Assembly (NCBI GenBank): GCA_963920705.1
Contig: OY987240.1
Span: 4,883,426-4,947,425 of the forward strand
Source of the DNA: Odiellus spinosus
Taxonomy: Eukaryota; Arthropoda; Arachnida; Opiliones; Phalangiidae
Length of the DNA stretch: 64,000 nt
Direction of reading: 5' to 3'
Shown here piece after piece: positions 1 through 64,000 of this stretch. A program made the translations under genes and the position numbers. How positions within the stretch are numbered: position 1 is the first letter of the stretch; each line of letters opens with the position of its first letter. A model generated the notes under the pieces. It searched no databases, was not told where the DNA came from, and saw only the letters and a list, made by a program, of their open reading frames with translations.

Positions 1-761
1 TTGGAATTACTGCTAATATCTCCGCTCACACACATAGGAACCTTCTGAAATTAAAACATATTGTCGAGCATTTAATTATCTATCCAATGGTACTAGCGTC
101 ATAACTGGGCCCTAAGCCATTTTGGAGTAATTAATATTAATTAATCAAAAATACGGAAAATTATTAGGGAGGGGGTTGGAATTTTGGTTAAATTCTTCGC
201 TCACACCAGAAGCCGATGAAACCCTCCTTTGAAGTCTACAACTCTAATGTTCCATATAGCGCTCCTCTCTGTATGGGTAAAATTCACAATTTTACGAGAT
301 CGGAGGGGTCCTACTTCATACCCCCTGTCTACAGAAAATTCGGTTCGTATGCAGAACCTCTTAGAGGTTTTGACTTTAGAGGGTTTGCCTTTAGAGGTTT
401 CGCCCTTTGATTTACATGAAATGCTTTGCCCCTTAATTAAGTATTTCTAAAACATCCAAGAGCACAAGCTCTAACTATTTTATAGGTTTAGCTCTTACGA
501 ACTATAAAAGTGGCAAAACCTCTAAAATCAAAACTTCTAGGGGGGTATAGTTCTCTCCCCTCCTCCCTCTAAAAGCAGAACCTCTTAAAGGGAGCCCAAA
601 GGGGGTGCAAAAGACCAATATGGGGGGGAAGACATTTTTATAAAACGTCACTATCACGTGATAGGGAACTATTTTTCGTGAAGAGCCCTGGCGTAAATAG
701 GCATCATCCGGATCCGGGGTGGAGCCACGAGGCCCACGTTGTAATTTAGGCTCTTTAGGAA
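1..761. repeat. Non-coding repeat tract left of the giant element
   Basis: I see no gene here. Positions about 340-575 are a diverged copy of the sequence at about 39714-39950: both share blocks about a muddle of 'aacctct/agaggtt' words, a stretch ending in 'aatgctttgcccc', and a run leading to 'atagttctctcc'. This marks it as an interspersed repeat. Short open frames inside have no recognisable product. At 762 the sequence switches abruptly into the left arm of the giant transposon. The junction shows no convincing target-site duplication with the right junction at 29663. Confidence 0.5.
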
Positions 762-1131
762 ATCGTCGTCAATTTGGCAGAATCGGTCGTCCATTTGGCC
801 AGAGGAATCGGCCCAAAAACTTTCCCAGATTCTGCCAGACTCGCGACTCGAGATATGGCCTAAAACCATTTTCAGACCTACCTATCAAGATTTAGTTTTC
901 GACGAATTTTACGGTAAAAACGTTAAAATTAGGGGTAACTGAAATCATTTATGATAATATTCATTATTTTTAATATTTTAACTACAAAAATATTTGTAGA
1001 AAAAAGCATTTAAACTAAAATTGGCAAAATTTTATGTAATCGCCTCACAATAGATGGCGCCTTGATGACGAATAAAGCGTCAAAATTCAAACTGGCTTTT
1101 TCACATATACTGTATATTTCTCAAGGGGGTG

Positions 1132-2522
1132 CATAAAAAGCCATATAACTCGGCTCAAAAACGGTCAAAGTTTTTTAAATAATTCTCAATTATTCTAATT
1201 AAACTCCTCTTTCGAATGAGATAGGTCTCGTTAAAAACATGTCTTTCCTTCATTAGGAAATAAAATTATGAAAATTAGGAAAAAACTAGTTTTCTCACAT
1301 ATTATATACCATATAAATATCAGGGGGGTACATAAAAAGCCATATAACTCGGCTCAAAAACGGTCAAAGTTTTTTAAATAATTCTAAATTATTCTAATTA
1401 AACTCCTCTTTCGAATGAGATAGGTCTCGTTAAAAACATGTCTTTCCTTCATAAGGAAATAAAATTATGAAAATTAGGAAAAAACTAGTTTTCTCACATA
1501 TTATATATAATATAAATAACAGGGGGTACATAAAAAGCCATATAACTCGGCTCAAAAACGGTCAAAGTTTTTTAAATAATTCTCAATTATTCTAATTAAA
1601 CTCCTCTTTCGAATGAGATAGGTCTCGTTAAAAACATGTCTTTCCTTCATTAGGAAATAAAATTATGAAAATTAGGAAAAAACTAGTTTTCTCACATATT
1701 ATATACCATATAAATATCAGGGGGGTACATAAAAAGCCATATAACTCGGCTCAAAAACGGTCAAAGTTTTTTAAATAATTCTAAATTATTCTAATTAAAC
1801 TCCTCTTTCGAATGAGATAGGTCTCGTTAAAAACATGTCTTTCCTTCATAAGGAAATAAAATTATGAAAATTAGGAAAAAACTAGTTTTCTCACATATTA
1901 TATATAATATAAATAACAGGGGGTACATAAAAAGCCATATAACTCGGCTCAAAAACGGTCAAAGTTTTTTAAATAATTCTCAATTATTCTAATTAAACTC
2001 CTCTTTCGAATGAGATAGGTCTCGTTAAAAACATGTCTTTCCTTCATAAGGAAATAAAATTATGAAAATTAAGAAAAAACTAGTTTTCTCACATATTATA
2101 TACCATATAAATATCAGGGGGGTACATAAAAAGCCATATAACTCGGCTCAAAAACGGTCAAAGTTTTTTAAATAATTCTCAATTATTCTAATTAAACTCC
2201 TCTTTCGAATGAGATAGGTCTCGTTAAAAACATGTCTTTCCTTCATAAGGAAATAAAATTATGAAAATTAAGAAAAAACTAGTTTTCTCACATATTATAT
2301 ACCATATAAATATCAGGGGGGTACATAAAAAGCCTTATAACTCGGCTCAAAAACGGTCAAAGTTTTTTAAATAATTCTCAATTATTCTAATTAAACTCCT
2401 CTTTCGAATGAGATAGGTCTCGTTAAAAACATGTCTTTCCTTCATTAGGAAATAAAATTATGAAAATTAGGAAAAAACTAGTTTTCTCACATATTATATA
2501 CCATATAAATATCAGGGGGTTA
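1132..2522 (+). repeat. Seven tandem ~199-bp units in the left arm
   Basis: The word 'cataaaaagcc' (or a one-base variant) starts units at 1132, 1331, 1529, 1728, 1926, 2125 and 2324, a period of 198-199 bp. Each unit also carries 'aactcggctcaaaaacgg', 'cgaatgagataggtctcg' and 'aactagttttctcacat'. Two subtypes alternate: one with 'taccatataaatatcag' and one with 'tataatataaataacag', suggesting expansion by a two-unit register. The units are the internal part of the inverted arm, not a centromeric satellite. Confidence 0.9.
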
Positions 2523-3026
2523 CATATATATATATAACTTATCTCGGCTCAAAAACGGGGAGTGTGGATAGAACCCATACTGATAGATGTGATAGATGGC
2601 GCCACTGATTTCATCCAGAGGGAAGATACGGTATTTTAAATCACTATTACCATGTGGGATAGGACCTAAGTGAGGTTTGTAGTGTTTAAAACTGGGTTTA
2701 TAGTCATTCATTGGACGAATCAAGTAATAAATTATCAAACTACAATATGAAGAGAGTTCTTTAAAATAAAAGAACGAGCTCTTGCCACTCAATTCGGGAA
2801 AAATCCGGAGATAAGAAAAAAGCGCTTTTTATTTTTAGGTTTTATTGGTTAAAATGGTAGTTAGGTTATGGTTATTACGGTAGACAAATTAAATAGACAG
2901 TTAAAGAGAAAATTAAGAAAAAGACAATAAAGTTAAGAATTAGACAATTAATAAAAAGACAATTAAATTTAGAAAGAGACAACGCCTCTTTTTTCGGCAA
3001 GCTGATGAAAAAAAAGGAGTTGGTAC

Positions 3027-3208
3027 TCTCCGTTATATGGTGGATTCTGAACATTAATATGTTCTATATCCCCCATATAACCGAAAGTTATGTTTATCCT
3101 TGATTTTGTATGAAAAGGATCTTGGTACGCGATGTTGCCAGGTTTGCTGGCAGGTCCCTTTCATCAACAACAATGATACATGTGTCAGGTCAACTGACTT
3201 TTGTGCAA
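3027..3208 (-). pseudogene. Inverted, decayed copy of the AlkB 3' end
   Basis: The minus strand of this stretch matches the last part of the AlkB gene (27303-27495), including the words for the third iron-ligand region ('ttgccaggtttgctgg' on the plus strand) and the frame end ('ctctccgttatatgg'). Small deletions, for example near 3127 where about a dozen bases of the intact gene are missing, destroy the frame. It forms the innermost part of the left arm, so the arm has captured part of the cargo gene. It cannot make a working enzyme. Confidence 0.8.
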
Positions 3209-4087
3209 TAAAAATTTTGCTTTTTAAATTTATTTAACATCAAAACCGATTAGTTTCACCTCTGTTGTACAGGTTGTACAACAGTGGCTACTTACGACTC
3301 TCGCCACGGGAAGGCTGGTTTGATGTATTTGGAAAAATCCTTTGAGAGTCATTAGATAGGTTGAATAAGTAGAAGGGATTTTTAATTTGTGATACGTATA
3401 AATCCCTCTTATTCAATCTTCCTAACCATGGTATAAAGGGTTTACAGCGTTATTTTGGACGAGGACCTTTAGTGCTCTTACCAATTTCTGTTCCGGTGTA
3501 AATGTTCACCATGTAAAACTTTGCTACCCATTGCTTGAGGCAAGAATTCATATACAAATATAGAATGATCAATATATTGCTTTTAATTTATATATAGTAA
3601 AACTTTAGGCAATTCACATTTAAATTTGGATTATATAATTTATGAAGAATTAATTTTAAACTAGCATAATGTAAATTTTAGGTAAATAATTAATTACTGT
3701 TACTGCATGCAATGCATTTAGTTAGCAAGTTTTAATAGACGAAAGTCTTTCGAAATTTTGGTCTATTTTGAGGTAAACCTCTTTTTTTCTGTTTTTTTTT
3801 TTTTTTTTATGTAGGGCACAACACGAAAGTTGGATATGGACCTGGGGAGAAGTTGAAGGTAACTTAGCCATTTCTGCTGTTCCACCATAGAAAATATAGT
3901 ATGTTAAACTAAATTTTCTATGATATGATTCCACCATCAATTCTCACTGGTGAACCTATACACTTGCTGGATGTAGAAAATTCTACTCCGTTGTGCGCCA
4001 CATTCCAAAATAGGTTATTTTCCCTTTAAACTGGCATTCTTTTAATAAAGAAACAGATTCATGGAATTTGAAAATAAATGTTGCCAC
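3209..4087. other. Non-coding spacer with a small hairpin
   Basis: No credible gene. The stretch 3355-3428 forms a hairpin: 'aggttgaataagtagaaggg' faces 'ccctcttattcaatcttcct'. A long T run lies at about 3791-3808. This is the downstream side of the transposase gene, so its 3' UTR and poly(A) site should fall here, but I cannot fix them. Confidence 0.4.
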
Positions 4088-5683
4088 TTATGATGAAATT
4101 CTTCCACTCATCATTTCGTTTTTATAAATTTCTCTGCATCTACGAATGTCTTCGTCAGCCTTTTGCCTGCCCGGATATTTGATTACAAGCCATTTTGCGT
4201 ACAAACACGTTATTGGGCCGCAGTTATACCCGTTTGCCTCCGGTGGAAAATTAACGTCAGCTTGTTTAATCTTCCACTTTTGTTCAATGTTCCCAGAGGC
4301 TCGGCGTAAAGCTTTTTCGATTTTATTCGCTTCTTCTACGTGCTCCGTTCGTGAGCTACCAATCGTGAGTAAATCATAAATAGTTAGCTCAAACGATAGT
4401 ACTGAATCGACCGTCGACAATTGTTTAATAGCAAACATATAAAAGTGCTCGGCTCGTGCCATGATAATTAAAAATGTATCATATGTTTGTATTTTTTCAA
4501 ATATCATCTCTAACCACGCTAAATTTAAGTTTTGAACATCTGATCGCAATATATGTTGATATAAATCATTCGAAACGAAATCAAACGTAAAGCAGTTTCT
4601 TTTAAGCATTTCGAAATATTCTATCAACATTTTATCAACGAAAAAACGATCCGTTTTCAAAATTTCGTATTCTTTTTTTCCTAATTGAAAGTTGCCAGTT
4701 TCATGTACTTTGACTTGATCATTGGTATCAGAAGTCAAATCTATTGTATCTTTCACCTGGTGAATCTTACCACCAAGCCAAATTTTCCTCTTATCCCTAT
4801 CTGATTTTTCAAAATTATTAGTTTGATTATACCTACTACCACACCTTACATATTGTTTTCGATAGTTCTGTTGGAAAAGGTCGCGTTTCCTTTTGATTTT
4901 GTCCTTTGACTTTGGCGTTTCTTCGGGACTTAATTTTAATTTCTTAGATGGAGGTTGTTGATAAAGCCCTTTCGTTCTGTTGGACGCGTCTTCCCTAACT
5001 TCAGGTTTAGTTTTTTTGAAAATCTCGGCAATTTCTTTAAAATTATCGCGGCTATTTTGATTTGGGATGTGACTATGAGCATTAATTAACGCTCGCCTGA
5101 ACAAATTTTGGTTAAATCTATACAACTTTTTAACTGTTTCATCTAATCGCGATTTTGTATAGATTAGGCCTCGCTCCTTAACAATTCTATTGAAACCCTC
5201 AATGTGACCTTGAGTCGGTGCCTCATGATCAAGAAAGTTAACCAATCCATCTTTGAAATGGGTCCTAGGCTGGTAAGACTCTGGGACCAATTTAGAGTGA
5301 GCCTTAAAATGCCTGCTTAAATCCCCCTGTAGCAGCTTGGTCCATAAAGGTGTTGTGGGAAGGTAATTTTTTTTAAAATATGCTAAAAGTTCGGGGCTGA
5401 GATACTCATTTTTAGACTGAGATGTACTACTTGAAACGTGGGAAGCTATATCCGCCTTTGCACGCTCGATAATTCCATCGGCAAGGTCTTTGAAAAATCT
5501 ATTACCATCACCCCCTAATAAATTTTCTTCTTCGTTAAAACTAGTTCCGGTTGTCGGGCTATAAGGTGGGCACACAGTAGTACCGGTAATACTTTGGTCT
5601 AAACTACTGATTACTCCACTGATTGTCAATTTATCCGCCCAGTCAGATATATTTTGGAAGTTCGTTTCAAGCAGCTCAGTTTC
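4088..5683 (-). CDS. C-terminal part of MULE transposase (E motif) plus Ulp1/SENP-like cysteine protease
   Basis: About 531 codons after the in-frame TAG at 5684. The region with 'PTTPLWTKLL' followed by 'TQGHIEGFNRIVKERGL' fits the third catalytic (Glu) block of MULE transposases, in which a helix with E precedes a lysine-rich segment. A basic, disordered stretch follows (residues about 200-290 of the 513-residue stretch starting at 5629). The C-terminal ~190 residues resemble C48 proteases: a His in 'AEHFYMFAI', an Asp in 'LTIYDLL' and the Cys in 'ANGYNCGPITC', with the usual Gln position apparently Glu. Ulp1 domains are known in several Mutator lineages; the role there is inferred to be removal of SUMO from transposase or host factors. 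Catalysis is not proven. Confidence 0.72.
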   Translation of the reverse strand, partial: ETELLETNFQNISDWADKLTISGVISSLDQSITGTTVCPPYSPTTGTSFNEEENLLGGDGNRFFKDLADGIIERAKADIASHVSSSTSQSKNEYLSPELLAYFKKNYLPTTPLWTKLLQGDLSRHFKAHSKLVPESYQPRTHFKDGLVNFLDHEAPTQGHIEGFNRIVKERGLIYTKSRLDETVKKLYRFNQNLFRRALINAHSHIPNQNSRDNFKEIAEIFKKTKPEVREDASNRTKGLYQQPPSKKLKLSPEETPKSKDKIKRKRDLFQQNYRKQYVRCGSRYNQTNNFEKSDRDKRKIWLGGKIHQVKDTIDLTSDTNDQVKVHETGNFQLGKKEYEILKTDRFFVDKMLIEYFEMLKRNCFTFDFVSNDLYQHILRSDVQNLNLAWLEMIFEKIQTYDTFLIIMARAEHFYMFAIKQLSTVDSVLSFELTIYDLLTIGSSRTEHVEEANKIEKALRRASGNIEQKWKIKQADVNFPPEANGYNCGPITCLYAKWLVIKYPGRQKADEDIRRCREIYKNEMMSGRISS

Positions 5684-6539
5684 CTACCCTGAGAGAAGCA
5701 CGATAGCCGTAGAGTAAATTCTATGCTTTAAATCTTCTAACAATGAGCTGTTTAATAATACGCTAATCATATACATGCCTAACTTATGCTTACGAGCTGA
5801 AGTGCTATAAAACCTTTTCATGAGCCTACTAGCGTCTTTCATCATATGGCAAATTCCGCATTGAATAACTGTAATTTGTAATTCATCCCCATTAGCTCTG
5901 CCCTCTAAAATTTTCTGACAAACATCTAAGTACTGTTTTAAACTCATTCCGTTGCACACCCTCAGAGCCGCGGTTATTAGAACGAGACTTCGGTCACTAG
6001 AAATAACAGCAGGGTATGTAATACTAGGTTTCCCTGCTAGCCCTTTTTGCGCTTGAAGGAAGCTAAAAAGAAATTTGGTTAAAGTACGCGCGCTCTGGTC
6101 TTCGGTTATTAGCTCCGCTATAGGTAAAGGAATAGATTTCTTATCAATTTCGGGGCACCTCATGACTATCGGATAGTACATGAAACTTTTTGAATTTTCA
6201 GTAGCCGCTACCGATCCCGTTCCGTCCCAAAACCAAATGTCGCGCCTAGCATGATTTCTAGCGTAATTAACCGAGGCTCTGCTGTACAAATGAACGGAAC
6301 GAGGCTTACTTCCTATTTCCTGAACGTAAGAACCATATTCGGTGTGTTTTCCGAGCAAATCTAGAGACTCACATAAATTTTTAGATTCCAATTGCTTTTG
6401 GTATGCTTCATGCTTTATTTGTCGCATCGTACCTGTTCTAAGAGTAGACTCTATTAAGTTCCCCCTAGCAATGTCATTCGGTGAAGCTTTTGAATCAAGA
6501 TCCCAAAGAACATCCAAGGGTTTTATCCTTGGATTAGCC
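5684..6539 (-). CDS. MULE-type DDE transposase core (first two Asp blocks)
   Basis: About 285 codons ending at TAG 5684-5686. 'IWFWDGTGSV' fits the first Asp block of Mutator-like transposases, and 'AVISSDRSLVLITAALRV' the second Asp with its downstream helix. 'IQCGICHMMKDASRLMK' then supplies the C..H pair that follows the second Asp in this superfamily. The Glu block lies beyond the TAG in the same frame, so the enzyme core is cut in two by that single codon. The upstream limit is a frame change at the A6 run 6540-6545; codons from 6619 are also open in this frame but overlap the preceding reading. Confidence 0.75.
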
Positions 6540-8252
6540 AAAAAATGCTCGTATCTGACGGCAAGCAATACTCTGGGGATCATGTTCAGGGTTACCTTTA
6601 TTAGTAATAACCACTTCAAAATCTTTGAAAATTTGAATTTTGCATACAGCCAGGCAAGGTCTTGGCGTAGCCTTGCTCCTAGAGCAGTATAAATTGCAGA
6701 TAAAAAGTAAATCGCTAAGGATGCTATTGTCTGGTGCGTAATGATTAAGAACGTTCCACATGCAGTGCGGATTCTGTTCTTTAAGAATTATGTCTAAAGG
6801 TACTTTATAATGACTATAATCTAGAGTTTTGGCTGATAAGCGACCACTACTCATTTTAAGCCATACGTCATTTGAAATTGAAAATTTTACTTTCTGGGGA
6901 ACCTTATGGCTGATCTCTTTCTGATCGTCAATGCGTAGAACGTCTTTACAAATTTCATCAGACATTGACATAAGACTTTCCCCGGAAATTGATTCACTAT
7001 TGTTTAAGGAATCTTCCGAATCAATGCTCTCAAAATCAATTCCCGGACTCAATGGCTTTGGTTTTTCTGGGGTATTTAATACTTGGGTAGTTACGTTCTG
7101 GTTATTATGAAATGAGGTTTGAGGTTCTAAAACCAAAAAAGAGAAAGGGGCAGCATTAAATATGTCTATAGGCATATCATTTCTAGTGTCTCGATTTCCA
7201 GTTGAGTCTGAGTCAGAGTGATTAATTGAACTTTGTAAAGTGTTTGGATTGGCCAAGGTCTTTTCCTGCAATTCATAAAACGCCATAACCCAGTCTTCGT
7301 GAATTTTAGGATCATCAACAGTTTTAACCATTGAGTCGTTGTAACACACCCAAGTATTTAAAATAAGCTTAGAGAAAGCCACGTAATGGCTAGCCTTATT
7401 TACTTCCCCGTAATGCAGTACACAACTTCTTAGTTCATATTGAGATCCTAAATATTCGATCTTGGGCTCTAACAAACAAGGCTGGCGATTTCTGTTTATT
7501 TCGTCAGCGGTTCTTGGGCAGCGAAAAATCAACTTTTTGTGGGGGTGAGTTAAATTGTTAATTCGTTTCATTAGTTTATTTTCGCCGGTACAGGGACTAT
7601 CAACTCCGTTTATATCGGTACCATTTCCAAGACATGGTCGAGTTGGTTTTGGTTCAATTTCAGGCGCAGATGTGTATTCAGAAATTTTTGACTTAGAAGC
7701 GTCTAAAACCAAATACTTCACGGTTCCATCCCGAGAAAACCGCTTATTACCGCATTCTTCACAATAGTATGTGAAATCGAATAAAGAATTAAAACTATTT
7801 CCTAAAAAGGGACTAATGTAAGAAAACAATTCCTGGGGATCTTGCATGGTGTCAAATGCTAATCTATTTTTCGATATTTCATCTACGTGATGGAGGAGTG
7901 GGGCAATTTCGTGAGATTTCACGGGGTACATAGAGTTCTCCGAAAGTTTTCTTAAAAAATCGGCTAGAATATCATCAGAAATGTTGGTCATATTTAACTC
8001 AATTATTTCTAATAAAGCTTGCATAAGAGAGGAGACCCAGCAATTCAAGTGGGCATTTTCAATGCCCCTCCTCATTACTGATTTTTGGCACCGTGGACAC
8101 TTAATTTGTTTATCTCGTTTAACGTTATTAGTCGTGTTAGGGCTGTCGCGTAAACCTGCGCATCTGAAATGAAACCAATCTTGGCACCCTGTACACATAA
8201 AATAAGGCGTGTTGTCTTCGGGCTTATGACAAACACAATACAATTTAACTGG
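6534..8252 (-). CDS. PHD finger plus USP-family deubiquitinase domain and Zn-binding transposase N-terminus
   Basis: Residues 2-50 form a PHD finger: C-x-C after 'LY', 'CTGCQDWFHFRC', then 'KCPRC'. The USP domain follows: 'NAHLNCWVSSLMQALLE' fits the catalytic Cys box, 'YYCEECGNKRF' a zinc-ribbon half, and 'YGEVNKASHYVAF' with 'WVCYNDSMV' the His box. A low-complexity Ser/Asp-rich linker comes next. The last ~80 residues ('CLAVCKIQIFKDFEVVI', then a His) look like the WRKY/FLYWCH-type zinc module common at the N-terminus of MULE transposases. The frame ends at TAA 6534-6536, a few codons after an A6 run where a one-base slip leads into the DDE core. Known function of PHD is histone-tail reading and of USP ubiquitin removal; use by this transposon is inference. 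Confidence 0.78.
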   Translation of the reverse strand, partial: PVKLYCVCHKPEDNTPYFMCTGCQDWFHFRCAGLRDSPNTTNNVKRDKQIKCPRCQKSVMRRGIENAHLNCWVSSLMQALLEIIELNMTNISDDILADFLRKLSENSMYPVKSHEIAPLLHHVDEISKNRLAFDTMQDPQELFSYISPFLGNSFNSLFDFTYYCEECGNKRFSRDGTVKYLVLDASKSKISEYTSAPEIEPKPTRPCLGNGTDINGVDSPCTGENKLMKRINNLTHPHKKLIFRCPRTADEINRNRQPCLLEPKIEYLGSQYELRSCVLHYGEVNKASHYVAFSKLILNTWVCYNDSMVKTVDDPKIHEDWVMAFYELQEKTLANPNTLQSSINHSDSDSTGNRDTRNDMPIDIFNAAPFSFLVLEPQTSFHNNQNVTTQVLNTPEKPKPLSPGIDFESIDSEDSLNNSESISGESLMSMSDEICKDVLRIDDQKEISHKVPQKVKFSISNDVWLKMSSGRLSAKTLDYSHYKVPLDIILKEQNPHCMWNVLNHYAPDNSILSDLLFICNLYCSRSKATPRPCLAVCKIQIFKDFEVVITNKGNPEHDPQSIACRQIRAFFG

Positions 8253-8503
8253 TTTTTTTTGAGAGGAGGGTAAATCATTCCCTCTTCTCGTTTTGGTTTT
8301 ATTTGTCGTTCAGTCCTTCTCATATTTTTGCTAATCCCAGTCTGAGCTCTGGGGCTAAAAGGGTTTTGTATTGGAGGAGGATCTGGACGTTTCTCCTTCC
8401 TAATCGGTTGCTCCTGGGGAGGCTTAACAGTTTGCTCTTCGATGGACTCAAACGGTTGGTCCTCGAGAAGTGACATAATGTGCCCTTTGATGGACTCAAC
8501 GGA
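8253..8503 (-). CDS. Linker segment upstream of the PHD finger
   Basis: This piece (ATG possible at 8474-8476) is rich in Glu, Pro, Gln and Lys and looks disordered; I recognise no domain. It carries the motif 'LLEDQPFESIEEQ', echoing 'HLEDQ' at the end of the upstream piece. It runs into an A8 run (T8 on plus, 8253-8260), after which the PHD finger continues in a neighbouring frame. One added base in the run would make them continuous. On the other side it abuts the hairpin at 8504, beyond which the upstream piece is in the same frame. Confidence 0.5.
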
Positions 8504-8787
8504 TAGTCCTGGTCGATTTCCAAAACCGGAAGTCTAGAGAACCTCGCGAAAATTTTGGCGGGGAAAACTTTTTGTCACGTGATCGTCCGCCATCTTTTTG
8601 TAGTGTGAAAATAGCTACAGACTAACCAACGCCTCCTATACTTTATCATATAGGAAGCGTTGGACTAACAACTTGAATTTGGTTTGTGGGAAATAAAATT
8701 AGAAATAGTCTGGCAACCTGTTACTACAAAAAGATGGCGGCGCGGCTATGAGACAAGGGCCCATTTCCGGCAAATCGACCAGGACTA
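8504..8787. mobile_element. 284-bp hairpin (MITE-like) inserted in coding sequence
   Basis: The ends are exact inverted repeats, 'TAGTCCTGGTCGATTT' and its complement, followed by imperfect pairing through 'ccggaa'. Inside, 'gccatctttttgtagt' (about 8589) pairs with 'actacaaaaagatggc' (about 8724), and the centre is 'ccaacgcctcctata' against 'tataggaagcgttgg'. It lies exactly between two codons of the transposase frame and supplies a TAG as its first codon on the minus strand. A terminal TA could be a Tc1/mariner-type target duplication, but exact removal of the whole 284 bp is what restores the frame, so I leave the superfamily open. Confidence 0.7.
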
Positions 8788-9071
8788 TTGGTCCTCGAGA
8801 TGAGCGTTACCGTATTTTTCTTCCGTCAACTCGATTAGTGATTGACTTTCGGTTGAATCTGTTGGTTTTTCAGCAAGAGCATCAACCGTAAAATCAATCT
8901 GCTCATTTTCGGAAGAAAGGAACGGATTTATTTCTCCACTTGGGGCAAAAACATCGCATGCCTTTTCTTCCATCGTAAATTGGACAGACAAGATTGATTG
9001 CGCCAAATGTGTCGGATTAATCGATTGGTCCGCGTTTGGGAAAATCGATTGATCCTCTATCATTTGTATGG
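8785..9071 (-). CDS. Middle N-terminal segment of the transposase gene, cut by BEL and hairpin
   Basis: About 94 codons, acidic and Ser/Gln/Asp-rich, with repeated 'DQS' words ('IEDQSIF', 'NADQSIN'). No domain recognised; likely disordered linker. Its 5' side is the BEL/Pao target site (TATGG, 9067-9071), across which it is in frame with 15169-15570. Its 3' side is the hairpin beginning at 8787, whose first codon is TAG. It is therefore a fragment, not a small gene. Confidence 0.6.
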
Positions 9072-9441
9072 TGTTGAATTTGATTTATATATATATATAT
9101 ATAACTGTAAAATTGTTTACTTATGTATTGGTATCGTTTAGTAGAAATTTGAACTTAAAAGGGCACGTGATTATAAATAACGGTTAAGGGCGCGTAAAAA
9201 TAGAATAAAAAGGAAAAAACATATTATTATTGTTTTAGTGGTAACACGCGCCTGTCACGAAATTAATGTTTAACTCGAGCTAGTTTTTTAAATGAATTGT
9301 TAGGCTTAGCACAATAATAAAATCATTATTTTTAAACTTAAACTTTCGACTCTATAATGTTAAATTAAGACTTCAACCTTTCGACATTTCGGTATTCGAG
9401 CTAGGATATTCTCTCAAAAAAAAAGGAAATTACATTTTTTA
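9072..9441 (+). repeat. 5' LTR of the BEL/Pao element (370 bp)
   Basis: Starts TGTTGAATTTG and ends in a T6-A run. It contains a TA microsatellite near its start, and 'aataaaa' words (about 9317) that may serve as the poly(A) signal. The sequence up to 9441 matches 14802-15168; from 9442 the two diverge into the primer-binding site and host flank. Confidence 0.92.
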
Positions 9442-12400
9442 TGGTGCCGAAACCCGGGAGATTGCCTGCTATAATGCCGAGAAATAGACCAACACGTATT
9501 GAAATTGACAACATGGAAAGAAAGAGTACTCAGCGAGACGTGTTGCGAAGACTTACGACTACAATTTTACGTAATTTGGAAGAAGAATTGACGGAAGAAG
9601 AAACGAACAGGGATACTGTTGAAAACCTGCTTAATCAACTTGAAGCGAAAATGATAAAATTACGACAACTCGACTCCGACATTGAAGATCTGATACCTCT
9701 GGCAAATATTGAAGATGAGTGTACAGAAACAGAACATTTTAACGAACAGATCATAACGGTGAAACGAAGAGGACAACAGTATTTAGAACGAACCGCCGTA
9801 ATTATGCCAAACGAACGAGTCCATAATCAACAAAATGTTGACAACGACGGACGGCGCAGACCCCAGACTGGAATCAAATTGCCGAAACTTGAGATTGATA
9901 GATTCAACGGCGATCCAATTCTTTGGCATGGATTTTGGGCACATTTCGACGCAGCGGTTCATCAGAACAATAACCTTAGTGACGTTGAGAAATTCGGTTA
10001 TCTTCGATCTTATCTTGGAGGCAAGCCTGCAACTGCTATATCAGGTTTAGATATGACCGCTCAGAACTACGACAAAGCCGTATCGCTATTGAAAGCTCGA
10101 TTTGGCCGAAAACAAATAATAGTGAGTTCACATATGAATCAATTATTAAGTCTAGAACCTGTGAAAAGGTCCGCCGATTTGAGTGGACTTCGAAATCTAT
10201 ACGATAAGTGTGAGATTCAAATCCGAAGTTTAGAATCTCTTGGAATTCTAACGTCTACCTACGAAGCGATGTTGAACTCATTACTTCTGAAACTCATCCC
10301 TGCTGACTTATCTCTAGAATTTAGCAGAAAATATCCCGAAGACCGAGATTACAGCGTTGAAGAATTACTACAATTTATTCGCAATGAATTGGAAGGACGT
10401 GAACGACACGCGCTTTTAACGAACTCGGCTAAGGAGAATGAAAACAGCAAGACAAGTACACAATCTCATAATAGTTGGGATAGATCAAGAAAGTTTGGCC
10501 GTCCAGACTATCCGAAGCAAATCGCTTCGACAGCGGCTCTGAATACCTTCACTGAGACAAGTTGCTTGTTCTGCCCGAACGCCACACATACGACAAACGA
10601 ATGTAAGTCTTTAACGGTGTCTCAACGGAAAGAAATTTTAAGAAAGAAGGCTCGTTGTTTTATTTGTTTGAAATACCGACACCGTGCGAGGGATTGCAAG
10701 GTAAAAATTACATGTGCTACATGTTCCAAAAGACATCATCAAGCTGTTTGTGAATCGAAATTCCCCGACGCAACAGAAACCACAAGCCCAAAGACATTGG
10801 TAGCGACTACAACATTGGAAGAAAACGAAACCACTGGCCCTATATTACTTCAAACTGTGACGGCTCGAATTGGTAAAGATGACTCAGCCAGCGAAATTAG
10901 ATGTCTTCTCGACGGCGGCAGTCAAAGAACATTTATTGATCAAACTCTATCACAACGACTAAAACTACCCGTTATTTCCTCAGAATGTGTAAATGTATAC
11001 ACTTTCGGAAGCACAATTCCGAAGACCATCGAAACGAAAAGGGTCAGTGTTTTATTGCAAGATACCGAAACCGATAAAGAAATATACTTAGAAGCTTTGG
11101 AAACGCCCGAAGTTTGCGCGGCGATAATACAAGTACCTGGAGCTAAAATCCAAGAATCAATGATTAAGCGAGGATTACGCCTAGCCGACACTCAAAAGGG
11201 CAACGGTTTAAAAATCGAACTCTTGATTGGCACTGATTTCTATTGGAAGATTGTAACTGGACGGACAGAAAAATTATCAGAAACCTTGACTGCAGTCCAT
11301 ACACATTTTGGATGGGCTCTCCACGGAACTACAAATTACAGTTCATCGAACATCTCTGTAAATAACATTTGCGTTTTATCAATGATGTCGCCAGAAGATA
11401 TGGAAGAAGAGAAAACATCTCGTCAATTGAAAATGTTTTGGGATCTAGAATCCCTAGGAATTCTAGACATACAACAAAACGATCTTACGTGCGACCAAGT
11501 GATTCGTTCATTTGAAGAAACCATCAAATATGACCACAAGCGATACAAGGTTCGGCTCCCTTGGCGTGAAGATAGAACCCTGACGTCGGATAACTACGAC
11601 ATGGCAAAGAAAAGATTTTTATCCTTAAAGAAACGTTTCCAGAAGGATGCGTCATTCTATACACAATATGCCGCAATTATGGATGAGTATTTACAAGAAG
11701 GAATAATAGAAGTCGCGGAAGAGACGGACTTTAAAGAAAAACATTTCTATCTACCACACCACGCCGTAATCCGTGCCGGTAAAGTAAGCACCAAGGTAAG
11801 AGTCGTGTTTGATGGCTCTTCGCACGAAAACGATGCTCCTTCACTTAACGACTGTTTACACGCGGGACCAAATATGAACACCGATTTAATGAAACTTCTT
11901 GTAACCTTCCGCCTTAATGCTATCGCCTTCACGGCTGACATAGAAAAAGCATTTTTGCAAGTTGAATTGTATGAAACTGACCGTGACGCAGTTCGATTCT
12001 TATGGACCAGAGATATTAACGACGAATCAGCAAATATAACGATGAGAATGACTAGAGTCTTATTTGGATTATCACCAAGTCCTTTTCTTCTTGCTCAAAC
12101 AATAAATCATCACGCCACGAAATATGAAACTTCACATCCTGAAACCAGCAAATTATTGCGTACAAAGCTATACGTTGATGATCTAGTTGGAGGAGGAAAA
12201 GACAACGACGAAGCTTTTCGACTTTCATCCGAATCCAAGAAAATTATGTCCGAGGGTGGAATGAATCTAAGAAGATGGACCACGAACTCCAAAGTACTTC
12301 GAAATCGTTGGAAAAATGAAAATATTGAAACTGAAAATATGACAGACTCCGAACTCAAGTCTCTGAAAGTACTCGGTCTCAACTGGAACATCGAAAACGA

Positions 12401-14777
12401 TACGCTCCGCATTGACGTATCATCACTACTTCACTTCCTTGCTACAAAAAAGAACACAAAACGATTCGTATTAAGCGCAGCAGCTCGAATTTTTGATCCA
12501 GTTGGTTTTTTAACTCCTTTCGTCATTGTCGTGAAATGTCTATTCCAAGAGATATGGTTGAGAGGGATCGAGTGGGACGCTCAATTGCCGAAAGATTTGG
12601 AAGAAAAATGGACCGACTGGTGCCTGCAGTTACCGAAGCTACATGAAATTGCAATTCCAAGGTACTATTTCGACATGGCCAAAGGGAAATCTTTAAACGA
12701 GGATACCTATGAAGTCCATTGTTTCTGCGACAGTAGCGAAAAGGCGTATGGCGCTATTGTTTATATACGCTATGAAACCCGAGATGGAATTGTTGGAAGT
12801 CAACTCGTGGCCAGCAAATCTCGAGTAGCCCCTCTTAAAAAAGTTACACTACCTCGTCTGGAGCTTATGGCAGCAGTTGTTGGAGTTCGACTAACAAGGA
12901 CTTTGGTAGAATATTTCAAAGAATTAAAACTCAAAACCACCTATTGGTCAGACTCATCAATAACCCTAAGTTGGATAAAGGGCTCAGCGAATAGATGGAA
13001 GCCATTCGTGGCCAACAGAGTAAGAGAAATACAAGATAATTCGGATCCTTCTAACTGGTACCACTGTCCCGGTACTAAAAACCCAGCGGATATTTTAACT
13101 CGGGGAACGAAGTTGAATAACCTAATTAGAAATGACAATTGGTGGATTGGTCCCGAGTTTCTTAGACAACCTGATCCTGAAAAATCCTTTGAAACAACCG
13201 ACGAAATTGAAGAAATTGAATTGAGAAGAGAACTACGACCCTGTTACCAAGACTCTCTGCAATTCAATGCGTGTTCAGAACCAAAAACCGAACCGTTATT
13301 TGACATCTTCCGATACAGCAACCTCCGAAAAATTCTGAGGATCACGGCTTGGATTATGAGATTCGCGAAAAATTGTCGGCTGGAGTCTAGAGAAAAAACA
13401 TACGGAACTTTATCTGTCGACGAATTGGAAAACGCAGAAATATATTGGATAAAAAGAACCCAACTTGAAACCTTCCCAGAAGAAATTCGACAACTGAATT
13501 TGACTAATTCCGTGAAACAAGATTCTTCGTTGGCTATGTTAACTCCATTACTGGATAAAACGGGAGCTATTCGAGTGGGAGGAAGATTACAATTTGGCAA
13601 TTTTTCGTACGCGGAGAAGCATCCATACATCCTACCTCCAAAACATCACTTCTCGACTCTTCAAGTCCTAAAAAACCATGAAGATGTATTACACGGTGGT
13701 TTATCGTCGACATTATCGCGGATTAGAGACAGATTTTGGATTTTACGTGGAAGACAAGTAGTTAAAACCATACTCGGAAAATGTTTCATTTGTCGAAAAC
13801 TAACCGTCAAACCAATGAACGCGATGATGGCGCCATTGCCTAAAGAAAGAATTCTCGAAACTCACCCGTTCCAAACAACCGGGGTGGATTTTGCCGGTCC
13901 TGTATTTGTGAAGGTTCGCGATGGAAGTGACAAGGCATACATTGTTTTATTTACTTGCGCGGTGACAAGATGTATCCACCTCGAACTCGTCAGTAACCTT
14001 AACTCCGAAAACTTCATGTTGAGCTTGCGACGCTTTATCAGCCGTCGTGGCTTATGCGAAGAAATTATATCCGACAATACGAAAACGTTCAAACGAACTA
14101 ATAAAGATTTGGAAGACATCTGGAAGATGATGATTGCCCCAGATGTTCAGAACATGCTTGCCCAAAAGAAAATTAAATGGAAGTTCATTGCTGAACAAGG
14201 ACCGTGGTGGGGAGGATTCTGGGAAAGGTTGATTCGCTCAATAAAATCAGCGCTTCGAAAGACCCTTGGACGGGCGTCTCTTAACTTCGAAGAATTTGAA
14301 ACTACGCTTATCGAAGTTGAAGCGGTTTTGAATTCACGACCACTAACGTTCGTTCACAACGAGGCGAACGAACCGATCCCTTTAATGCCGAACCATTTCC
14401 TCATTGGAGAAAAGACCAACCTAATTCCTTCAAACGCGTATCCAACTCCGGATTTAACGGGAAGCGAAATGACCCGACGATTGAGATATCGACAAACATT
14501 GTTGGACTCTTTTTGGATTAGATGGCGAAAAGAATATCTTTACGAATTACGATCCGCCCATCAGAAACCCACAATCAAGCAATCGTCAGAAGTAAAACCC
14601 GGAGACGTAGTCCTAATAAGCGACGATAAACTTCCTAGACACACGTGGAAGATGGGAAGAGTTCAGGAGATCTTTCGTGGAAATGACGGAATTGTGCGTT
14701 CTTGCACATTGAAGGGAGTTAACGGATCCACGATTAGAAGACCAATACAACGATTATACCCTTTGGAGGTCCAGTGA
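9441..14777 (+). CDS. BEL/Pao Gag-Pol polyprotein
   Basis: One open frame of 1,778 codons to TGA 14775-14777. The first ATG (9441) overlaps the LTR end and primer site, so translation may begin at a later ATG (9474 or 9513). In order: a coiled-coil-like N-terminus; the DUF1759-type Gag core ('LPKLEIDRFNGD', about 148-300); three zinc-knuckle-like Cys/His clusters (about 374-425); aspartic protease ('LLDGGSQRTFI', about 489); reverse transcriptase with 'YVDDLVGG' (about 909); Pao-type RNase H ('CFCDSSEKAYGA', about 1094); zinc-binding and DDE integrase core ('GVDFAGPVF' about 1481, 'SDNTKTF' about 1543, 'WWGGFWERLIRSIK' about 1594); and a C-terminal DUF5641-like tail. All key motifs appear intact, so the element may be active. 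Confidence 0.95.
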   Translation: MVPKPGRLPAIMPRNRPTRIEIDNMERKSTQRDVLRRLTTTILRNLEEELTEEETNRDTVENLLNQLEAKMIKLRQLDSDIEDLIPLANIEDECTETEHFNEQIITVKRRGQQYLERTAVIMPNERVHNQQNVDNDGRRRPQTGIKLPKLEIDRFNGDPILWHGFWAHFDAAVHQNNNLSDVEKFGYLRSYLGGKPATAISGLDMTAQNYDKAVSLLKARFGRKQIIVSSHMNQLLSLEPVKRSADLSGLRNLYDKCEIQIRSLESLGILTSTYEAMLNSLLLKLIPADLSLEFSRKYPEDRDYSVEELLQFIRNELEGRERHALLTNSAKENENSKTSTQSHNSWDRSRKFGRPDYPKQIASTAALNTFTETSCLFCPNATHTTNECKSLTVSQRKEILRKKARCFICLKYRHRARDCKVKITCATCSKRHHQAVCESKFPDATETTSPKTLVATTTLEENETTGPILLQTVTARIGKDDSASEIRCLLDGGSQRTFIDQTLSQRLKLPVISSECVNVYTFGSTIPKTIETKRVSVLLQDTETDKEIYLEALETPEVCAAIIQVPGAKIQESMIKRGLRLADTQKGNGLKIELLIGTDFYWKIVTGRTEKLSETLTAVHTHFGWALHGTTNYSSSNISVNNICVLSMMSPEDMEEEKTSRQLKMFWDLESLGILDIQQNDLTCDQVIRSFEETIKYDHKRYKVRLPWREDRTLTSDNYDMAKKRFLSLKKRFQKDASFYTQYAAIMDEYLQEGIIEVAEETDFKEKHFYLPHHAVIRAGKVSTKVRVVFDGSSHENDAPSLNDCLHAGPNMNTDLMKLLVTFRLNAIAFTADIEKAFLQVELYETDRDAVRFLWTRDINDESANITMRMTRVLFGLSPSPFLLAQTINHHATKYETSHPETSKLLRTKLYVDDLVGGGKDNDEAFRLSSESKKIMSEGGMNLRRWTTNSKVLRNRWKNENIETENMTDSELKSLKVLGLNWNIENDTLRIDVSSLLHFLATKKNTKRFVLSAAARIFDPVGFLTPFVIVVKCLFQEIWLRGIEWDAQLPKDLEEKWTDWCLQLPKLHEIAIPRYYFDMAKGKSLNEDTYEVHCFCDSSEKAYGAIVYIRYETRDGIVGSQLVASKSRVAPLKKVTLPRLELMAAVVGVRLTRTLVEYFKELKLKTTYWSDSSITLSWIKGSANRWKPFVANRVREIQDNSDPSNWYHCPGTKNPADILTRGTKLNNLIRNDNWWIGPEFLRQPDPEKSFETTDEIEEIELRRELRPCYQDSLQFNACSEPKTEPLFDIFRYSNLRKILRITAWIMRFAKNCRLESREKTYGTLSVDELENAEIYWIKRTQLETFPEEIRQLNLTNSVKQDSSLAMLTPLLDKTGAIRVGGRLQFGNFSYAEKHPYILPPKHHFSTLQVLKNHEDVLHGGLSSTLSRIRDRFWILRGRQVVKTILGKCFICRKLTVKPMNAMMAPLPKERILETHPFQTTGVDFAGPVFVKVRDGSDKAYIVLFTCAVTRCIHLELVSNLNSENFMLSLRRFISRRGLCEEIISDNTKTFKRTNKDLEDIWKMMIAPDVQNMLAQKKIKWKFIAEQGPWWGGFWERLIRSIKSALRKTLGRASLNFEEFETTLIEVEAVLNSRPLTFVHNEANEPIPLMPNHFLIGEKTNLIPSNAYPTPDLTGSEMTRRLRYRQTLLDSFWIRWRKEYLYELRSAHQKPTIKQSSEVKPGDVVLISDDKLPRHTWKMGRVQEIFRGNDGIVRSCTLKGVNGSTIRRPIQRLYPLEVQ
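9442..9459 (+). promoter_or_regulatory. Primer-binding site of the BEL/Pao element
   Basis: TGGTGCCGAAACCCGGGA directly abuts the 5' LTR, the position where a tRNA 3' end primes minus-strand synthesis. It begins with the expected TGG that pairs with tRNA CCA. I do not assign the tRNA. Confidence 0.8.
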
Positions 14778-14789
14778 TGACAAGGTCAT

Positions 14790-14801
14790 CGGGGGGGAGA
14801 A
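14790..14801 (+). promoter_or_regulatory. Polypurine tract of the BEL/Pao element
   Basis: A run of G with 'gagaa' immediately precedes the 3' LTR at 14802. This is the place and composition of the plus-strand primer. Confidence 0.85.
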
Positions 14802-15168
14802 TGTTGAATTTGATTTATATATATATATAACTGTAAAATTGTTTACTTATGTATTGGTATCGTTTAGTAGAAATTTGAACTTAAAAGGGCACGTGATTAT
14901 AAATAACGGTTAAGGGCGCGTAAAAATAGAATAAAAAGGAAAAAACATATTATTATTGTTTTAGTGGTAACACGCGCCTGTCACGAAATTAATGTTTAAC
15001 TCGAGCTAGTTTTTTAAATGAATTGTTAGGCTTAGCACAATAATAAAATCATTATTTTTAAACTTAAACTTTCGACTCTATAATGTTAAATTAAGACTTC
15101 AACCTTTCGACATTTCGCTATTCGAGCTAGGATATTCTCTCAAAAAAAAAAGGAAATTACATTTTTTA
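14802..15168 (+). repeat. 3' LTR of the BEL/Pao element (367 bp)
   Basis: Matches the 5' LTR apart from four fewer bases in the TA run, one extra A in the A run and one substitution. It is followed by the TATGG target duplication and the interrupted transposase frame. Confidence 0.92.
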
Positions 15169-15570
15169 TATGGTCAGGGGGGATTGCACTACGTGAGTTT
15201 CAACCAATTGATCTTGGTTGGAAACTCTAGTGATTAATTCTTCCAATATGGAAGAACAATCCTGGACATCCTGTCTCATCTTTTCTACCAAGGCATCGAA
15301 ATAGGTTTTAAATCCCATATAGTCCAAATCGTACCTCGCAAAGTAGCATTTAGCTGCATTTCTAATACTTTTAGACTTTTGGTTTTTAGTGTTCGAAACA
15401 TTCAAATTTGAAACTACTTTATTCCATATTTTAGAAAGCTTGCCCTTAAACTCACATAATCTCTCCAAATTGTAATCAACAACTAATAGCATCGATTCTG
15501 CAAGTTCTTCATTACTTACACCCTTGTAGTTTGTAGTGGAAAAAACACCTTTCTTCCGGTTTTTTTCCAT
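15169..15570 (-). CDS. N-terminal segment of the transposase gene (unknown domain)
   Basis: About 133 residues starting at ATG 15568-15570, helical and basic, with 'SKIWNKVVSNLNVS' and 'CYFARYDLDYMGFKTYF'. I do not recognise the fold. It runs straight into the 3' LTR of the BEL element, which supplies the stop (15166-15168). Joining across the TATGG duplication continues the frame into 9071-8788. The ATG is the first in the frame. A TATA-like 'tttataaaa' (minus-strand TTTTATAAA) at about 15724-15733 may be its promoter, without a clear initiator. Confidence 0.55.
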
Positions 15571-18401
15571 TGTATTACGATCTATAAAAGAAACTAGTAT
15601 TTAAAATATAAGTTCATTACGAGGAGCCATAATCCGAGTATAAGCAGCAGTTGAGTAATTTAACAGCATGTTGAAAAGATTTTGTCCATTAGGTTTAAGA
15701 TAGTTTTTCTGCAGAAGCCAAAGTTTATAAAACCTCGCTTTGGGTTAAAAAATATCGCAATTTCCGATATTCGCCCGATTTTCTCCTATAATACGCCTAA
15801 AAATTTCCTATTTTTCCTATAAAATTTCAAGTTTTTCCCTGGTCACCCTTAAAATCTCATCGCTATTCGCTAAAGGAAAAGCAAAGATAAAAATACAACA
15901 CTTTTGCATATTAAAATATTCAGAAAGCGCCTAAGAATCAGGGTTTCTAGTTGGGCGGTTACGCTCTAATCTGGAGGAAAAACCGTTGGATGGAAGTGTG
16001 TTTTAGGGCGGTTTTGATGATGTGATATTTCAAACCAAAAATCGTTGAAAATGGAATGTTAAACCTTTTTTCCGCTAAATCTTCTTTCCAAATACCTTTT
16101 GAAATTGATAGAATAGGCCATTTTATAAAAAAACTTAGAGACGGGAAAAATAGCCGTTAAAAATCAGCCGTGTGCATTCAAGATGATGCCTTTTTTCAAG
16201 GTTGGTTCAAAGTATAGGATTTTCTATACTTTTGCCAACGTTGAAACTAACAAAAAGATCCCTTAAATAGAACCCCTTTCTACGGAAGATGTTGCCTTTT
16301 TTCAAGTTTAAGACGAAGTCAGAATTTATATTAGCTATTTGCTTAAGCTTCAACCCAATGTTCAGTTTGAAGTGCGCACAAAGATAGGTCAAATAATATT
16401 GAAGACCTCGTAATTTGTACTCCTGAGTAGCTGTTAAATTACTATAACCGTTTACAGTACTATAGAAGATTAAATATAATGTTTTTAAGCAAACGTTTAT
16501 ACAAATTCTCCAAGTTCAATTCTTAAATGTTATTGAGTTATAAATTAGCAAATTAGATTTTTGTATCTGGAATGGTTAATAAATAAATATTTTGGCTACA
16601 TGGTAGTTTTGACGTCCTCAGATTTTTTACAGTTTTTTATAATAAATGGTGGGGCCTGAAAACTTTCCGAACTAGTATATTTTCAAATATCAATGAAAAA
16701 AAAAAAAAGGACCGAGAAAAAATCATATGCATGCTCTATTTCTCTATAGCCTAACGTTATTTTCAGCTAAAATGGATTAGGTTAAGTAAGGCTAGGAATA
16801 ACTGTAAATCAGTTATTGTAAATGAATAAAATATAACTCCTAAGATAATTTTAACTACACGTGCCTTAAAAATATGATACTTTTGTCACTCAATACGAGA
16901 AAAAGTGCTATTTTGAGAGTTATAGCTAATCACTGTTTTGTAATCAATATAGAATGAAACATTCACCAACTTCACGTAGAAAGCAACTTTTTCACATGAA
17001 ATTCCACCCATTTTATAAAACCAAGTATTGTGCCAAAAATATCGAGCCAAAATTTGGCTTATAATTTAAAGGTGGACTTCCGTCTAATCAATTGACTTTG
17101 GCCTAGTAAAATCTTTACGACACGTGTCCAAGATTCGTAAAAATATTGATATGCTCTCACCAACAAAAAAAAACTAACGCGCAAAATCGCGTCACGAGTA
17201 TTTTACTATGCCAAATGCAAAACTAGTCGGAAATCCTTTTTATATTAAATGCCAAAAGTAAGGTACAGAGAAAAGTACAAGCATAAAACTCTCGATGGAT
17301 TCGGATAAATATTTTAGCTTAATATTTACATTAACATATTTTATTGCGGATTAAGCCAATTTTAAACGATAAGTAATCTATCAAAAATGAGTGTATGTTG
17401 CGGTTTTGATTCTCCCTTAATATATATTTTCCGAATTTTTAGAAGTTCAATTAGAGAAATTACTATGCCTAACGTTTAATTTGATTTGAATTTCCGCCTC
17501 TATACTGGCTCCACTAAACTTCGTAAATGAATTTAAACATTAAAATCTCGTCTAAAATTCTGAGAAAATACTTTTGAAATGATAAAGCGCGTAGTTTCAG
17601 CGATAAGGGATAATGGAGACGAACAATATGCTATTCAATAGGAGCGTTAAAATCATATTAAAACTCGTTCATAGTTTCTGTTTGACCCTGCTAAGCATAT
17701 CGCATATCACCATTTTCATATTGATTAATAATCGGAGTTAATGAAAGAGCGGTTTAACCATTTCATAAAACACGCGTGATTATTCAATATTAAAAGAGAT
17801 ATAGACTTAGCGGGGTTAAATAATGATCTAAAACCTTTGGGAAGTTTTAATAATGTTTTAATGCTTATTTAAACGCTCCTAATTAATGTAATAAAAAATT
17901 ATTAATATTAGTCTTCATTATCTCTTAAAGATAATTCTCAAAGTGCTAAAATTACTCTGTAGGAAGTCAGCAAGGTGTCATCGCCTTATTGAGGGAGTTT
18001 GCTGTCTCCCTATTGCTTATACCCTTGTATATAAAATAATGTATTTAAATTTAAAACTTACATAAATTAATATAGCTTTTCCGTCGATGAAACTAAATTA
18101 AACGTCTCATTGAAATTTTAAGCTACTAAATTCAGTATTATTCGATTTTAATATGTAACAAATTGTTTAAATCCAAGTTGGCACACGCTCGCAAAAAAAA
18201 AGTGGTCAAATCGTTTTAGAAATCTAACACACAATGACTTTATGATTTATGACTCATGAGAACCAGAAAAATATACAGAAAGTTTATTTTGGGTCAAGAG
18301 GGGGTAAGCTTTATTCAAACCCATCTTGAGTTGGTAACACACACAAAGCTGGGCCCCAGAGAGAGAAGTTGGAGTTTCAAAGGAGTTGTATTTAGCTCTT
18401 G

Positions 18402-18541
18402 CTCTAGAACCCACTGAATTGGATGTGCGAAGGGGGATGAAACAATGCAGTCATTGCCCATGAACTCATGCTCAGTAACGGCGAGGTTTCATCCCCCTTT
18501 GCACGTCTTATTCAGTGGGTTGCCTACTCCTTTTCTAGCTA
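18402..18541. repeat. Hairpin element
   Basis: 'aacccactgaattggatgtg' and 'aagggggatgaaac' on the left arm face 'gtttcatccccctt' and 'cttattcagtgggtt' on the right, with about 40 bp of loop. The flanking 'gctctagaa' and 'tttctagct' extend the symmetry. Probably a MITE or foldback remnant. Confidence 0.6.
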
Positions 18542-20107
18542 GTTTTTTTTTCAAGAATGTTTTGTCCTATACATCACAAAAGGAGGGATATTTTCTAGGT
18601 ATGTTAAAAGGGTAAAATGAAACAATTTTAAGTTGTTGAATATTTTTAAAGTTCTATGAAGTTGTTTTTTCCAAAAGCTGCTCTTTCTTAAAGGGATAAT
18701 GCAACCGAACAACAAATGATTTTTATCGATTCTGTATCGTGTAAATAGGTCTAGTCCACCAGTAAAAAAACTTTACAAACCAATATTAGATCTATTCTTG
18801 ATAATCCGAACAAGAGTTTCACAAAACTTTCCAAAATTATGCTAATGAACTCTTTCCAATAATTAATTTGAATACAATACTTGGTGATTTGTTCCGATGG
18901 TCAGGGTTATAGACCCAGTTCCTATTTTACAAAGTTTGGTCACTATTTTCACCTAATACTGCTTGGATAGGTGACTAATTTCGCTTTTATTTAGGGGCTT
19001 TTTGGGTGTAAAGCCTGAACTATGGATTAAACAACCTTGTGGTTTTAATCCATGCCTGAACTAAGTTCCGATTTTGATACGCTAAGCCGATCTGAATTTC
19101 CATACATACAAATTAAAACATGGATCAACCGTGTCAGAAAAAAATATTTTAAACATTTCACGTTTCGATTATTTGGGACTTTATCCTATTAAAATGGAGT
19201 TAAACTTAGCTTCAAATTAAAAGAATACTAATCTGTGTATTTTTTAATCGATTTAGACTTAAAATATGGGTGAGCTTTGATACAGTATATATAAAATTTA
19301 ATAGTCAAAATCGATTACAAATAATTAGTTACGTGGGTCTAGTACCACTTTAAAATGTTTAACTTTAATGAGTTTTTTAATGTGTATATGCATATTTTAA
19401 TGCTCATAATCTATTGAAATAAACACTTTATTAGTCTATGTCTTCATTATCGCTTTAATATGAAGAACCGCTTCTTGCAGTTTCTCCAGGACAGCTACAG
19501 CAGCAGCTGCTGCCCTTGAAAAACTACAGGAGGCACTCTAGTTATAAAATCCAAGGCATGACAGTACCTTTAGCTCCGGATAGAATTTGGGTTGCTATTG
19601 TTATCAGAAATAGGAAAAGAGTTAAAAAAATAAATTTCAAGTAATTTAGGTCAAGACCACGTTGGATTTTGTTCAAGAAGAAATCTCACAGGGAAAAAGT
19701 AGTCCGTGTCTACGCCCTTTAATCACCACAAACATATTTTATTAAATTGTAAATATGGAATAAGCTTGAAGGAGGAAAGAATACAACTTTCCTAATTCAA
19801 GGAATAAGGAGAATGAAATTCACACCGTGGTTGTTCTGAGAAAAAGCTCTTGTGAAAAACCTAGATTTATAAGAAAAGACCAACCATTTAATGCACATCG
19901 GTCAAATTAAATATTTAAAGGGAGGGCGAATTGAAAATCGAGTGATTTGTATCTGAATTCTGCAAAATAAATTGCCATGTAATGTAGACACGTAACCTGA
20001 CTCAATTCGGGTCTCGTCAAATAGATCTCGCGCCCTGCACGCTAATTTAATCTTTAGAAATTTATAAAAATTCACGAGAGTGTTTTTTACATTTTTACAG
20101 ATTAACG

Positions 20108-20355
20108 AAAGAAATCGGCTTTCCAAATGAGAAAAAACAAATTTTGACAAAAATTGTCTAATTGGAAAATTACAACAGAATTCGAATAAATGAAATAACC
20201 AGAATTCAACAAACGTGAACCAAAATTTAAAATGCCTTTGTCTACTTATCTTGAATTCTGGATATTTCATTAGGTCGAATTCTGTATGAATTTTACAATT
20301 TCGACCATTTTCGACAAAATTGGAAGACTTTTCCTCGTTGGGAAAGCCGATTACT
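20108..20355. repeat. Imperfect 250-bp palindrome
   Basis: The arms pair imperfectly: 'aatcggctttccaaatgag' near 20111 with the complement of 'ggaaagccgattact' at 20340-20354, and 'agaattcgaataaatgaaat' with 'atttcattaggtcgaattct'. It explains the 152-codon open frame that covers it. Likely an old foldback MITE. Confidence 0.6.
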
Positions 20356-20826
20356 TTCACTATTCTACGGAATGGTATTGAATTGAACAGTAAATCCTCA
20401 CGTCTTGTGGTGTGGCACGCTCTTTAATTGAATCGCCCAAAAAATATAGTTTAATTATTTACAAAAGCACAATCGCGCGCACCAATTTTATTAAGGTTTA
20501 AACTCGTTTAATTTGAATAGTGGGTAAATATAGGAGATATACAACTTCAATTTATATTCCCAAATCCATAGGATTTGAGCGAAGTTAAAGTTCTCTATTG
20601 GAATTATAGGGAAATATATCAACCTTCAAAGATTATGTAAATACTACTAATATGATATCAATTGACAGATTCATTTATGAAATAGGCAAATAACCTTTTA
20701 CAGGGAGCCACCCCTTGTAGGTGGAAATTTAGTCAAAACGGGTAATCTTAGAGGGGAGAACTCAAGTAACAGACATACGCATAGGAGCACCATCTCGGCT
20801 ATTACCTCTTTAGGGATATCGGAAAA

Positions 20827-21000
20827 TGGGCTTAGCTGGATTCATAGAGATCCTGAATTTCATATCATTGATGGGTCCCCAATTAATCGAATGTTTTTGA
20901 AAGTTTCATGGGGATCTAACCTTAAAAACGGGCCTTTGCTCAGTGGTCAATGACCCTTGAATGCGAAGAAATTCAGGATCTCCAGGAATCCAGCTAAGCC
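20827..21000. repeat. Small hairpin element of about 170 bp
   Basis: 'ggcttagctggattcat' plus 'gatcctgaattt' on the left pair with 'aaattcaggatc' and 'ggaatccagctaagcc' on the right, around a unique loop of about 100 bp. A non-autonomous element is likely. Confidence 0.6.
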
Positions 21001-21267
21001 TATTTTACGTTTTAAATTGATTTCTAATTTAAATTTGTTTAAATTCTTTAAACTAGTGGATAAGGCGAATTTAAACGATAAGGAGTCGATAAAAGTTATA
21101 AAAAATTACTTGTTGTTAGATTGCATTCTCCCTTTAAATACAACTTTCATATATCTCATGGATATTAGTTGGATCCAAATGTTAGAGATTTTTTTTCTCA
21201 GCACCTGCTAGCTTTGAACCATTGTCCTCCAAAAACGTAAAAGCTACAGATGTCCCATTAGCAAAGG

Positions 21268-21825
21268 GGTCATTCCACGTCAGTTCAGTCACTGATGTCA
21301 CCAAGAGTCAACCAATCTTAATGAAATTTTAACCACTTTAATTCGTGGTTAAATGAGCGGCAAATCTGAAATTTTAGCCCAAAATATTAAGCGGTTCCGA
21401 AACTAGAGCATTTTGTATATACCCCATGTTTTCAGGGTTTTGCCTGGGCGATATTCGTACCCCTAAGCGTTATGTCGAATATCTTTTTTTCGGATAAAGC
21501 TTATCTAATGAAATTTTCCAATTTAGAGAATTTCTATGAGCTGATTTCAAAAATGTTAACGAAAATTATCTATCTTTAACGGTTTTTCCAATATACCGAT
21601 TCTTTTGCAAAAAAATATTTAACGGGGGGTCAACTTTCGAGCGTAATACTGAAAAAGGGCCAACTTCGATTTTCAATTTCGTTGCATTTTCAGATCTCTC
21701 CCAGCCTTAGCTTTCTTTCTATCTTCGATTTGTTCATGGTATTTTGGTTTTAAGGGCAAAAAATTAAAAAAAAAAAAAAAATTGAAAAAAGCACATTTAA
21801 AAAAAAAAAATTATTCTAATATTTT
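21268..21825 (+). repeat. Left long terminal inverted repeat of the nested transposon
   Basis: Reads as the complement of 24695-25245 with only isolated differences, for example near 21400 ('aagcggttcc' against 'aatcggttcc' on the other side). It ends in an A-rich tract just before the gene's stop codon. Confidence 0.88.
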
Positions 21826-21833
21826 CCATTTTA

Positions 21834-24498
21834 TTATGAAGACAATACTTTGGCTTCAAATATTGCCTCTACATTGTCGATACATACTTTGGGCATTATT
21901 AGCTTGTAAGCCGTTTTTCGTGAAGAAGACATAGCTAAATTTTCCTTTGTTGGTGCCGGTAAAATGCACAAAATGCAATTTAAAGGAACGAAACATTCAT
22001 CTCTTTGCGGCGGCCAATGAAGTTCTCCTTTAACTTTATCGAGCTTCATGAACCTCAGAAGGAAATCATGCTGTTCTCTAATGGCTTCCACTACTAAAGC
22101 GACGTACCAAACTTTGTCATACTCAGCAGCCACGTAATCGCCCACCGAAATTGCGTCAAATGAAAGTTTATACTGGTTTTGTTTAGCTTCCTCTAGAGTG
22201 GCGACTTTAACAGTTGTACCAAAAGGATCAGACGATAATCTGTACATGTTAAGTTCACATTGCGATGTTGGGATAAATTTATGATGGCTTCGAGTGCCAG
22301 CAACTGTGCGAGCCTTGGAGAGACGTTCTTCAAGAGTTGTTACATGAGATTTAACAACATCTTTCGAAATGTACAAAAATTTAATTCCAAAAATGTTTTT
22401 GTCTGACCATTCGTAGAATTGCAAAGGTGTTAAAATCTGATTTTCTTCCGTACTTTGCAAAGAAGCCCGAGAAACCAATCGCTTAGCAGTTCCGCCAATG
22501 CCATCGCAAGGACTCTTGCCATGTGATGTTGCGAAAAAGTTCCACTCTGCAGTTAAACCGAAGTCCATTTTGTGGGAGCATAAATTGAATAGATTTTTGC
22601 AGTTTTTATATTGCGAGGCTGCCCCGTCGCTAAAATAATGCAGATGTGTGACGCGTGGAAAAATTTCTTTGATGTATGAAATCACCGATTTAATGAAGCA
22701 ATGGACGGTTTCGGCACTGTGCTCCATTTCATCGCTGACAACGCAACAACTATGGCATATCATTTCATCTTCATTCTTGGAATAGATAACAAAAGGGTGA
22801 AGTGTACATTGGGTGTTCTCCCAATGAAAACCTTGTACAGCATCCTGCACAATGAAGGAATAGTTTTCTGCGAAGTCGAGAAGTACTATGGCGTGGTTCA
22901 GTACAAGATTGTCTTTGAGTTCTCTTAAATACGCCGCTTGAGCTTTTGCTACAAAATGGTGTTGTAGGGCTTTGCCCATCTTATTGGTGAGCTTTGAAAC
23001 GAACTCAGAAACAGTTTCACGAATGGCAAGCAGCTTTGTTTGACCCTCTATGCGAGCCCACTGTTTATAAGAAACGTTATCTTCTTGGTCGATTTCCATT
23101 TGATCAAATAAGGAGTTCAAATAATTTTTAAATTTATTTTCGGAAGGACAATACTCGCATCGTTGGATCATGCATGTTCGATTATCTGTAGAGCATACAA
23201 ATTCAAGCATGAGTGATTTATAATCAGTTTTTAATGGGAGGGCCAATGACATCAGTTTCAAGTTTTGGTGAATCTCGCACACACAGACATTGTGCATGCT
23301 ATTGGATGTTACAGGTATGCACCATTTAGGTCGTAAAGAACAAAATTTGGAGAAGCCGACTTTTACATTAGGATTTTCTTCCTTAAACTGCAAATAAACT
23401 TCTTTGATATTTGAGAGTATAAGTCGCTTTTGTTTATGTGATTTTTCACCATTTATGCTGACGGATACATATTCCTTTTTCCTGGGCACATCCTTGTTAC
23501 TTCATCGTTTTGGAAAAAAGTGATTACGGTATCCACAGTTTCTTGTGGCAAAGTTTTTCCTCTGGTTTTTTCGATTTCTGGCAGGATACTCACTTCCTTC
23601 CTTAGCTTCTTCGACAGCAAGGCCAAATATTTTGAAACACCAAATTCCTCACAAGTCCGTTTAATTGTCCATGATTTTGGAAGTATTGTTAAAAGTTTGC
23701 ACTTTTCTTGTTTTGATGAATTTGCCACATTTTTCTTCAAATCAGAAATTAACTCCTCTTCGTAGCTATCTTGACACAACACCTCTGTTGGAATATGTAA
23801 TGCTTTAATTACTTTGGTTTTTAACACATCCACTGTCTCGGATATCTTTCTCTTTGCGTAAGTAGCACGTTGATGAGTGTTAATGGCGTGCAGATTCATT
23901 GGTGATGATCCAAGATCCTTTAAACTCTTATTAAGAAAATATAATTCATGTTCTTCCAATAAAGGTTCCTGTGATGATGAGGGAGTTTCTTGTTGAGGTG
24001 TACATGATAAAGATGACTCGTTACTTGTAGTATTACCAGCCTCAATTTGTCGGGCTTGCAATCTCTTCAGACAGTTTCGACATATCTTTTGACCTGGAGC
24101 TAAGAGCTTTTCACAAAAAGGTTGAAACTGGTGGGCTTGTTCAATGGAGAGAAAAATTACATGACCTGCACGAAAATTTGTAATTAGCTAGGTAAAGGAA
24201 ATAATTTTTATATCTAGAACTCACTATTGACGGCTCTTTTGTGTATGTCAAATGGATCGCAGCATTTTCGTTGATAAAAGGCATATTTGGTGATTAGAAT
24301 CGCGAAGTGGTGGTCACATATATTGAACAAAGTTCCATCGGCAATAGGACCAGCTCGAGCTATTATTAAGGACTGCGTTTCATCCCCAAAGATACTTAGT
24401 TTTGTTATACCCTTGGTTTTACAATGGGTTTCTTTATGGCAATCTTCTTGGCGGAATTCACCAACGGAACAGTTCTCTAACACGTTTTCTTCTTCCAT
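21834..24498 (-). CDS. Spliced DDE-type transposase of the nested transposon (one slip)
   Basis: Exon 1 starts at ATG 24496-24498 and ends at 24225; a 59-bp GT-AG intron (24224-24166, donor GTGAGT, acceptor TGCAG) joins it in phase to exon 2, which runs to TAA-type stop at 21834. About 868 codons. A Cys/His-rich N-terminus ('FNICDHHFAI', 'GQKICRNC') could bind DNA. The core shows 'LLDFAENYSF', 'HYFSDGAASQYKN' and 'SHGKSPCDGIGG', three acidic blocks spaced as in a DDE/DDD enzyme. At the T5 run 23476-23480 the frame slips: the pieces 24165-23453 and 23489-21834 overlap in neighbouring frames, and one extra base there would join them. Proteins of this kind are common as unnamed repeats in arthropod genomes. 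The superfamily remains uncertain. Confidence 0.75.
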
Positions 24499-24694
24499 AC
24501 TAATAACGTTTTACCATGAATTTATTCATGTAACCCATGAATTTACCACCCTACTATAACCCTATGCTGCACTGTAGAGGTAGATTGAGTTAGGCTTAAA
24601 ATTAAAATTAGGCTATCTGTATCTTAAAAACTTCAAATATAAATCGCGAGACACTGCGCGAGACACGGTATCTATATTTTCTAAAATGGGAAAT

Positions 24695-25245
24695 ATTAGA
24701 ATTAATTTTTTTTTTTAAATGTGTTTTTTTCAAATTTTTTTTTTTTTAATTTTTTTCCCTTAAAACCAAAATACCACGAACAAATCGAAGATAGAAAGAA
24801 AGCTAAGGCTGGGAGAGATCTGAAAATGCAACGAAATTGAAAATCGAAGTTGGCCCTTTTTCAGTATTACGCTCGAAAGTTGACCCCCCGTTAAATATTT
24901 TTTTGCAAAAGAATCGGTATATTGGAAAAACCGTTAAAGATAGATAATTTTCGTTAACATTTTTGAAATCAGCTCATAGAAATGCTCTAAATTGGAAAAT
25001 TTCATTAGATAAGCTTTATCCGAAAAAAAGATATTCGACATAACGCTTAGGGGTACGAATATCGCCCAGGCAAAACCCTGAAAACATGGGGTATATACAA
25101 AATGCTCTAGTTTCGGAACCGATTAATATTTTGGGCTAAAATTTCAGATTTGCCGCTCATTTAACCACGAATTAAAGTGGTTAAAATTTCATTAAGATTG
25201 GTTGACTCTTGGTGACATCAGTGACTGAACTGACGTGGAATGACC
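24695..25245 (-). repeat. Right long terminal inverted repeat of the nested transposon
   Basis: Mirror of the left repeat; ends GGAATGACC at 25245, followed by the CAAAGG duplication. It lies directly upstream of the transposase gene and should carry its promoter. Confidence 0.88.
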
Positions 25246-25359
25246 CAAAGGCAAGGGCAATCTTCAGTATAATACATGCAAAAGGGGCTCTATAATAGTT
25301 TCCAGGGGAACAACTATTTTCCTAAGCCCCCAGAGATGAGACCTTGACACCCCACACCC

Positions 25360-25396
25360 TATATAAAGTGGAAAATCTGTTTGGTATTGGTCACTT
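25360..25396 (+). promoter_or_regulatory. TATA box and initiator of the AlkB gene
   Basis: TATATAAAG at 25360-25368 is followed by TCACTT at 25391-25396, which resembles the arthropod initiator; its A is 33 bp after the first T of the TATA box, the standard distance. The predicted first exon then runs to a donor at 25467. Confidence 0.55.
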
Positions 25397-25464
25397 ATTG
25401 ATCTGATCGTATCCAGTGTTTCCAACTTCTTCAATCCTTTTAGAACTTCGTTAAATTTTCTAAA

Positions 25465-27496
25465 ATGTAAGTAGTTTTGGTTCCGTATGCTACATATATA
25501 ATTATTTCTTGTGTCATTAATTATATTTCATTATTTTAGGAATATTCAAATAGGCAATATGTGGGTGACGGCCTACATTGGTGAAATGAACCAAACTTCC
25601 ACGCTCGTTTGGAAAACAACAAGATTTGATGACTTGCATCATTTTCCGGCCGGGCCAAATCCTAACCACCTTGGATAGACGTTTCTCCCAGTAAAAATAG
25701 AGGGTGGTACAACCGCGACGGTATCGTTTTGTGTAAACAATTCAAACGTGGAGCCAACAACCATAAGTAATAACCAAAATTTTCCTTTTAATAGAAATAA
25801 TTTTGAGAAATTATAATAAGTTTGCATATAAAATGGATTTTAACATATTGCCAATTATAATTTATTTTAAATTTTAATAATTTAACCAGCACGGGAGCTA
25901 TGGGCTCAAATAAAACCCACCACCGTCAACCATGAAGTACCAACAGGAGAGCCCCCTGAAGCTCTAGTTGAAGAGGTCACCATCTTCAAGGCGCCTGCAC
26001 AGGGCACTAATGAGTCTATGCGTGGTCGGGCGACCAATTTGAAAAGAAATCGGGGGAGCAGCGGCAGAGGTCGGGGGACGAGCGCCAGAGGGAGAAGCAT
26101 AGGGAGCAAGTATTCAAGAGGTCGGGGGAGCTCATCAAGCACCTCCATATCGAGAGGTATCGAGGCTGCCACCCCTGGGCAGGCCCATTTACCTGGTAAA
26201 TATTGTAACTTATTTAAATTTATAGGGATAGTGATTTAATTTGGCTAGTTTATATTCAATTGCAGAGCGAAAGTTATTTAGACAATTTTCATTTTAGTTT
26301 TGATTTTGGCTTAGTGAAAATTACTCATTTACTTAATTTAGACTTGCCTTAAAGGGATAATTAAGACGAGGAACATAGGATTTTTAATCGATTATAATAG
26401 TCTTTGAAGTTTAAATTAGTTGAGATAAAAGCATTAAATGAATTCGCCTTAATGGTTTTGCTTGCAGGGAGCGGGTTGTTACAGTAATGTACTATTACAA
26501 TGATAGGAAGCACTTTAAATAATAAACACGACTTGAATTGAATTATTGGTCTCTAGTTTTTTATTCACGCTAGATAGGTAAGTGTAATAAATTAGCTAAT
26601 GATGCAATCGTCAATCTTAAACAAGGATTTTAGTTCTTGCTCCAGGGTCGAAAGTCTTTATATATATAACATACCATGTTAAAGTGAGAACGAAGTCAGA
26701 CAAAAGAGGTTTAAATTGGTTCCTTATATCGTTAACATAGGTCTTTTTTATAATACGATTAGGAACGTTAAAATATTAAAAGGTATCTCGTTTATTTTTA
26801 TATTCTATTCTGTCGTACTTCTGTCTTTATAATATAATTTGCTAATTACACTGCTTATATTTATATCTTTTAGGATCTCACGTAATCACTGTTGGTCTCC
26901 AAAGATTAAAGGGAGGGGCTCAAGTCGAGCTATACAAAGATTTCGTATCGCACATAAACGTAGAAGACCTTGTGATGGAATTTCAAGATAAATTTGAAAA
27001 AAATGATAATGTTCCTCGCAAGGTCTTCTACGTTTGTGACAACCCCAAATACCGGAAATTCTCTTATGGGAAAACTACGAATAAATCGTTGTTCGAGTGG
27101 CCGAGGTCACTTTTGATGTTAAAAAAACTGGTGGAGAAAAAGACAAATTTTTTATTCAATGCAGCCGTTTGCAATTATTACGTGGATGGCAACGACTCTG
27201 TTGGTTGGCACGCTGATGATGAAAAAGGAGTTCATGCAGTGATTGCTTCCTTGTCTTTCGGGGCAACGAGGAATTTTGAAATGAAACCAAATGGGTGCCA
27301 AGTTGCACAAAAGTCAGTTGACCTGACACATGGATCCTTGCTTTTGATGAAAGGGACCTGCCAGCAAACCTGGCAACATCGCGTACCAAGAGCGGCAGAT
27401 CCCTTTCACACAAAATCAAGGATAAACATAACTTTCCGTTATATGGGGGATATTGATCAAATTAATGTTCAGAATATACCATATAACGGAGAGTAA
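25465..27496 (+). CDS. AlkB-family 2OG-Fe(II) dioxygenase with RGG-rich N-terminus (ALKBH2/3-like), four coding exons, one in-frame TAG
   Basis: Exons: to 25466, 25540-25766, 25890-26195 and 26874-27496; introns are GT-AG (25467-25539, 25767-25889, 26196-26873) and all phases agree. The start codon is itself split: AT before the first intron, G after. TAG at 25676-25678 (codon 47) interrupts the frame, which is open on both sides to a total of about 385 codons. Exon 3 is rich in Arg-Gly ('RGRATNLKRNRGSSGRGRG'), like RGG nucleic-acid binding tails. Exon 4 carries the enzyme: iron ligands in 'GWHADD' (about 291 and 293) and 'WQHRVPR' (His about 347), and the 2OG-binding Arg pair in 'RINITFR'. 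The family removes alkyl groups from DNA or RNA bases. Restart at the ATG at 26018 would give a shorter protein with RGG and catalytic parts. It sits next to the right arm of the giant transposon, so it is probably cargo. Confidence 0.8.
25767..25889 (+). other. Intron 2 of the AlkB gene
   Basis: Donor GTAATA, acceptor 'tttaaccag'. Splicing it joins the N-terminal piece and the RGG-rich piece in the same frame, which supports the exon model. A 73-bp intron 1 (25467-25539) and a 678-bp intron 3 (26196-26873, acceptor 'tatcttttag') behave likewise. Confidence 0.65.
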
Positions 27497-27639
27497 TGTC
27501 AGGTCAATTGACTTTCATTTCAAAATTTCTCCAAGCCTTGATCTTCAGGTAGAAATCTAGTGGACTCCTTTTTTTTCATCAGCTCGCCGAAAACAGAGGC
27601 GTTGTCATTTATGTATAATTGCAAACGTATAAATTCAAT

Positions 27640-27812
27640 TGTCTCTTCCTAAATTTAATTGTCTCTTAATAAATTTAATTGTCTTTTTCTTAATTGTCTC
27701 TTTTAATTGTCTAATTCTTAACTTAATTGTCTCTTCTTAACCTAATTGTCTCTTCTCAACCTAATTGTCCGTAATTTATCTTAATTGTCTTTTTAACCGT
27801 CACTTTAATTTG
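27640..27812 (+). repeat. Minisatellite with 'ttaattgtctctt' units
   Basis: About ten imperfect units of 12-16 bp; a shorter inverse counterpart is in the left arm near 2880-2990. The two arms thus differ in copy number. Confidence 0.75.
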
Positions 27813-27997
27813 TCTACCGTAATGACCAGAAACTAACTACCATTTTAACCAATAAAATCTAAAAATAAAAAGCGCTTTGAGATTTTTTTCTTATATCCCG
27901 ATTTTTCCCGATATTGTATGCCTGGCAATATAAAAAATTGAGTGACACGAGCTCGTTTTTTTTTAATTTAAAGAACTCTCTTCATATTGGAGTTTAA

Positions 27998-28207
27998 TAA
28001 TTTATCTATATATATCTATATATATATCTATATATATCTATATATATCTATATATATCTATATATATCTATATATATCTATATATATCTATATATATATA
28101 TATATCTATATATATCTATATATATCTATATATATATATCTATTTATATCTATATATATATATCTATATATATATATATCTATATATAGTTTATTTATAC
28201 TATATAC

Positions 28208-28244
<37 letters not shown>

Positions 28245-28250
28245 TTTATA
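27998..28250 (+). repeat. TATATC/TA microsatellite
   Basis: About 250 bp of 'tatatatc' and 'ta' units. It lies where the left arm has only a short TA run (2522-2537). The open frame that crosses it is an artefact of the repeat. Confidence 0.95.
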
Positions 28251-28289
28251 CATTTTGTCAAAAAAACTAGTTTTTTCTTAATTTTTTAT

Positions 28290-29300
28290 GTACCCCCCTG
28301 ATATTTATATAGTATATAATATGTCAAAAAAAACTAGTTTTTTCTTAATTTTCATAATTTTATTTCCTTATGAAGGAAAGACATGTTTTTAACGAGACCT
28401 ATCTCATCCGAAAGAGGAGTTTAATTAGAATAATTGAGAATTATTTAAAAAACTTTGACCGTTTTTGAGCCGAGTTATATGGCTTTTTATGTACCCCCCC
28501 CCCCTGATATTTATATAGTATATAATATGTCAAAAAAAACTAGTTTTTTCTTAATTTTCATAATTTTATTTCCTTATGAAGAAAAGACATGTTTTTAACG
28601 AGACCTATCTCATTCGAAAGAGGAGTTTAATTAGAATAATTGAGAATTATTTAAAAAACTTTGACCGTTTTTGAGCCGAGTTATATGGCTTTTTATGTAC
28701 CCCCCTGATATTTATATGGTATATAATATGTGAGAAAACTAGTTTTTTCTTAATTTTCATAATTTTATTTCCTTTTGAAGGAAAGACATGTTTTTAACGA
28801 GACCTATCTCATTCGAAAGAGGAGTTTAATTAGAATAATTGAGAATTATTTAAAAAACTTTGACCGTTTTTGAGCCGAGTTATATGGCTTTTTATGTACC
28901 CCCTGTTATTTATATTATATACAATATGTGAGAAAACTAGTTTTTTCCTAATTTTCATAATTTTATTTCCTTATGAAGGAAAGACATGTTTTTAACGAGA
29001 CCTATCTCATTCGAAAGAGGAGTTTAATTAGAATAATTTAGAATTATTTAAAAAACTTTGACCGTTTTTGAGCCGAGTTATATGGCTTTTTATGTACCCC
29101 CCTGATATTTATATGGTATATAATATGTGAGAAAACTAGTTTTTTCCTAATTTTCATAATTTTATTTCCTAATGAAGGAAAGACATGTTTTTAACGAGAC
29201 CTATCTCATTCGAAAGAGGAGTTTAATTAGAATAATTGAGAATTATTTAAAAAACTTTGACCGTTTTTGAGCCGAGTTATATGGCTTTTTATGCACCCCC
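28290..29300 (-). repeat. Five tandem ~199-bp units in the right arm
   Basis: 'gagccgagttatatggctttttatg' type junctions end units at about 28490, 28690, 28890, 29095 and 29295. They are the same family as the seven units in the left arm, and some junctions show variable runs of C (4 to 10). Confidence 0.9.
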
Positions 29301-29959
29301 TTGAGAAATATACAGTATATGTGAAAAAGCCAGTTTGAATTTTGACGCTTTATTCGTCATCAAGGCGCCGTCTATTGTGAGGCGATTACGTAAAATTTTG
29401 CCAATTTTAGTTTAAATGCTTTTTTCTACAAATATTTTTGTAGTTAAAATATTAAAAATAATGAATATTATCATAAATGATTTCAGTTACCCCTAATTTT
29501 AACGTTTTTACCGTAAAATTCGTCGAAAACTAAATCTTGATAGGTAGGTCTGAAAATGGTTTTAGGCAATATCTCGAGTCGCGAGTCTGGCAGAATCTGG
29601 GAAATTTTTTGGGCTGATTCCTCTGGCCAAATGGACGACCGATTCTGCCAAATTGACGACGATGATTGACGGTGGTCAGATTGACGGTGGTCTCAATAGT
29701 ATAGTAGAAGTTTCAGAAACAGAAATTATTTTCAGAAACTAAATCCCTTGTGTTATGTGCAGTAGAATATATCGTGCCATTCTAGTGAATTTCATTCCAT
29801 TTCATGAAGGACAAGTCTGGCCCCAAAAAGTATATTTGATTTTTATTGACGGTATATAAAGGACTAGACCCGATTCTAACCAGCCATCTTAAGTTCAAGG
29901 TAAGTTTGGATATTGAGAAAACCTTAGACTCAATGTTTAAACTCATAAATTCATCGCGA

Positions 29960-30727
29960 ACTCCATTGAAGCGGGTTATTAAATCTTACACAGATGTCTA
30001 ACTTCTTCAACAAGACCTTGATACGCTGTATACTTGGCCACCCATAACGGTATGTTCTTTAACTGTAAGAAATCCTACCATTTTAAAATAACCTCCAAGG
30101 TTTCGAACGCCAATTCACTCTCCCCTTATTTTCTAAATGGCTCTCGTCTAACGCGTATAGTTCACCATCGTGATCTTGGTATTATAGTCTCATCCCATCT
30201 ATCCTCTTCCAAACACTGTGCCACTATCGCGTCTAGATTGAGTGGTATTGTCAGTGCCCTTAACAGAAGTTTTTCCCTCTTGGATCCGTCCTCCCTTACT
30301 ATCTTATATAATGCCTACGTGCGGGCCATTTTAGAATACTGTTCCCCAATTTGGCGACCCCACTTTGCTAAGGACATCTCTATGTTAGAACTGATTCAAC
30401 GCTGTGCTACCAAGATTTCTCCATCGTTGAGAGGCAGGCCCCGTCAGGAAAGATTCCATTCCCTTAGCTGGCCCACCCAGTCCACGAGATGGGACATGGT
30501 GGCTTTAACTCTACTATATAACATCCTGGCTGATCCCTCCCAACATTAATTCACTCCCAGTACAGGAGTCACCCGCGGCCACTCACGCAAACTGTTTATT
30601 AAACGACCAAGATTAAATGTAGTAAAGAATTCATTCTTTTTTTCGAGTTACCCCCTTTTGGAATTCACTACCCTCCAACGTGGTTAACTCTCCCTCTATT
30701 AAGTCTTTAAACTTAAACTCAAACAAC
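29960..30727 (+). pseudogene. 3' end of a non-LTR (LINE, Jockey/I-like) reverse transcriptase gene
   Basis: The frame 30034-30549 shows the C-terminal thumb region: 'HHRDLGIIVSSHLSSSKH', then 'LYNAYVRAILEYCSPIWRP', typical of the segment after the RT fingers and palm in Jockey/I-type elements. Upstream codons for a 'DLDTLYTW' block lie in another frame, and downstream 'RVTPFWNSLPSNVV' follows after stops at about 30625, so the copy is 5'-truncated and decayed. A palindromic element has inserted in its 3' part at 30728. Confidence 0.75.
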
Positions 30728-31154
30728 GGTAGGATTGCACTTTATCTAACTAACCCAACAAACACTTTTTTCCGACTAATTAGACCATGGGGAGTTCAGA
30801 AAAAATAGTTAAAAAAATATTGGCCCGCCGCAAATATTTTGAATTTTTTTTTGAAAATTTGAAATTCCCATGCTAAAATCCCATAGAATGCACCATAGGT
30901 TGGGTTAGGTTAGGTTAGGTTAGATAAAGTGCTATCCTACAACCTAACCTAACCTAACCTAACCCAACCTAACCTAACCCAACCTATGGTGCATTCTATG
31001 GGATTTTAGCATGGGAATTTCAAATTTTCAAAAAAAAATTAAAAATATTTGCGGCGGGCCAATATTTTTTTAACTATTTTTTTTGAACTCCCCATGGTCT
31101 AATTAGTCGGAAAAAAGTGTTTGTTGGGTTAGTTAGATAAAGTGCAATCCTACC
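30728..31154. mobile_element. 427-bp palindromic MITE with telomere-like repeats at its centre
   Basis: Ends GGTAGGATTGC and its complement; the arms pair nearly perfectly for about 200 bp. A perfect 8-bp target duplication CAAACAAC flanks it (30720-30727; 31155-31162), so it moved as a unit. At the centre, TTAGG-type repeats (about 30902-30930) face CCTAA-type repeats (about 30947-30985) head to head around a short spacer. TTAGG is the arthropod telomere motif. The element thus spreads telomere-like sequence inside the genome. Confidence 0.88.
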
Positions 31155-31162
31155 CAAACAAC

Positions 31163-31949
31163 ACTCTTCTACGTTAGTATTAACTTAATTTAACATAACT
31201 TATCTTTTAACTCAATTTAATTTAATCTAATCTAATTAAACTTATTCTAATTCAATTTAACTTAATCTAATATTATTTAACCTAATTTTCGTATTACCTA
31301 AAATTTAAAATAACCTAATTTTTTAAAAGTAACTTAACCTAATTTTAAACATACAATACATTTGTATAATTTTTATTGCCCACTCTACATTTTGTCCTTT
31401 CTCTTGGAGAACATACTTGCAAGAGCTCTAATGGCCTTATGACCCTAGCTCTACTCAAAAACTGAAAAAGAAAAAGAAAAGACTAGCAGGTGGAACCGCT
31501 TCATAGAGTGTAATACAGTGGAAGGCCAGCGAAACACTTCGCCAAAAAGTGCTTCGCTAGCCTCTACAGTGCTTGCCCTTCCACTTCTGATAGCCCCCTA
31601 TTCGTGAAGCATTGGATATTTCAGAAATTTTATAAGGAACGAACCACTGAGAGAATTTTAAACGAGACCTTGCTCCCTCGAAGCTCCTTAAATTGGAAGC
31701 TTTGTTTTCTGAGCCTCATTTGCCCTACAAAATTTTGTCATGGGCTCTAAATCCAGCCACCCATGATGGATCATGTGAGTTAGGGCTGCGCTCCATTGAG
31801 AGATGGGCAGCTTTAGTGTAATTTTCTATATTATTTGTGAATGTGTATATTATTATAGTTTATACTCCAAACAGTTAATATTAGAAAACATAGATAAAAC
31901 AATTCAAAAGAAACACAATATTTATAAAAAAGGCCAAAATATGAGATAT
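31163..31949. other. No gene seen; AT-rich tract with short 'aatttaac' words
   Basis: Between 31180 and 31370 the sequence is a loose string of 'ttaat/taaccta' words, perhaps a decayed relative of the telomere-like tract. The segment 31490-31600 contains a weak inverted pair around 'agtgcttcgctagcctct'. I recognise nothing coding. Confidence 0.4.
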
Positions 31950-32874
31950 ATATACTATCATGAGTGAATCATATACACTTCCTATATGTTTCTTACGCCT
32001 AATTGAACTAATATATCCAACTGTTTCTTCCAAGTCTGGCTCGCCGAGGGAGGGGTGGAGGGGCAGGGTGTAAAGTATGACTAAAGAGTCGCCGTCTTGT
32101 GGCGAAGAATAATTTTTTGATCGTCCGCTTGAAGATTTAGGTTTAGAAGCGACACGGATTTGTCAGATCCCCTTTTTTAATAATATTTATTTCACAACCA
32201 AAGTTGTAGGAGCCCACAGCCTATTAAACTTATCGTTTATATAAAGTCATGGCTTTGGTTTCTATTTTGCGTAGAAAAAGCGTAGAAAATAATCTTCGCC
32301 TTTACCGAGCATCCCGCGTTACGCGGGTCTCCCACCTTCGCCTATTTGTTAAATATAAATTACCGTGATAATAATGAGTATTAATTTATTCGCCTATCTG
32401 GTATCACGCGTCTCGCGATCCTCGTTCACGATCTAAAACTACGAACGGGCGCTGATTTCCATCCGCGAACCTTATTTAGAATTCAACGGCGCTTTTAACA
32501 AATCTGACAATATTAAGGTCAAACTTACTTTAAATAAAATTTAGTTTATCATCTATGGCGAGAGATTTAGTCATTATAAATGTACCGGTAAACAGTTTGA
32601 AATTCCAACCTCCCTCTTAGGAAGAGAGGAAAAACCTAAGCTCCACCCAGGCCCAAAAACTTTGTACTGAAAAATACATTTTATTAGCTCGTAGCAACTT
32701 CCAAAGCTTTTACCGGATATACGTCAGCAGCAATAGTAGTTTCACCACTCGTTCGCTATGGTTCGCTTGTACCTGACGGAGGGGGGAAAGGCAGAAAACT
32801 GTGTTCCATCAAATTGTATTACCTTGGTAACTTATAGGGAGCGTATATGATTCACTCATGATACTATAAATATA
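31945..32874. mobile_element. Non-autonomous element of about 0.9 kb with terminal inverted repeats
   Basis: 'ctatcatgagtgaatcatatac' near 31955 and its complement near 32845-32867 form the ends, with similarity continuing inward ('cttcctata' against 'tatagggag'). The interior has no open frame of note. I could not define the target duplication. Confidence 0.55.
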
Positions 32875-33094
32875 ATTTAATGGTTCTAGATTTCTTTTGT
32901 TTTTTTGTTTACTCACCTTATTTTTGACACCTCAGGCCTACACTACTTTATTAAAGCTTCTACATTGTTTAATTTCTCTACTGCCAGCTAAAAAATTCAA
33001 ATTGTTTAAATTTTCAATTTTTACTGTTATTAATTCTAATTGTTTAAAATTCCACTGTCAGCCAATCAGCTGCTACAGAAAGTCTGCTTCCGCC

Positions 33095-33460
33095 TGTCAC
33101 GGCTCATGCGCAGATGAGCGCCGTGTTTAGAAAAACGGCTTGAGGGTGACTGACGGGAGCAGATGAGAGCCGAAGCAAAAACCGAATGGTTAGATTAGTA
33201 TTCCCAGACACCGCACAACTTTGTTTTCAGAACTTAACAATAAACTGTAGAAGCCAGACGTGATAGTCGTTTATTTATTCAAGGTTACATTCTAAATTCT
33301 AGTGTTATGCTTCTCCTTTTGCCTTATAAGACTAAGTTTGAACATGTCTTTGCCTGCATCGTTTTGTTTAAAATTAACCCTAAGCCGCCGGCGTCCTGGC
33401 AAGGTTTAAGATCTCCCCCTCGAATCCGTTACATTATTAAATGGCTCCCAACGTGGGGCC
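33095..33460 (+). repeat. Possible solo or decayed LTR with primer-binding-like site
   Basis: From about 33095 ('tgtcacggctcatg') the sequence contains an AATAAA (about 33239) and ends near 'ccgttaca', followed within 10 bp by 'tggctcccaacgtgggg' (33442-33458). That word resembles the Lys-type primer-binding sites of Gypsy-like elements. No polyprotein follows. The boundaries are guesses. Confidence 0.35.
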
Positions 33461-33824
33461 TTGACAGGTTTAAGATTACCACCCTTCAATCCGTTATATT
33501 TGTTAATCTGTACATCACAATAATTTATAAATATAATCTACCAAATTAAGTAAAACAACAATTAAGTAAAACAACAAAATTATGCAGAAAGTGCAAAAGT
33601 GTGTTCTGACCTCGCTGCCCAATGAGTGTGAATTTCCAATAGATGAATGTCTACTACCACACAATCTTGGGTGTGTGAAAATCGTCAAGAGACTATTGTG
33701 TTTGGCAATAGCTACTCTCATTTTGTTAGAGCAGAAATTCCATTAAGTGATTTCCCCCTTCAAATAACTATGGTTTTGAACCTGGTGAGATCAGAAAATT
33801 TTCTAAAAAACAAAACTCCCAGAC

Positions 33825-33968
33825 TAGATTACTATTGTGCTGCTGCTCCTAAACTAACCTAAACCAATCTAACCTAACCTTGAGTTAAAATCCCATAGAG
33901 TAGGTTAGATTGGGTTGGATTGGTTTAGGTTAGGTTAGTTAAGAAACTCAACAGCACAATGTCGTAAT
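33825..33968. repeat. Small palindrome with degenerate telomere-like arms
   Basis: 'attactattgtgctg' and 'aaactaacctaaaccaatc' face 'gattggtttaggttaggtt' and 'cagcacaatgtcgtaat'. The centre contains 'aaaatcccatag', a word also present in the arms of the 30.7-kb palindrome. Probably a diverged member of a similar family. Confidence 0.6.
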
Positions 33969-34313
33969 CTATGGGATTTTAACATGGAAATTTTTAACAC
34001 TGAAATTCCTCTAGTATGTTTTGGTCTTCTTGTTCCCATAACTTTTGTAGCCAATTTGACTTTTTAACCTGGAAGAAAATGAGTTCTTTTAAATTTTTAT
34101 TATGTTTTTATTTTTTGGGTCAAGCAGGAGGTTATACTATAGGTTGTCAGTTAAAATTAAAGTCATCTACTTCTAATCCATATATATTATTGGATCTCAT
34201 TTAAACGTCTACTTCATTTGGGTAACGTAATTGTTTTGGATATGGCCCTGGGGGATAATAATACACATCGAAGGAAACATTTTTGGTTGAGCAAAGTTCT
34301 CTAAACCATCCCT

Positions 34314-34953
34314 GAAAGGCCGAAACAACCTATTTTTAATCGATAAAGAATGCTAAAATAATGAGAAAAACAATAATATAACTCACCAAAAATATTTCGT
34401 TATTTTATAATCAATTTCCAAAGTTCCGAAACTTGAAGATGCGCTAAGCCTAGGCTGCCTAGCTCGGTGAACCATGGTTGTATAAAGAACTAACGTTCAT
34501 GGATATTGCACTCGTACCTTCTGTAAGGCATTTTCAGTAGATCGCGGTTTCAGATAATTTCGTCCGCTAGCGACGGCGGAAGTGTGGCGCTTTTTGGGAA
34601 ATTTTGGCGAAACGAATTTCCTGTTTTACAAATTGTCGTCTGCACGTTCTGCAGTTTTTCAATTTCAAATGTGACGTAATGCCACACTTCCTGTCTAACG
34701 ACAAACATCGTTACTAGATGGCGCCAGTGAACATCGTGAATTCTGTTTATGCGTTTTTCTCGGAGTGCAATATCCATGAACGTTAGTTCTTTATACATCC
34801 ATGGTTCACCGAGCTAGGCAGCCTAGGCTTAGAATCGGAACTTCTTTGGAAATTGATTATAAAATAACGAAATATTTTTGGTGAGTTATTTTATTGTTTT
34901 TCTCATTATTTTAGCATTCTTTATCGATTAAAAATAGGTTGTTTCGGTCTTTC
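34314..34953. mobile_element. Foldback MITE of 640 bp
   Basis: Ends 'gaaaggccgaaacaacc' and the near-complement 'ggttgtttcggtctttc'. The arms run about 190 bp each, including 'taatcgataaagaatgc', 'caaaaatatttcgtta' and 'ctaggctgcctagctcgg', around about 250 bp of unique loop. No coding capacity. The 82-codon open frame in the loop is not recognisable. Confidence 0.75.
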
Positions 34954-35388
34954 ATTCTCCCTTTAAATGGTTTCTCAAAAACAAGGAAATTTCCTCGCCA
35001 GGGGAAGATGAATCACTTTAGGCAACATAATCTAGTGGAGGAGGTACATTTACTTCATCTTCCTGTTGGTTTTCATCATCTAGTTGATCATTTCCTTGAA
35101 TGTTTTTCATTTTTGGGACGCTGGTTGAATCGGATTTAGCTGATCCTTTCCTTTTTTATTTGGAAAGTCTGCCAATATTTATTTTCAGGATCTCTCGTCC
35201 CTTTTCTATGAGATCTTCGTCGTATTCTGAGCAACTGAAAGTTTTTTCTCTTTTTTTTTTTTTTAGATCTGGTTTATCTGGAGGGCTGGAAGAAGCGTCA
35301 GTCTTATCTTTCATCTCTCTGGTTTTTTCAGGAGTGGACTGGCCTTTTTGACCTTACCTTGTTTTTCTTTTCAGGGACCACTTCTCGG

Positions 35389-35888
35389 TTGGCAATATTT
35401 TTGATTTTTTTAAAAAAATCAAAAAAATTGATTTATTTGATTAAAATCAGATTTTTTTTGATTTTATTGATTTTTTTTGGATTTTTATTGATTTTCAACT
35501 TGGTCAAACTCAATCATTCAAATTAATGATAATTTCGATGACTTTCAACAATTGCCCTATTCAAATTTTGAATCACCGGTCCGTAGTACCTATTAACTTT
35601 ACTAATAACTTACGAAAGTTTTTTTTAACTTTTTAAGAAAAATAAGCAATATTATTGTTTCATTGTTTGTCACATGTCAGTGATAGGCAGTGAAAAGTTT
35701 AAAAAAGAAGATTAAAGAGCTTAAGTCTGTTTTGAAGGCTTGATAAAGTCTTAGTTTACTCCTGTGATCTGCTCCTGATAGACTTTTTTTTTTTTTTTTA
35801 AATACTCCAAATATCTTTGATTTAAATCGAATGATTTTTTTGAAAAAATCAATGATTTCAATCAAACTGATTTAAATCACCAGCCCTG
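35389..35888. mobile_element. hAT-like MITE rich in 'gattt' words
   Basis: The right end 'tgatttaaatcaccagccctg' is a common hAT-type MITE end. Flanks share CTTCTCG (35381-35387 and 35889-35895; the eighth base differs). The left end is diverged ('ttggcaatatttttga'). The body is a string of 'gatttttt' and 'aaaaaatc' words. Confidence 0.55.
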
Positions 35889-35899
35889 CTTCTCGAGAA

Positions 35900-36650
35900 T
35901 AGTTTTCAAGGCATAATCCTTGTCTCCCATCTAATTCTTGATCGATTTCTCTTGATTTCTTCTGAAGAGGAGGTAGAAGAGTTCAGTGCATGCGCTGGCC
36001 TGCCGCCTATTTAATTTCAGTAATCGTTTCTTCCTGAGAGGAACTTTCTAGTGGGAATCGGTTTTCCCAATCTTCAGAGGTAATAGGACTAAGTTCTAGA
36101 AAATATTCTTCAAAAGGAGAGATTCTTTCCTTGTCTTGTTCTATCACATTGTATCTTCTTTTTGGACTTGTTTCATCCAGATTAGGTCTGGGTTGAAGAT
36201 TTTCATTCCATTTTTCTTTTTTTTTAATCGATCTCAGGAGTGATTTTGTAATCCGGCTCTTGATCTCTTTCAGACCCTTCTATTCTTCACTTCGGAGCTA
36301 ACACCATCTCTTCATGAGGTAATACTCCCATCTCTTCTGATTCTAGCCTTTTTGGAGCTTCCTTAGTGTGATATAGTTTCAACTGATCAATGTTATTAGG
36401 CTCTACGATATTTTGTTTAGTGATAACATCTACCACAGGACTCTTTTTTTTTTTTTTTTTCGATTTGTATGGGCCAGACCATTTTGAACTTCGAAATATG
36501 CTTAAGGACTCAACTTTGTGTTAGAGCTATTTAGTGTTGAAGTTTTAGTTTCTGTAAGTGGGACTTAACTTTCTGTTAGTAAAATAGAAAAAAAAAAAAA
36601 TGACCGGGAATTTCAAAATAGGTCTAAAAAGTGTACTGACTACTGGGTGT
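35900..36650. other. No gene seen
   Basis: AT- and CT-rich sequence with homopolymer runs (T16 near 36447, A12 near 36590). Several short open frames could be read from 34.9 to 36.4 kb on the plus strand, but they change frame constantly and match nothing I know. Confidence 0.4.
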
Positions 36651-36659
36651 AAAAATAAG

Positions 36660-37440
36660 GGTATGAAACAAGAAGGAAAGACCGTATTCATATAATGCTT
36701 TACCCATCTCGTAAGTCGTATTCGCGAGGACCGAATTTAAGCTTTTCTCACTTGTGTATAATCTCGTTTTTTCCCTTTTTGGGTTTGATCAGAGGTATGT
36801 AATAACCCCCTTCGGTGGGAAGTATGAAAGCCCCTATACTACCAATGCTAAAAATCACGAACAACAAGAGCCTGCTGCTGACTATCTAGGCCACTAGCTC
36901 GCGCTGGACTTCTCAATGTCGCTGCTCTAGTAAATGGTCTTTGTATAAACAAGACGGCTCGATTTGTGTTTAGAACTTCCTGTCTCAGGAGTCAGGCTGC
37001 CTGTTAAAATGAAGTCGAAGGTTGACTTCAGCTCGCAAGTTCCGGAAGTGTGCGTAGGGAAAATTTAGTGAGGTTCAAAATGGTGTAACTATGTCGATCC
37101 GCCGCGATTTACGCCGGGCACTTGTTGTTCGTCGATTTTGCCTACCTTTCATACTTCCCCCCCCCCCGATGGAGGTTATTATATACCTCTGGAAAGACCG
37201 TATTCATATAATGCTTTACCCATCTCGTAAGTCGTATTCGCGAGGACCGAATTTAAGCTTTTCTCACTTGCGTATAATCTCGTTTTTTCCCTTTTTGGGT
37301 TTGATGAATATTAGAATTGAGGTAAATGTTTCACTAGTCAAATTGACTAGTTATCCCCCTGATTTTTATTAATTTTAGTACTCAGGGCATTTATTTTAGT
37401 AGTCAAATGCCGTGACTAGTGCCTTATTTCCAAGCCTGGT
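36660..37440 (+). repeat. Repeat copy A, inverted relative to 49.3-49.97 kb
   Basis: The sequence is nearly the exact complement of about 49310-49965. It consists of flanks of an older 'ccaagcctgg'-ended element plus a MITE (36790-37191). In this copy, the stretch 36675-36789 is repeated directly at 37190-37306, which the other copy lacks. Confidence 0.85.
36790..37191. mobile_element. 402-bp MITE with CAGAGGTAT ends, copy A
   Basis: CAGAGGTATGTAATAAC on the left mirrors the right end GTTATTATATACCTCTG. It contains a C11 run. The right flank is displaced by the local direct duplication, but 'gtttgat' recurs at its end (37299-37305), consistent with a 7-8 bp target duplication. Confidence 0.75.
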
Positions 37441-38092
37441 CACATCTTCCACCTAGTAATATTTGGTTCTTGGTATTTGTTTCGTATCTAACTGGAAATC
37501 AAAAAGAAAAGTTTCAAATTTTTGGAATTTTTATATTCATATTATGTACAGTGTTTCGAAAATGTTGGTAGGATCGAGCTCCAGTAGGTTCTATGGGCTA
37601 TTTTAAGACTAAAATGTTCTATGACGTTTTGTCGTACGGGGCGCTGTTTAAGAGTTACAAAATGAATCATGTGCGGATGACCCCTTAACGTCCATTAATA
37701 AACGTATACTCAATGATAAAATACGTTTAAATGCACGCGCTTGATAAAAATTGATTTTATCATTAAGTATAAAGGTCATCCTCACATGATTAATTTCGTA
37801 ACTCTTAAACGGCGCCCGTACGTCAAAATGTCATTGAACATTTCAGAATCAACCGAAGCGCCAGTAAGAAATTGAAATTTTCGCTATAGCATAATTTGTT
37901 TTCGCTGACGTTCTAAAAATCTTGTGGGTTTACTCCAAATTTCGCCAAAAATTCAATTATTTTTATTTTCATCTTAAAATCTGGGAATCCTAGTTTTTTG
38001 AGCATAGAAACAAGTATACCTTTCATTAAGATCTGCCGACCCATGGTTGCATGCCTAGGTGAAACCATATGGAATGACCCAGAATATAATTA
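37437..38092. repeat. Diverged member of the 40-41-kb palindrome family
   Basis: Shares 'atatttggttcttggtatttg', 'ggtaggatcgagct' and, at the right, 'gatctgccgacccatgg' and 'cctaggtgaaacc', and ends 'ggaatgaccca' near 38092. The centre holds a different inverted pair ('aatgataaaatacg', 'tttatcattaagtat'). Confidence 0.7.
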
Positions 38093-38546
38093 TTGATTAT
38101 CACAGTGTTTAATTATTCCATACTAGAGCTGAACCTATCAGTTTAATTACCCTTTGAAATATTTTATGGTTCGTTATATAGCTGACTCCCTTTGATCATG
38201 AGTGTAGTTCAAATGTTCTCTGATGTTTGGTGTTTTTCTACTTCATTGTTTCCACCTTTAAACTTTAATGTTTAAGATACAAATTTAAGTTTCGAGAAGG
38301 CTACGTCAGCAGGGAAATGCCATTGATTTTTCATACGAAAAATATAAACTAAGAATTTTTGGAGAGTAAAGGAGAAGTAACCCTTAACATTACAGGAAAA
38401 TTTTGAAATAACACTAAAATTATATGAATAGTTGGAGAAATAATAGTTTGTCTCTTTAATTGAATTTATTTTAAATACCAGCGTCACTATGGTTAACCAA
38501 TTTAATGTATTTAAAACTTTAAATAATTTTTCTTTTAAAAGGAAAC

Positions 38547-39068
38547 ATGGCGAAGAAAAAGAAACCACTCTCTGCTAGTAGCCCATCCATTACTACAACA
38601 TCTCTTCCTTCATCGGTGATGGAAACTATTCTTCAAGTCTCTGAGGGGTCAATAGACAATACATCAGCTTCCATTATAAAGCACTCACCAGAACGAGTGC
38701 CATGTTTACCCGATGTAACCGAAAAAGCAAAAACCGCTCCAGCCTTTAAAAACACTGACTGGATTGCCAAAACATCGATTATCGTAAAACGGTCCAGAGC
38801 TTGGAAGAGCTTGAAGCAAATTTTAACCGCGGAGAGACAAATTCATGGACATAAGGCTACTCTATACTCTAATATTGATGCCCCACCATCAACTTGTTGC
38901 GTGAAAAAATATTCCGATATAAGCGGACTACCCGCAAAGTATACTGATCCTTTAACTAAATTGAAATACTCTAATACGAAAGAATTTAGGAAATTACGAT
39001 CTTTAGCCCCAGAGATAGTTCAAGGATATTTAAGCTTGAGAAAAGCTGAAATTTTAGCGCAGTTGTAA
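38547..39068 (+). CDS. INO80C: INO80 complex subunit C (Ies6 homologue)
   Basis: 173 codons, ATG 38547 to TAA 39066-39068. The C-terminal half is the YL1_C-type domain of INO80C/Ies6: 'KSLKQILTAERQIHGH', 'YSNIDAPPS', 'KKYSDISGLPAKYTDP' and 'GYLSLRKAE'. INO80C helps assemble the Arp5 module of the INO80 nucleosome remodeller in the nucleus. The N-terminus is a poorly conserved Ser/Thr-rich tail. The coding region is in one exon; an acceptor-like 'tttcttttaaaag' ends at 38541, six bases before the ATG, so a 5' UTR intron is likely. Length is close to the family norm. It is flanked by repeats but looks intact and single-copy, so I take it as a host gene. A retrocopy remains possible. Confidence 0.9.
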   Translation: MAKKKKPLSASSPSITTTSLPSSVMETILQVSEGSIDNTSASIIKHSPERVPCLPDVTEKAKTAPAFKNTDWIAKTSIIVKRSRAWKSLKQILTAERQIHGHKATLYSNIDAPPSTCCVKKYSDISGLPAKYTDPLTKLKYSNTKEFRKLRSLAPEIVQGYLSLRKAEILAQL

Positions 39069-39284
39069 ATTAAACTTACGAAGGGAATTTAAATTTATAG
39101 GTTTGGCTCTACTACTAATTTGTATACCTCGCCGTAGTAATATCAAACTTTACCTTTTTATTATTATCCAGACATTTCTTCCACGCATTCACCCGAGGCT
39201 TCTTTCTCTAACTAAACTGACTCCTTTTCACCCATCACTTTATTTTAGCTCGCAGTTGAACCTCTGTTTTCACAATTATAGGAA

Positions 39285-39318
39285 AATAAAGTCATACTGT
39301 CACCATTTTTGAAATAAA
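39285..39318 (+). terminator. Poly(A) signals of INO80C
   Basis: AATAAA at 39285-39290 and 39313-39318, 217 and 245 bp after the stop codon, are the first canonical signals on this strand. Confidence 0.5.
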
Positions 39319-39713
39319 AGTAAATTAAACTAGGCGGAAACTTTATTTAATTATTTTACCAAAAATGTGCAAACACGTCAGATCCTGCAGTTGATTTTTA
39401 TTTTGTATTGGTATAGTTTAATAAATATAAATGATAGTACTATTATCATTGATTTTTAAGAGCTAAATTTATACAATTTTTTTTCCAAAATGTGATCCAT
39501 TTATGTAATATTGGATTACATTTCAGAAAATACGGTATAATATAAATTATTTTATGCATATGTTCAAGAGGAGTTGACGGGGATTGGACGACTGGTACAT
39601 TTACTTTCTCATATTAATATTGTTTAAAAATTCTATATGTTATTACTTACATTAATTTCATGTAAAATTTTCATAATTTGTAAAACTTCCTTTATCACCC
39701 TATATTTTGAGTT

Positions 39714-39985
39714 CGTATGCAGAACTTCTAAAAGCAAAACCTCTAAAACATTTAGAAGTTCCGCACTTATATGTTTTGACTTTAGAGGGTCTGCCCTTTG
39801 ATTTACATGAAATGCTTTGCCCCTTAATTAAGTGTTTCTAAAACATCTAAGAGCACAAGCTCTATTTTATAGGTTTAGCTCTTAAGAAACCTAAAAGTGG
39901 CAAATCCTTTAAGAGCAGAACTTCTAGGGGTATAGTTCTCTCCCCCTCCTCAGATGCCTAACTTCTAAAATGGCGGAAATTTTTG
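39714..39985. repeat. Repeat shared with the left edge of the window
   Basis: Matches about 340-575: 'ttcgtatgcagaac', 'atgaaatgctttgcccc', 'agagcacaagctct' and the 'tatagttctctcccc' end. It leads straight into the large palindrome that follows. Confidence 0.75.
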
Positions 39986-39989
39986 AGGT

Positions 39990-41535
39990 TTTGCCCTGTA
40001 GGAAAAACAGCGTAACCTCTAAAAGCAGAAACTCTAAACCCAGAAGAACATAGTCAAAACTTCTAAGAGCAAAGCCTATAAGAGCAGAGCTTCTAAAAAA
40101 AAAAAAAAAGTTTTGCTTTTAGGGGTGTTGCTTATAGGGTCATTCCATACGGTTTCACCTAGGCATGCAACCATGGGTCGGCAGATCCAAATGAAATTTG
40201 GTACACTTGTTTCTATGCTTAAAAAACTAGGATTCCCAGATTTTAAGATGAAAATAAGAATAATTGAATTTTTGGCGAAATTTAGAGTAAGCCCACAAGA
40301 GTTTTAAAAAGTAAGCGAAAAAAAATTATGCTCTTGCGAAAATACCAATATCTTACTGGCGCTTCGGTTTATTCTTTGGAATTTACTCATGTTTATAGAG
40401 TAAAATGCGAGGAATCGGATGGTCATCTTGAAAATGGTCTACCTCTTTTAGTTTTTTATTGTTTTTAATTTTTTTAAATTTCGCGGGGGATCCTACAATG
40501 TGACGCGTGACGTCATGAGGCCCAACTTTTAAAAATTTTATTTTCGCTTTATTCAAGACCCCGAGGGCACATCTTTCACCTATTAAATGTTTGGTTCTTG
40601 GTATTTGTTTCGTATTTAACTGGTAATTAAAAACAAAAGTTTCAAATTTTTGGATTTTTAAATTTTATATTTTATTATACATACAGGGTGTTTCGAAAAT
40701 GGTGGTAGGACCGAGCTACAGGGGTTCTATAGGTCATCCGCACATGATTCATTTAAACGGCGCCCCATACGACAAAACGTCATAGAAAATTTTCGTCTTT
40801 AAATGGCTCATAGAACCCCTGTAGCTCGATCCTACCACCATTTTCTAAAAACCCTGTATGTATAATAAAATATAAAATAAATTTAAAAAATCCTAAAATT
40901 TTAACTTTTGTTTTTGATTACCAGTTAAATACGAAAGAAATACCAAGAACCAAACATGTACTAGGTGAAAGATGTGCCCTCGGGGTCTTGAATAACGCGA
41001 AAATAAAATTTTAAATGTTGGGCCTCATGTCGTCACACGTCACATTTTATAACCCCCCGCGAAATTTACAAAATTAAAACCAAAAAAAATAAAAGAGGTA
41101 AACCATTTACGAGATGACCATCGGATTCCTCGCATGAGTAAATTCCAAAGAATCATATATTGATATTTTCGCAAGAGCATAATTTTTTTTTTTTTTCGCT
41201 GACGTTCTTAAACTCTTGGGGGTTTACTCTAAATTTCGCCAAAAATTCAATTATTCTTATTTTCATCTTAAAATCTGAGAATCCTAGTTTTTTAAGCATA
41301 GAAACAAGTGTAACAAATTTCATTTGGATCTGCCGACCCATGGATGCATGCCTAGGTGAAACCGTATGAATGACCCTATAAGCAACACCCCTTAAAGCAA
41401 AACTTCTATTCTTTTTTTTTTAGAAGCTCTGCTCTTATAGGCTTTGCTCTTAGAAGTTTTGCCTATGTTGTTCTGGGGTTTAGAGTTTCTGCTTTTAGAG
41501 GTTACGCTATTTTTCCTACAGGGCCGATCTTAAAT
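39990..41535. mobile_element. 1.5-kb palindrome (foldback element) with GGTCATTCC internal ends
   Basis: Arms of about 750 bp pair across a short centre near 40765. The outer part (to 40136 and from 41379) is made of 'cctctaaaagcagaa' type words; the inner part begins GGTCATTCCATACGG at 40138 and mirrors at 41377. The flanks 'gttgcttatag' and 'ctataagcaac' are mirror images, so the whole unit is symmetric. Open frames of 62-69 codons on both strands are mirror copies of one sequence and not genes. Confidence 0.8.
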
Positions 41536-43179
41536 TTCCGCCCTTTTAGAGGTTTTGCCTTTTAGAAGTTTTGCATCTTTACCAAATTTTCTTCCCTCTC
41601 TCTAACTCCCCCTACCATCTTCCAGTCTTAGAGAAATATTGAACGTAAAACAGAAGAGCGAGGAGAGTTCGAGAGGGAGAAGAGGACAGAAGGTCCATTG
41701 TGTTTAAACTTGAAGTCAGTTGAAATTAAAAGAAATCAAATCCAGTTATTAGCATTTATCATACTATACGAACCAAAGAACTGGAATCATCGTCAGATTT
41801 ATCGCCTCGTGTAGTGCTGGGAGATCTTGGTATGGAAATGTTATTATTACAGGTGCTGTTTGAGCTAATATACATTTGATTATAATGATGCCCTAACTAT
41901 ATTACCCGTTTAAAGGACTTTCGGAATTATCATAAAGCCGAGCCAATTTTTCATTCATTGAGAGTGGCCTTATGGAAAAAAATTTAAACGCATGAATGTT
42001 AAGCTAAATTTTAATAAATATTTTGCTTACGAAAAAGGAGAAGATCTTTTCATATTTGACCTAAAACGAGATACAGGCGTTTTGGAAGGTGACATTAGGC
42101 ATACTCTACTTGGTGTATTAGGACTGGTAGGAATGTGTTGCAAGTTTCGGTCAGCGTTGATCCATCTACGTTTAATTAAATTTAATGTACAACTTTTATG
42201 GTTTTCTTCGTAATGCTCGTTAATTAGATGATAGTATGTTTACCTTGCTTTCTGGAATAGTCATGTTTTTGGCCACGATACGTTTCATTCTTACATTTCA
42301 CAGTTTCATGCTCGTCCCTAATTGAAAGAAACATCATTATAAAAATATGCAACTGACTTTAGTACTACACATAGTATAGGATCAAAATTACACTCACCAT
42401 ATATTAAACATAAAAGTTGCAAACTTTTCATTTGTATAACCAAGTTTATTTCTTTCGAGCGTCCACCTTACATCGTTATTATTTATTTAAACTTTCACAA
42501 ACTTAATGAAGATAAAAGGATTTAAATATCCTTAAGTAAAAAACTTCGCAAATTTAATTTCTCCCTGAGGCTGAGGGGCCTCTTCCAGAATATTTTCTCT
42601 GCTTATAGTTCTTTATCTCATTCTCAACTAAAAGGCGGGAAGTCCGGGAAAAAGCAGAAACTTATTTTCCCAATTTATAGTTTTTAACCCTTCTAGCCTC
42701 AGGTTAAAAAATGGACTCTACCAAAAATAGCCAATATTAGCCAGGTGGAAAATAATCTTGGCAGTGTGAACATAAATATTATGGAAAATAAAAAAAAATA
42801 TTATCAGGGCTAGTTCGACAGACGTGCCATCTATTTGTAGCGAGCGAACTACTTTAGACCTATGTGAAAAAAATATCCCATGCTAATGTACCTTTAAAAG
42901 ATCATCAACTGGAACAAATTCTACAAGATCCAGAGCAACATTTTCTCGTGAGAAAAAAGTTACATCCAAAAGTTCTCCTAGGATGTCAAAACAAGTCAAA
43001 ACGAAGGTTTGAATAAGCCATCGGCATTCCCAGCCTGGTTTAGAACTCCCCTGAATCCGTTTCAACACAATGAAAGGTCTAGGGAATAAATATCACTTGA
43101 GTTGGGCTTCATATGCCAAGTGCTTAATTATACATGCAATTTAAAGTTTAAAGTTCTGAATCTCTACTTTTTTCTTAAT

Positions 43180-43340
43180 ATACTTGAGTTTTGCGACTAA
43201 GATGTGCTTTAGATCCAGACTTTAATACTACTTAATAGCAAAAGCATAACTACTACCTAATGACGTTGCTATTAAATAGTTGGGCAATTATTAAAGTCTG
43301 GATCTAAAGCACATCCTAGTCGCATAAATCAAGTATAATA
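43180..43340. repeat. 160-bp hairpin MITE
   Basis: 'tatacttgagttttgcgact' with 'gtgctttagatccagac' pairs with 'gtctggatctaaagcac' and 'gtcgcataaatcaagtata' around a loop of about 55 bp. The terminal TATA suggests a TA-target family. Confidence 0.7.
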
Positions 43341-43514
43341 AAAAAATAAAGATTTAGAATGTTAAATAGGAAAGGCGAAATGGAAATTGATGTTAGACAG
43401 TTATATAAACGGCCACATACTTCTGGTCTCCTGAATTATGTTCTACAGCTTTAATGAATTGTTCCGCCTTCCATGCCCATTTTTTTTTTCAATGCGATTC
43501 AATATTATACAATA

Positions 43515-43720
43515 CAGTTAATCCCTGGAAGTCGCCAATCCCTCCAACGGGATAGCTCGGGCTAACCCGTCCCTCTTGTAATATTTTAGGTTAGTTAATC
43601 CCTCAAATTAGCCCATACCTCCAATTAGTTAATCCCTTGGGCTACCCCATCCATCTTGTAATCTTAGATAATCCCTGGAAGTAGCCCACCCCTACAACTA
43701 TTTAATCCCTAGCTCGAGTT
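43515..43720. repeat. Degenerate short tandem repeat with 'taatccct' words
   Basis: Four or five imperfect units containing 'taatccct', 'agcccatccctc' and 'cttgtaat' follow one another. No coding content. Confidence 0.6.
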
Positions 43721-45555
43721 AGATAAAGAGCCTTTTTTAAGGGTGCGAAGCAACCTCTTTTTTGTATAATTTTGTACCTTTTACAATTCCTATTTTGGTT
43801 TTTTCGCTAAGATTTATAGTTTAGAAAATTTTTACATGAGTTGGTTTTTGGTACATAGCAAATTTTAATGGAATTGATCTATTTTGTTCTATTTCATTTG
43901 GGAATTGGATACTATTAAATAAATTATTTAAATATCTATATCTAATGTTTTGATTTTTATGCAAATTATATCATCCATGAACCTATTCCATAATTTAATT
44001 AAAAAATTAGGAAATTTAAATCTAACGCCATGGACTATCTGTATACAGGGGAAACTCATTTAAAAACAAAAATGTTATCTCTGGATGGAAGCATTGCGTA
44101 AAAGTAAAAATTTAATTATAGATTGTTAAATGCTAGAAAAGGGGCCACTGTCCGAAAGCTCGCAAGGTTTTTAAATATTTTAAAAATTTTAAACTAATTG
44201 AAAATAAAATCTATTCCAAGAAGTATCCGCCTCGTTATTTTAAATTTTAGTTATATCTGGAAGCATTAGAAAATAAATCTGAAGGGTAAGCCACTTTCAA
44301 TAAACCAGATCCCATAGAATAACATTATGAATTTGGCCATGACTGAAACAAGCTAAGTACCTAATTAAGGGTCAACTTAAAAATTAATTACTTAGACTTA
44401 ATATATTTTAATGAAACCTGGAAAAGGCTCACGTTTGAAATTTGGTCTTTCATTTAAAATTGACTGCAACAATAACAAATGATTATTTCGTTTAGATATA
44501 CCCCCGAAAAAGTAGATATTAATGTTATTCCTATGGGAAAATGGGGCGTTTTGATTGGATAATGACTGAATATTTTTAAGGTAATTGAAATAGTATTACA
44601 GTTGATCATCGACCCATAACATAGAACGCGATAGTCCGAATATATTTTGAATTGTTTTTTTAACAATCTTTCCAAAAATGCTACTAAATTTCCATTTTGA
44701 GTTCATGGAAAATCCGTGACTGCCTCACTTTAAAACTGATATTAGTTCGCGTACAGGATTCTGAAAGATCAATCGGAAAAGAGTCAGATTTGCGCATTTT
44801 ACTAAAAGAATAACCTGAGGCTAATCAAACGATTTCCACACCTTGGGTTCATAAAATATGTTGTGTGCGTGAAAATAATCAAGAACATGATTTAGCATGA
44901 TTCAAATACTGCCCTGGAGCACGTGTCACAAGGATTATCATTTTACAAAGGCAAAGAGGGTCTTTTGATTAGTCAGAGGGTCTCCTTTCCATTCAATTCC
45001 AAAATTTTAAAGGAATGGTGCGGTGTTAAAATATTTTTGCTGCAAACCCTTTAGTTAAACTCAAAACCAATTTTTCAAGCGTTAAAAAAATTTAAAATTA
45101 AGTATATTTTTAAATAAACAATTAAAACAAATTACATTGAGGGCACATAGGCGCCCGTATGAAGCTTTCCTGTAAAGCAAGAGCGCATTCGATACGTCAC
45201 TTCAAGGTTTTTATTTCGGCAATAATCTGATTGGCCAAAGTAACTTGGCTCAGCTTTTACTCAATGGTAAAGTTGACTACTACGCGCTTGAACGTTAAAT
45301 CGACGACAGGTTATAACGGCAGTGCTCGCCAGTCTAACGAACGGGACGCCGACTGAAGGAGCATCTAACCCCGGTAAGCCGTAGCCTAGGCCTAACTCCG
45401 TCGGCGATTCGGACTCTCGAATAGATCCGTTTGAAGTTGAACCAGTGTACACGGAAGAAGAACTTTTAATTAGAGATAGACTACAGGAAGAGCGGAATAA
45501 TAATGACGGTATCAAAAATTTAATTGACATAGACCAGATGAAAGAAAATTGCACC

Positions 45556-45746
45556 TGACAAACTCTGTAATCCAACTTCTTCGTAGGCAAAGGCTTAGTA
45601 TAATACGCGGCTTTCACTGTTTCTTTAGCATATTTTAGCCATTTTGACGCGAGTTCGGGGTACTTTAAATGATCAGGAACCGTATAAAAACTTAGTCCAA
45701 ACCGAGAACTAAAATTTTTGCATTCTTTTATAATACAACTTGGCAT
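45556..45746 (-). CDS. First exon of a THAP-domain gene (partial)
   Basis: ATG at 45744-45746. 'MPSCIIKEC' gives the first two Cys of a C2CH THAP zinc finger, 'ASKWLKYAKE' the conserved Trp helix, and 'YRVCQ' the third Cys. The exon then ends at CAG|GTGCAA, exactly before the expected 'HF' of the finger, so the fourth ligand should be in the next exon. I did not find that exon downstream. THAP fingers bind DNA and occur in host regulators and P-element-type transposases. On the opposite strand at about 45400-45550 is an open acidic stretch ('FEVEPVYTEEELLIRD') I cannot identify. Confidence 0.6.
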
Positions 45747-45789
45747 TTTGAACTTTCTTTAAAACAACACCGATTCGTTTACAAGTTAT

Positions 45790-46485
45790 TTCTATTGGCC
45801 TATCAGATTGCTAGCCTGGCCAAGCACGACAGAGAAGTTTAGAATTAGGGGTAAAAGGGCCACGTCCATACTAAATTTATTTTTAACTATAAAATTATTA
45901 TTATTATTAAAAATTAATTTTGAGTTATAAATTTCTGTTGCCAAGAGTTCTATTGACCCTTAGAGGCAAAAAAACTTTATGGGTGAACCATTCCTTTAAG
46001 GTTTTCGATTTTTTTATACAATTGACGAATTCGAAATGTCCATACTCATAAACTAACTTCTAGGGGCTACGCCATTTGTAGTACAAATATAACGATGAAT
46101 TATTACAATGGCGCGCCTGCCTCTCTATCTCTCGCTGTCGTACCTATCCACGTATTACACCCGTTGCTATGGGAAACGCGTAGAGGGGAGGAATTATCGA
46201 TCGCCTAGTTTGTCTCTCTCATCATAATCAGAATAGGATCAGAATGGGAACTAGAATACTGACATCTCTTAAGAGATCGTCGCGAAAAGAGTGTACTGCA
46301 ATGGAGGCTGCCCCTGCAAGTTCCTCTTCAATTTCGAATTCATCTATTGAGAGACAAATGTGCTATTATTTTTAGAAACACAATCAATTCATTTTCCTCT
46401 TCACCCTCTCTTTAAAAACAAGAATAAACATTTTAACTTCACTCCTAATTTTATAAACGACAACCGTTAGTTACTAAAATTACGA
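45790..46485. other. Intergenic, no gene seen
   Basis: Between the THAP exon and the PTCD3 poly(A) region. It contains pyrimidine-rich runs and the word 'tctctatctctcgctgtc' but nothing coding that I can support. Confidence 0.4.
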
Positions 46486-46491
46486 TTTATT
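46486..46491 (-). terminator. Poly(A) signal of PTCD3
   Basis: AATAAA on the minus strand (TTTATT on plus), about 155 bp after the PTCD3 stop codon. Confidence 0.45.
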
Positions 46492-46643
46492 AAATTCTAC
46501 AAGGCTATATAGCTTTTCATCCAAGCCATTGATTTATAATATACGTGACATTATATGCATCGTGTTGGGAAAAGCTTGCTCTATCGGTTAACAATTTACG
46601 TATTTTTTTAAAATATTGTAACGCACTCTAACCTTAATTACTC

Positions 46644-48626
46644 TTACAGCTTCTCGTCTCTTAACTCGGGCAGCAGATTGTTAATTTCCTCTTTGAAATT
46701 GTTCTTAATATCCATATTTTCGCACATGCTTTTAATTGTATTGATAACTTCAACTTGACCTATCTCTGAAGCGTATTTTAAACACGCAATTGCTCTCTCA
46801 TACTCCTCATTATGTATGGCCAATTTGCAATAATTTACGAGAGAAGAATTAGAGGGATAACCAGTAATCGTCGCTTGTAAGTTGTCTAAAATTTTGAACG
46901 TATCCCAGGCTTTTTCCAAATCCAAAGAATTTGTAAAAATGGTCAAGAGATCACCAAGAATCTGTCCAGTCCAAGTGGCGTTTGACCTAATGATTCTATC
47001 GGAGGCTTGTTGACTTAAAATTCTTTCTTTTGCATCCTGAGCTACAATGACGAAGGCGTTATTCAAAGTTTCGTCTTTACACTTGGCCATGGTTCCAAGG
47101 ATGGCATTGACTATGCGTTCCTTGTTGGCTTGGTTAAATGTGACGGCGTCCGACCAAATTTGAGGTAGATAAGAAAGTTTTCCGCTCAAGTCAACCGCCT
47201 CTATTATGTCAATCATGACACTAGGCTCGGGTGTATAAGAATGTGGGACATAAGTATCGTATAGAGCAAAAAATTGGTCAATATCGTTTAGTTTACAGGC
47301 GACTTTAAATAAATTTTGATAGTAAATGGACTCTTTCAACGCGTTCCCAATCAACTTCCTGTTTTTACCATATTGATAAAGTTCGTGAACTTTTAAAGCC
47401 AAATCAGGGTCTCCTAAATGACTGTTGCAAATTTCCATGGCAGTGACGAAAAAATTTATATCAGTCTCGTGCCTAATTTCAAATTCCTTGTCTTTTAATT
47501 GATTAATGATATCAATCAGAATGTAACTAGTTGGGCCTCTATCTCGGCAATAAATGGAGAGAAGATAGTAATAAGAAGCCAGGCTCGGTTCAACGCCACA
47601 AAGCTTCATTTCCGATAAAATGGACAAAGCCAAATCATTTGAGTTGCGCCAAGATCCCAGTTTCATGACATTATACAGTAAAGCGTTAAAGGTACCGAGG
47701 TTTGGCTTTGTGTCGCTTCGAACCATATCGCTAATAAATTTTTCAACCAGATTCCAACGGTTATCGGATCCTTCGCGGAGAAAAGGTATGAGAAGTAACA
47801 TTTTATTGTACACTTCAACATCTCCCTCAAATTTTTTATCCGTCATTTCCTTATACAGCGCGTAAGCTCTTTCAATTTGAAAATGTTTCGCGAGGCCTTT
47901 GATTAATGTTCCGTAGCTTTTAGGGGTTTTATTTTTTATTTTCAAAAATACTTCGTCAACAATGTTGTTGGGTTGCCATTTTATCCATTTCTCCCGGTCC
48001 GACTGCTTCATCCAGCGTTCTTCTATGTAATTTTCAGGGATGCATTCGTCCCCACCGTAATAACATACGAGCTCTAGGAGACTCTGTAAAACTTCATCAT
48101 CAAGATTGACTTCTTTTGTTTTCAAATATTTATAAATTGTTACGGACGTGGCTACATCAAGCGCGTCAATACATTCCTTAAGAGACTGAGGGTCACCGAG
48201 GCTGCTATTATCTAATTCAACGAGAGAATTAAACACCGGTATATTAGGTTCAGCTGGGTTGTGCTTGAAACTGTCTGGATATTTTTGTAAGAGAAAGGCT
48301 GCGGCTTTCCTTCCAGCCTCCTTCGACAGTGCAAAACTCCTCTTATTGACATTGCTTACGGGTAAAAAATAAGGATCTTCTTCATATTTGTAATGAGGGG
48401 AGGTTGGATTTCTTTTCACGGTTGATGCCAATGCTTTCAGCACATCTGTTGGATCCCGTTTAATACGCTTTGGTATGACTACTGCTTCGATGTGTGATGT
48501 TGGCATGGTGTGGTTTGATTTATATATATTTTTTACTCCATTTTCTAAAGCAACGAGAGATACTTTTGAATTACACATAACATGGTTGGTGCACAATCTT
48601 GATTTAATCATGCGAAACGCCGCCAT
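46644..48626 (-). CDS. PTCD3: Pentatricopeptide repeat domain-containing protein 3, mitochondrial ribosomal mS39
   Basis: 660 codons in one exon, ATG 48624-48626. After a basic N-terminus suited to mitochondrial import, 'IPKRIKRDPTDVLKALASTV' and 'DPYFLPVSNVNKRSFALSKEAGRKAA' match the PTCD3 signature. PPR-type helical repeats follow, for example 'YGTLIKGLAKHFQIERAYALYKEM' split over two 20-residue blocks, 'FNALLYNVMKLG' and 'EVYNKMLLLIPF'. mS39 sits on the small mitochondrial ribosomal subunit and is needed for mitochondrial translation. Length is close to the animal family norm (about 690). The frame is intact and intronless, which may be normal here or indicate a retrocopy. Confidence 0.92.
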   Translation of the reverse strand: MAAFRMIKSRLCTNHVMCNSKVSLVALENGVKNIYKSNHTMPTSHIEAVVIPKRIKRDPTDVLKALASTVKRNPTSPHYKYEEDPYFLPVSNVNKRSFALSKEAGRKAAAFLLQKYPDSFKHNPAEPNIPVFNSLVELDNSSLGDPQSLKECIDALDVATSVTIYKYLKTKEVNLDDEVLQSLLELVCYYGGDECIPENYIEERWMKQSDREKWIKWQPNNIVDEVFLKIKNKTPKSYGTLIKGLAKHFQIERAYALYKEMTDKKFEGDVEVYNKMLLLIPFLREGSDNRWNLVEKFISDMVRSDTKPNLGTFNALLYNVMKLGSWRNSNDLALSILSEMKLCGVEPSLASYYYLLSIYCRDRGPTSYILIDIINQLKDKEFEIRHETDINFFVTAMEICNSHLGDPDLALKVHELYQYGKNRKLIGNALKESIYYQNLFKVACKLNDIDQFFALYDTYVPHSYTPEPSVMIDIIEAVDLSGKLSYLPQIWSDAVTFNQANKERIVNAILGTMAKCKDETLNNAFVIVAQDAKERILSQQASDRIIRSNATWTGQILGDLLTIFTNSLDLEKAWDTFKILDNLQATITGYPSNSSLVNYCKLAIHNEEYERAIACLKYASEIGQVEVINTIKSMCENMDIKNNFKEEINNLLPELRDEKL

Positions 48627-48699
48627 GCTTTCTTAGTTTTTTTAAATTTCTTCTGTGAGCTTGTGAGGTAGTAGACTTAGTAGCACTTGACTGTAGCAG

Positions 48700-49228
48700 A
48701 AGAAACATCTGATGATCTGACGTCTTTTTTTTTTTTTTTCTATACAGTGCAGGGACGGAAATAAAAAAGAAGTAACTGGACATTGTCCTATAAATGATCC
48801 AAATATCCTGTAACTTTTTACCTCCCCGACTGAACTTTAGTTCAGGGGGAGGTATTACACTGTCATATCTGTGTGTGTCTGTCACTTCCTCTGTAACCAG
48901 ATATCACGTGACCTAACTCGTGGAGCAAAAGCCTAGAGACGTAATCATGCCATCCTATCTTTCAATTCCTTTCAACGGGAATTCCTATAAGCGTGGCTGC
49001 CACATTGATAAGTTTCAGGTGTCGTGAAATTATATGCAACGGGACGTCTCCTATTGTATATTATCGACTTTCACCATCCACATTATGGTCGAACCTCGAT
49101 GCTGGACATTTGGAGACGATTGCGGCAATGGGACGTCTCCCACTGTTATAATCACCTCCGACCATCCAAACCATGATCCAAACGCACCCAGATCCAATCT
49201 CAAGTTTCCGATCTAAGCGGGCCAAATT
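48700..49228. other. PTCD3 upstream region with short repeats
   Basis: A T14 run lies near 48727. About 48820-48870 forms a hairpin around 'ccccgactgaactttagttcaggggg'. From 49034 to 49180 a block with 'gggacgtctcc' is present twice. The open frames here follow these repeats. The PTCD3 promoter must be in this stretch but I see no distinct TATA box. Confidence 0.4.
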
Positions 49229-50045
49229 CAGGCCTGGAAATAAGGATATTTTATTTAGTCAGACTGAATAGTGAGCCCCCTATCTTAATTTATTTTAGCA
49301 GTCTCTGACAGGCTTGGAAATAAGGCACTAGTCACGGCATTTGAGTTTGACTACTAAAATAAATGTCCTGACTAGTGATACATTTACCTCAATTCTAATA
49401 TTCATCAAACCAGAGGTATATAATAACCTCCATCGGGGGGGGGGGAAGTATGAAAGGTAGGCAAAATCGACGAACAACAAGTGCCCGGCGTAAATCGCGG
49501 CGGATCGACATAGTTACACCATTTTGAACCTCACTAAATTTTCCCTACGCACACTTCCGGAACTTGCGAGCTGAAGTCAACCTTCGACTTCATTTTAACA
49601 GGCAGCCTGACTCCTGAGACAGGAAGTTCTAAACACAAATCGAGCCGTCTTGTTTATACAAAGACCATTTACTAGAGCAGCGACATTGAGAAGTCCAGCG
49701 CGAGCTAGTGGCCTAGATAGTCAGCAGCAGGCTCTTGTTGTTCGTGATTTTTAGCATTGGTAGTATAGGGGCTTTCATACTTCCCACCGAAGGGGGTTAT
49801 TACATACCTCTGATCAAACCCAAAAAGGGAAAAAACGAGATTATACACAAGTGAGAAAAGCTTAAATTCAGTCCTCGCGAATACGACTTACGAGATGGGT
49901 AAAGCATTATATTAATACGGTCTTTCCTTCTTGTTTCATACCCCTATTTTTACCTCCAGTAATCAGTGACTACTAAAATAAATAAGGAGAGGAGGCTCAC
50001 TAGTCAATCTGACTACTGAATAAAATATTCTTATATCCAAGCCTG
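49229..50045. mobile_element. Element with CAGGC(C/T)TGGAAATAAGG-type ends carrying a nested MITE (repeat copy B)
   Basis: Left 'caggcctggaaataagg' and right 'ttatatccaagcctg' are inverted, with further pairing ('tagtcagactgaatagtgag' against 'tcactagtcaatctgac'). A second internal start 'caggcttggaaataagg' is at 49311. The region 49310-49965 is the inverse of 36660-37440. No coding content. The ends suggest the hAT group; no clear target duplication. Confidence 0.7.
49411..49812. mobile_element. 402-bp MITE with CAGAGGTAT ends, copy B
   Basis: Flanked by ATCAAAC on both sides (49404-49410; 49813-49819), a 7-bp target duplication. Ends CAGAGGTAT and ATACCTCTG; contains a G11 run near 49436. 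Same element as 36790-37191. Confidence 0.85.
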
Positions 50046-50283
50046 GCCGAGACGCTAGCGACCACGTGACAACAGTTTACCTCGGAATTTCCTATCCCCC
50101 CTTTCCACCCGAGTGGGAGGTTGGTTCTTCCCTCTCTAACTCAACGCAGCCCCACTTTTCCTCTCCTTGTCTGATCCTTCTTGATAAAATGGAACAAAAA
50201 GAAAAAAAAAAAAACTAATTTAGGTTTTCGAGGAAAGATGAGAACCCACTGGGTCCAGAATTCGCTACAAGCGAAGTCTCGAC

Positions 50284-50620
50284 CAGGGTGGGAAATAAGG
50301 ACCGATCCCGTGGTCTATAAATAAATAAAGTGGTCCATGAGGAGTTACAGGCAAAACTCACAGTCACAAAGACTAATAAATTTGTTTTCAATGACTCGGA
50401 CCTACAGGATAACATTTTTACTACTAATTTTGCAGTAACAAAACTACCAAAGTCCAAAGAAACTTCCAAATATTACAGAATCAAGAAACGTTTTGAAAAA
50501 ATTCTTTAATTTTCTTAGTGGTCACGTTGACCAGCTTACCCCCTCCGATTTAATTTTTAAAGTGGTCCAGGCAATTTCTAGTGGTCATTTGCCCTCTGGT
50601 ACCCCTTATTTCCCACGCTG
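50284..50620. mobile_element. 337-bp hAT-like MITE
   Basis: Ends CAGGGTGGGAAATAAGG and CCTTATTTCCCACGCTG, with the 8-bp duplication GTCTCGA(C/T) at 50276-50283 and 50621-50628. An 8-bp site and CAGGG ends fit the hAT superfamily. Confidence 0.85.
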
Positions 50621-50841
50621 GTCTCGATAGCTGAATGAGGTTGTTAAGCAGACGAAACTCCAAATTACCTTACCTCAGGTGAGTGCAACTTACTTGAGTC
50701 AGTTCGTTTCCAGCCCTTCGTCAGAGTGGTGAGTTTGTTGCGCTTTTGTTGATTTAAATTTGCGAGTGTTATTTGAAGGTTTACTGGTCTTAATTTTAAA
50801 CTTGATGTATTGTCTTTTATTTGTCTATGGACTAAGTTAGA

Positions 50842-51287
50842 ATGGAGGTAGAAAATGATTCGGATGGCTCTACAGATTTTGCAATGGATTTAGAAAATTC
50901 TGACAACCCCCCAACTATGAGAAAAGAGGGACTCAAAGAAGATGTTGGAATATCTAGCTATTGCGGAGTTTTACCTTATCAATTTGAGCCCGAGTGGTCA
51001 GCTTCTGATGAAGCTAACTCAAGTATAGAAGATGAAATGAAGCCACGCAATGACAAAGTAAATTTTACTAATGATGTCACTACATCAGAGGAAGAAAGTA
51101 GTACCGAGAGTAGCTATGATTCCAACGAAGAGGAATGCGACTATTACAATTCTGATGATAGTTTTAGTTTACGTCGTCCTGTTGGACCAGTTTTACCATA
51201 TCAATATGAGCCTCTCGCTTCGCCATTGACTGAAGAGGAAGAACTCTCAAAGGCAGATTTGGAGAAACGAAAGGGTAACACTGACTG
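50842..51287 (+). CDS. Acidic first exon, possibly of a P2X7-C-terminal-like protein (partial)
   Basis: From ATG 50842 the exon is rich in Glu, Ser and Asp and carries 'LPYQFEPEWSASDEA' and 'PVLPYQYEPLASPLTEEEE', a repeated 'PYQ(F/Y)EP' motif. It ends 'KGNTDW', with a donor GTATGT at 51288. In the repetitive arthropod family related to the P2X7 intracellular domain, such an acidic 'YEP' segment comes before 'NxxWCxCGxC'. The expected next exon is not visible before the Copia insertion at 51878 or after it. It is either the first exon of a gene with a long intron or a stranded fragment. Confidence 0.45.
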
Positions 51288-51645
51288 GTATGTTTTTTTT
51301 TTCATCGTGATCAAGTGACGAGCTACAGTTGCTAGCAAGCTTAAAGCTTATAATAATAGTAATAATAATAATCATAATAATAATAATAATATTTCGCAAG
51401 TAAAATTGAGGCTGCAACCACAGAAGCAATTCCTATAAGTGGTAGTCACCAGACAGCGCAGACAAATAACTTTAAAATAGACGTATAATTAATTATTATA
51501 AAAACAATTCAAAATTATATGGAAAGAAATAATCGGTATATCAATTAAGTAACATTAGATTAAAATTCAAAAGAGTATATTAAGAAATTAGACAAAGCCG
51601 TTCATTCAAATATAAAGCTGAATAAGCGAATCAATAAGATACGTG

Positions 51646-51877
51646 GGTCATTCCACGTGAACTCATCCATGCATGTCACCCGGGTCAACCGATTTTTATG
51701 AAATTTCACACACACTTTCGTCTATGTTTGAAACTAACATTTGTAGATTTTGAGCTTCCCTTATGGAAAGAAATAAGCAACAATTTAGGCCCGAAAAACA
51801 GGCGGAAATAGTCTGTGCGCTATTTTCGCCCCAAAAAACAGGCTTAAATAGACACTTCGACAAAAATAGTCTGATCT
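51646..51877. repeat. Fragment of a GGTCATTCCACGT-ended element, split by Copia
   Basis: 'gggtcattccacgtgaactc' and 'gggtcaaccgatttttatga' resemble the tips of the transposon at 21268. The sequence breaks at 51877 where the first Copia element enters and resumes at 56970. Confidence 0.6.
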
Positions 51878-52158
51878 TGTTGATCAAACGCGATATTTTG
51901 TTAATTGACGATGGCGGAATAAAATAAACTCATATTATTTAATTGTATATAAAGTATTAATTTATTAACATATTATTTAAGTTCAACTAGATATAAAATA
52001 TTAGTCTACTACTCATGACTACTCACGATGAGAGTATTAACTGGACTGCCTTGTTCAGACAGACGAACTACAAAATTAAAGGGGGGGAAGGGGGGGGGAC
52101 CTTCGACCTATGACGTAATATATCAAAGTACAATCCCATGGTTTTTTTTTTTATAACA
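51878..52158 (-). repeat. 3' LTR of the first Copia element
   Basis: 281 bp, matching 56689-56969 base for base as far as I could check, including the G7-AA-G9 run near 52081-52098. Confidence 0.95.
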
Positions 52159-52170
52159 CTCTCCCTACTT
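52159..52170 (-). promoter_or_regulatory. Polypurine tract of the first Copia element
   Basis: On the minus strand AAGTAGGGAGAG directly precedes the 3' LTR. A long A run (T on plus, 52228-52257) lies between it and the stop codon. Confidence 0.75.
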
Positions 52171-52225
52171 AGATATATTTTATACATATTATTATTATAA
52201 ATTATTATTATTATAATTTGTTTTT

Positions 52226-52258
<33 letters not shown>

Positions 52259-52263
52259 TATTA

Positions 52264-55200
52264 TTAGATTAGTTTTAACATCATTAAGAATTCGACAAAC
52301 TTCTGCTTTGGCAGTAATTTTGTAAATAAATCTGCTAAATTTTTGTTAGTGTTTACAAAATTAATTTCAAAAATATTCTTATTTATACAATCTCTCAAAA
52401 AATGATACCGGAGATCTATGTGTTTTGAGCGGCTATTTTCGATGTTATTTTCTGCAAATAGGATCGTTGATTGATTATCACATAGAATCAAGGGATGCTC
52501 GTATCGTAATGGCTCAGTCATAGGAAGGATTTCTTCCAGTATTCGGTTCATCCAAATAACTTCTTTCGCAGCCTCGGCCAACGCCATATACTCGGATTCC
52601 ATTGTGGATAAGGCTACACTAACTTGTTTAGTAGAGCGCCAGCAAACTGGATTATTTCCCATACGGACGACATACCCACTAATTGATTTCCGATCATCTT
52701 GATCCGATGCCCATGATGCGTCTGTAAATGTTTCTAATTGAATGTTAGTTGTAGCGTCATAATGAATACCATATTCGCTAGTCGAACAAACATAGCGTAA
52801 CACGCGTTGTAGATATTCATAATGTTTCTTCCCCGGATTAGAAGTAAAACGTGACAAAGCGGACACAATGAAGGTTATATCAGGACGAGTTCGTTGTGAT
52901 ATATACAAAAGAATGCCAATCATTTTTCGATACATTGGTTCTAAAGTTGATTCATTTTTCTCAGAATCTTGTTTTGTCAATGATACTCCTGTTGACAATG
53001 GGACAAATAGTTTTTCTTCTAGACATATATTCATGTCTTTCGCTATTTTCGTAATATATGTGGTTTGATTTATCCTCAATTGTCCGTTGTTTGAAAAATC
53101 GAAATCTACTCCTAAAAAATGATTAAGTTGTCCTAAATCAGTTACTTCAAATTCTTGTGCCAATCGGTCATATATATTCTTCATTGTGAAATCGTTTCTT
53201 GCCAGTAGGATAATGTCATCTACATATATAATGATTATGGCATCATTTCTGAAACGATAGACGCAATTACAACTAGTTAGGCGTTCTAATCCCATCTTGA
53301 TTAGGGTTCTATCTAATTCTGTAAACCATTGTCGACCGCTCTGTTTTAGGCCGTACAAGGCCCTTTTTAATCGCCATACATAGTCTTCTTTGCCTGGTTC
53401 TATAAATCCCTTAGGTTGACTCATATAGAGTTCTTCATCAATTGTCCCATATAAATAAGCGCATTTAACATCAAGGTGCTTGTGTAACCACCCAAGAGAC
53501 ACGACAAATATTAGTAAAAAGAAACGTATCAAGGAGAAAGTTACGACAGGCGCGTACGTATGGTCATAATCTTCACCAGGTTTCTGCGTAAACCCTTTCG
53601 CTACCAATCGCGCTTTAAACCTTGCAATTTCGCCCGTCGCCTTTTTCTTTGCGACATATACCCAACGGTTTCCGATTACCTTTTTATCATTGGGCTTAGG
53701 TACTAAGTCATACACCTCACGAGCCTTGATCGTTTCCAATTCGATACCCATTGCTTCCTGCCATAAATCAGCTTCCGGACTCTTAATTGCTTCATCAAAT
53801 GAATTCGGAATTTCGAGACAATGAGCCTCCATATTTTCGGACAACTTCGCTACTTGTTTCTTATCGGGTACTGTCGCAACTTCTTTACATTTTTTCTTAA
53901 AAATGAACTCGTAATCTTCATATGTTAACCCCTTGTCTTTACATTCATCAAAAACATTTCTGGCTGATCGTAACTTCTTTCCTTCTTCATTGAAATAGTA
54001 TATATCAATTCTTCCTTTACTGTTTCCTGTCTTACGTGTTACTTCTTTTCTAGTCCAGCCTGTCGGTATATTCTTAGCTTCGTTTGTTTCTTTCACTTCA
54101 TTTGTTTGAGTAATTGTCCCTTCTTGGTTGTGTTTTCTCTTCGGTACTGGGAGACTTTGACTATTTTTCACTATAATTTTTGTATTTTCTTCATGTTCTA
54201 CTTCTTCCTTTGCTCCTTCTACTTCGCTCTCTGTTTCTATTGCTTCTCTTTCTGCTTCACTCTCTGATTCTGTTTCTTCGCTTGTTATATTGTCATCTAC
54301 TTCTACATCTGGCCAATGATCATTATACAGATAGACGGAAGTTTCCTTTACGTTCTTACAGGAATCGATGCCGTGTTGTGATTCATCAAATGAAACGTGC
54401 CTTGTTTCAAGGACCTTCTTTTCCATAGGACACCAAATTCGATAACCAATGGTGTGGGTTGCGTAACCAACCATAATTCCTACTTTGGCTCGATTTGACA
54501 ATTTATCTCGTTTTATCTTTGGTAGAAATGAGAACGCGAGACATCCAAATTTCCTAAGATGATGAACGGATGGTTTTCGATTAGACCATTTCTCTTCGGG
54601 TACCACATCAGGAATTTTCGTATGAGGTAAACGGTTTGACAAATAGACGAATGTCATTAGGGCTTCTCCCCAAAATTCTTGAGGTAATTTAGCATCGTTC
54701 AATAGTGTACGAACTCCATCCATAACGGTGCGATTATACCGTTCCGCTACACCGTTCATTTGCGGTGAATATGTGTTGGTACGTTCGATTTGTATCCCTT
54801 CCGTTTTCAAGAGTATTACAAACTTCTTGGCACAATACTCCATGCCATTATCAGTCCTCAGTCTTTGAAGTTGTTGGCCAGTTTGTCTTTCGGCCCATTT
54901 CTTGTATTCCTGATATTTCTCGAAAGCTTCATCCTTTGTTTGCATCGTATATATCTTAGCCTTTCTTGAATAATCATCAATAAAACTGATGAAATATCTC
55001 GCTCCTCCTTGCGATGGAATCGGGGCTGGCCCCCATACATCCGTGTATACTAGTTGAAGTACTTTCTTTGTATTTATTTCCCTTCCATATGATGGAGTTT
55101 TAGCTGCTTTTGAAATCCTACATGGTACGCAAACATCCATGTCCCCTTTAATTTCAGGAAGTCCTCGAACCATGTTTTTTTGGTATAATTCTTTCAATCT

Positions 55201-56640
55201 TTTCTGACTAGGATGTCCGAGACGCTTGTGCCAAAGTTCTACTTCTACGGCTTTATTCATATGACTGTTCATCTTTCCATTATTGTTACTTCTGGAATCT
55301 ACAGGAATACTTTTTAAATCAGTCCTGACATACGCATCAAGTATATATAAGTTGTCCCGTAAATACGAGATCATGAAGAACTTGTTATTTTGATCATAAA
55401 CCTTTATTATACCCTTCTTGATAATTGCTTTGAAGCCACTCTCATCTATTTTTCTTGCCGATAGTAAATTTCTTGAATAATTGGGAACATAAATAACGTC
55501 TCTCAGATATATTACGTCTTCGCCTTTATCTCTTCGTATCATCAAAGCAATATCTCCTTTACCTATCGCTTTCGCCGTCCCTTGCGCTATTTCAATTGGT
55601 GAATCCGTTTCTACGTAATTATGGAACCATTCTCGTCTATTACAAAAATGATGCGTTGCTGCGCTATCGTATATCCATGAATCCTTATCACAGGTAACTG
55701 CTACTAATGCTGAAGAAAAAAATGATTGTTCCATACGTTTATGATATTTTTGTTGTTTGTAATTTCGCTTCTTATCTCTTTGGACAAATTTTTCTGATTG
55801 TTTATTATCGGGACAATCATATAATACATGACCTGGCTTATTACATTTATAACAGGTCTGTTCTGCTCTACAATCCTTTGCCATATGCCCATGCTTTTTG
55901 CAATTGTAACACGTATTATTATCCCATCGACGACTCTTCTCATTTTTATTAATCTTCTTCGGTACTTTCATAGATGATGCAAACCCTGTTTGATTTAACG
56001 TACCATTGTCAATATCTCCACCCGCTACTCGTTTTAATCTTTCATATTCTGATATTAAGAGGGGCTTGACGTTACTTGGTATAAATTCAGCATCACTAAG
56101 AGCATAAAGTCGTCCAACGGTATTATCGTATTGAGTGGGTAAAAATTGAATCATTTGATACGCAACCTCATCATCGCTAATCTTCTTTCCAGCTAACTCA
56201 AGTTGATCCGCTACGCTCAGAACTCTCGCTATAAATGATGACATTGATTCTGGAGGAGTATATTTAAGGTTAACGAACTCTGCTCTTAACGTGGCTATTC
56301 TGGTTCTCGATTTCGGTTGATATATATCTGCTAATCCTTTCCACGCTTCTACTGCTGTATTAAACCGTGCTATAATCTTCTTATGAGAATCATCTACGGA
56401 TAATGCTATACGGGATAAAGCCCTTTGTTTTCGAAGTTCATACCTTTCTAATTCTTCTGGTTTCGCTGTAGAAGCAGGTTGAGTATCTGTGCCAGCAATA
56501 ATACCCCACAAGCCACAGTCCAATAGTACCATCTTAATATCAAACTGCCATTGATCATAGTTTTCATCATTAAGCTTCTTGAATGATAGAAAATGATCCG
56601 AAGTAGATGAAAAATCTGCTCGTTGTAATCCTTCTGCCAT
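52264..56640 (-). CDS. Copia Gag-Pol polyprotein (first element)
   Basis: 1,458 codons, ATG 56638-56640. Order: UBN2-type Gag; two zinc knuckles ('CYNCKKHGHMAKDC' 244-257, 'CYKCNKPGHVLYDC' 263-276); aspartic protease ('DSAATHHF' about 325, with Ala in place of the usual Gly); GAG-pre-integrase ('WHKRLGHPSQ'); integrase with 'YTDVWGPAP', 'RTDNGMEYC' and 'NGVAERYNRT'; Copia reverse transcriptase with 'VKCAYLYG' and 'IIYVDDIILLA'; RNase H with 'TDASWASD' and 'STMESEYMAL'. All catalytic blocks are present, so it may be active. The DSAA protease form is shared with the third element, so it is a lineage trait. Confidence 0.96.
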   Translation of the reverse strand: MAEGLQRADFSSTSDHFLSFKKLNDENYDQWQFDIKMVLLDCGLWGIIAGTDTQPASTAKPEELERYELRKQRALSRIALSVDDSHKKIIARFNTAVEAWKGLADIYQPKSRTRIATLRAEFVNLKYTPPESMSSFIARVLSVADQLELAGKKISDDEVAYQMIQFLPTQYDNTVGRLYALSDAEFIPSNVKPLLISEYERLKRVAGGDIDNGTLNQTGFASSMKVPKKINKNEKSRRWDNNTCYNCKKHGHMAKDCRAEQTCYKCNKPGHVLYDCPDNKQSEKFVQRDKKRNYKQQKYHKRMEQSFFSSALVAVTCDKDSWIYDSAATHHFCNRREWFHNYVETDSPIEIAQGTAKAIGKGDIALMIRRDKGEDVIYLRDVIYVPNYSRNLLSARKIDESGFKAIIKKGIIKVYDQNNKFFMISYLRDNLYILDAYVRTDLKSIPVDSRSNNNGKMNSHMNKAVEVELWHKRLGHPSQKRLKELYQKNMVRGLPEIKGDMDVCVPCRISKAAKTPSYGREINTKKVLQLVYTDVWGPAPIPSQGGARYFISFIDDYSRKAKIYTMQTKDEAFEKYQEYKKWAERQTGQQLQRLRTDNGMEYCAKKFVILLKTEGIQIERTNTYSPQMNGVAERYNRTVMDGVRTLLNDAKLPQEFWGEALMTFVYLSNRLPHTKIPDVVPEEKWSNRKPSVHHLRKFGCLAFSFLPKIKRDKLSNRAKVGIMVGYATHTIGYRIWCPMEKKVLETRHVSFDESQHGIDSCKNVKETSVYLYNDHWPDVEVDDNITSEETESESEAEREAIETESEVEGAKEEVEHEENTKIIVKNSQSLPVPKRKHNQEGTITQTNEVKETNEAKNIPTGWTRKEVTRKTGNSKGRIDIYYFNEEGKKLRSARNVFDECKDKGLTYEDYEFIFKKKCKEVATVPDKKQVAKLSENMEAHCLEIPNSFDEAIKSPEADLWQEAMGIELETIKAREVYDLVPKPNDKKVIGNRWVYVAKKKATGEIARFKARLVAKGFTQKPGEDYDHTYAPVVTFSLIRFFLLIFVVSLGWLHKHLDVKCAYLYGTIDEELYMSQPKGFIEPGKEDYVWRLKRALYGLKQSGRQWFTELDRTLIKMGLERLTSCNCVYRFRNDAIIIIYVDDIILLARNDFTMKNIYDRLAQEFEVTDLGQLNHFLGVDFDFSNNGQLRINQTTYITKIAKDMNICLEEKLFVPLSTGVSLTKQDSEKNESTLEPMYRKMIGILLYISQRTRPDITFIVSALSRFTSNPGKKHYEYLQRVLRYVCSTSEYGIHYDATTNIQLETFTDASWASDQDDRKSISGYVVRMGNNPVCWRSTKQVSVALSTMESEYMALAEAAKEVIWMNRILEEILPMTEPLRYEHPLILCDNQSTILFAENNIENSRSKHIDLRYHFLRDCINKNIFEINFVNTNKNLADLFTKLLPKQKFVEFLMMLKLI

Positions 56641-56672
56641 AGTCCTTAAGCCTTTGTCAAATCGCGAACCAC

Positions 56673-56687
56673 GCTACGTGCTACCAT
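56673..56687 (-). promoter_or_regulatory. Primer-binding site of the first Copia element
   Basis: On the minus strand TGGTAGCA follows the 5' LTR after a two-base gap. It fits the CCA-proximal end of initiator tRNA-Met, but only for about eight bases. Confidence 0.5.
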
Positions 56688-56688
56688 T

Positions 56689-56969
56689 TGTTGATCAAAC
56701 GCGATATTTTGTTAATTGACGATGGCGGAATAAAATAAACTCATATTATTTAATTGTATATAAAGTATTAATTTATTAACATATTATTTAAGTTCAACTA
56801 GATATAAAATATTAGTCTACTACTCATGACTACTCACGATGAGAGTATTAACTGGACTGCCTTGTTCAGACAGACGAACTACAAAATTAAAGGGGGGGAA
56901 GGGGGGGGGACCTTCGACCTATGACGTAATATATCAAAGTACAATCCCATGGTTTTTTTTTTTATAACA
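56689..56969 (-). repeat. 5' LTR of the first Copia element
   Basis: 281 bp. Promoter-like TTATAAAA is near its transcriptional start end (56960s on plus). Followed by the GATCT duplication. Confidence 0.95.
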
Positions 56970-56974
56970 GATCT

Positions 56975-57470
56975 GAAGAGGTCCTAAACAACACTACAAT
57001 AGTCTTAAGACTGCACCAAGACTTGACATAATGAAAGACTTCCGCAAGACTTCTTAAGACTACTTAAGACACCCGAAAGACTTTCCCAAGACCTCTTAGG
57101 ACTAACTTTTTTTGGTAAGGGTTAAAGGAAGATTATTAGGTGAAAATTTCGTACCCATTTTAATTTATCGGATTCCTTGCAATTAAATATATCCTGCTGA
57201 ATTTTTCACATTTTTTTTAAAAACTTATTTCGATGAGAATTAATTAAAACTTAATTAGGCTTATCTATACGTTTGAATTTTTCACTTTTGCCAAAGGCCC
57301 AATCAGAGCTAAGAGCCAATGACAGGAGACTCTATCGAACTCCTAGCGACATCTAGGTGATAAAGATCTTGGTTTAAATTGAAGATTTGAAATAGAATAG
57401 TTTACTAATTTTCTCCAATAGAAGCGGCAGCTACGTTTTAAAAACTATAAGCTTCGCTAGTAACGAGCTT
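56975..57470. other. Repeat remnant and unassigned sequence
   Basis: About 56990-57110 is a string of 'cttaagactt/aagac' words that continues the element cut by Copia. From 57120 to 57470 I see no gene. Confidence 0.4.
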
Positions 57471-57647
57471 TGGATGATAATGATGTAGTTAAATAAGAAA
57501 TAAATCTAGACAAGCGAATAGGCTCTTCCAAGAGAAACAAGTAAAACTAATTTATTAAGTTAAACTCCGAACTATTTATACAGATATCAATCAGCATAAA
57601 AAACAACTAGATAAGATTGATAAGGATCAAAGGTTAAAACTCCAACA
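57471..57647 (-). repeat. 3' LTR of the second Copia element (left edge approximate)
   Basis: On the minus strand it starts TGTTGGAG right after a purine tract (TTGAGGGGGAG, 57648-57658), and contains TATAAATAG. The other edge is set at TG near 57471, which I could not confirm because the partner LTR is outside the window. Confidence 0.6.
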
Positions 57648-57661
57648 CTCCCCCTCAATCG

Positions 57662-60600
57662 TTATTGAGGTGTAACTTGAAAGAATCTTGAAATGGAGTT
57701 GATTCCCATTTCATCGCGACAGTAATCGTTCTTCGGCGAGAAAAGTCCTTTGGTTAAGATATCTGCAGGCATATGTTCAGAACGCAAATACTTGATCTTG
57801 ATGGATCCTTCTTTATAGGCATCTCGTACGAAATGGTGACGAATGTCAATGTGCTTAGTGCGAGCATGAAAGACTGGATTTTTGACGAGTAATTGAGCAC
57901 CTTGATTATCATTATAAAGCATTACGGGAACGTCGTAATCAGGCGATAATTGCCGCATGAATTTTCGCAAGTGAATAGCTTCCTTCGTAGCTTCAGTCAG
58001 GCCCATGTACTCTGCTTCGGTGCTACTTAATGCCACGCTTCGTTGCTTGCGTGACTCCCAAGTGATGGCTGCTCCCCCTAGACGAAATGCATAGCCGGTG
58101 TACGATCTACGATTGTCCAAGCAACCTCCCCAATCAGAGTCCACAAAACCTTCTAGATATCTTCCAGTTCTGTAGTATACTATCCCAAGGTCCAGAGTTC
58201 CTTTAAGGTAACGAAGTACTCTCTTTGCTGCCTTCCAATGATGTTCTGTGTAACAAGAGTTATATTGACTCAAGGAACTCACGGCATAAGCTATATCGGG
58301 TCGTGTCGCAATGGCCAAATATAGTAATGAACCAATAAGACTCTGGTACGGGAACTTGTTCATCAATTGTTGGGACGTCTCGTCAGGAGCCGGCATTTGT
58401 AATTTAGAATTTGCATCCATCGGTGTAGCTATCGGTTTAGAGTCTTGCATGCCAAACCGTTCAAGGAGTTCCGTAATATAGCGTTTCTGGAACATACCAA
58501 TTTTTATTCCATCTATGTTGGACTGCTTAAACTCAATACCCAATCCGTAGTGGATAGGTCCAAGATCTCGTAATTTGAAGGTTTCGCTCAGACTTTTCTT
58601 GATTGTTGCTAGCCATACCATATCGTCCGTAACAATGAAATTGTCATCAACATAGATTATTACTATTTTAGTGGTGCAATTCATATCCGGGTAGTAGTAT
58701 ACGCAAGGATCCGCATCAAGTGGCTTCATTCCAAAGACTTTAAGTTTCTCGTCCAATTTCCGGTACCATTGCCGACCAGCCTGCTTTAGACCGTAAAGAG
58801 CTTTAGTTAGTTTGCAAACTCTATTACCTTGACGTAATTCATGTAACCATATTTCTGCCGTTTTTAATGTAGTTGGTGAATGATTTTCGTAAACAATTTC
58901 TTCTAGTAGTAGCTCAAGATAGTCAGGGACTGCCATGTAAATTTCTTCTTCTAAATCTCCATTCAAGAAGGCGGTGGTAATGTCGAGTTGATGGACAATG
59001 AGCCCTTTTTCCGCAGCTAAAGCCATCACTGTGCGTATAGAACTCAGACGAGCCACTGGTGCAAATGTCTCTTGATAATCAATGCCGTATCGCTGTGTAT
59101 ACCCTCTGGCCACCAGTCTAGCTTTGCGTCGTTCTAGTGTCCCGTCAGCTTGGTACTTATTTCGTAAAATTATTCTATTTCCCACGAGTCGTCTATTCGA
59201 TGGCTTTGGCACAATTTTCCATGACTCGTTCTCTATTAGTGACAGGAACTCGTTTTTAATGGCTTTGTACCACTCGAGAGCATCTGGACCATTTACAGCA
59301 TCGTGAAATGACACCTCTGCGATTTGTGATACTTCGATATTAATCTCGTCTGACTCTTGCTCGACTGCGTCTGGCTCTATCTCGTTGTGTTCAGTTTCTC
59401 CCGGTATGGGTAATTCTGGCGGCTTTTCATTTGACTCGGCTGGCTCTAACTCCAAAGGACCACATCGGAAATGTTTCTCTGGTCTTCCCTTTGGTCCTTG
59501 TACAAAACGAGGACGACCGCCAACTCGTCGATATCCAGCTGGTGGAACGGCAGCATAAATCACCCCCGTAGGATGCAGTGGCTCAGAAGTTACAGGAATG
59601 TTCGACTGGTTAAAGACAGGTAAAAGCAAATTATGTTGATTTAATTGATCGTCATTAGGACTTTTTAATAAAACAACATCTTCGATGAAATCTTCATATG
59701 AACCTCCGCTTGTAAAATGACCAATGCATTTGAATTCTCGGGTGATAGTGATTTTGCGGGACCCATCAATCATTACTCTATAGGCCTTTTGTGTGTCGCT
59801 GTAACCAACGAAGATACAGGGCAAGCCTCGTGCCTCGAACTTCCCTTTACTAGATCTTTTATCCAACATGAATCCTTTCATACCAAATAATTGAAAATGA
59901 GTGACGTCGGGTTTCTTCTTGGTCCATAGCTCAAAAGGAGTTTTCATTTTAATGCTTTTGGATGGGCACCGATTTCTGATATGATTAGCAGTATTAATAG
60001 CTTCAGCCCAAAAAGATGGTGGAAGCTTCGCCTGTATGATCATGCAACGTGCCATCTCCACCAGAGTGCGATTGCGCCGTTCAGCTATGCCATTCTGTTG
60101 TGGCGTATTCGGTACCGTTGTACGATGGATTATGCCATTTTTGGAGAGATATTCTTTCATTTCATGACTGCAGTACTCCCCTCCGTTATCAGATTGGATT
60201 TGCTTCAGAAGAAAACCGCTCCTTTTCTCCATTAACGACTTGACCTCTAGAAATGCCGGAAACAAGTCACCTTTACGTCTCAAAAATCGGACTTCACTCC
60301 AACGTGTATAATCATCCGTAAATGTGGCAAAGAACTTTGATCCTCCTATTGACTCGGTTCTCATAGGTCCACAAACGTCCGTGTGAAGTATTTCTAACGG
60401 CTGACAGGTACGAGAGATTAGCGAAGTTCGAAATGGTGACTGAACCATCTTTCCAGCTAGACAGACAGGGCAAGTCGAGAGGTGATCTTGAGATGAGATT
60501 GTAATGTTTAAATATTGTAGCACCTCACGTAGGGCCGCTTCATGTAGATGGCCAAACTTTTCATGCCAGAGCTGTAATTTGGATGCAGTCTTTAATTGGG

Positions 60601-61210
60601 TAACTTGAGCAGTTTCATACCCTTTGTGTGCATAATATAATTCTCCCTCGCGTTTAGCAACGAGTAGAATGTCGCCTTCGTTACTGACGACGTGTGCCTC
60701 ATCCTTTTTGAAAATGACGGTATGGCCGGAATCGGTAATCTTGCTAACTGAGAGAAGATTGGATCTTAATTCCGGAACGAAAAGAGTGTTGGTAAGAGCG
60801 ATCTGTCGTCGTCCGAGTTCTTTTATGAATACGGTCCCTTTTCCTTTTATGGGAATAGTCGATCTATCTGCAAGGTTAAGTGACATATTCTCAGAACGAA
60901 CCATTTTGTGAAAGGAATTCTCTTGAGCGCACATGTGAGAGGAACATCCGCTGTCCAAACACCATCGTCCTTGTTGGTTCGTAGGTTGGGGACCCGTCTC
61001 TATGGTAAAGGCAAAAGGCGAGGCTGCAAACGAATCTTCAGTGACCTTGGAGACCGTTTGATCTGACATAGCCGTCTTTCTATCTGGACAGGTAGCTGCT
61101 TTGTGGCCGAGTTTACCGCAAACATAGCAATTTCCAGGTCTTCTAGACGGATTATCCTTTAGCTTTTCTATTGGTAGTTGACTAAAACTTTGACCTAACT
61201 TCTGATTGGT
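57662..61210 (-). CDS. Copia Gag-Pol, second element, 5'-truncated
   Basis: An open frame from 61210 to TAA-type stop at 57662. It begins inside Gag: zinc knuckle 'CYVCGKLGHKAATC' (61129-61088), then protease 'WCLDSGCSSHM', GAG-pre-integrase ('LWHEKFGHLHEAAL'), integrase ('HTDVCGPMRT', 'QSDNGGEYC', 'NGIAERRNRT'), RT ('DITTAFLNGDL', 'IIYVDDNFIV') and RNase H ('VDSDWGGCLDNRRSY', 'SSTEAEYMGL'). The Pol is full length. The protease is the standard DSG form and the sequence differs widely from the first and third elements, so it is a separate Copia lineage. Gag upstream of the knuckle is missing: a stop (61211-61213) and then the third element follow. An ATG at 61067-61069 lies after the knuckle and is not the natural start. 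Confidence 0.9.
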   Translation of the reverse strand, partial: TNQKLGQSFSQLPIEKLKDNPSRRPGNCYVCGKLGHKAATCPDRKTAMSDQTVSKVTEDSFAASPFAFTIETGPQPTNQQGRWCLDSGCSSHMCAQENSFHKMVRSENMSLNLADRSTIPIKGKGTVFIKELGRRQIALTNTLFVPELRSNLLSVSKITDSGHTVIFKKDEAHVVSNEGDILLVAKREGELYYAHKGYETAQVTQLKTASKLQLWHEKFGHLHEAALREVLQYLNITISSQDHLSTCPVCLAGKMVQSPFRTSLISRTCQPLEILHTDVCGPMRTESIGGSKFFATFTDDYTRWSEVRFLRRKGDLFPAFLEVKSLMEKRSGFLLKQIQSDNGGEYCSHEMKEYLSKNGIIHRTTVPNTPQQNGIAERRNRTLVEMARCMIIQAKLPPSFWAEAINTANHIRNRCPSKSIKMKTPFELWTKKKPDVTHFQLFGMKGFMLDKRSSKGKFEARGLPCIFVGYSDTQKAYRVMIDGSRKITITREFKCIGHFTSGGSYEDFIEDVVLLKSPNDDQLNQHNLLLPVFNQSNIPVTSEPLHPTGVIYAAVPPAGYRRVGGRPRFVQGPKGRPEKHFRCGPLELEPAESNEKPPELPIPGETEHNEIEPDAVEQESDEINIEVSQIAEVSFHDAVNGPDALEWYKAIKNEFLSLIENESWKIVPKPSNRRLVGNRIILRNKYQADGTLERRKARLVARGYTQRYGIDYQETFAPVARLSSIRTVMALAAEKGLIVHQLDITTAFLNGDLEEEIYMAVPDYLELLLEEIVYENHSPTTLKTAEIWLHELRQGNRVCKLTKALYGLKQAGRQWYRKLDEKLKVFGMKPLDADPCVYYYPDMNCTTKIVIIYVDDNFIVTDDMVWLATIKKSLSETFKLRDLGPIHYGLGIEFKQSNIDGIKIGMFQKRYITELLERFGMQDSKPIATPMDANSKLQMPAPDETSQQLMNKFPYQSLIGSLLYLAIATRPDIAYAVSSLSQYNSCYTEHHWKAAKRVLRYLKGTLDLGIVYYRTGRYLEGFVDSDWGGCLDNRRSYTGYAFRLGGAAITWESRKQRSVALSSTEAEYMGLTEATKEAIHLRKFMRQLSPDYDVPVMLYNDNQGAQLLVKNPVFHARTKHIDIRHHFVRDAYKEGSIKIKYLRSEHMPADILTKGLFSPKNDYCRDEMGINSISRFFQVTPQ

Positions 61211-61285
61211 TCATGAACCCACCTGAGTTTTCCTGTCGTCTGCTCTACAACTAAAACCTTCACTTCCTCTCTAGTCCCAGTTGGG

Positions 61286-61387
61286 TGTTGTTGATATATC
61301 GTTTTAAGTTATGAGTTTTAATTAATAAATAGTTTTAACAATGTTTTATGATTGTAAGATTCTTTCACTGTTTAAAAATATCCAACA
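61286..61387 (+). repeat. 5' LTR of the third Copia element (left edge uncertain)
   Basis: Ends TCCAACA at 61387, two bases before the primer site. TGTTG at 61286 would give matching ends and a short LTR of 102 bp; an edge at about 61204 is also possible. The second LTR lies beyond the window. Confidence 0.5.
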
Positions 61388-61389
61388 AG

Positions 61390-61402
61390 TGGTATCAAAG
61401 CG
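61390..61402 (+). promoter_or_regulatory. Primer-binding site of the third Copia element
   Basis: TGGTATCAAAGCG follows the LTR, close to the TGGTATCAGAGC initiator-Met primer site of many Copia elements. Confidence 0.75.
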
Positions 61403-61548
61403 TGGTTAACAGTGAATGTTGAACTTACATCATTTGATTTAGCCAACCGAGGCTTAGTGATGGATCATAGGAAGTTTTGACAAGTCGTGTTTTGACTTTT
61501 GCGACCCCATAAACATTTTCGGAAATTCAAGCGTGAGAGAAATCCAAG

Positions 61549-64000
61549 ATGGCGGAACGAGAAGCCATTTTTTATTCTGGGCAAGTTGAAAAATTGAATT
61601 CGGAAAATTATAAAAATTGGAAGTACGAAATGGAGATGGTTTTGAGGGACAAAGGTTTATGGGAAATTGTAAACAAGACAGAAACTGAGCCAGCATCAAC
61701 AGCGGAAGCAGATGTTAAGGCCAAGTATAATTTAAGAAAATCCAAGGCTTATTCAACAATTGCATTGGGAATAACTATTGATTTAAGAAGTATAATAGCA
61801 GAAGCTACAACAGCTAGTCAGGCGTGGGACAAGTTAAGGAGCGCTTTTCAACCGACGTCAAGGGCTCGAATTGGTGTTTTAAGAAAGGAATTTTATACAA
61901 TTGAATATAAAGAAGGCGAAAGTATGCCATCATTTATTGGAAGACTTTATAGTATCAAGAATCAGTTAACAGAAGCTGGTGAAACTATAGCGGAGAAAGA
62001 CATAGCCTATCAATTGATATCATCATTACCTGAAATTTATGAACCTTTAGTCCAACAGATTTATCAATTTACAGACACTGAGTTTACACCAACAAATATA
62101 AAACAGAAGCTTATTGGAGAGTACGGCAGACAGATTGAAAAGAATCGTATATCAGAAAATCGCGCCGCTGCTGACGTTTTAATGGCTCAAGCTAAAAGCC
62201 AACGGGGAAGAGACGAAGGAAGTAAGAGTTGGAGATTTCAACCAACTGGATACCGAGATAATCAACAGAGATTTTTCCAAGGCACGTGTTTTAATTGCCA
62301 AAAACGTGGGCACAAATCATCCGAATGTACGAAACCATCGGCGAACGATAACCAAAGAGAAGGTCACGATATGAGAGAAACTAGAGACCGAAGAGAAAGG
62401 AAGGATATAAGATATCTGAAAGATCAAAGGGAGAAACGAGATTTCAGAGATCAGCAAGGAAGGAAAAAGCAAGAGAAACATTGCCTATTTGCATCTGCCT
62501 TGGTATCATCGACAGCAACAGCGAATGATGATTGGATAATCGACTCAGCGGCCACACACCACTTCTGTAATCGGCGTGAGTGGTTTTCTACTTATAATGC
62601 ATTAGAAGCTGAGGCAACATGTGGCGAGGGGAAATCTAAAATTAAAGGAGTTGGAGATATTAGAATTCAAGTTGGCGGAAAAACTGGAGAGATGATAAGG
62701 CTTAAGGAAGTAGTTCATACACCTGGCATGAGACGCAACTTGATCTCTGGACGAATAATTGATCAATCGGGCTACAAAGGAATTACAGTAAATTCGAAAT
62801 TTACCGCTTACGACAGAAATGGGGATTACGCGTTTGAAGCAAAATTAACAAAAGACAATTTCTATACGCTACAAGACGCTGAAGTAATAACAAAAGAAGA
62901 CTCAATTAATGAACTTCACGAATATAATTCATCTTCTATGAAGATATCAACAAATACCATCGATTTATGGCATAAACGTCTCGGTCACGTAAACGAGGCA
63001 GATTTGAATTTCATGGCAAAGAACCAAATGTTACACGGACTACGCCAAATCCAAGGAGAGCTAAATACATGTATATCCTGCAGATTGAGCAAGAGCATAA
63101 AACAAAGTCATCCAAATATAGGCGAAATTAAAAGTAAAGAACTTCTGGAGCTTGTTCATTCAGACGTTTGGGGACCAGCCCGCATTACATCGGCAGGGGG
63201 AGCGAGTTATTATATAACATTTATCGATGACTACAGTAGACATATTTGGATTTACATTATGCATAAGAAGAATGAAGCTTTCGCATGTTTTGAGAAATTT
63301 AAACGGCTCGTTGAAAACAGAAGCAACAAGAAAATTAAAAGTCTTAGAACGGATAATGGACTTGAATACTGCGCGAAATACTTTACCAAGTTTTGTGAAG
63401 AAGCGGGAATCGAACATCAAAGAACAAATACGTATTCACCACAAATGAATGGCGTTGCTGAAAGGGTAAACCGGACATTATTAGACATGGTACGAACTTT
63501 ATTGGAGGATGCTAAAATGCCTTCAAACTTATGGGCCGAAGTGGTAGTTACAGCTGCATATTTAAAGAATCGCTTACGTCATTCATTACTCGGCAAGAAA
63601 GTTCCTGCTGAATTTTGGATCCATACTAAACCAAGTGCTAACTACCTCAAGAGATTCGGTTGCCTAGCTTTCGTAAACATTCCAAAACAACAACAAAGGA
63701 GTAAACTACACAATCGAGCAAAACTGGGAGTATTAATTGGTTATGCAGCTCATACGAGGGGATATCGAATCTTTTACCCAGAACAACTAAAAGTAATAGA
63801 GACAAAACACGTTACATTCGACGAAGAACGATTGGGACTTGAATATCTGAAACATTCAAGAAGAGAATTTCCTGAGAAAGAAGTATTCTGGTCCAGAGAC
63901 GATGAAGAAGATGATGAAATAGTCGTAAATAATAAAGCACTTCAGGAAGAAATCCTTTTACCAGAAGAGGCTTTGGAAGAAATTGCTACTAATGAAGATA
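61549..64000 (+). CDS. Copia Gag-Pol, third element (runs off the window)
   Basis: ATG 61549-61551, then 817 open codons to the window edge without a stop. Gag of UBN2 type ('LNSENYKNWKYEMEMVLRD'), one zinc knuckle ('CFNCQKRGHKSSEC', about 250), a basic Arg/Glu/Asp-rich linker, protease 'DSAATHHFCNRREW' (about 332), GAG-pre-integrase ('LWHKRLGHVNEADL'), and integrase ('HSDVWGPARI', 'RTDNGLEYC', 'NGVAERVNRT'). RT and RNase H would be outside the window. The close likeness to the first element, including DSAA, puts both in one lineage. It begins where the second element's gag breaks off, so it probably inserted there. Confidence 0.93.
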   Translation, partial: MAEREAIFYSGQVEKLNSENYKNWKYEMEMVLRDKGLWEIVNKTETEPASTAEADVKAKYNLRKSKAYSTIALGITIDLRSIIAEATTASQAWDKLRSAFQPTSRARIGVLRKEFYTIEYKEGESMPSFIGRLYSIKNQLTEAGETIAEKDIAYQLISSLPEIYEPLVQQIYQFTDTEFTPTNIKQKLIGEYGRQIEKNRISENRAAADVLMAQAKSQRGRDEGSKSWRFQPTGYRDNQQRFFQGTCFNCQKRGHKSSECTKPSANDNQREGHDMRETRDRRERKDIRYLKDQREKRDFRDQQGRKKQEKHCLFASALVSSTATANDDWIIDSAATHHFCNRREWFSTYNALEAEATCGEGKSKIKGVGDIRIQVGGKTGEMIRLKEVVHTPGMRRNLISGRIIDQSGYKGITVNSKFTAYDRNGDYAFEAKLTKDNFYTLQDAEVITKEDSINELHEYNSSSMKISTNTIDLWHKRLGHVNEADLNFMAKNQMLHGLRQIQGELNTCISCRLSKSIKQSHPNIGEIKSKELLELVHSDVWGPARITSAGGASYYITFIDDYSRHIWIYIMHKKNEAFACFEKFKRLVENRSNKKIKSLRTDNGLEYCAKYFTKFCEEAGIEHQRTNTYSPQMNGVAERVNRTLLDMVRTLLEDAKMPSNLWAEVVVTAAYLKNRLRHSLLGKKVPAEFWIHTKPSANYLKRFGCLAFVNIPKQQQRSKLHNRAKLGVLIGYAAHTRGYRIFYPEQLKVIETKHVTFDEERLGLEYLKHSRREFPEKEVFWSRDDEEDDEIVVNNKALQEEILLPEEALEEIATNED

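Follow-up and report, generated by a model that had tools for sequence, protein, structure and literature searches.

The Foldback (FB/NOF) elements of Drosophila have arms of tandem subrepeats and a Mutator-type transposase, and are not known to carry PHD, USP or AlkB. Ubiquitin- and SUMO-directed proteases are known as cargo of transposons. ALKBH2 and ALKBH3 are repair enzymes for N1-methyladenine and N3-methylcytosine. Among the described systems closest to the present locus is Rehavkus, a group of the Mutator superfamily that has received little study. In an excerpt of PMC6446971, Rehavkus-1_TC and Rehavkus-1_HR have 9-bp target duplications, a PHD finger in the transposase and a minisatellite, and Rehavkus is given as described in Repbase only (2019). 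The terminal inverted repeats of 26–400 bp and the single ORF tabulated there are descriptive, not defining, and the words ubiquitin, Ulp1 and AlkB are absent from the main text. The inverted termini of Rehavkus-1_TC contain 164-bp tandem units (excerpt of PMC10218199).

PHD, Ulp1 and peptidase C19 have each been found with some transposase, according to excerpts of the sources (Ginger1; Mutator with Ulp1, PHD or OTU; T. vaginalis with peptidase C19), and Ginger1-9_HM carries both Ulp1 and PHD (excerpt of PMC2836005). However, the core transposases of Ginger1 and of the T. vaginalis protein are different ones, and the excerpts contain neither PHD, USP and Ulp1 together nor an AlkB. In plants, Vandal MULEs encode VANC proteins that counter silencing, and some of these proteins have captured an Ulp1 domain (excerpt of PMC13317346). 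Vandal and Kaonashi are like the present element in being Mutator elements, with an anti-silencing gene that can hold such a domain. On the other hand, they are non-TIR plant elements, and AlkB is absent from the main text of that paper.

The locus described here lies in a stretch of 64,000 nucleotides of Odiellus spinosus DNA (the window). It is best explained, with a probability of roughly three in four, as a large Rehavkus-type Mutator transposon whose inverted arms, built of satellite units, enclose two genes (Table 1). The first encodes a transposase with PHD, USP and DDE regions and, in the window, an Ulp1-like part. The second, in the opposite orientation, encodes an AlkB dioxygenase of the ALKBH2/3 type, probably with an RG-rich N-terminal tail. 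The likeness to Rehavkus is one of described features: 9-bp target duplications (identical in 9 of 14 end pairs of the family), a PHD finger in the transposase and termini of tandem units. Rehavkus is further characterised by arthropod or annelid hosts; here the genes and transposons of the DNA suggest an animal host. In comparison, the element is larger (about 18.5 kb against 9.5 kb), its arms exceed 1.3 kb rather than 26–400 bp, and it has AlkB as a second gene instead of one ORF. It is called Rehavkus-type, and not filed as a member, because arms of 1.38 kb and two genes exceed the tabulated values. The preliminary description had taken the whole combination to be undescribed. USP with AlkB in a Rehavkus-type element was indeed not found in the literature searched, Repbase entries lying outside that search, but PHD, 9-bp duplications and tandem-unit termini were already known from Rehavkus (excerpts of PMC6446971 and PMC10218199).

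Positions 762–2132 and 29663–28283 form inverted repeats with 97.8% identity over 1381 columns. The 199-bp tandem units are present in 7.1 copies in the left arm (1121–2526) and 5.2 copies in the right (28283–29320). Inverted homology extends further inward, at 75% between 2727–2982 and 28005–27707 and at 89.6% between 3024–3208 and 27495–27303, and therefore the initial account of Foldback-like arms of about 2.4 kb was right. This likeness to Foldback is one of described features, namely arms of tandem subrepeats. The copy of the AlkB 3′ end in the inner left arm is also found in an older copy of the element on C11 (3024–3426, 87.5%). Positions 762 and 29663 are the true ends of the element, as identical 9-bp target duplications are found at nine of 14 other end pairs. 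The element had earlier been put at about 29 kb. Its ends were correctly placed, but about 10.4 kb consists of later insertions; without them the element measures about 18.5 kb, since the three inserts are all missing from a second copy (copy 2, below). The largest of them, a BEL/Pao retrotransposon, has Peptidase_A17, DUF1759 and DUF5641 domains (Pfam). The DNA transposon is missing from a third copy (C9) as well.

Table 1. Features of the element and its nested insertions, in window coordinates.
Feature	Position	Strand	Basis or remarks
Left inverted arm	762..2526	+	~330-bp terminal segment beginning ATCGTCGTCAATTTGGCAG, thereafter 199-bp tandem units
Inner left arm	2727..3208	+	Decayed inverted AlkB 3′ end (3024–3208) and AlkB 3′ flank
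C-terminal transposase part, putative Ulp1-like	4091..4777	-	Motifs H 4445–4447, D 4373–4375, C 4220–4222
DDE region	4778..6547	-	Motif-based
USP (UCH, peptidase C19) domain	7299..8069	-	PF00443, E 1e-12
PHD finger	8088..8237	-	PF00628 and PDB PHD chains
N-terminal extension of transposase frame	8261..8504	-	Frame shift relative to PHD at A-rich tract, 3/3 copies
MITE-like insert, 284 bp	about 8505..8788	undefined	Missing from copy 2 and C9
Further N-terminal frame	8789..9071	-	Separated from 15170–15600 by BEL/Pao insertion
BEL/Pao LTR retrotransposon, nested	9072..15169	+	LTRs 9072–9442 and 14802–15169, 98.4% identical
N-terminal transposase frame, 144 codons	15170..15600	-	Amino-acid identity 100% in copy 2, 85% in C9 (residues 13–143)
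DNA transposon, nested	21267..25246	undefined	Terminal inverted repeats of 567 bp (98%)
Probable RG-rich coding exon of AlkB	25889..26195	+	Predicted donor G|GTAAAT; frame open in the window copy and in copy 2
Main AlkB exon	26874..27496	+	PF13532, E 1.3e-29; ALKBH3, 2.4e-25
Right inverted arm	28283..29663	-	Inverted repeat of 762–2132, 97.8%

The host genome (443 Mb, 286 contigs) was searched once with the arm end, and 40 of 89 candidates were scored. At least 41 arm ends were listed, grouped as at least 27 loci. Sixteen of these 27 were read end to end (L104, L108 and 14 pairs, among which are the window copy and copy 2) and 11 in part. Target duplications at 14 other end pairs are identical at 9/9 positions in nine cases and at 8/9 in two, with none in three; among 210 mismatched pairs used as a control, the maximum is 6/9. 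At least three of the 27 loci carry both genes: the window copy, copy 2 (C18:4782007-4797445, inverted, 87 kb from the window copy) and the C9 copy. The last is on another contig (right end C9:1368147) and contains the right arm and, besides AlkB, PHD, USP and DDE, a portion of ORF D. A target duplication is shown for none of the three, as the flanking bases of the window copy agree at 2/9 positions, copy 2 is without the outermost bases of one end, and C9 is without its left end.

The PHD finger matches PF00628 with an E value of 2e-4 and 21.8 bits, under Pfam's 24-bit cut-off, and the PDB chains of pps, BPTF, PHF2 and DIDO1 with E values to 5e-8. It shares one 591-codon frame with the USP domain in the window, and the USP catalytic boxes are present (C 8040–8042, H 7386–7388, N/D 7335–7340). 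The DDE core (D 6224–6226, D 5993–5995, C 5858–5860/H 5846–5848, E 5198–5200) was read by eye, and a Pfam search gave no match to it with any DDE or MULE profile. Its D–D spacing is 76, and an excerpt of PMC13359780 gives 60–76 for 11 of 12 arthropod MULE families. The 9-bp duplications of the family are of Mutator type, in keeping with the earlier assignment to that superfamily, and the triad with C..H after the second D is a putative further Mutator trait.

The fusion of PHD, USP and DDE is real, because the PHD-USP frame reads through into DDE in copy 2. In C9, the last part of this frame (residues 483–588) also continues into DDE. The 15170–15600 frame is 100% identical in amino acids in copy 2, where it is uninterrupted together with 8789–9071, and 85% identical in C9 over residues 13–143. 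The transposase frame of the window is interrupted at several points. One interruption, a TAG at 5684–5686 within DDE, is common to the window and copy 2; a short intron was dropped as its explanation, as C9 carries a sense codon (TAC) there. A single-sequence structure model of DDE and ORF D was uninformative (pLDDT 35.6). The Ulp1/C48 protease motif (CE clan) is H-D-Q-C; in the Ulp1-like part H, D and C are present and E replaces Q. The best Pfam match of this part is LupA, of the Ulp1-like clan (E 0.088). No match to this part was found in copy 2 or C9, so that it is seen in one of the three copies. Thus, of the PHD, USP and Ulp1 modules earlier proposed to be fused to DDE, the first two stand and the Ulp1-like identity is putative, being based on motifs and weak similarity in one copy.

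The AlkB gene belongs to the element, as first proposed, because it recurs on C18 and C9. Residues H112, D114, H168, R182 and R188 are present in the alignment, giving the HxD...H and RxNxTxR motifs; the catalytic residues are complete in the window and copy 2, and the C9 gene is without 5 bases. The predicted structure (pLDDT 78) shows the 2OG-FeII_Oxy_2 fold and has ALKBH3 as its best fold match (1.8e-16), and ALKBH3 and ALKBH2 are the nearest solved structures. The best bacterial match scores 135 bits, compared to 92.5 bits for human ALKBH3, and the gene is akin to Bacteroidota sequences, where the animal side of the comparison consists of PDB chains only. For the bacterial relatives, 243 of 305 candidate stretches were confirmed and the best 80 kept. 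The alignment with the window has 14 of these 80, from the first list of 20; L039 and L074 (in-frame stop) and L021, L035, L054 and L061 were left out. The AlkB gene shares its fold and active site with ALKBH3/ALKBH2 and Bacteroidota AlkB, but differs from them in being transposon-borne and probably behind an RG-rich exon. Splicing to that exon is probable from the sequence, and compared with C9 the exon shows four length changes, each a multiple of three. A TATA-like motif is located upstream of AlkB, which also has splice-like signals of its own. For the four protein pieces, viral contigs yielded no confirmed close relative, Rfam gave no matches at gathering thresholds, and six-frame Pfam searches of 15170–21266 and 25247–26877 gave none at E 0.1.

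Copy 2 is 97.6% identical to the window in AlkB and 96% in PHD-USP (amino acids), and dN/dS between them is uninformative, with too few differences. Between the window and C9, AlkB shows 48 differences in 203 codons, 30 of them at third positions (P 3e-5), with dN of 0.044, dS of 0.256 and dN/dS of 0.17 (Fisher P 1.5e-8, the counts being estimates from dN and dS). For USP, dN/dS is 0.44 (window–C9) and 0.30 (copy 2–C9), with a third-position excess that is not significant (P 0.19). No constraint is visible in the linker (1.6) or N9 (4.0). The dS of AlkB is 0.26, against 0.045–0.10 for PHD, USP, DDE, ORF D and N15, a ratio of 2.5 to 5. In addition, noncoding divergence is 15% beside AlkB compared to 6.3–6.4% in the core. 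The two ends of the element therefore have different histories. With its residues complete in two copies and dN/dS at 0.17, AlkB shows signs of preservation and is read as cargo kept functional, not as a trapped host gene.

Several other explanations bear on these copies. The window copy and copy 2 may be one duplicated insertion, because a 299-bp inverted flank (99%) is common to both. All gene-bearing copies could then descend from one insertion by segmental duplication, with genes no longer active in transposition. This would fit the inverted placement of these two copies 87 kb apart, neither with a target duplication shown, and the broken transposase frames: copy 2 has a stop inside USP and one base lost in DDE, C9 has several frame changes within PHD-USP, and 0/3 copies are intact. 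This is nevertheless unlikely, as C9 is about 5.5% diverged in the transposase, is without the common nonsense codon and has a different right flank. That host AlkB and USP genes were caught by accident between unrelated inverted repeats, a concern of the preliminary description, is refuted and keeps a negligible probability. We found no point in its favor, while the genes, their order and the adjoining right arm all recur at C18 and C9, and the inverted arm itself includes a duplicate of the AlkB 3′ end.

AlkB could also be a passenger without benefit to the element, a gene of the host or of bacterial type that was taken up in Pack-MULE style. The signals of its own and its lack of a match in 14 other paired copies favor this; moreover, Mutator elements are prone to acquiring fragments of host genes (excerpt of PMC6446971). 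However, the low dN/dS dates from after the shared capture junction, the gene is found in 3/3 known loci with the transposase gene, and its catalytic residues are intact in two copies, which makes a passenger rather improbable. AlkB might also counter silencing by removing methyl marks from the DNA or RNA of the element instead of acting in repair. The probable RG-rich tail, of a kind that suits RNA binding, points in this direction, as do the VANC proteins of Vandal MULEs with their occasional Ulp1 domain. This role is doubtful, given that the nearest solved relatives are repair enzymes.

For the two-gene transposon preferred here, we tentatively propose, at somewhat less than even odds, that the lineage took up an AlkB demethylase, which became its second gene under selection, and joined PHD and USP (perhaps Ulp1) to its transposase. 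One element would then read chromatin, edit ubiquitin or SUMO, and clean or demethylate its own nucleic acid during transposition. The DDE core would cut and insert the element and mobilise gene-less copies, and PHD would steer it to H3K4-methylated chromatin. Histones, repair factors or the transposase itself would lose ubiquitin/SUMO through USP (and Ulp1). AlkB would benefit the element by clearing N1-methyl-A/N3-methyl-C off its RNA, or off single strands that arise as intermediates of transposition or repair. If true, the selection of AlkB in a cut-and-paste transposon would connect transposition with the repair of alkylation or with nucleic-acid demethylation, in a testable system.

Movement of the arms without the genes had been named at the outset as evidence against the element. 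The 14 other paired copies all have arms with no match to these genes (tblastn), but they have the appearance of common non-autonomous derivatives composed of tandem repeats. Rehavkus would thereby gain a two-gene form and repeat-filled derivatives within one genome. Among five of the 14 analysed with TRF, two have 21-bp minisatellite cores and three consist mostly of 200-bp units. Minisatellites of 21, 32 and 39 bp are found inside other copies.

The transposon in the window (762-29663) is bracketed by inverted arms, as the preliminary description had proposed. The arms (762-2132 and 28283-29663) are 97.8% identical across 1381 columns, and in each a terminal segment of ~330 bp gives way to tandem units of 199 bp. 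A weaker inverted match extends inward as far as 3208 (left) and 27303 (right), and the segment 3024-3208 in the left arm corresponds to the last 64 codons of AlkB, inverted and decayed. The proposed size of ~29 kb holds for the outer span, but the element's own length is ~18.5 kb once three nested inserts are removed. All three inserts are missing from copy 2, a second gene-bearing locus in inverted orientation 87 kb away. The two ORFs of the nested DNA transposon have no Pfam match at 0.01, and their NCBIfam matches are at chance level only.

Inserts nested in the window copy of the element
Insert	Position	Characteristics
BEL/Pao retrotransposon	9072-15169	LTRs 98.4% identical; splits the transposase gene; single open frame of 1790 codons
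DNA transposon	21267-25246	567-bp terminal inverted repeats, 98% identical
MITE-like insert	about 8505-8788	

The window occupies C18:4883426-4947425 in the 443-Mb host genome. A single search of this genome with 762-1160 as the query finds at least 41 near-complete arm ends, and the 41 listed ends fall into 27 loci, 14 with a pair of ends and 13 with one end. The comparison covered fourteen other paired copies, comprising the 12 listed pairs besides the window copy and copy 2, together with L104 and L108, listed single ends whose partner end was found afterwards. Nine of these copies have identical 9-bp sequences directly outside their two ends, two have one mismatch, and three show no agreement. 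As a control, 210 mismatched pairs of left and right ends agree at no more than 6 of the 9 bases. Therefore, the window shows the true ends of the element, and members of this family generate 9-bp duplications. No such duplication was found at the two ends of the window copy itself. Its left flank matches that of copy 2, inverted, over 299 bp at 99%, and this common flanking sequence suggests that the two copies may be connected through duplication or rearrangement.

The 14 other copies are 1.7-8.6 kb long, with no match to any of seven protein pieces (tblastn, E 1e-4). Four have 21-bp minisatellite cores, recognized from repeated frames in L094 and L096 and by TRF in L095 and L100. Minisatellites of 21, 32 or 39 bp fill L094-L096, L100, L105-L107, L114, L115 and L118 (several read in part), with up to 218 units in the portion read. 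The family seems to seed satellites.

The proposed combination of PHD, USP and DDE in one transposase is borne out by copy 2, where the PHD-USP frame continues into the DDE. The transposase frame of the window is interrupted, and most interruptions differ from copy to copy. In the window, the PHD and USP lie within a single open frame. Copy 2 has one stop inside the USP and has lost a base farther along in the DDE. In the C9 copy, a third gene-bearing locus on another contig, PHD-USP has several frame changes and only its last part (with one stop) continues into the DDE; the DDE is in turn continuous with ORF D, at a site where the window and copy 2 have a common stop. The BEL element separates two N-terminal pieces in the window that form a single frame in copy 2, and the C9 copy reads through the next joint without a break. 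At the joint immediately ahead of the PHD, which has an A-rich tract, none of the three copies keeps the frame, and decay, slippage and an intron are all candidate explanations.

The Pfam match of the PHD (E 2e-4) is below the profile cut-off, and PHD fingers in the PDB are matched with E values down to 5e-8; many of these are H3K4me3 readers. For the USP, Pfam gives a match at E 1e-12 and the catalytic boxes are present; Ubp8 chains are the top PDB matches (E 4e-5), covering the His-box region only. The DDE assignment is based on motifs, with a D-D spacing of 76. The Ulp1-like module, also part of the preliminary description, is suggested in the window by motifs and a weak match to LupA (E 0.088), but no counterpart was found in either copy 2 or the C9 copy.

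The separate AlkB gene was confirmed. Its main exon (26874-27496) matches ALKBH3 (E 2.4e-25) and retains the HxD, H and both R residues, and the predicted structure (pLDDT 78) also matches ALKBH3 (E 1.8e-16). An upstream open frame (25889-26195) would join the main exon in phase and is probably an RG-rich exon of this gene, as predicted from the sequence. AlkB in the C9 copy has lost 5 bases.

Copy 2 (C18:4782007-4797445) contains AlkB (97.6% at the amino acid level), PHD-USP (96%), the DDE and 304 of the 531 residues of ORF D, and lacks the equivalent of 1407-4772. The C9 copy, whose right end is at 1368147, carries AlkB and the core together with PHD, USP, DDE and most of residues 1-302 of ORF D, and matches the window at 94.5% over 4945-8504. 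The left end of this copy is cut off, and no arm was found within 15 kb further left. In both copy 2 and the C9 copy, homology to the window stops at almost the same point (window-equivalent 4773-4778), immediately ahead of the Ulp1-like part. The end of another element (L102, C18:4781994-4782007) is located 12 bases from the copy 2 end. A relic on contig C11 (about 87%) comprises the left arm, a fragment of the AlkB 3′ end and the sequence immediately past the transposase gene. The AlkB fragment is an open frame (residues 143-206), and its presence there indicates that the association of AlkB with the arms is not recent.

AlkB is under constraint. Between the window and C9 copies there are 48 base differences in 203 codons, 30 of them at third positions (P 3e-5), with dN of 0.044 and dS of 0.256 (ratio 0.17; 0.16 for residues 56-206 alone). 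In the transposase, dN/dS is 0.15 for the PHD (from 5 differences only), 0.36 for the DDE, 0.38 for ORF D, 0.44 for the USP (0.30 for copy 2 versus C9), 0.67 for N15 (15170-15600), 1.6 for the linker and 4.0 for N9 (8789-9071). Third positions are clearly overrepresented among the differences in AlkB and in PHD, USP, DDE and ORF D pooled (P 0.003); the excess is weak when ORF D is taken separately (P 0.036), and the USP (P 0.19), DDE (P 0.065) and PHD (P 0.21) show no significant excess singly. The dS of PHD, USP, DDE, ORF D and N15 is 0.045-0.10, and that of AlkB is 2.5 to 5 times higher. Noncoding divergence is 15% just upstream of AlkB, compared to 6.3-6.4% in two core stretches. Therefore, the AlkB and transposase ends differ in history, and the pattern of divergence suggests that this probably arose through exchange between element lineages.

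The element ends, the 9-bp duplications of the family, the gene pair, the transposase fusion and the AlkB constraint are established. We interpret the element, with a probability of about 0.77, as a Rehavkus-type Mutator transposon with a PHD-USP-DDE transposase (in the window also Ulp1-like) and an AlkB gene, having the roles suggested below; the value is slightly reduced because the C9 frame backs the fusion over its last part only. Rehavkus is the known group that fits best. The available text of one paper gives 9-bp duplications, a PHD finger and a minisatellite (PMC6446971), and that of another gives inverted termini with tandem units in a 9.5-kb element (PMC10218199). Ubiquitin is not co-mentioned in the searched papers naming Rehavkus. 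No Mutator-like element bearing AlkB, or USP plus PHD, appears in the available text of the literature searched, and the entries of Repbase, where the group is described, could note USP or AlkB.

The DDE core would mobilize the element and its repeat-filled derivatives, and the PHD would direct it to active chromatin. The USP, and perhaps Ulp1, could strip ubiquitin or SUMO off histones, repair proteins or the transposase; the Ginger paper (PMC2836005) proposed that ubiquitin or SUMO plays a part in transposition. AlkB would take methyl lesions off single-stranded intermediates or RNA. The main alternative for AlkB is an anti-silencing role, and by analogy with its relatives the repair role is the likeliest.

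Elsewhere in the window, a palindrome (30728-31154, 97%) has AACCT-type repeats, and a Copia element (52264-56673) has a frame matching the methyl-CpG binding domain (PF01429, E 1.5e-6, residues 867-907). The segments 36635-37192 and 49410-49967 form an inverted pair (99%) 12 kb apart, and the gene for mitochondrial ribosomal protein mS39 (46644-48632) is located inside this pair.
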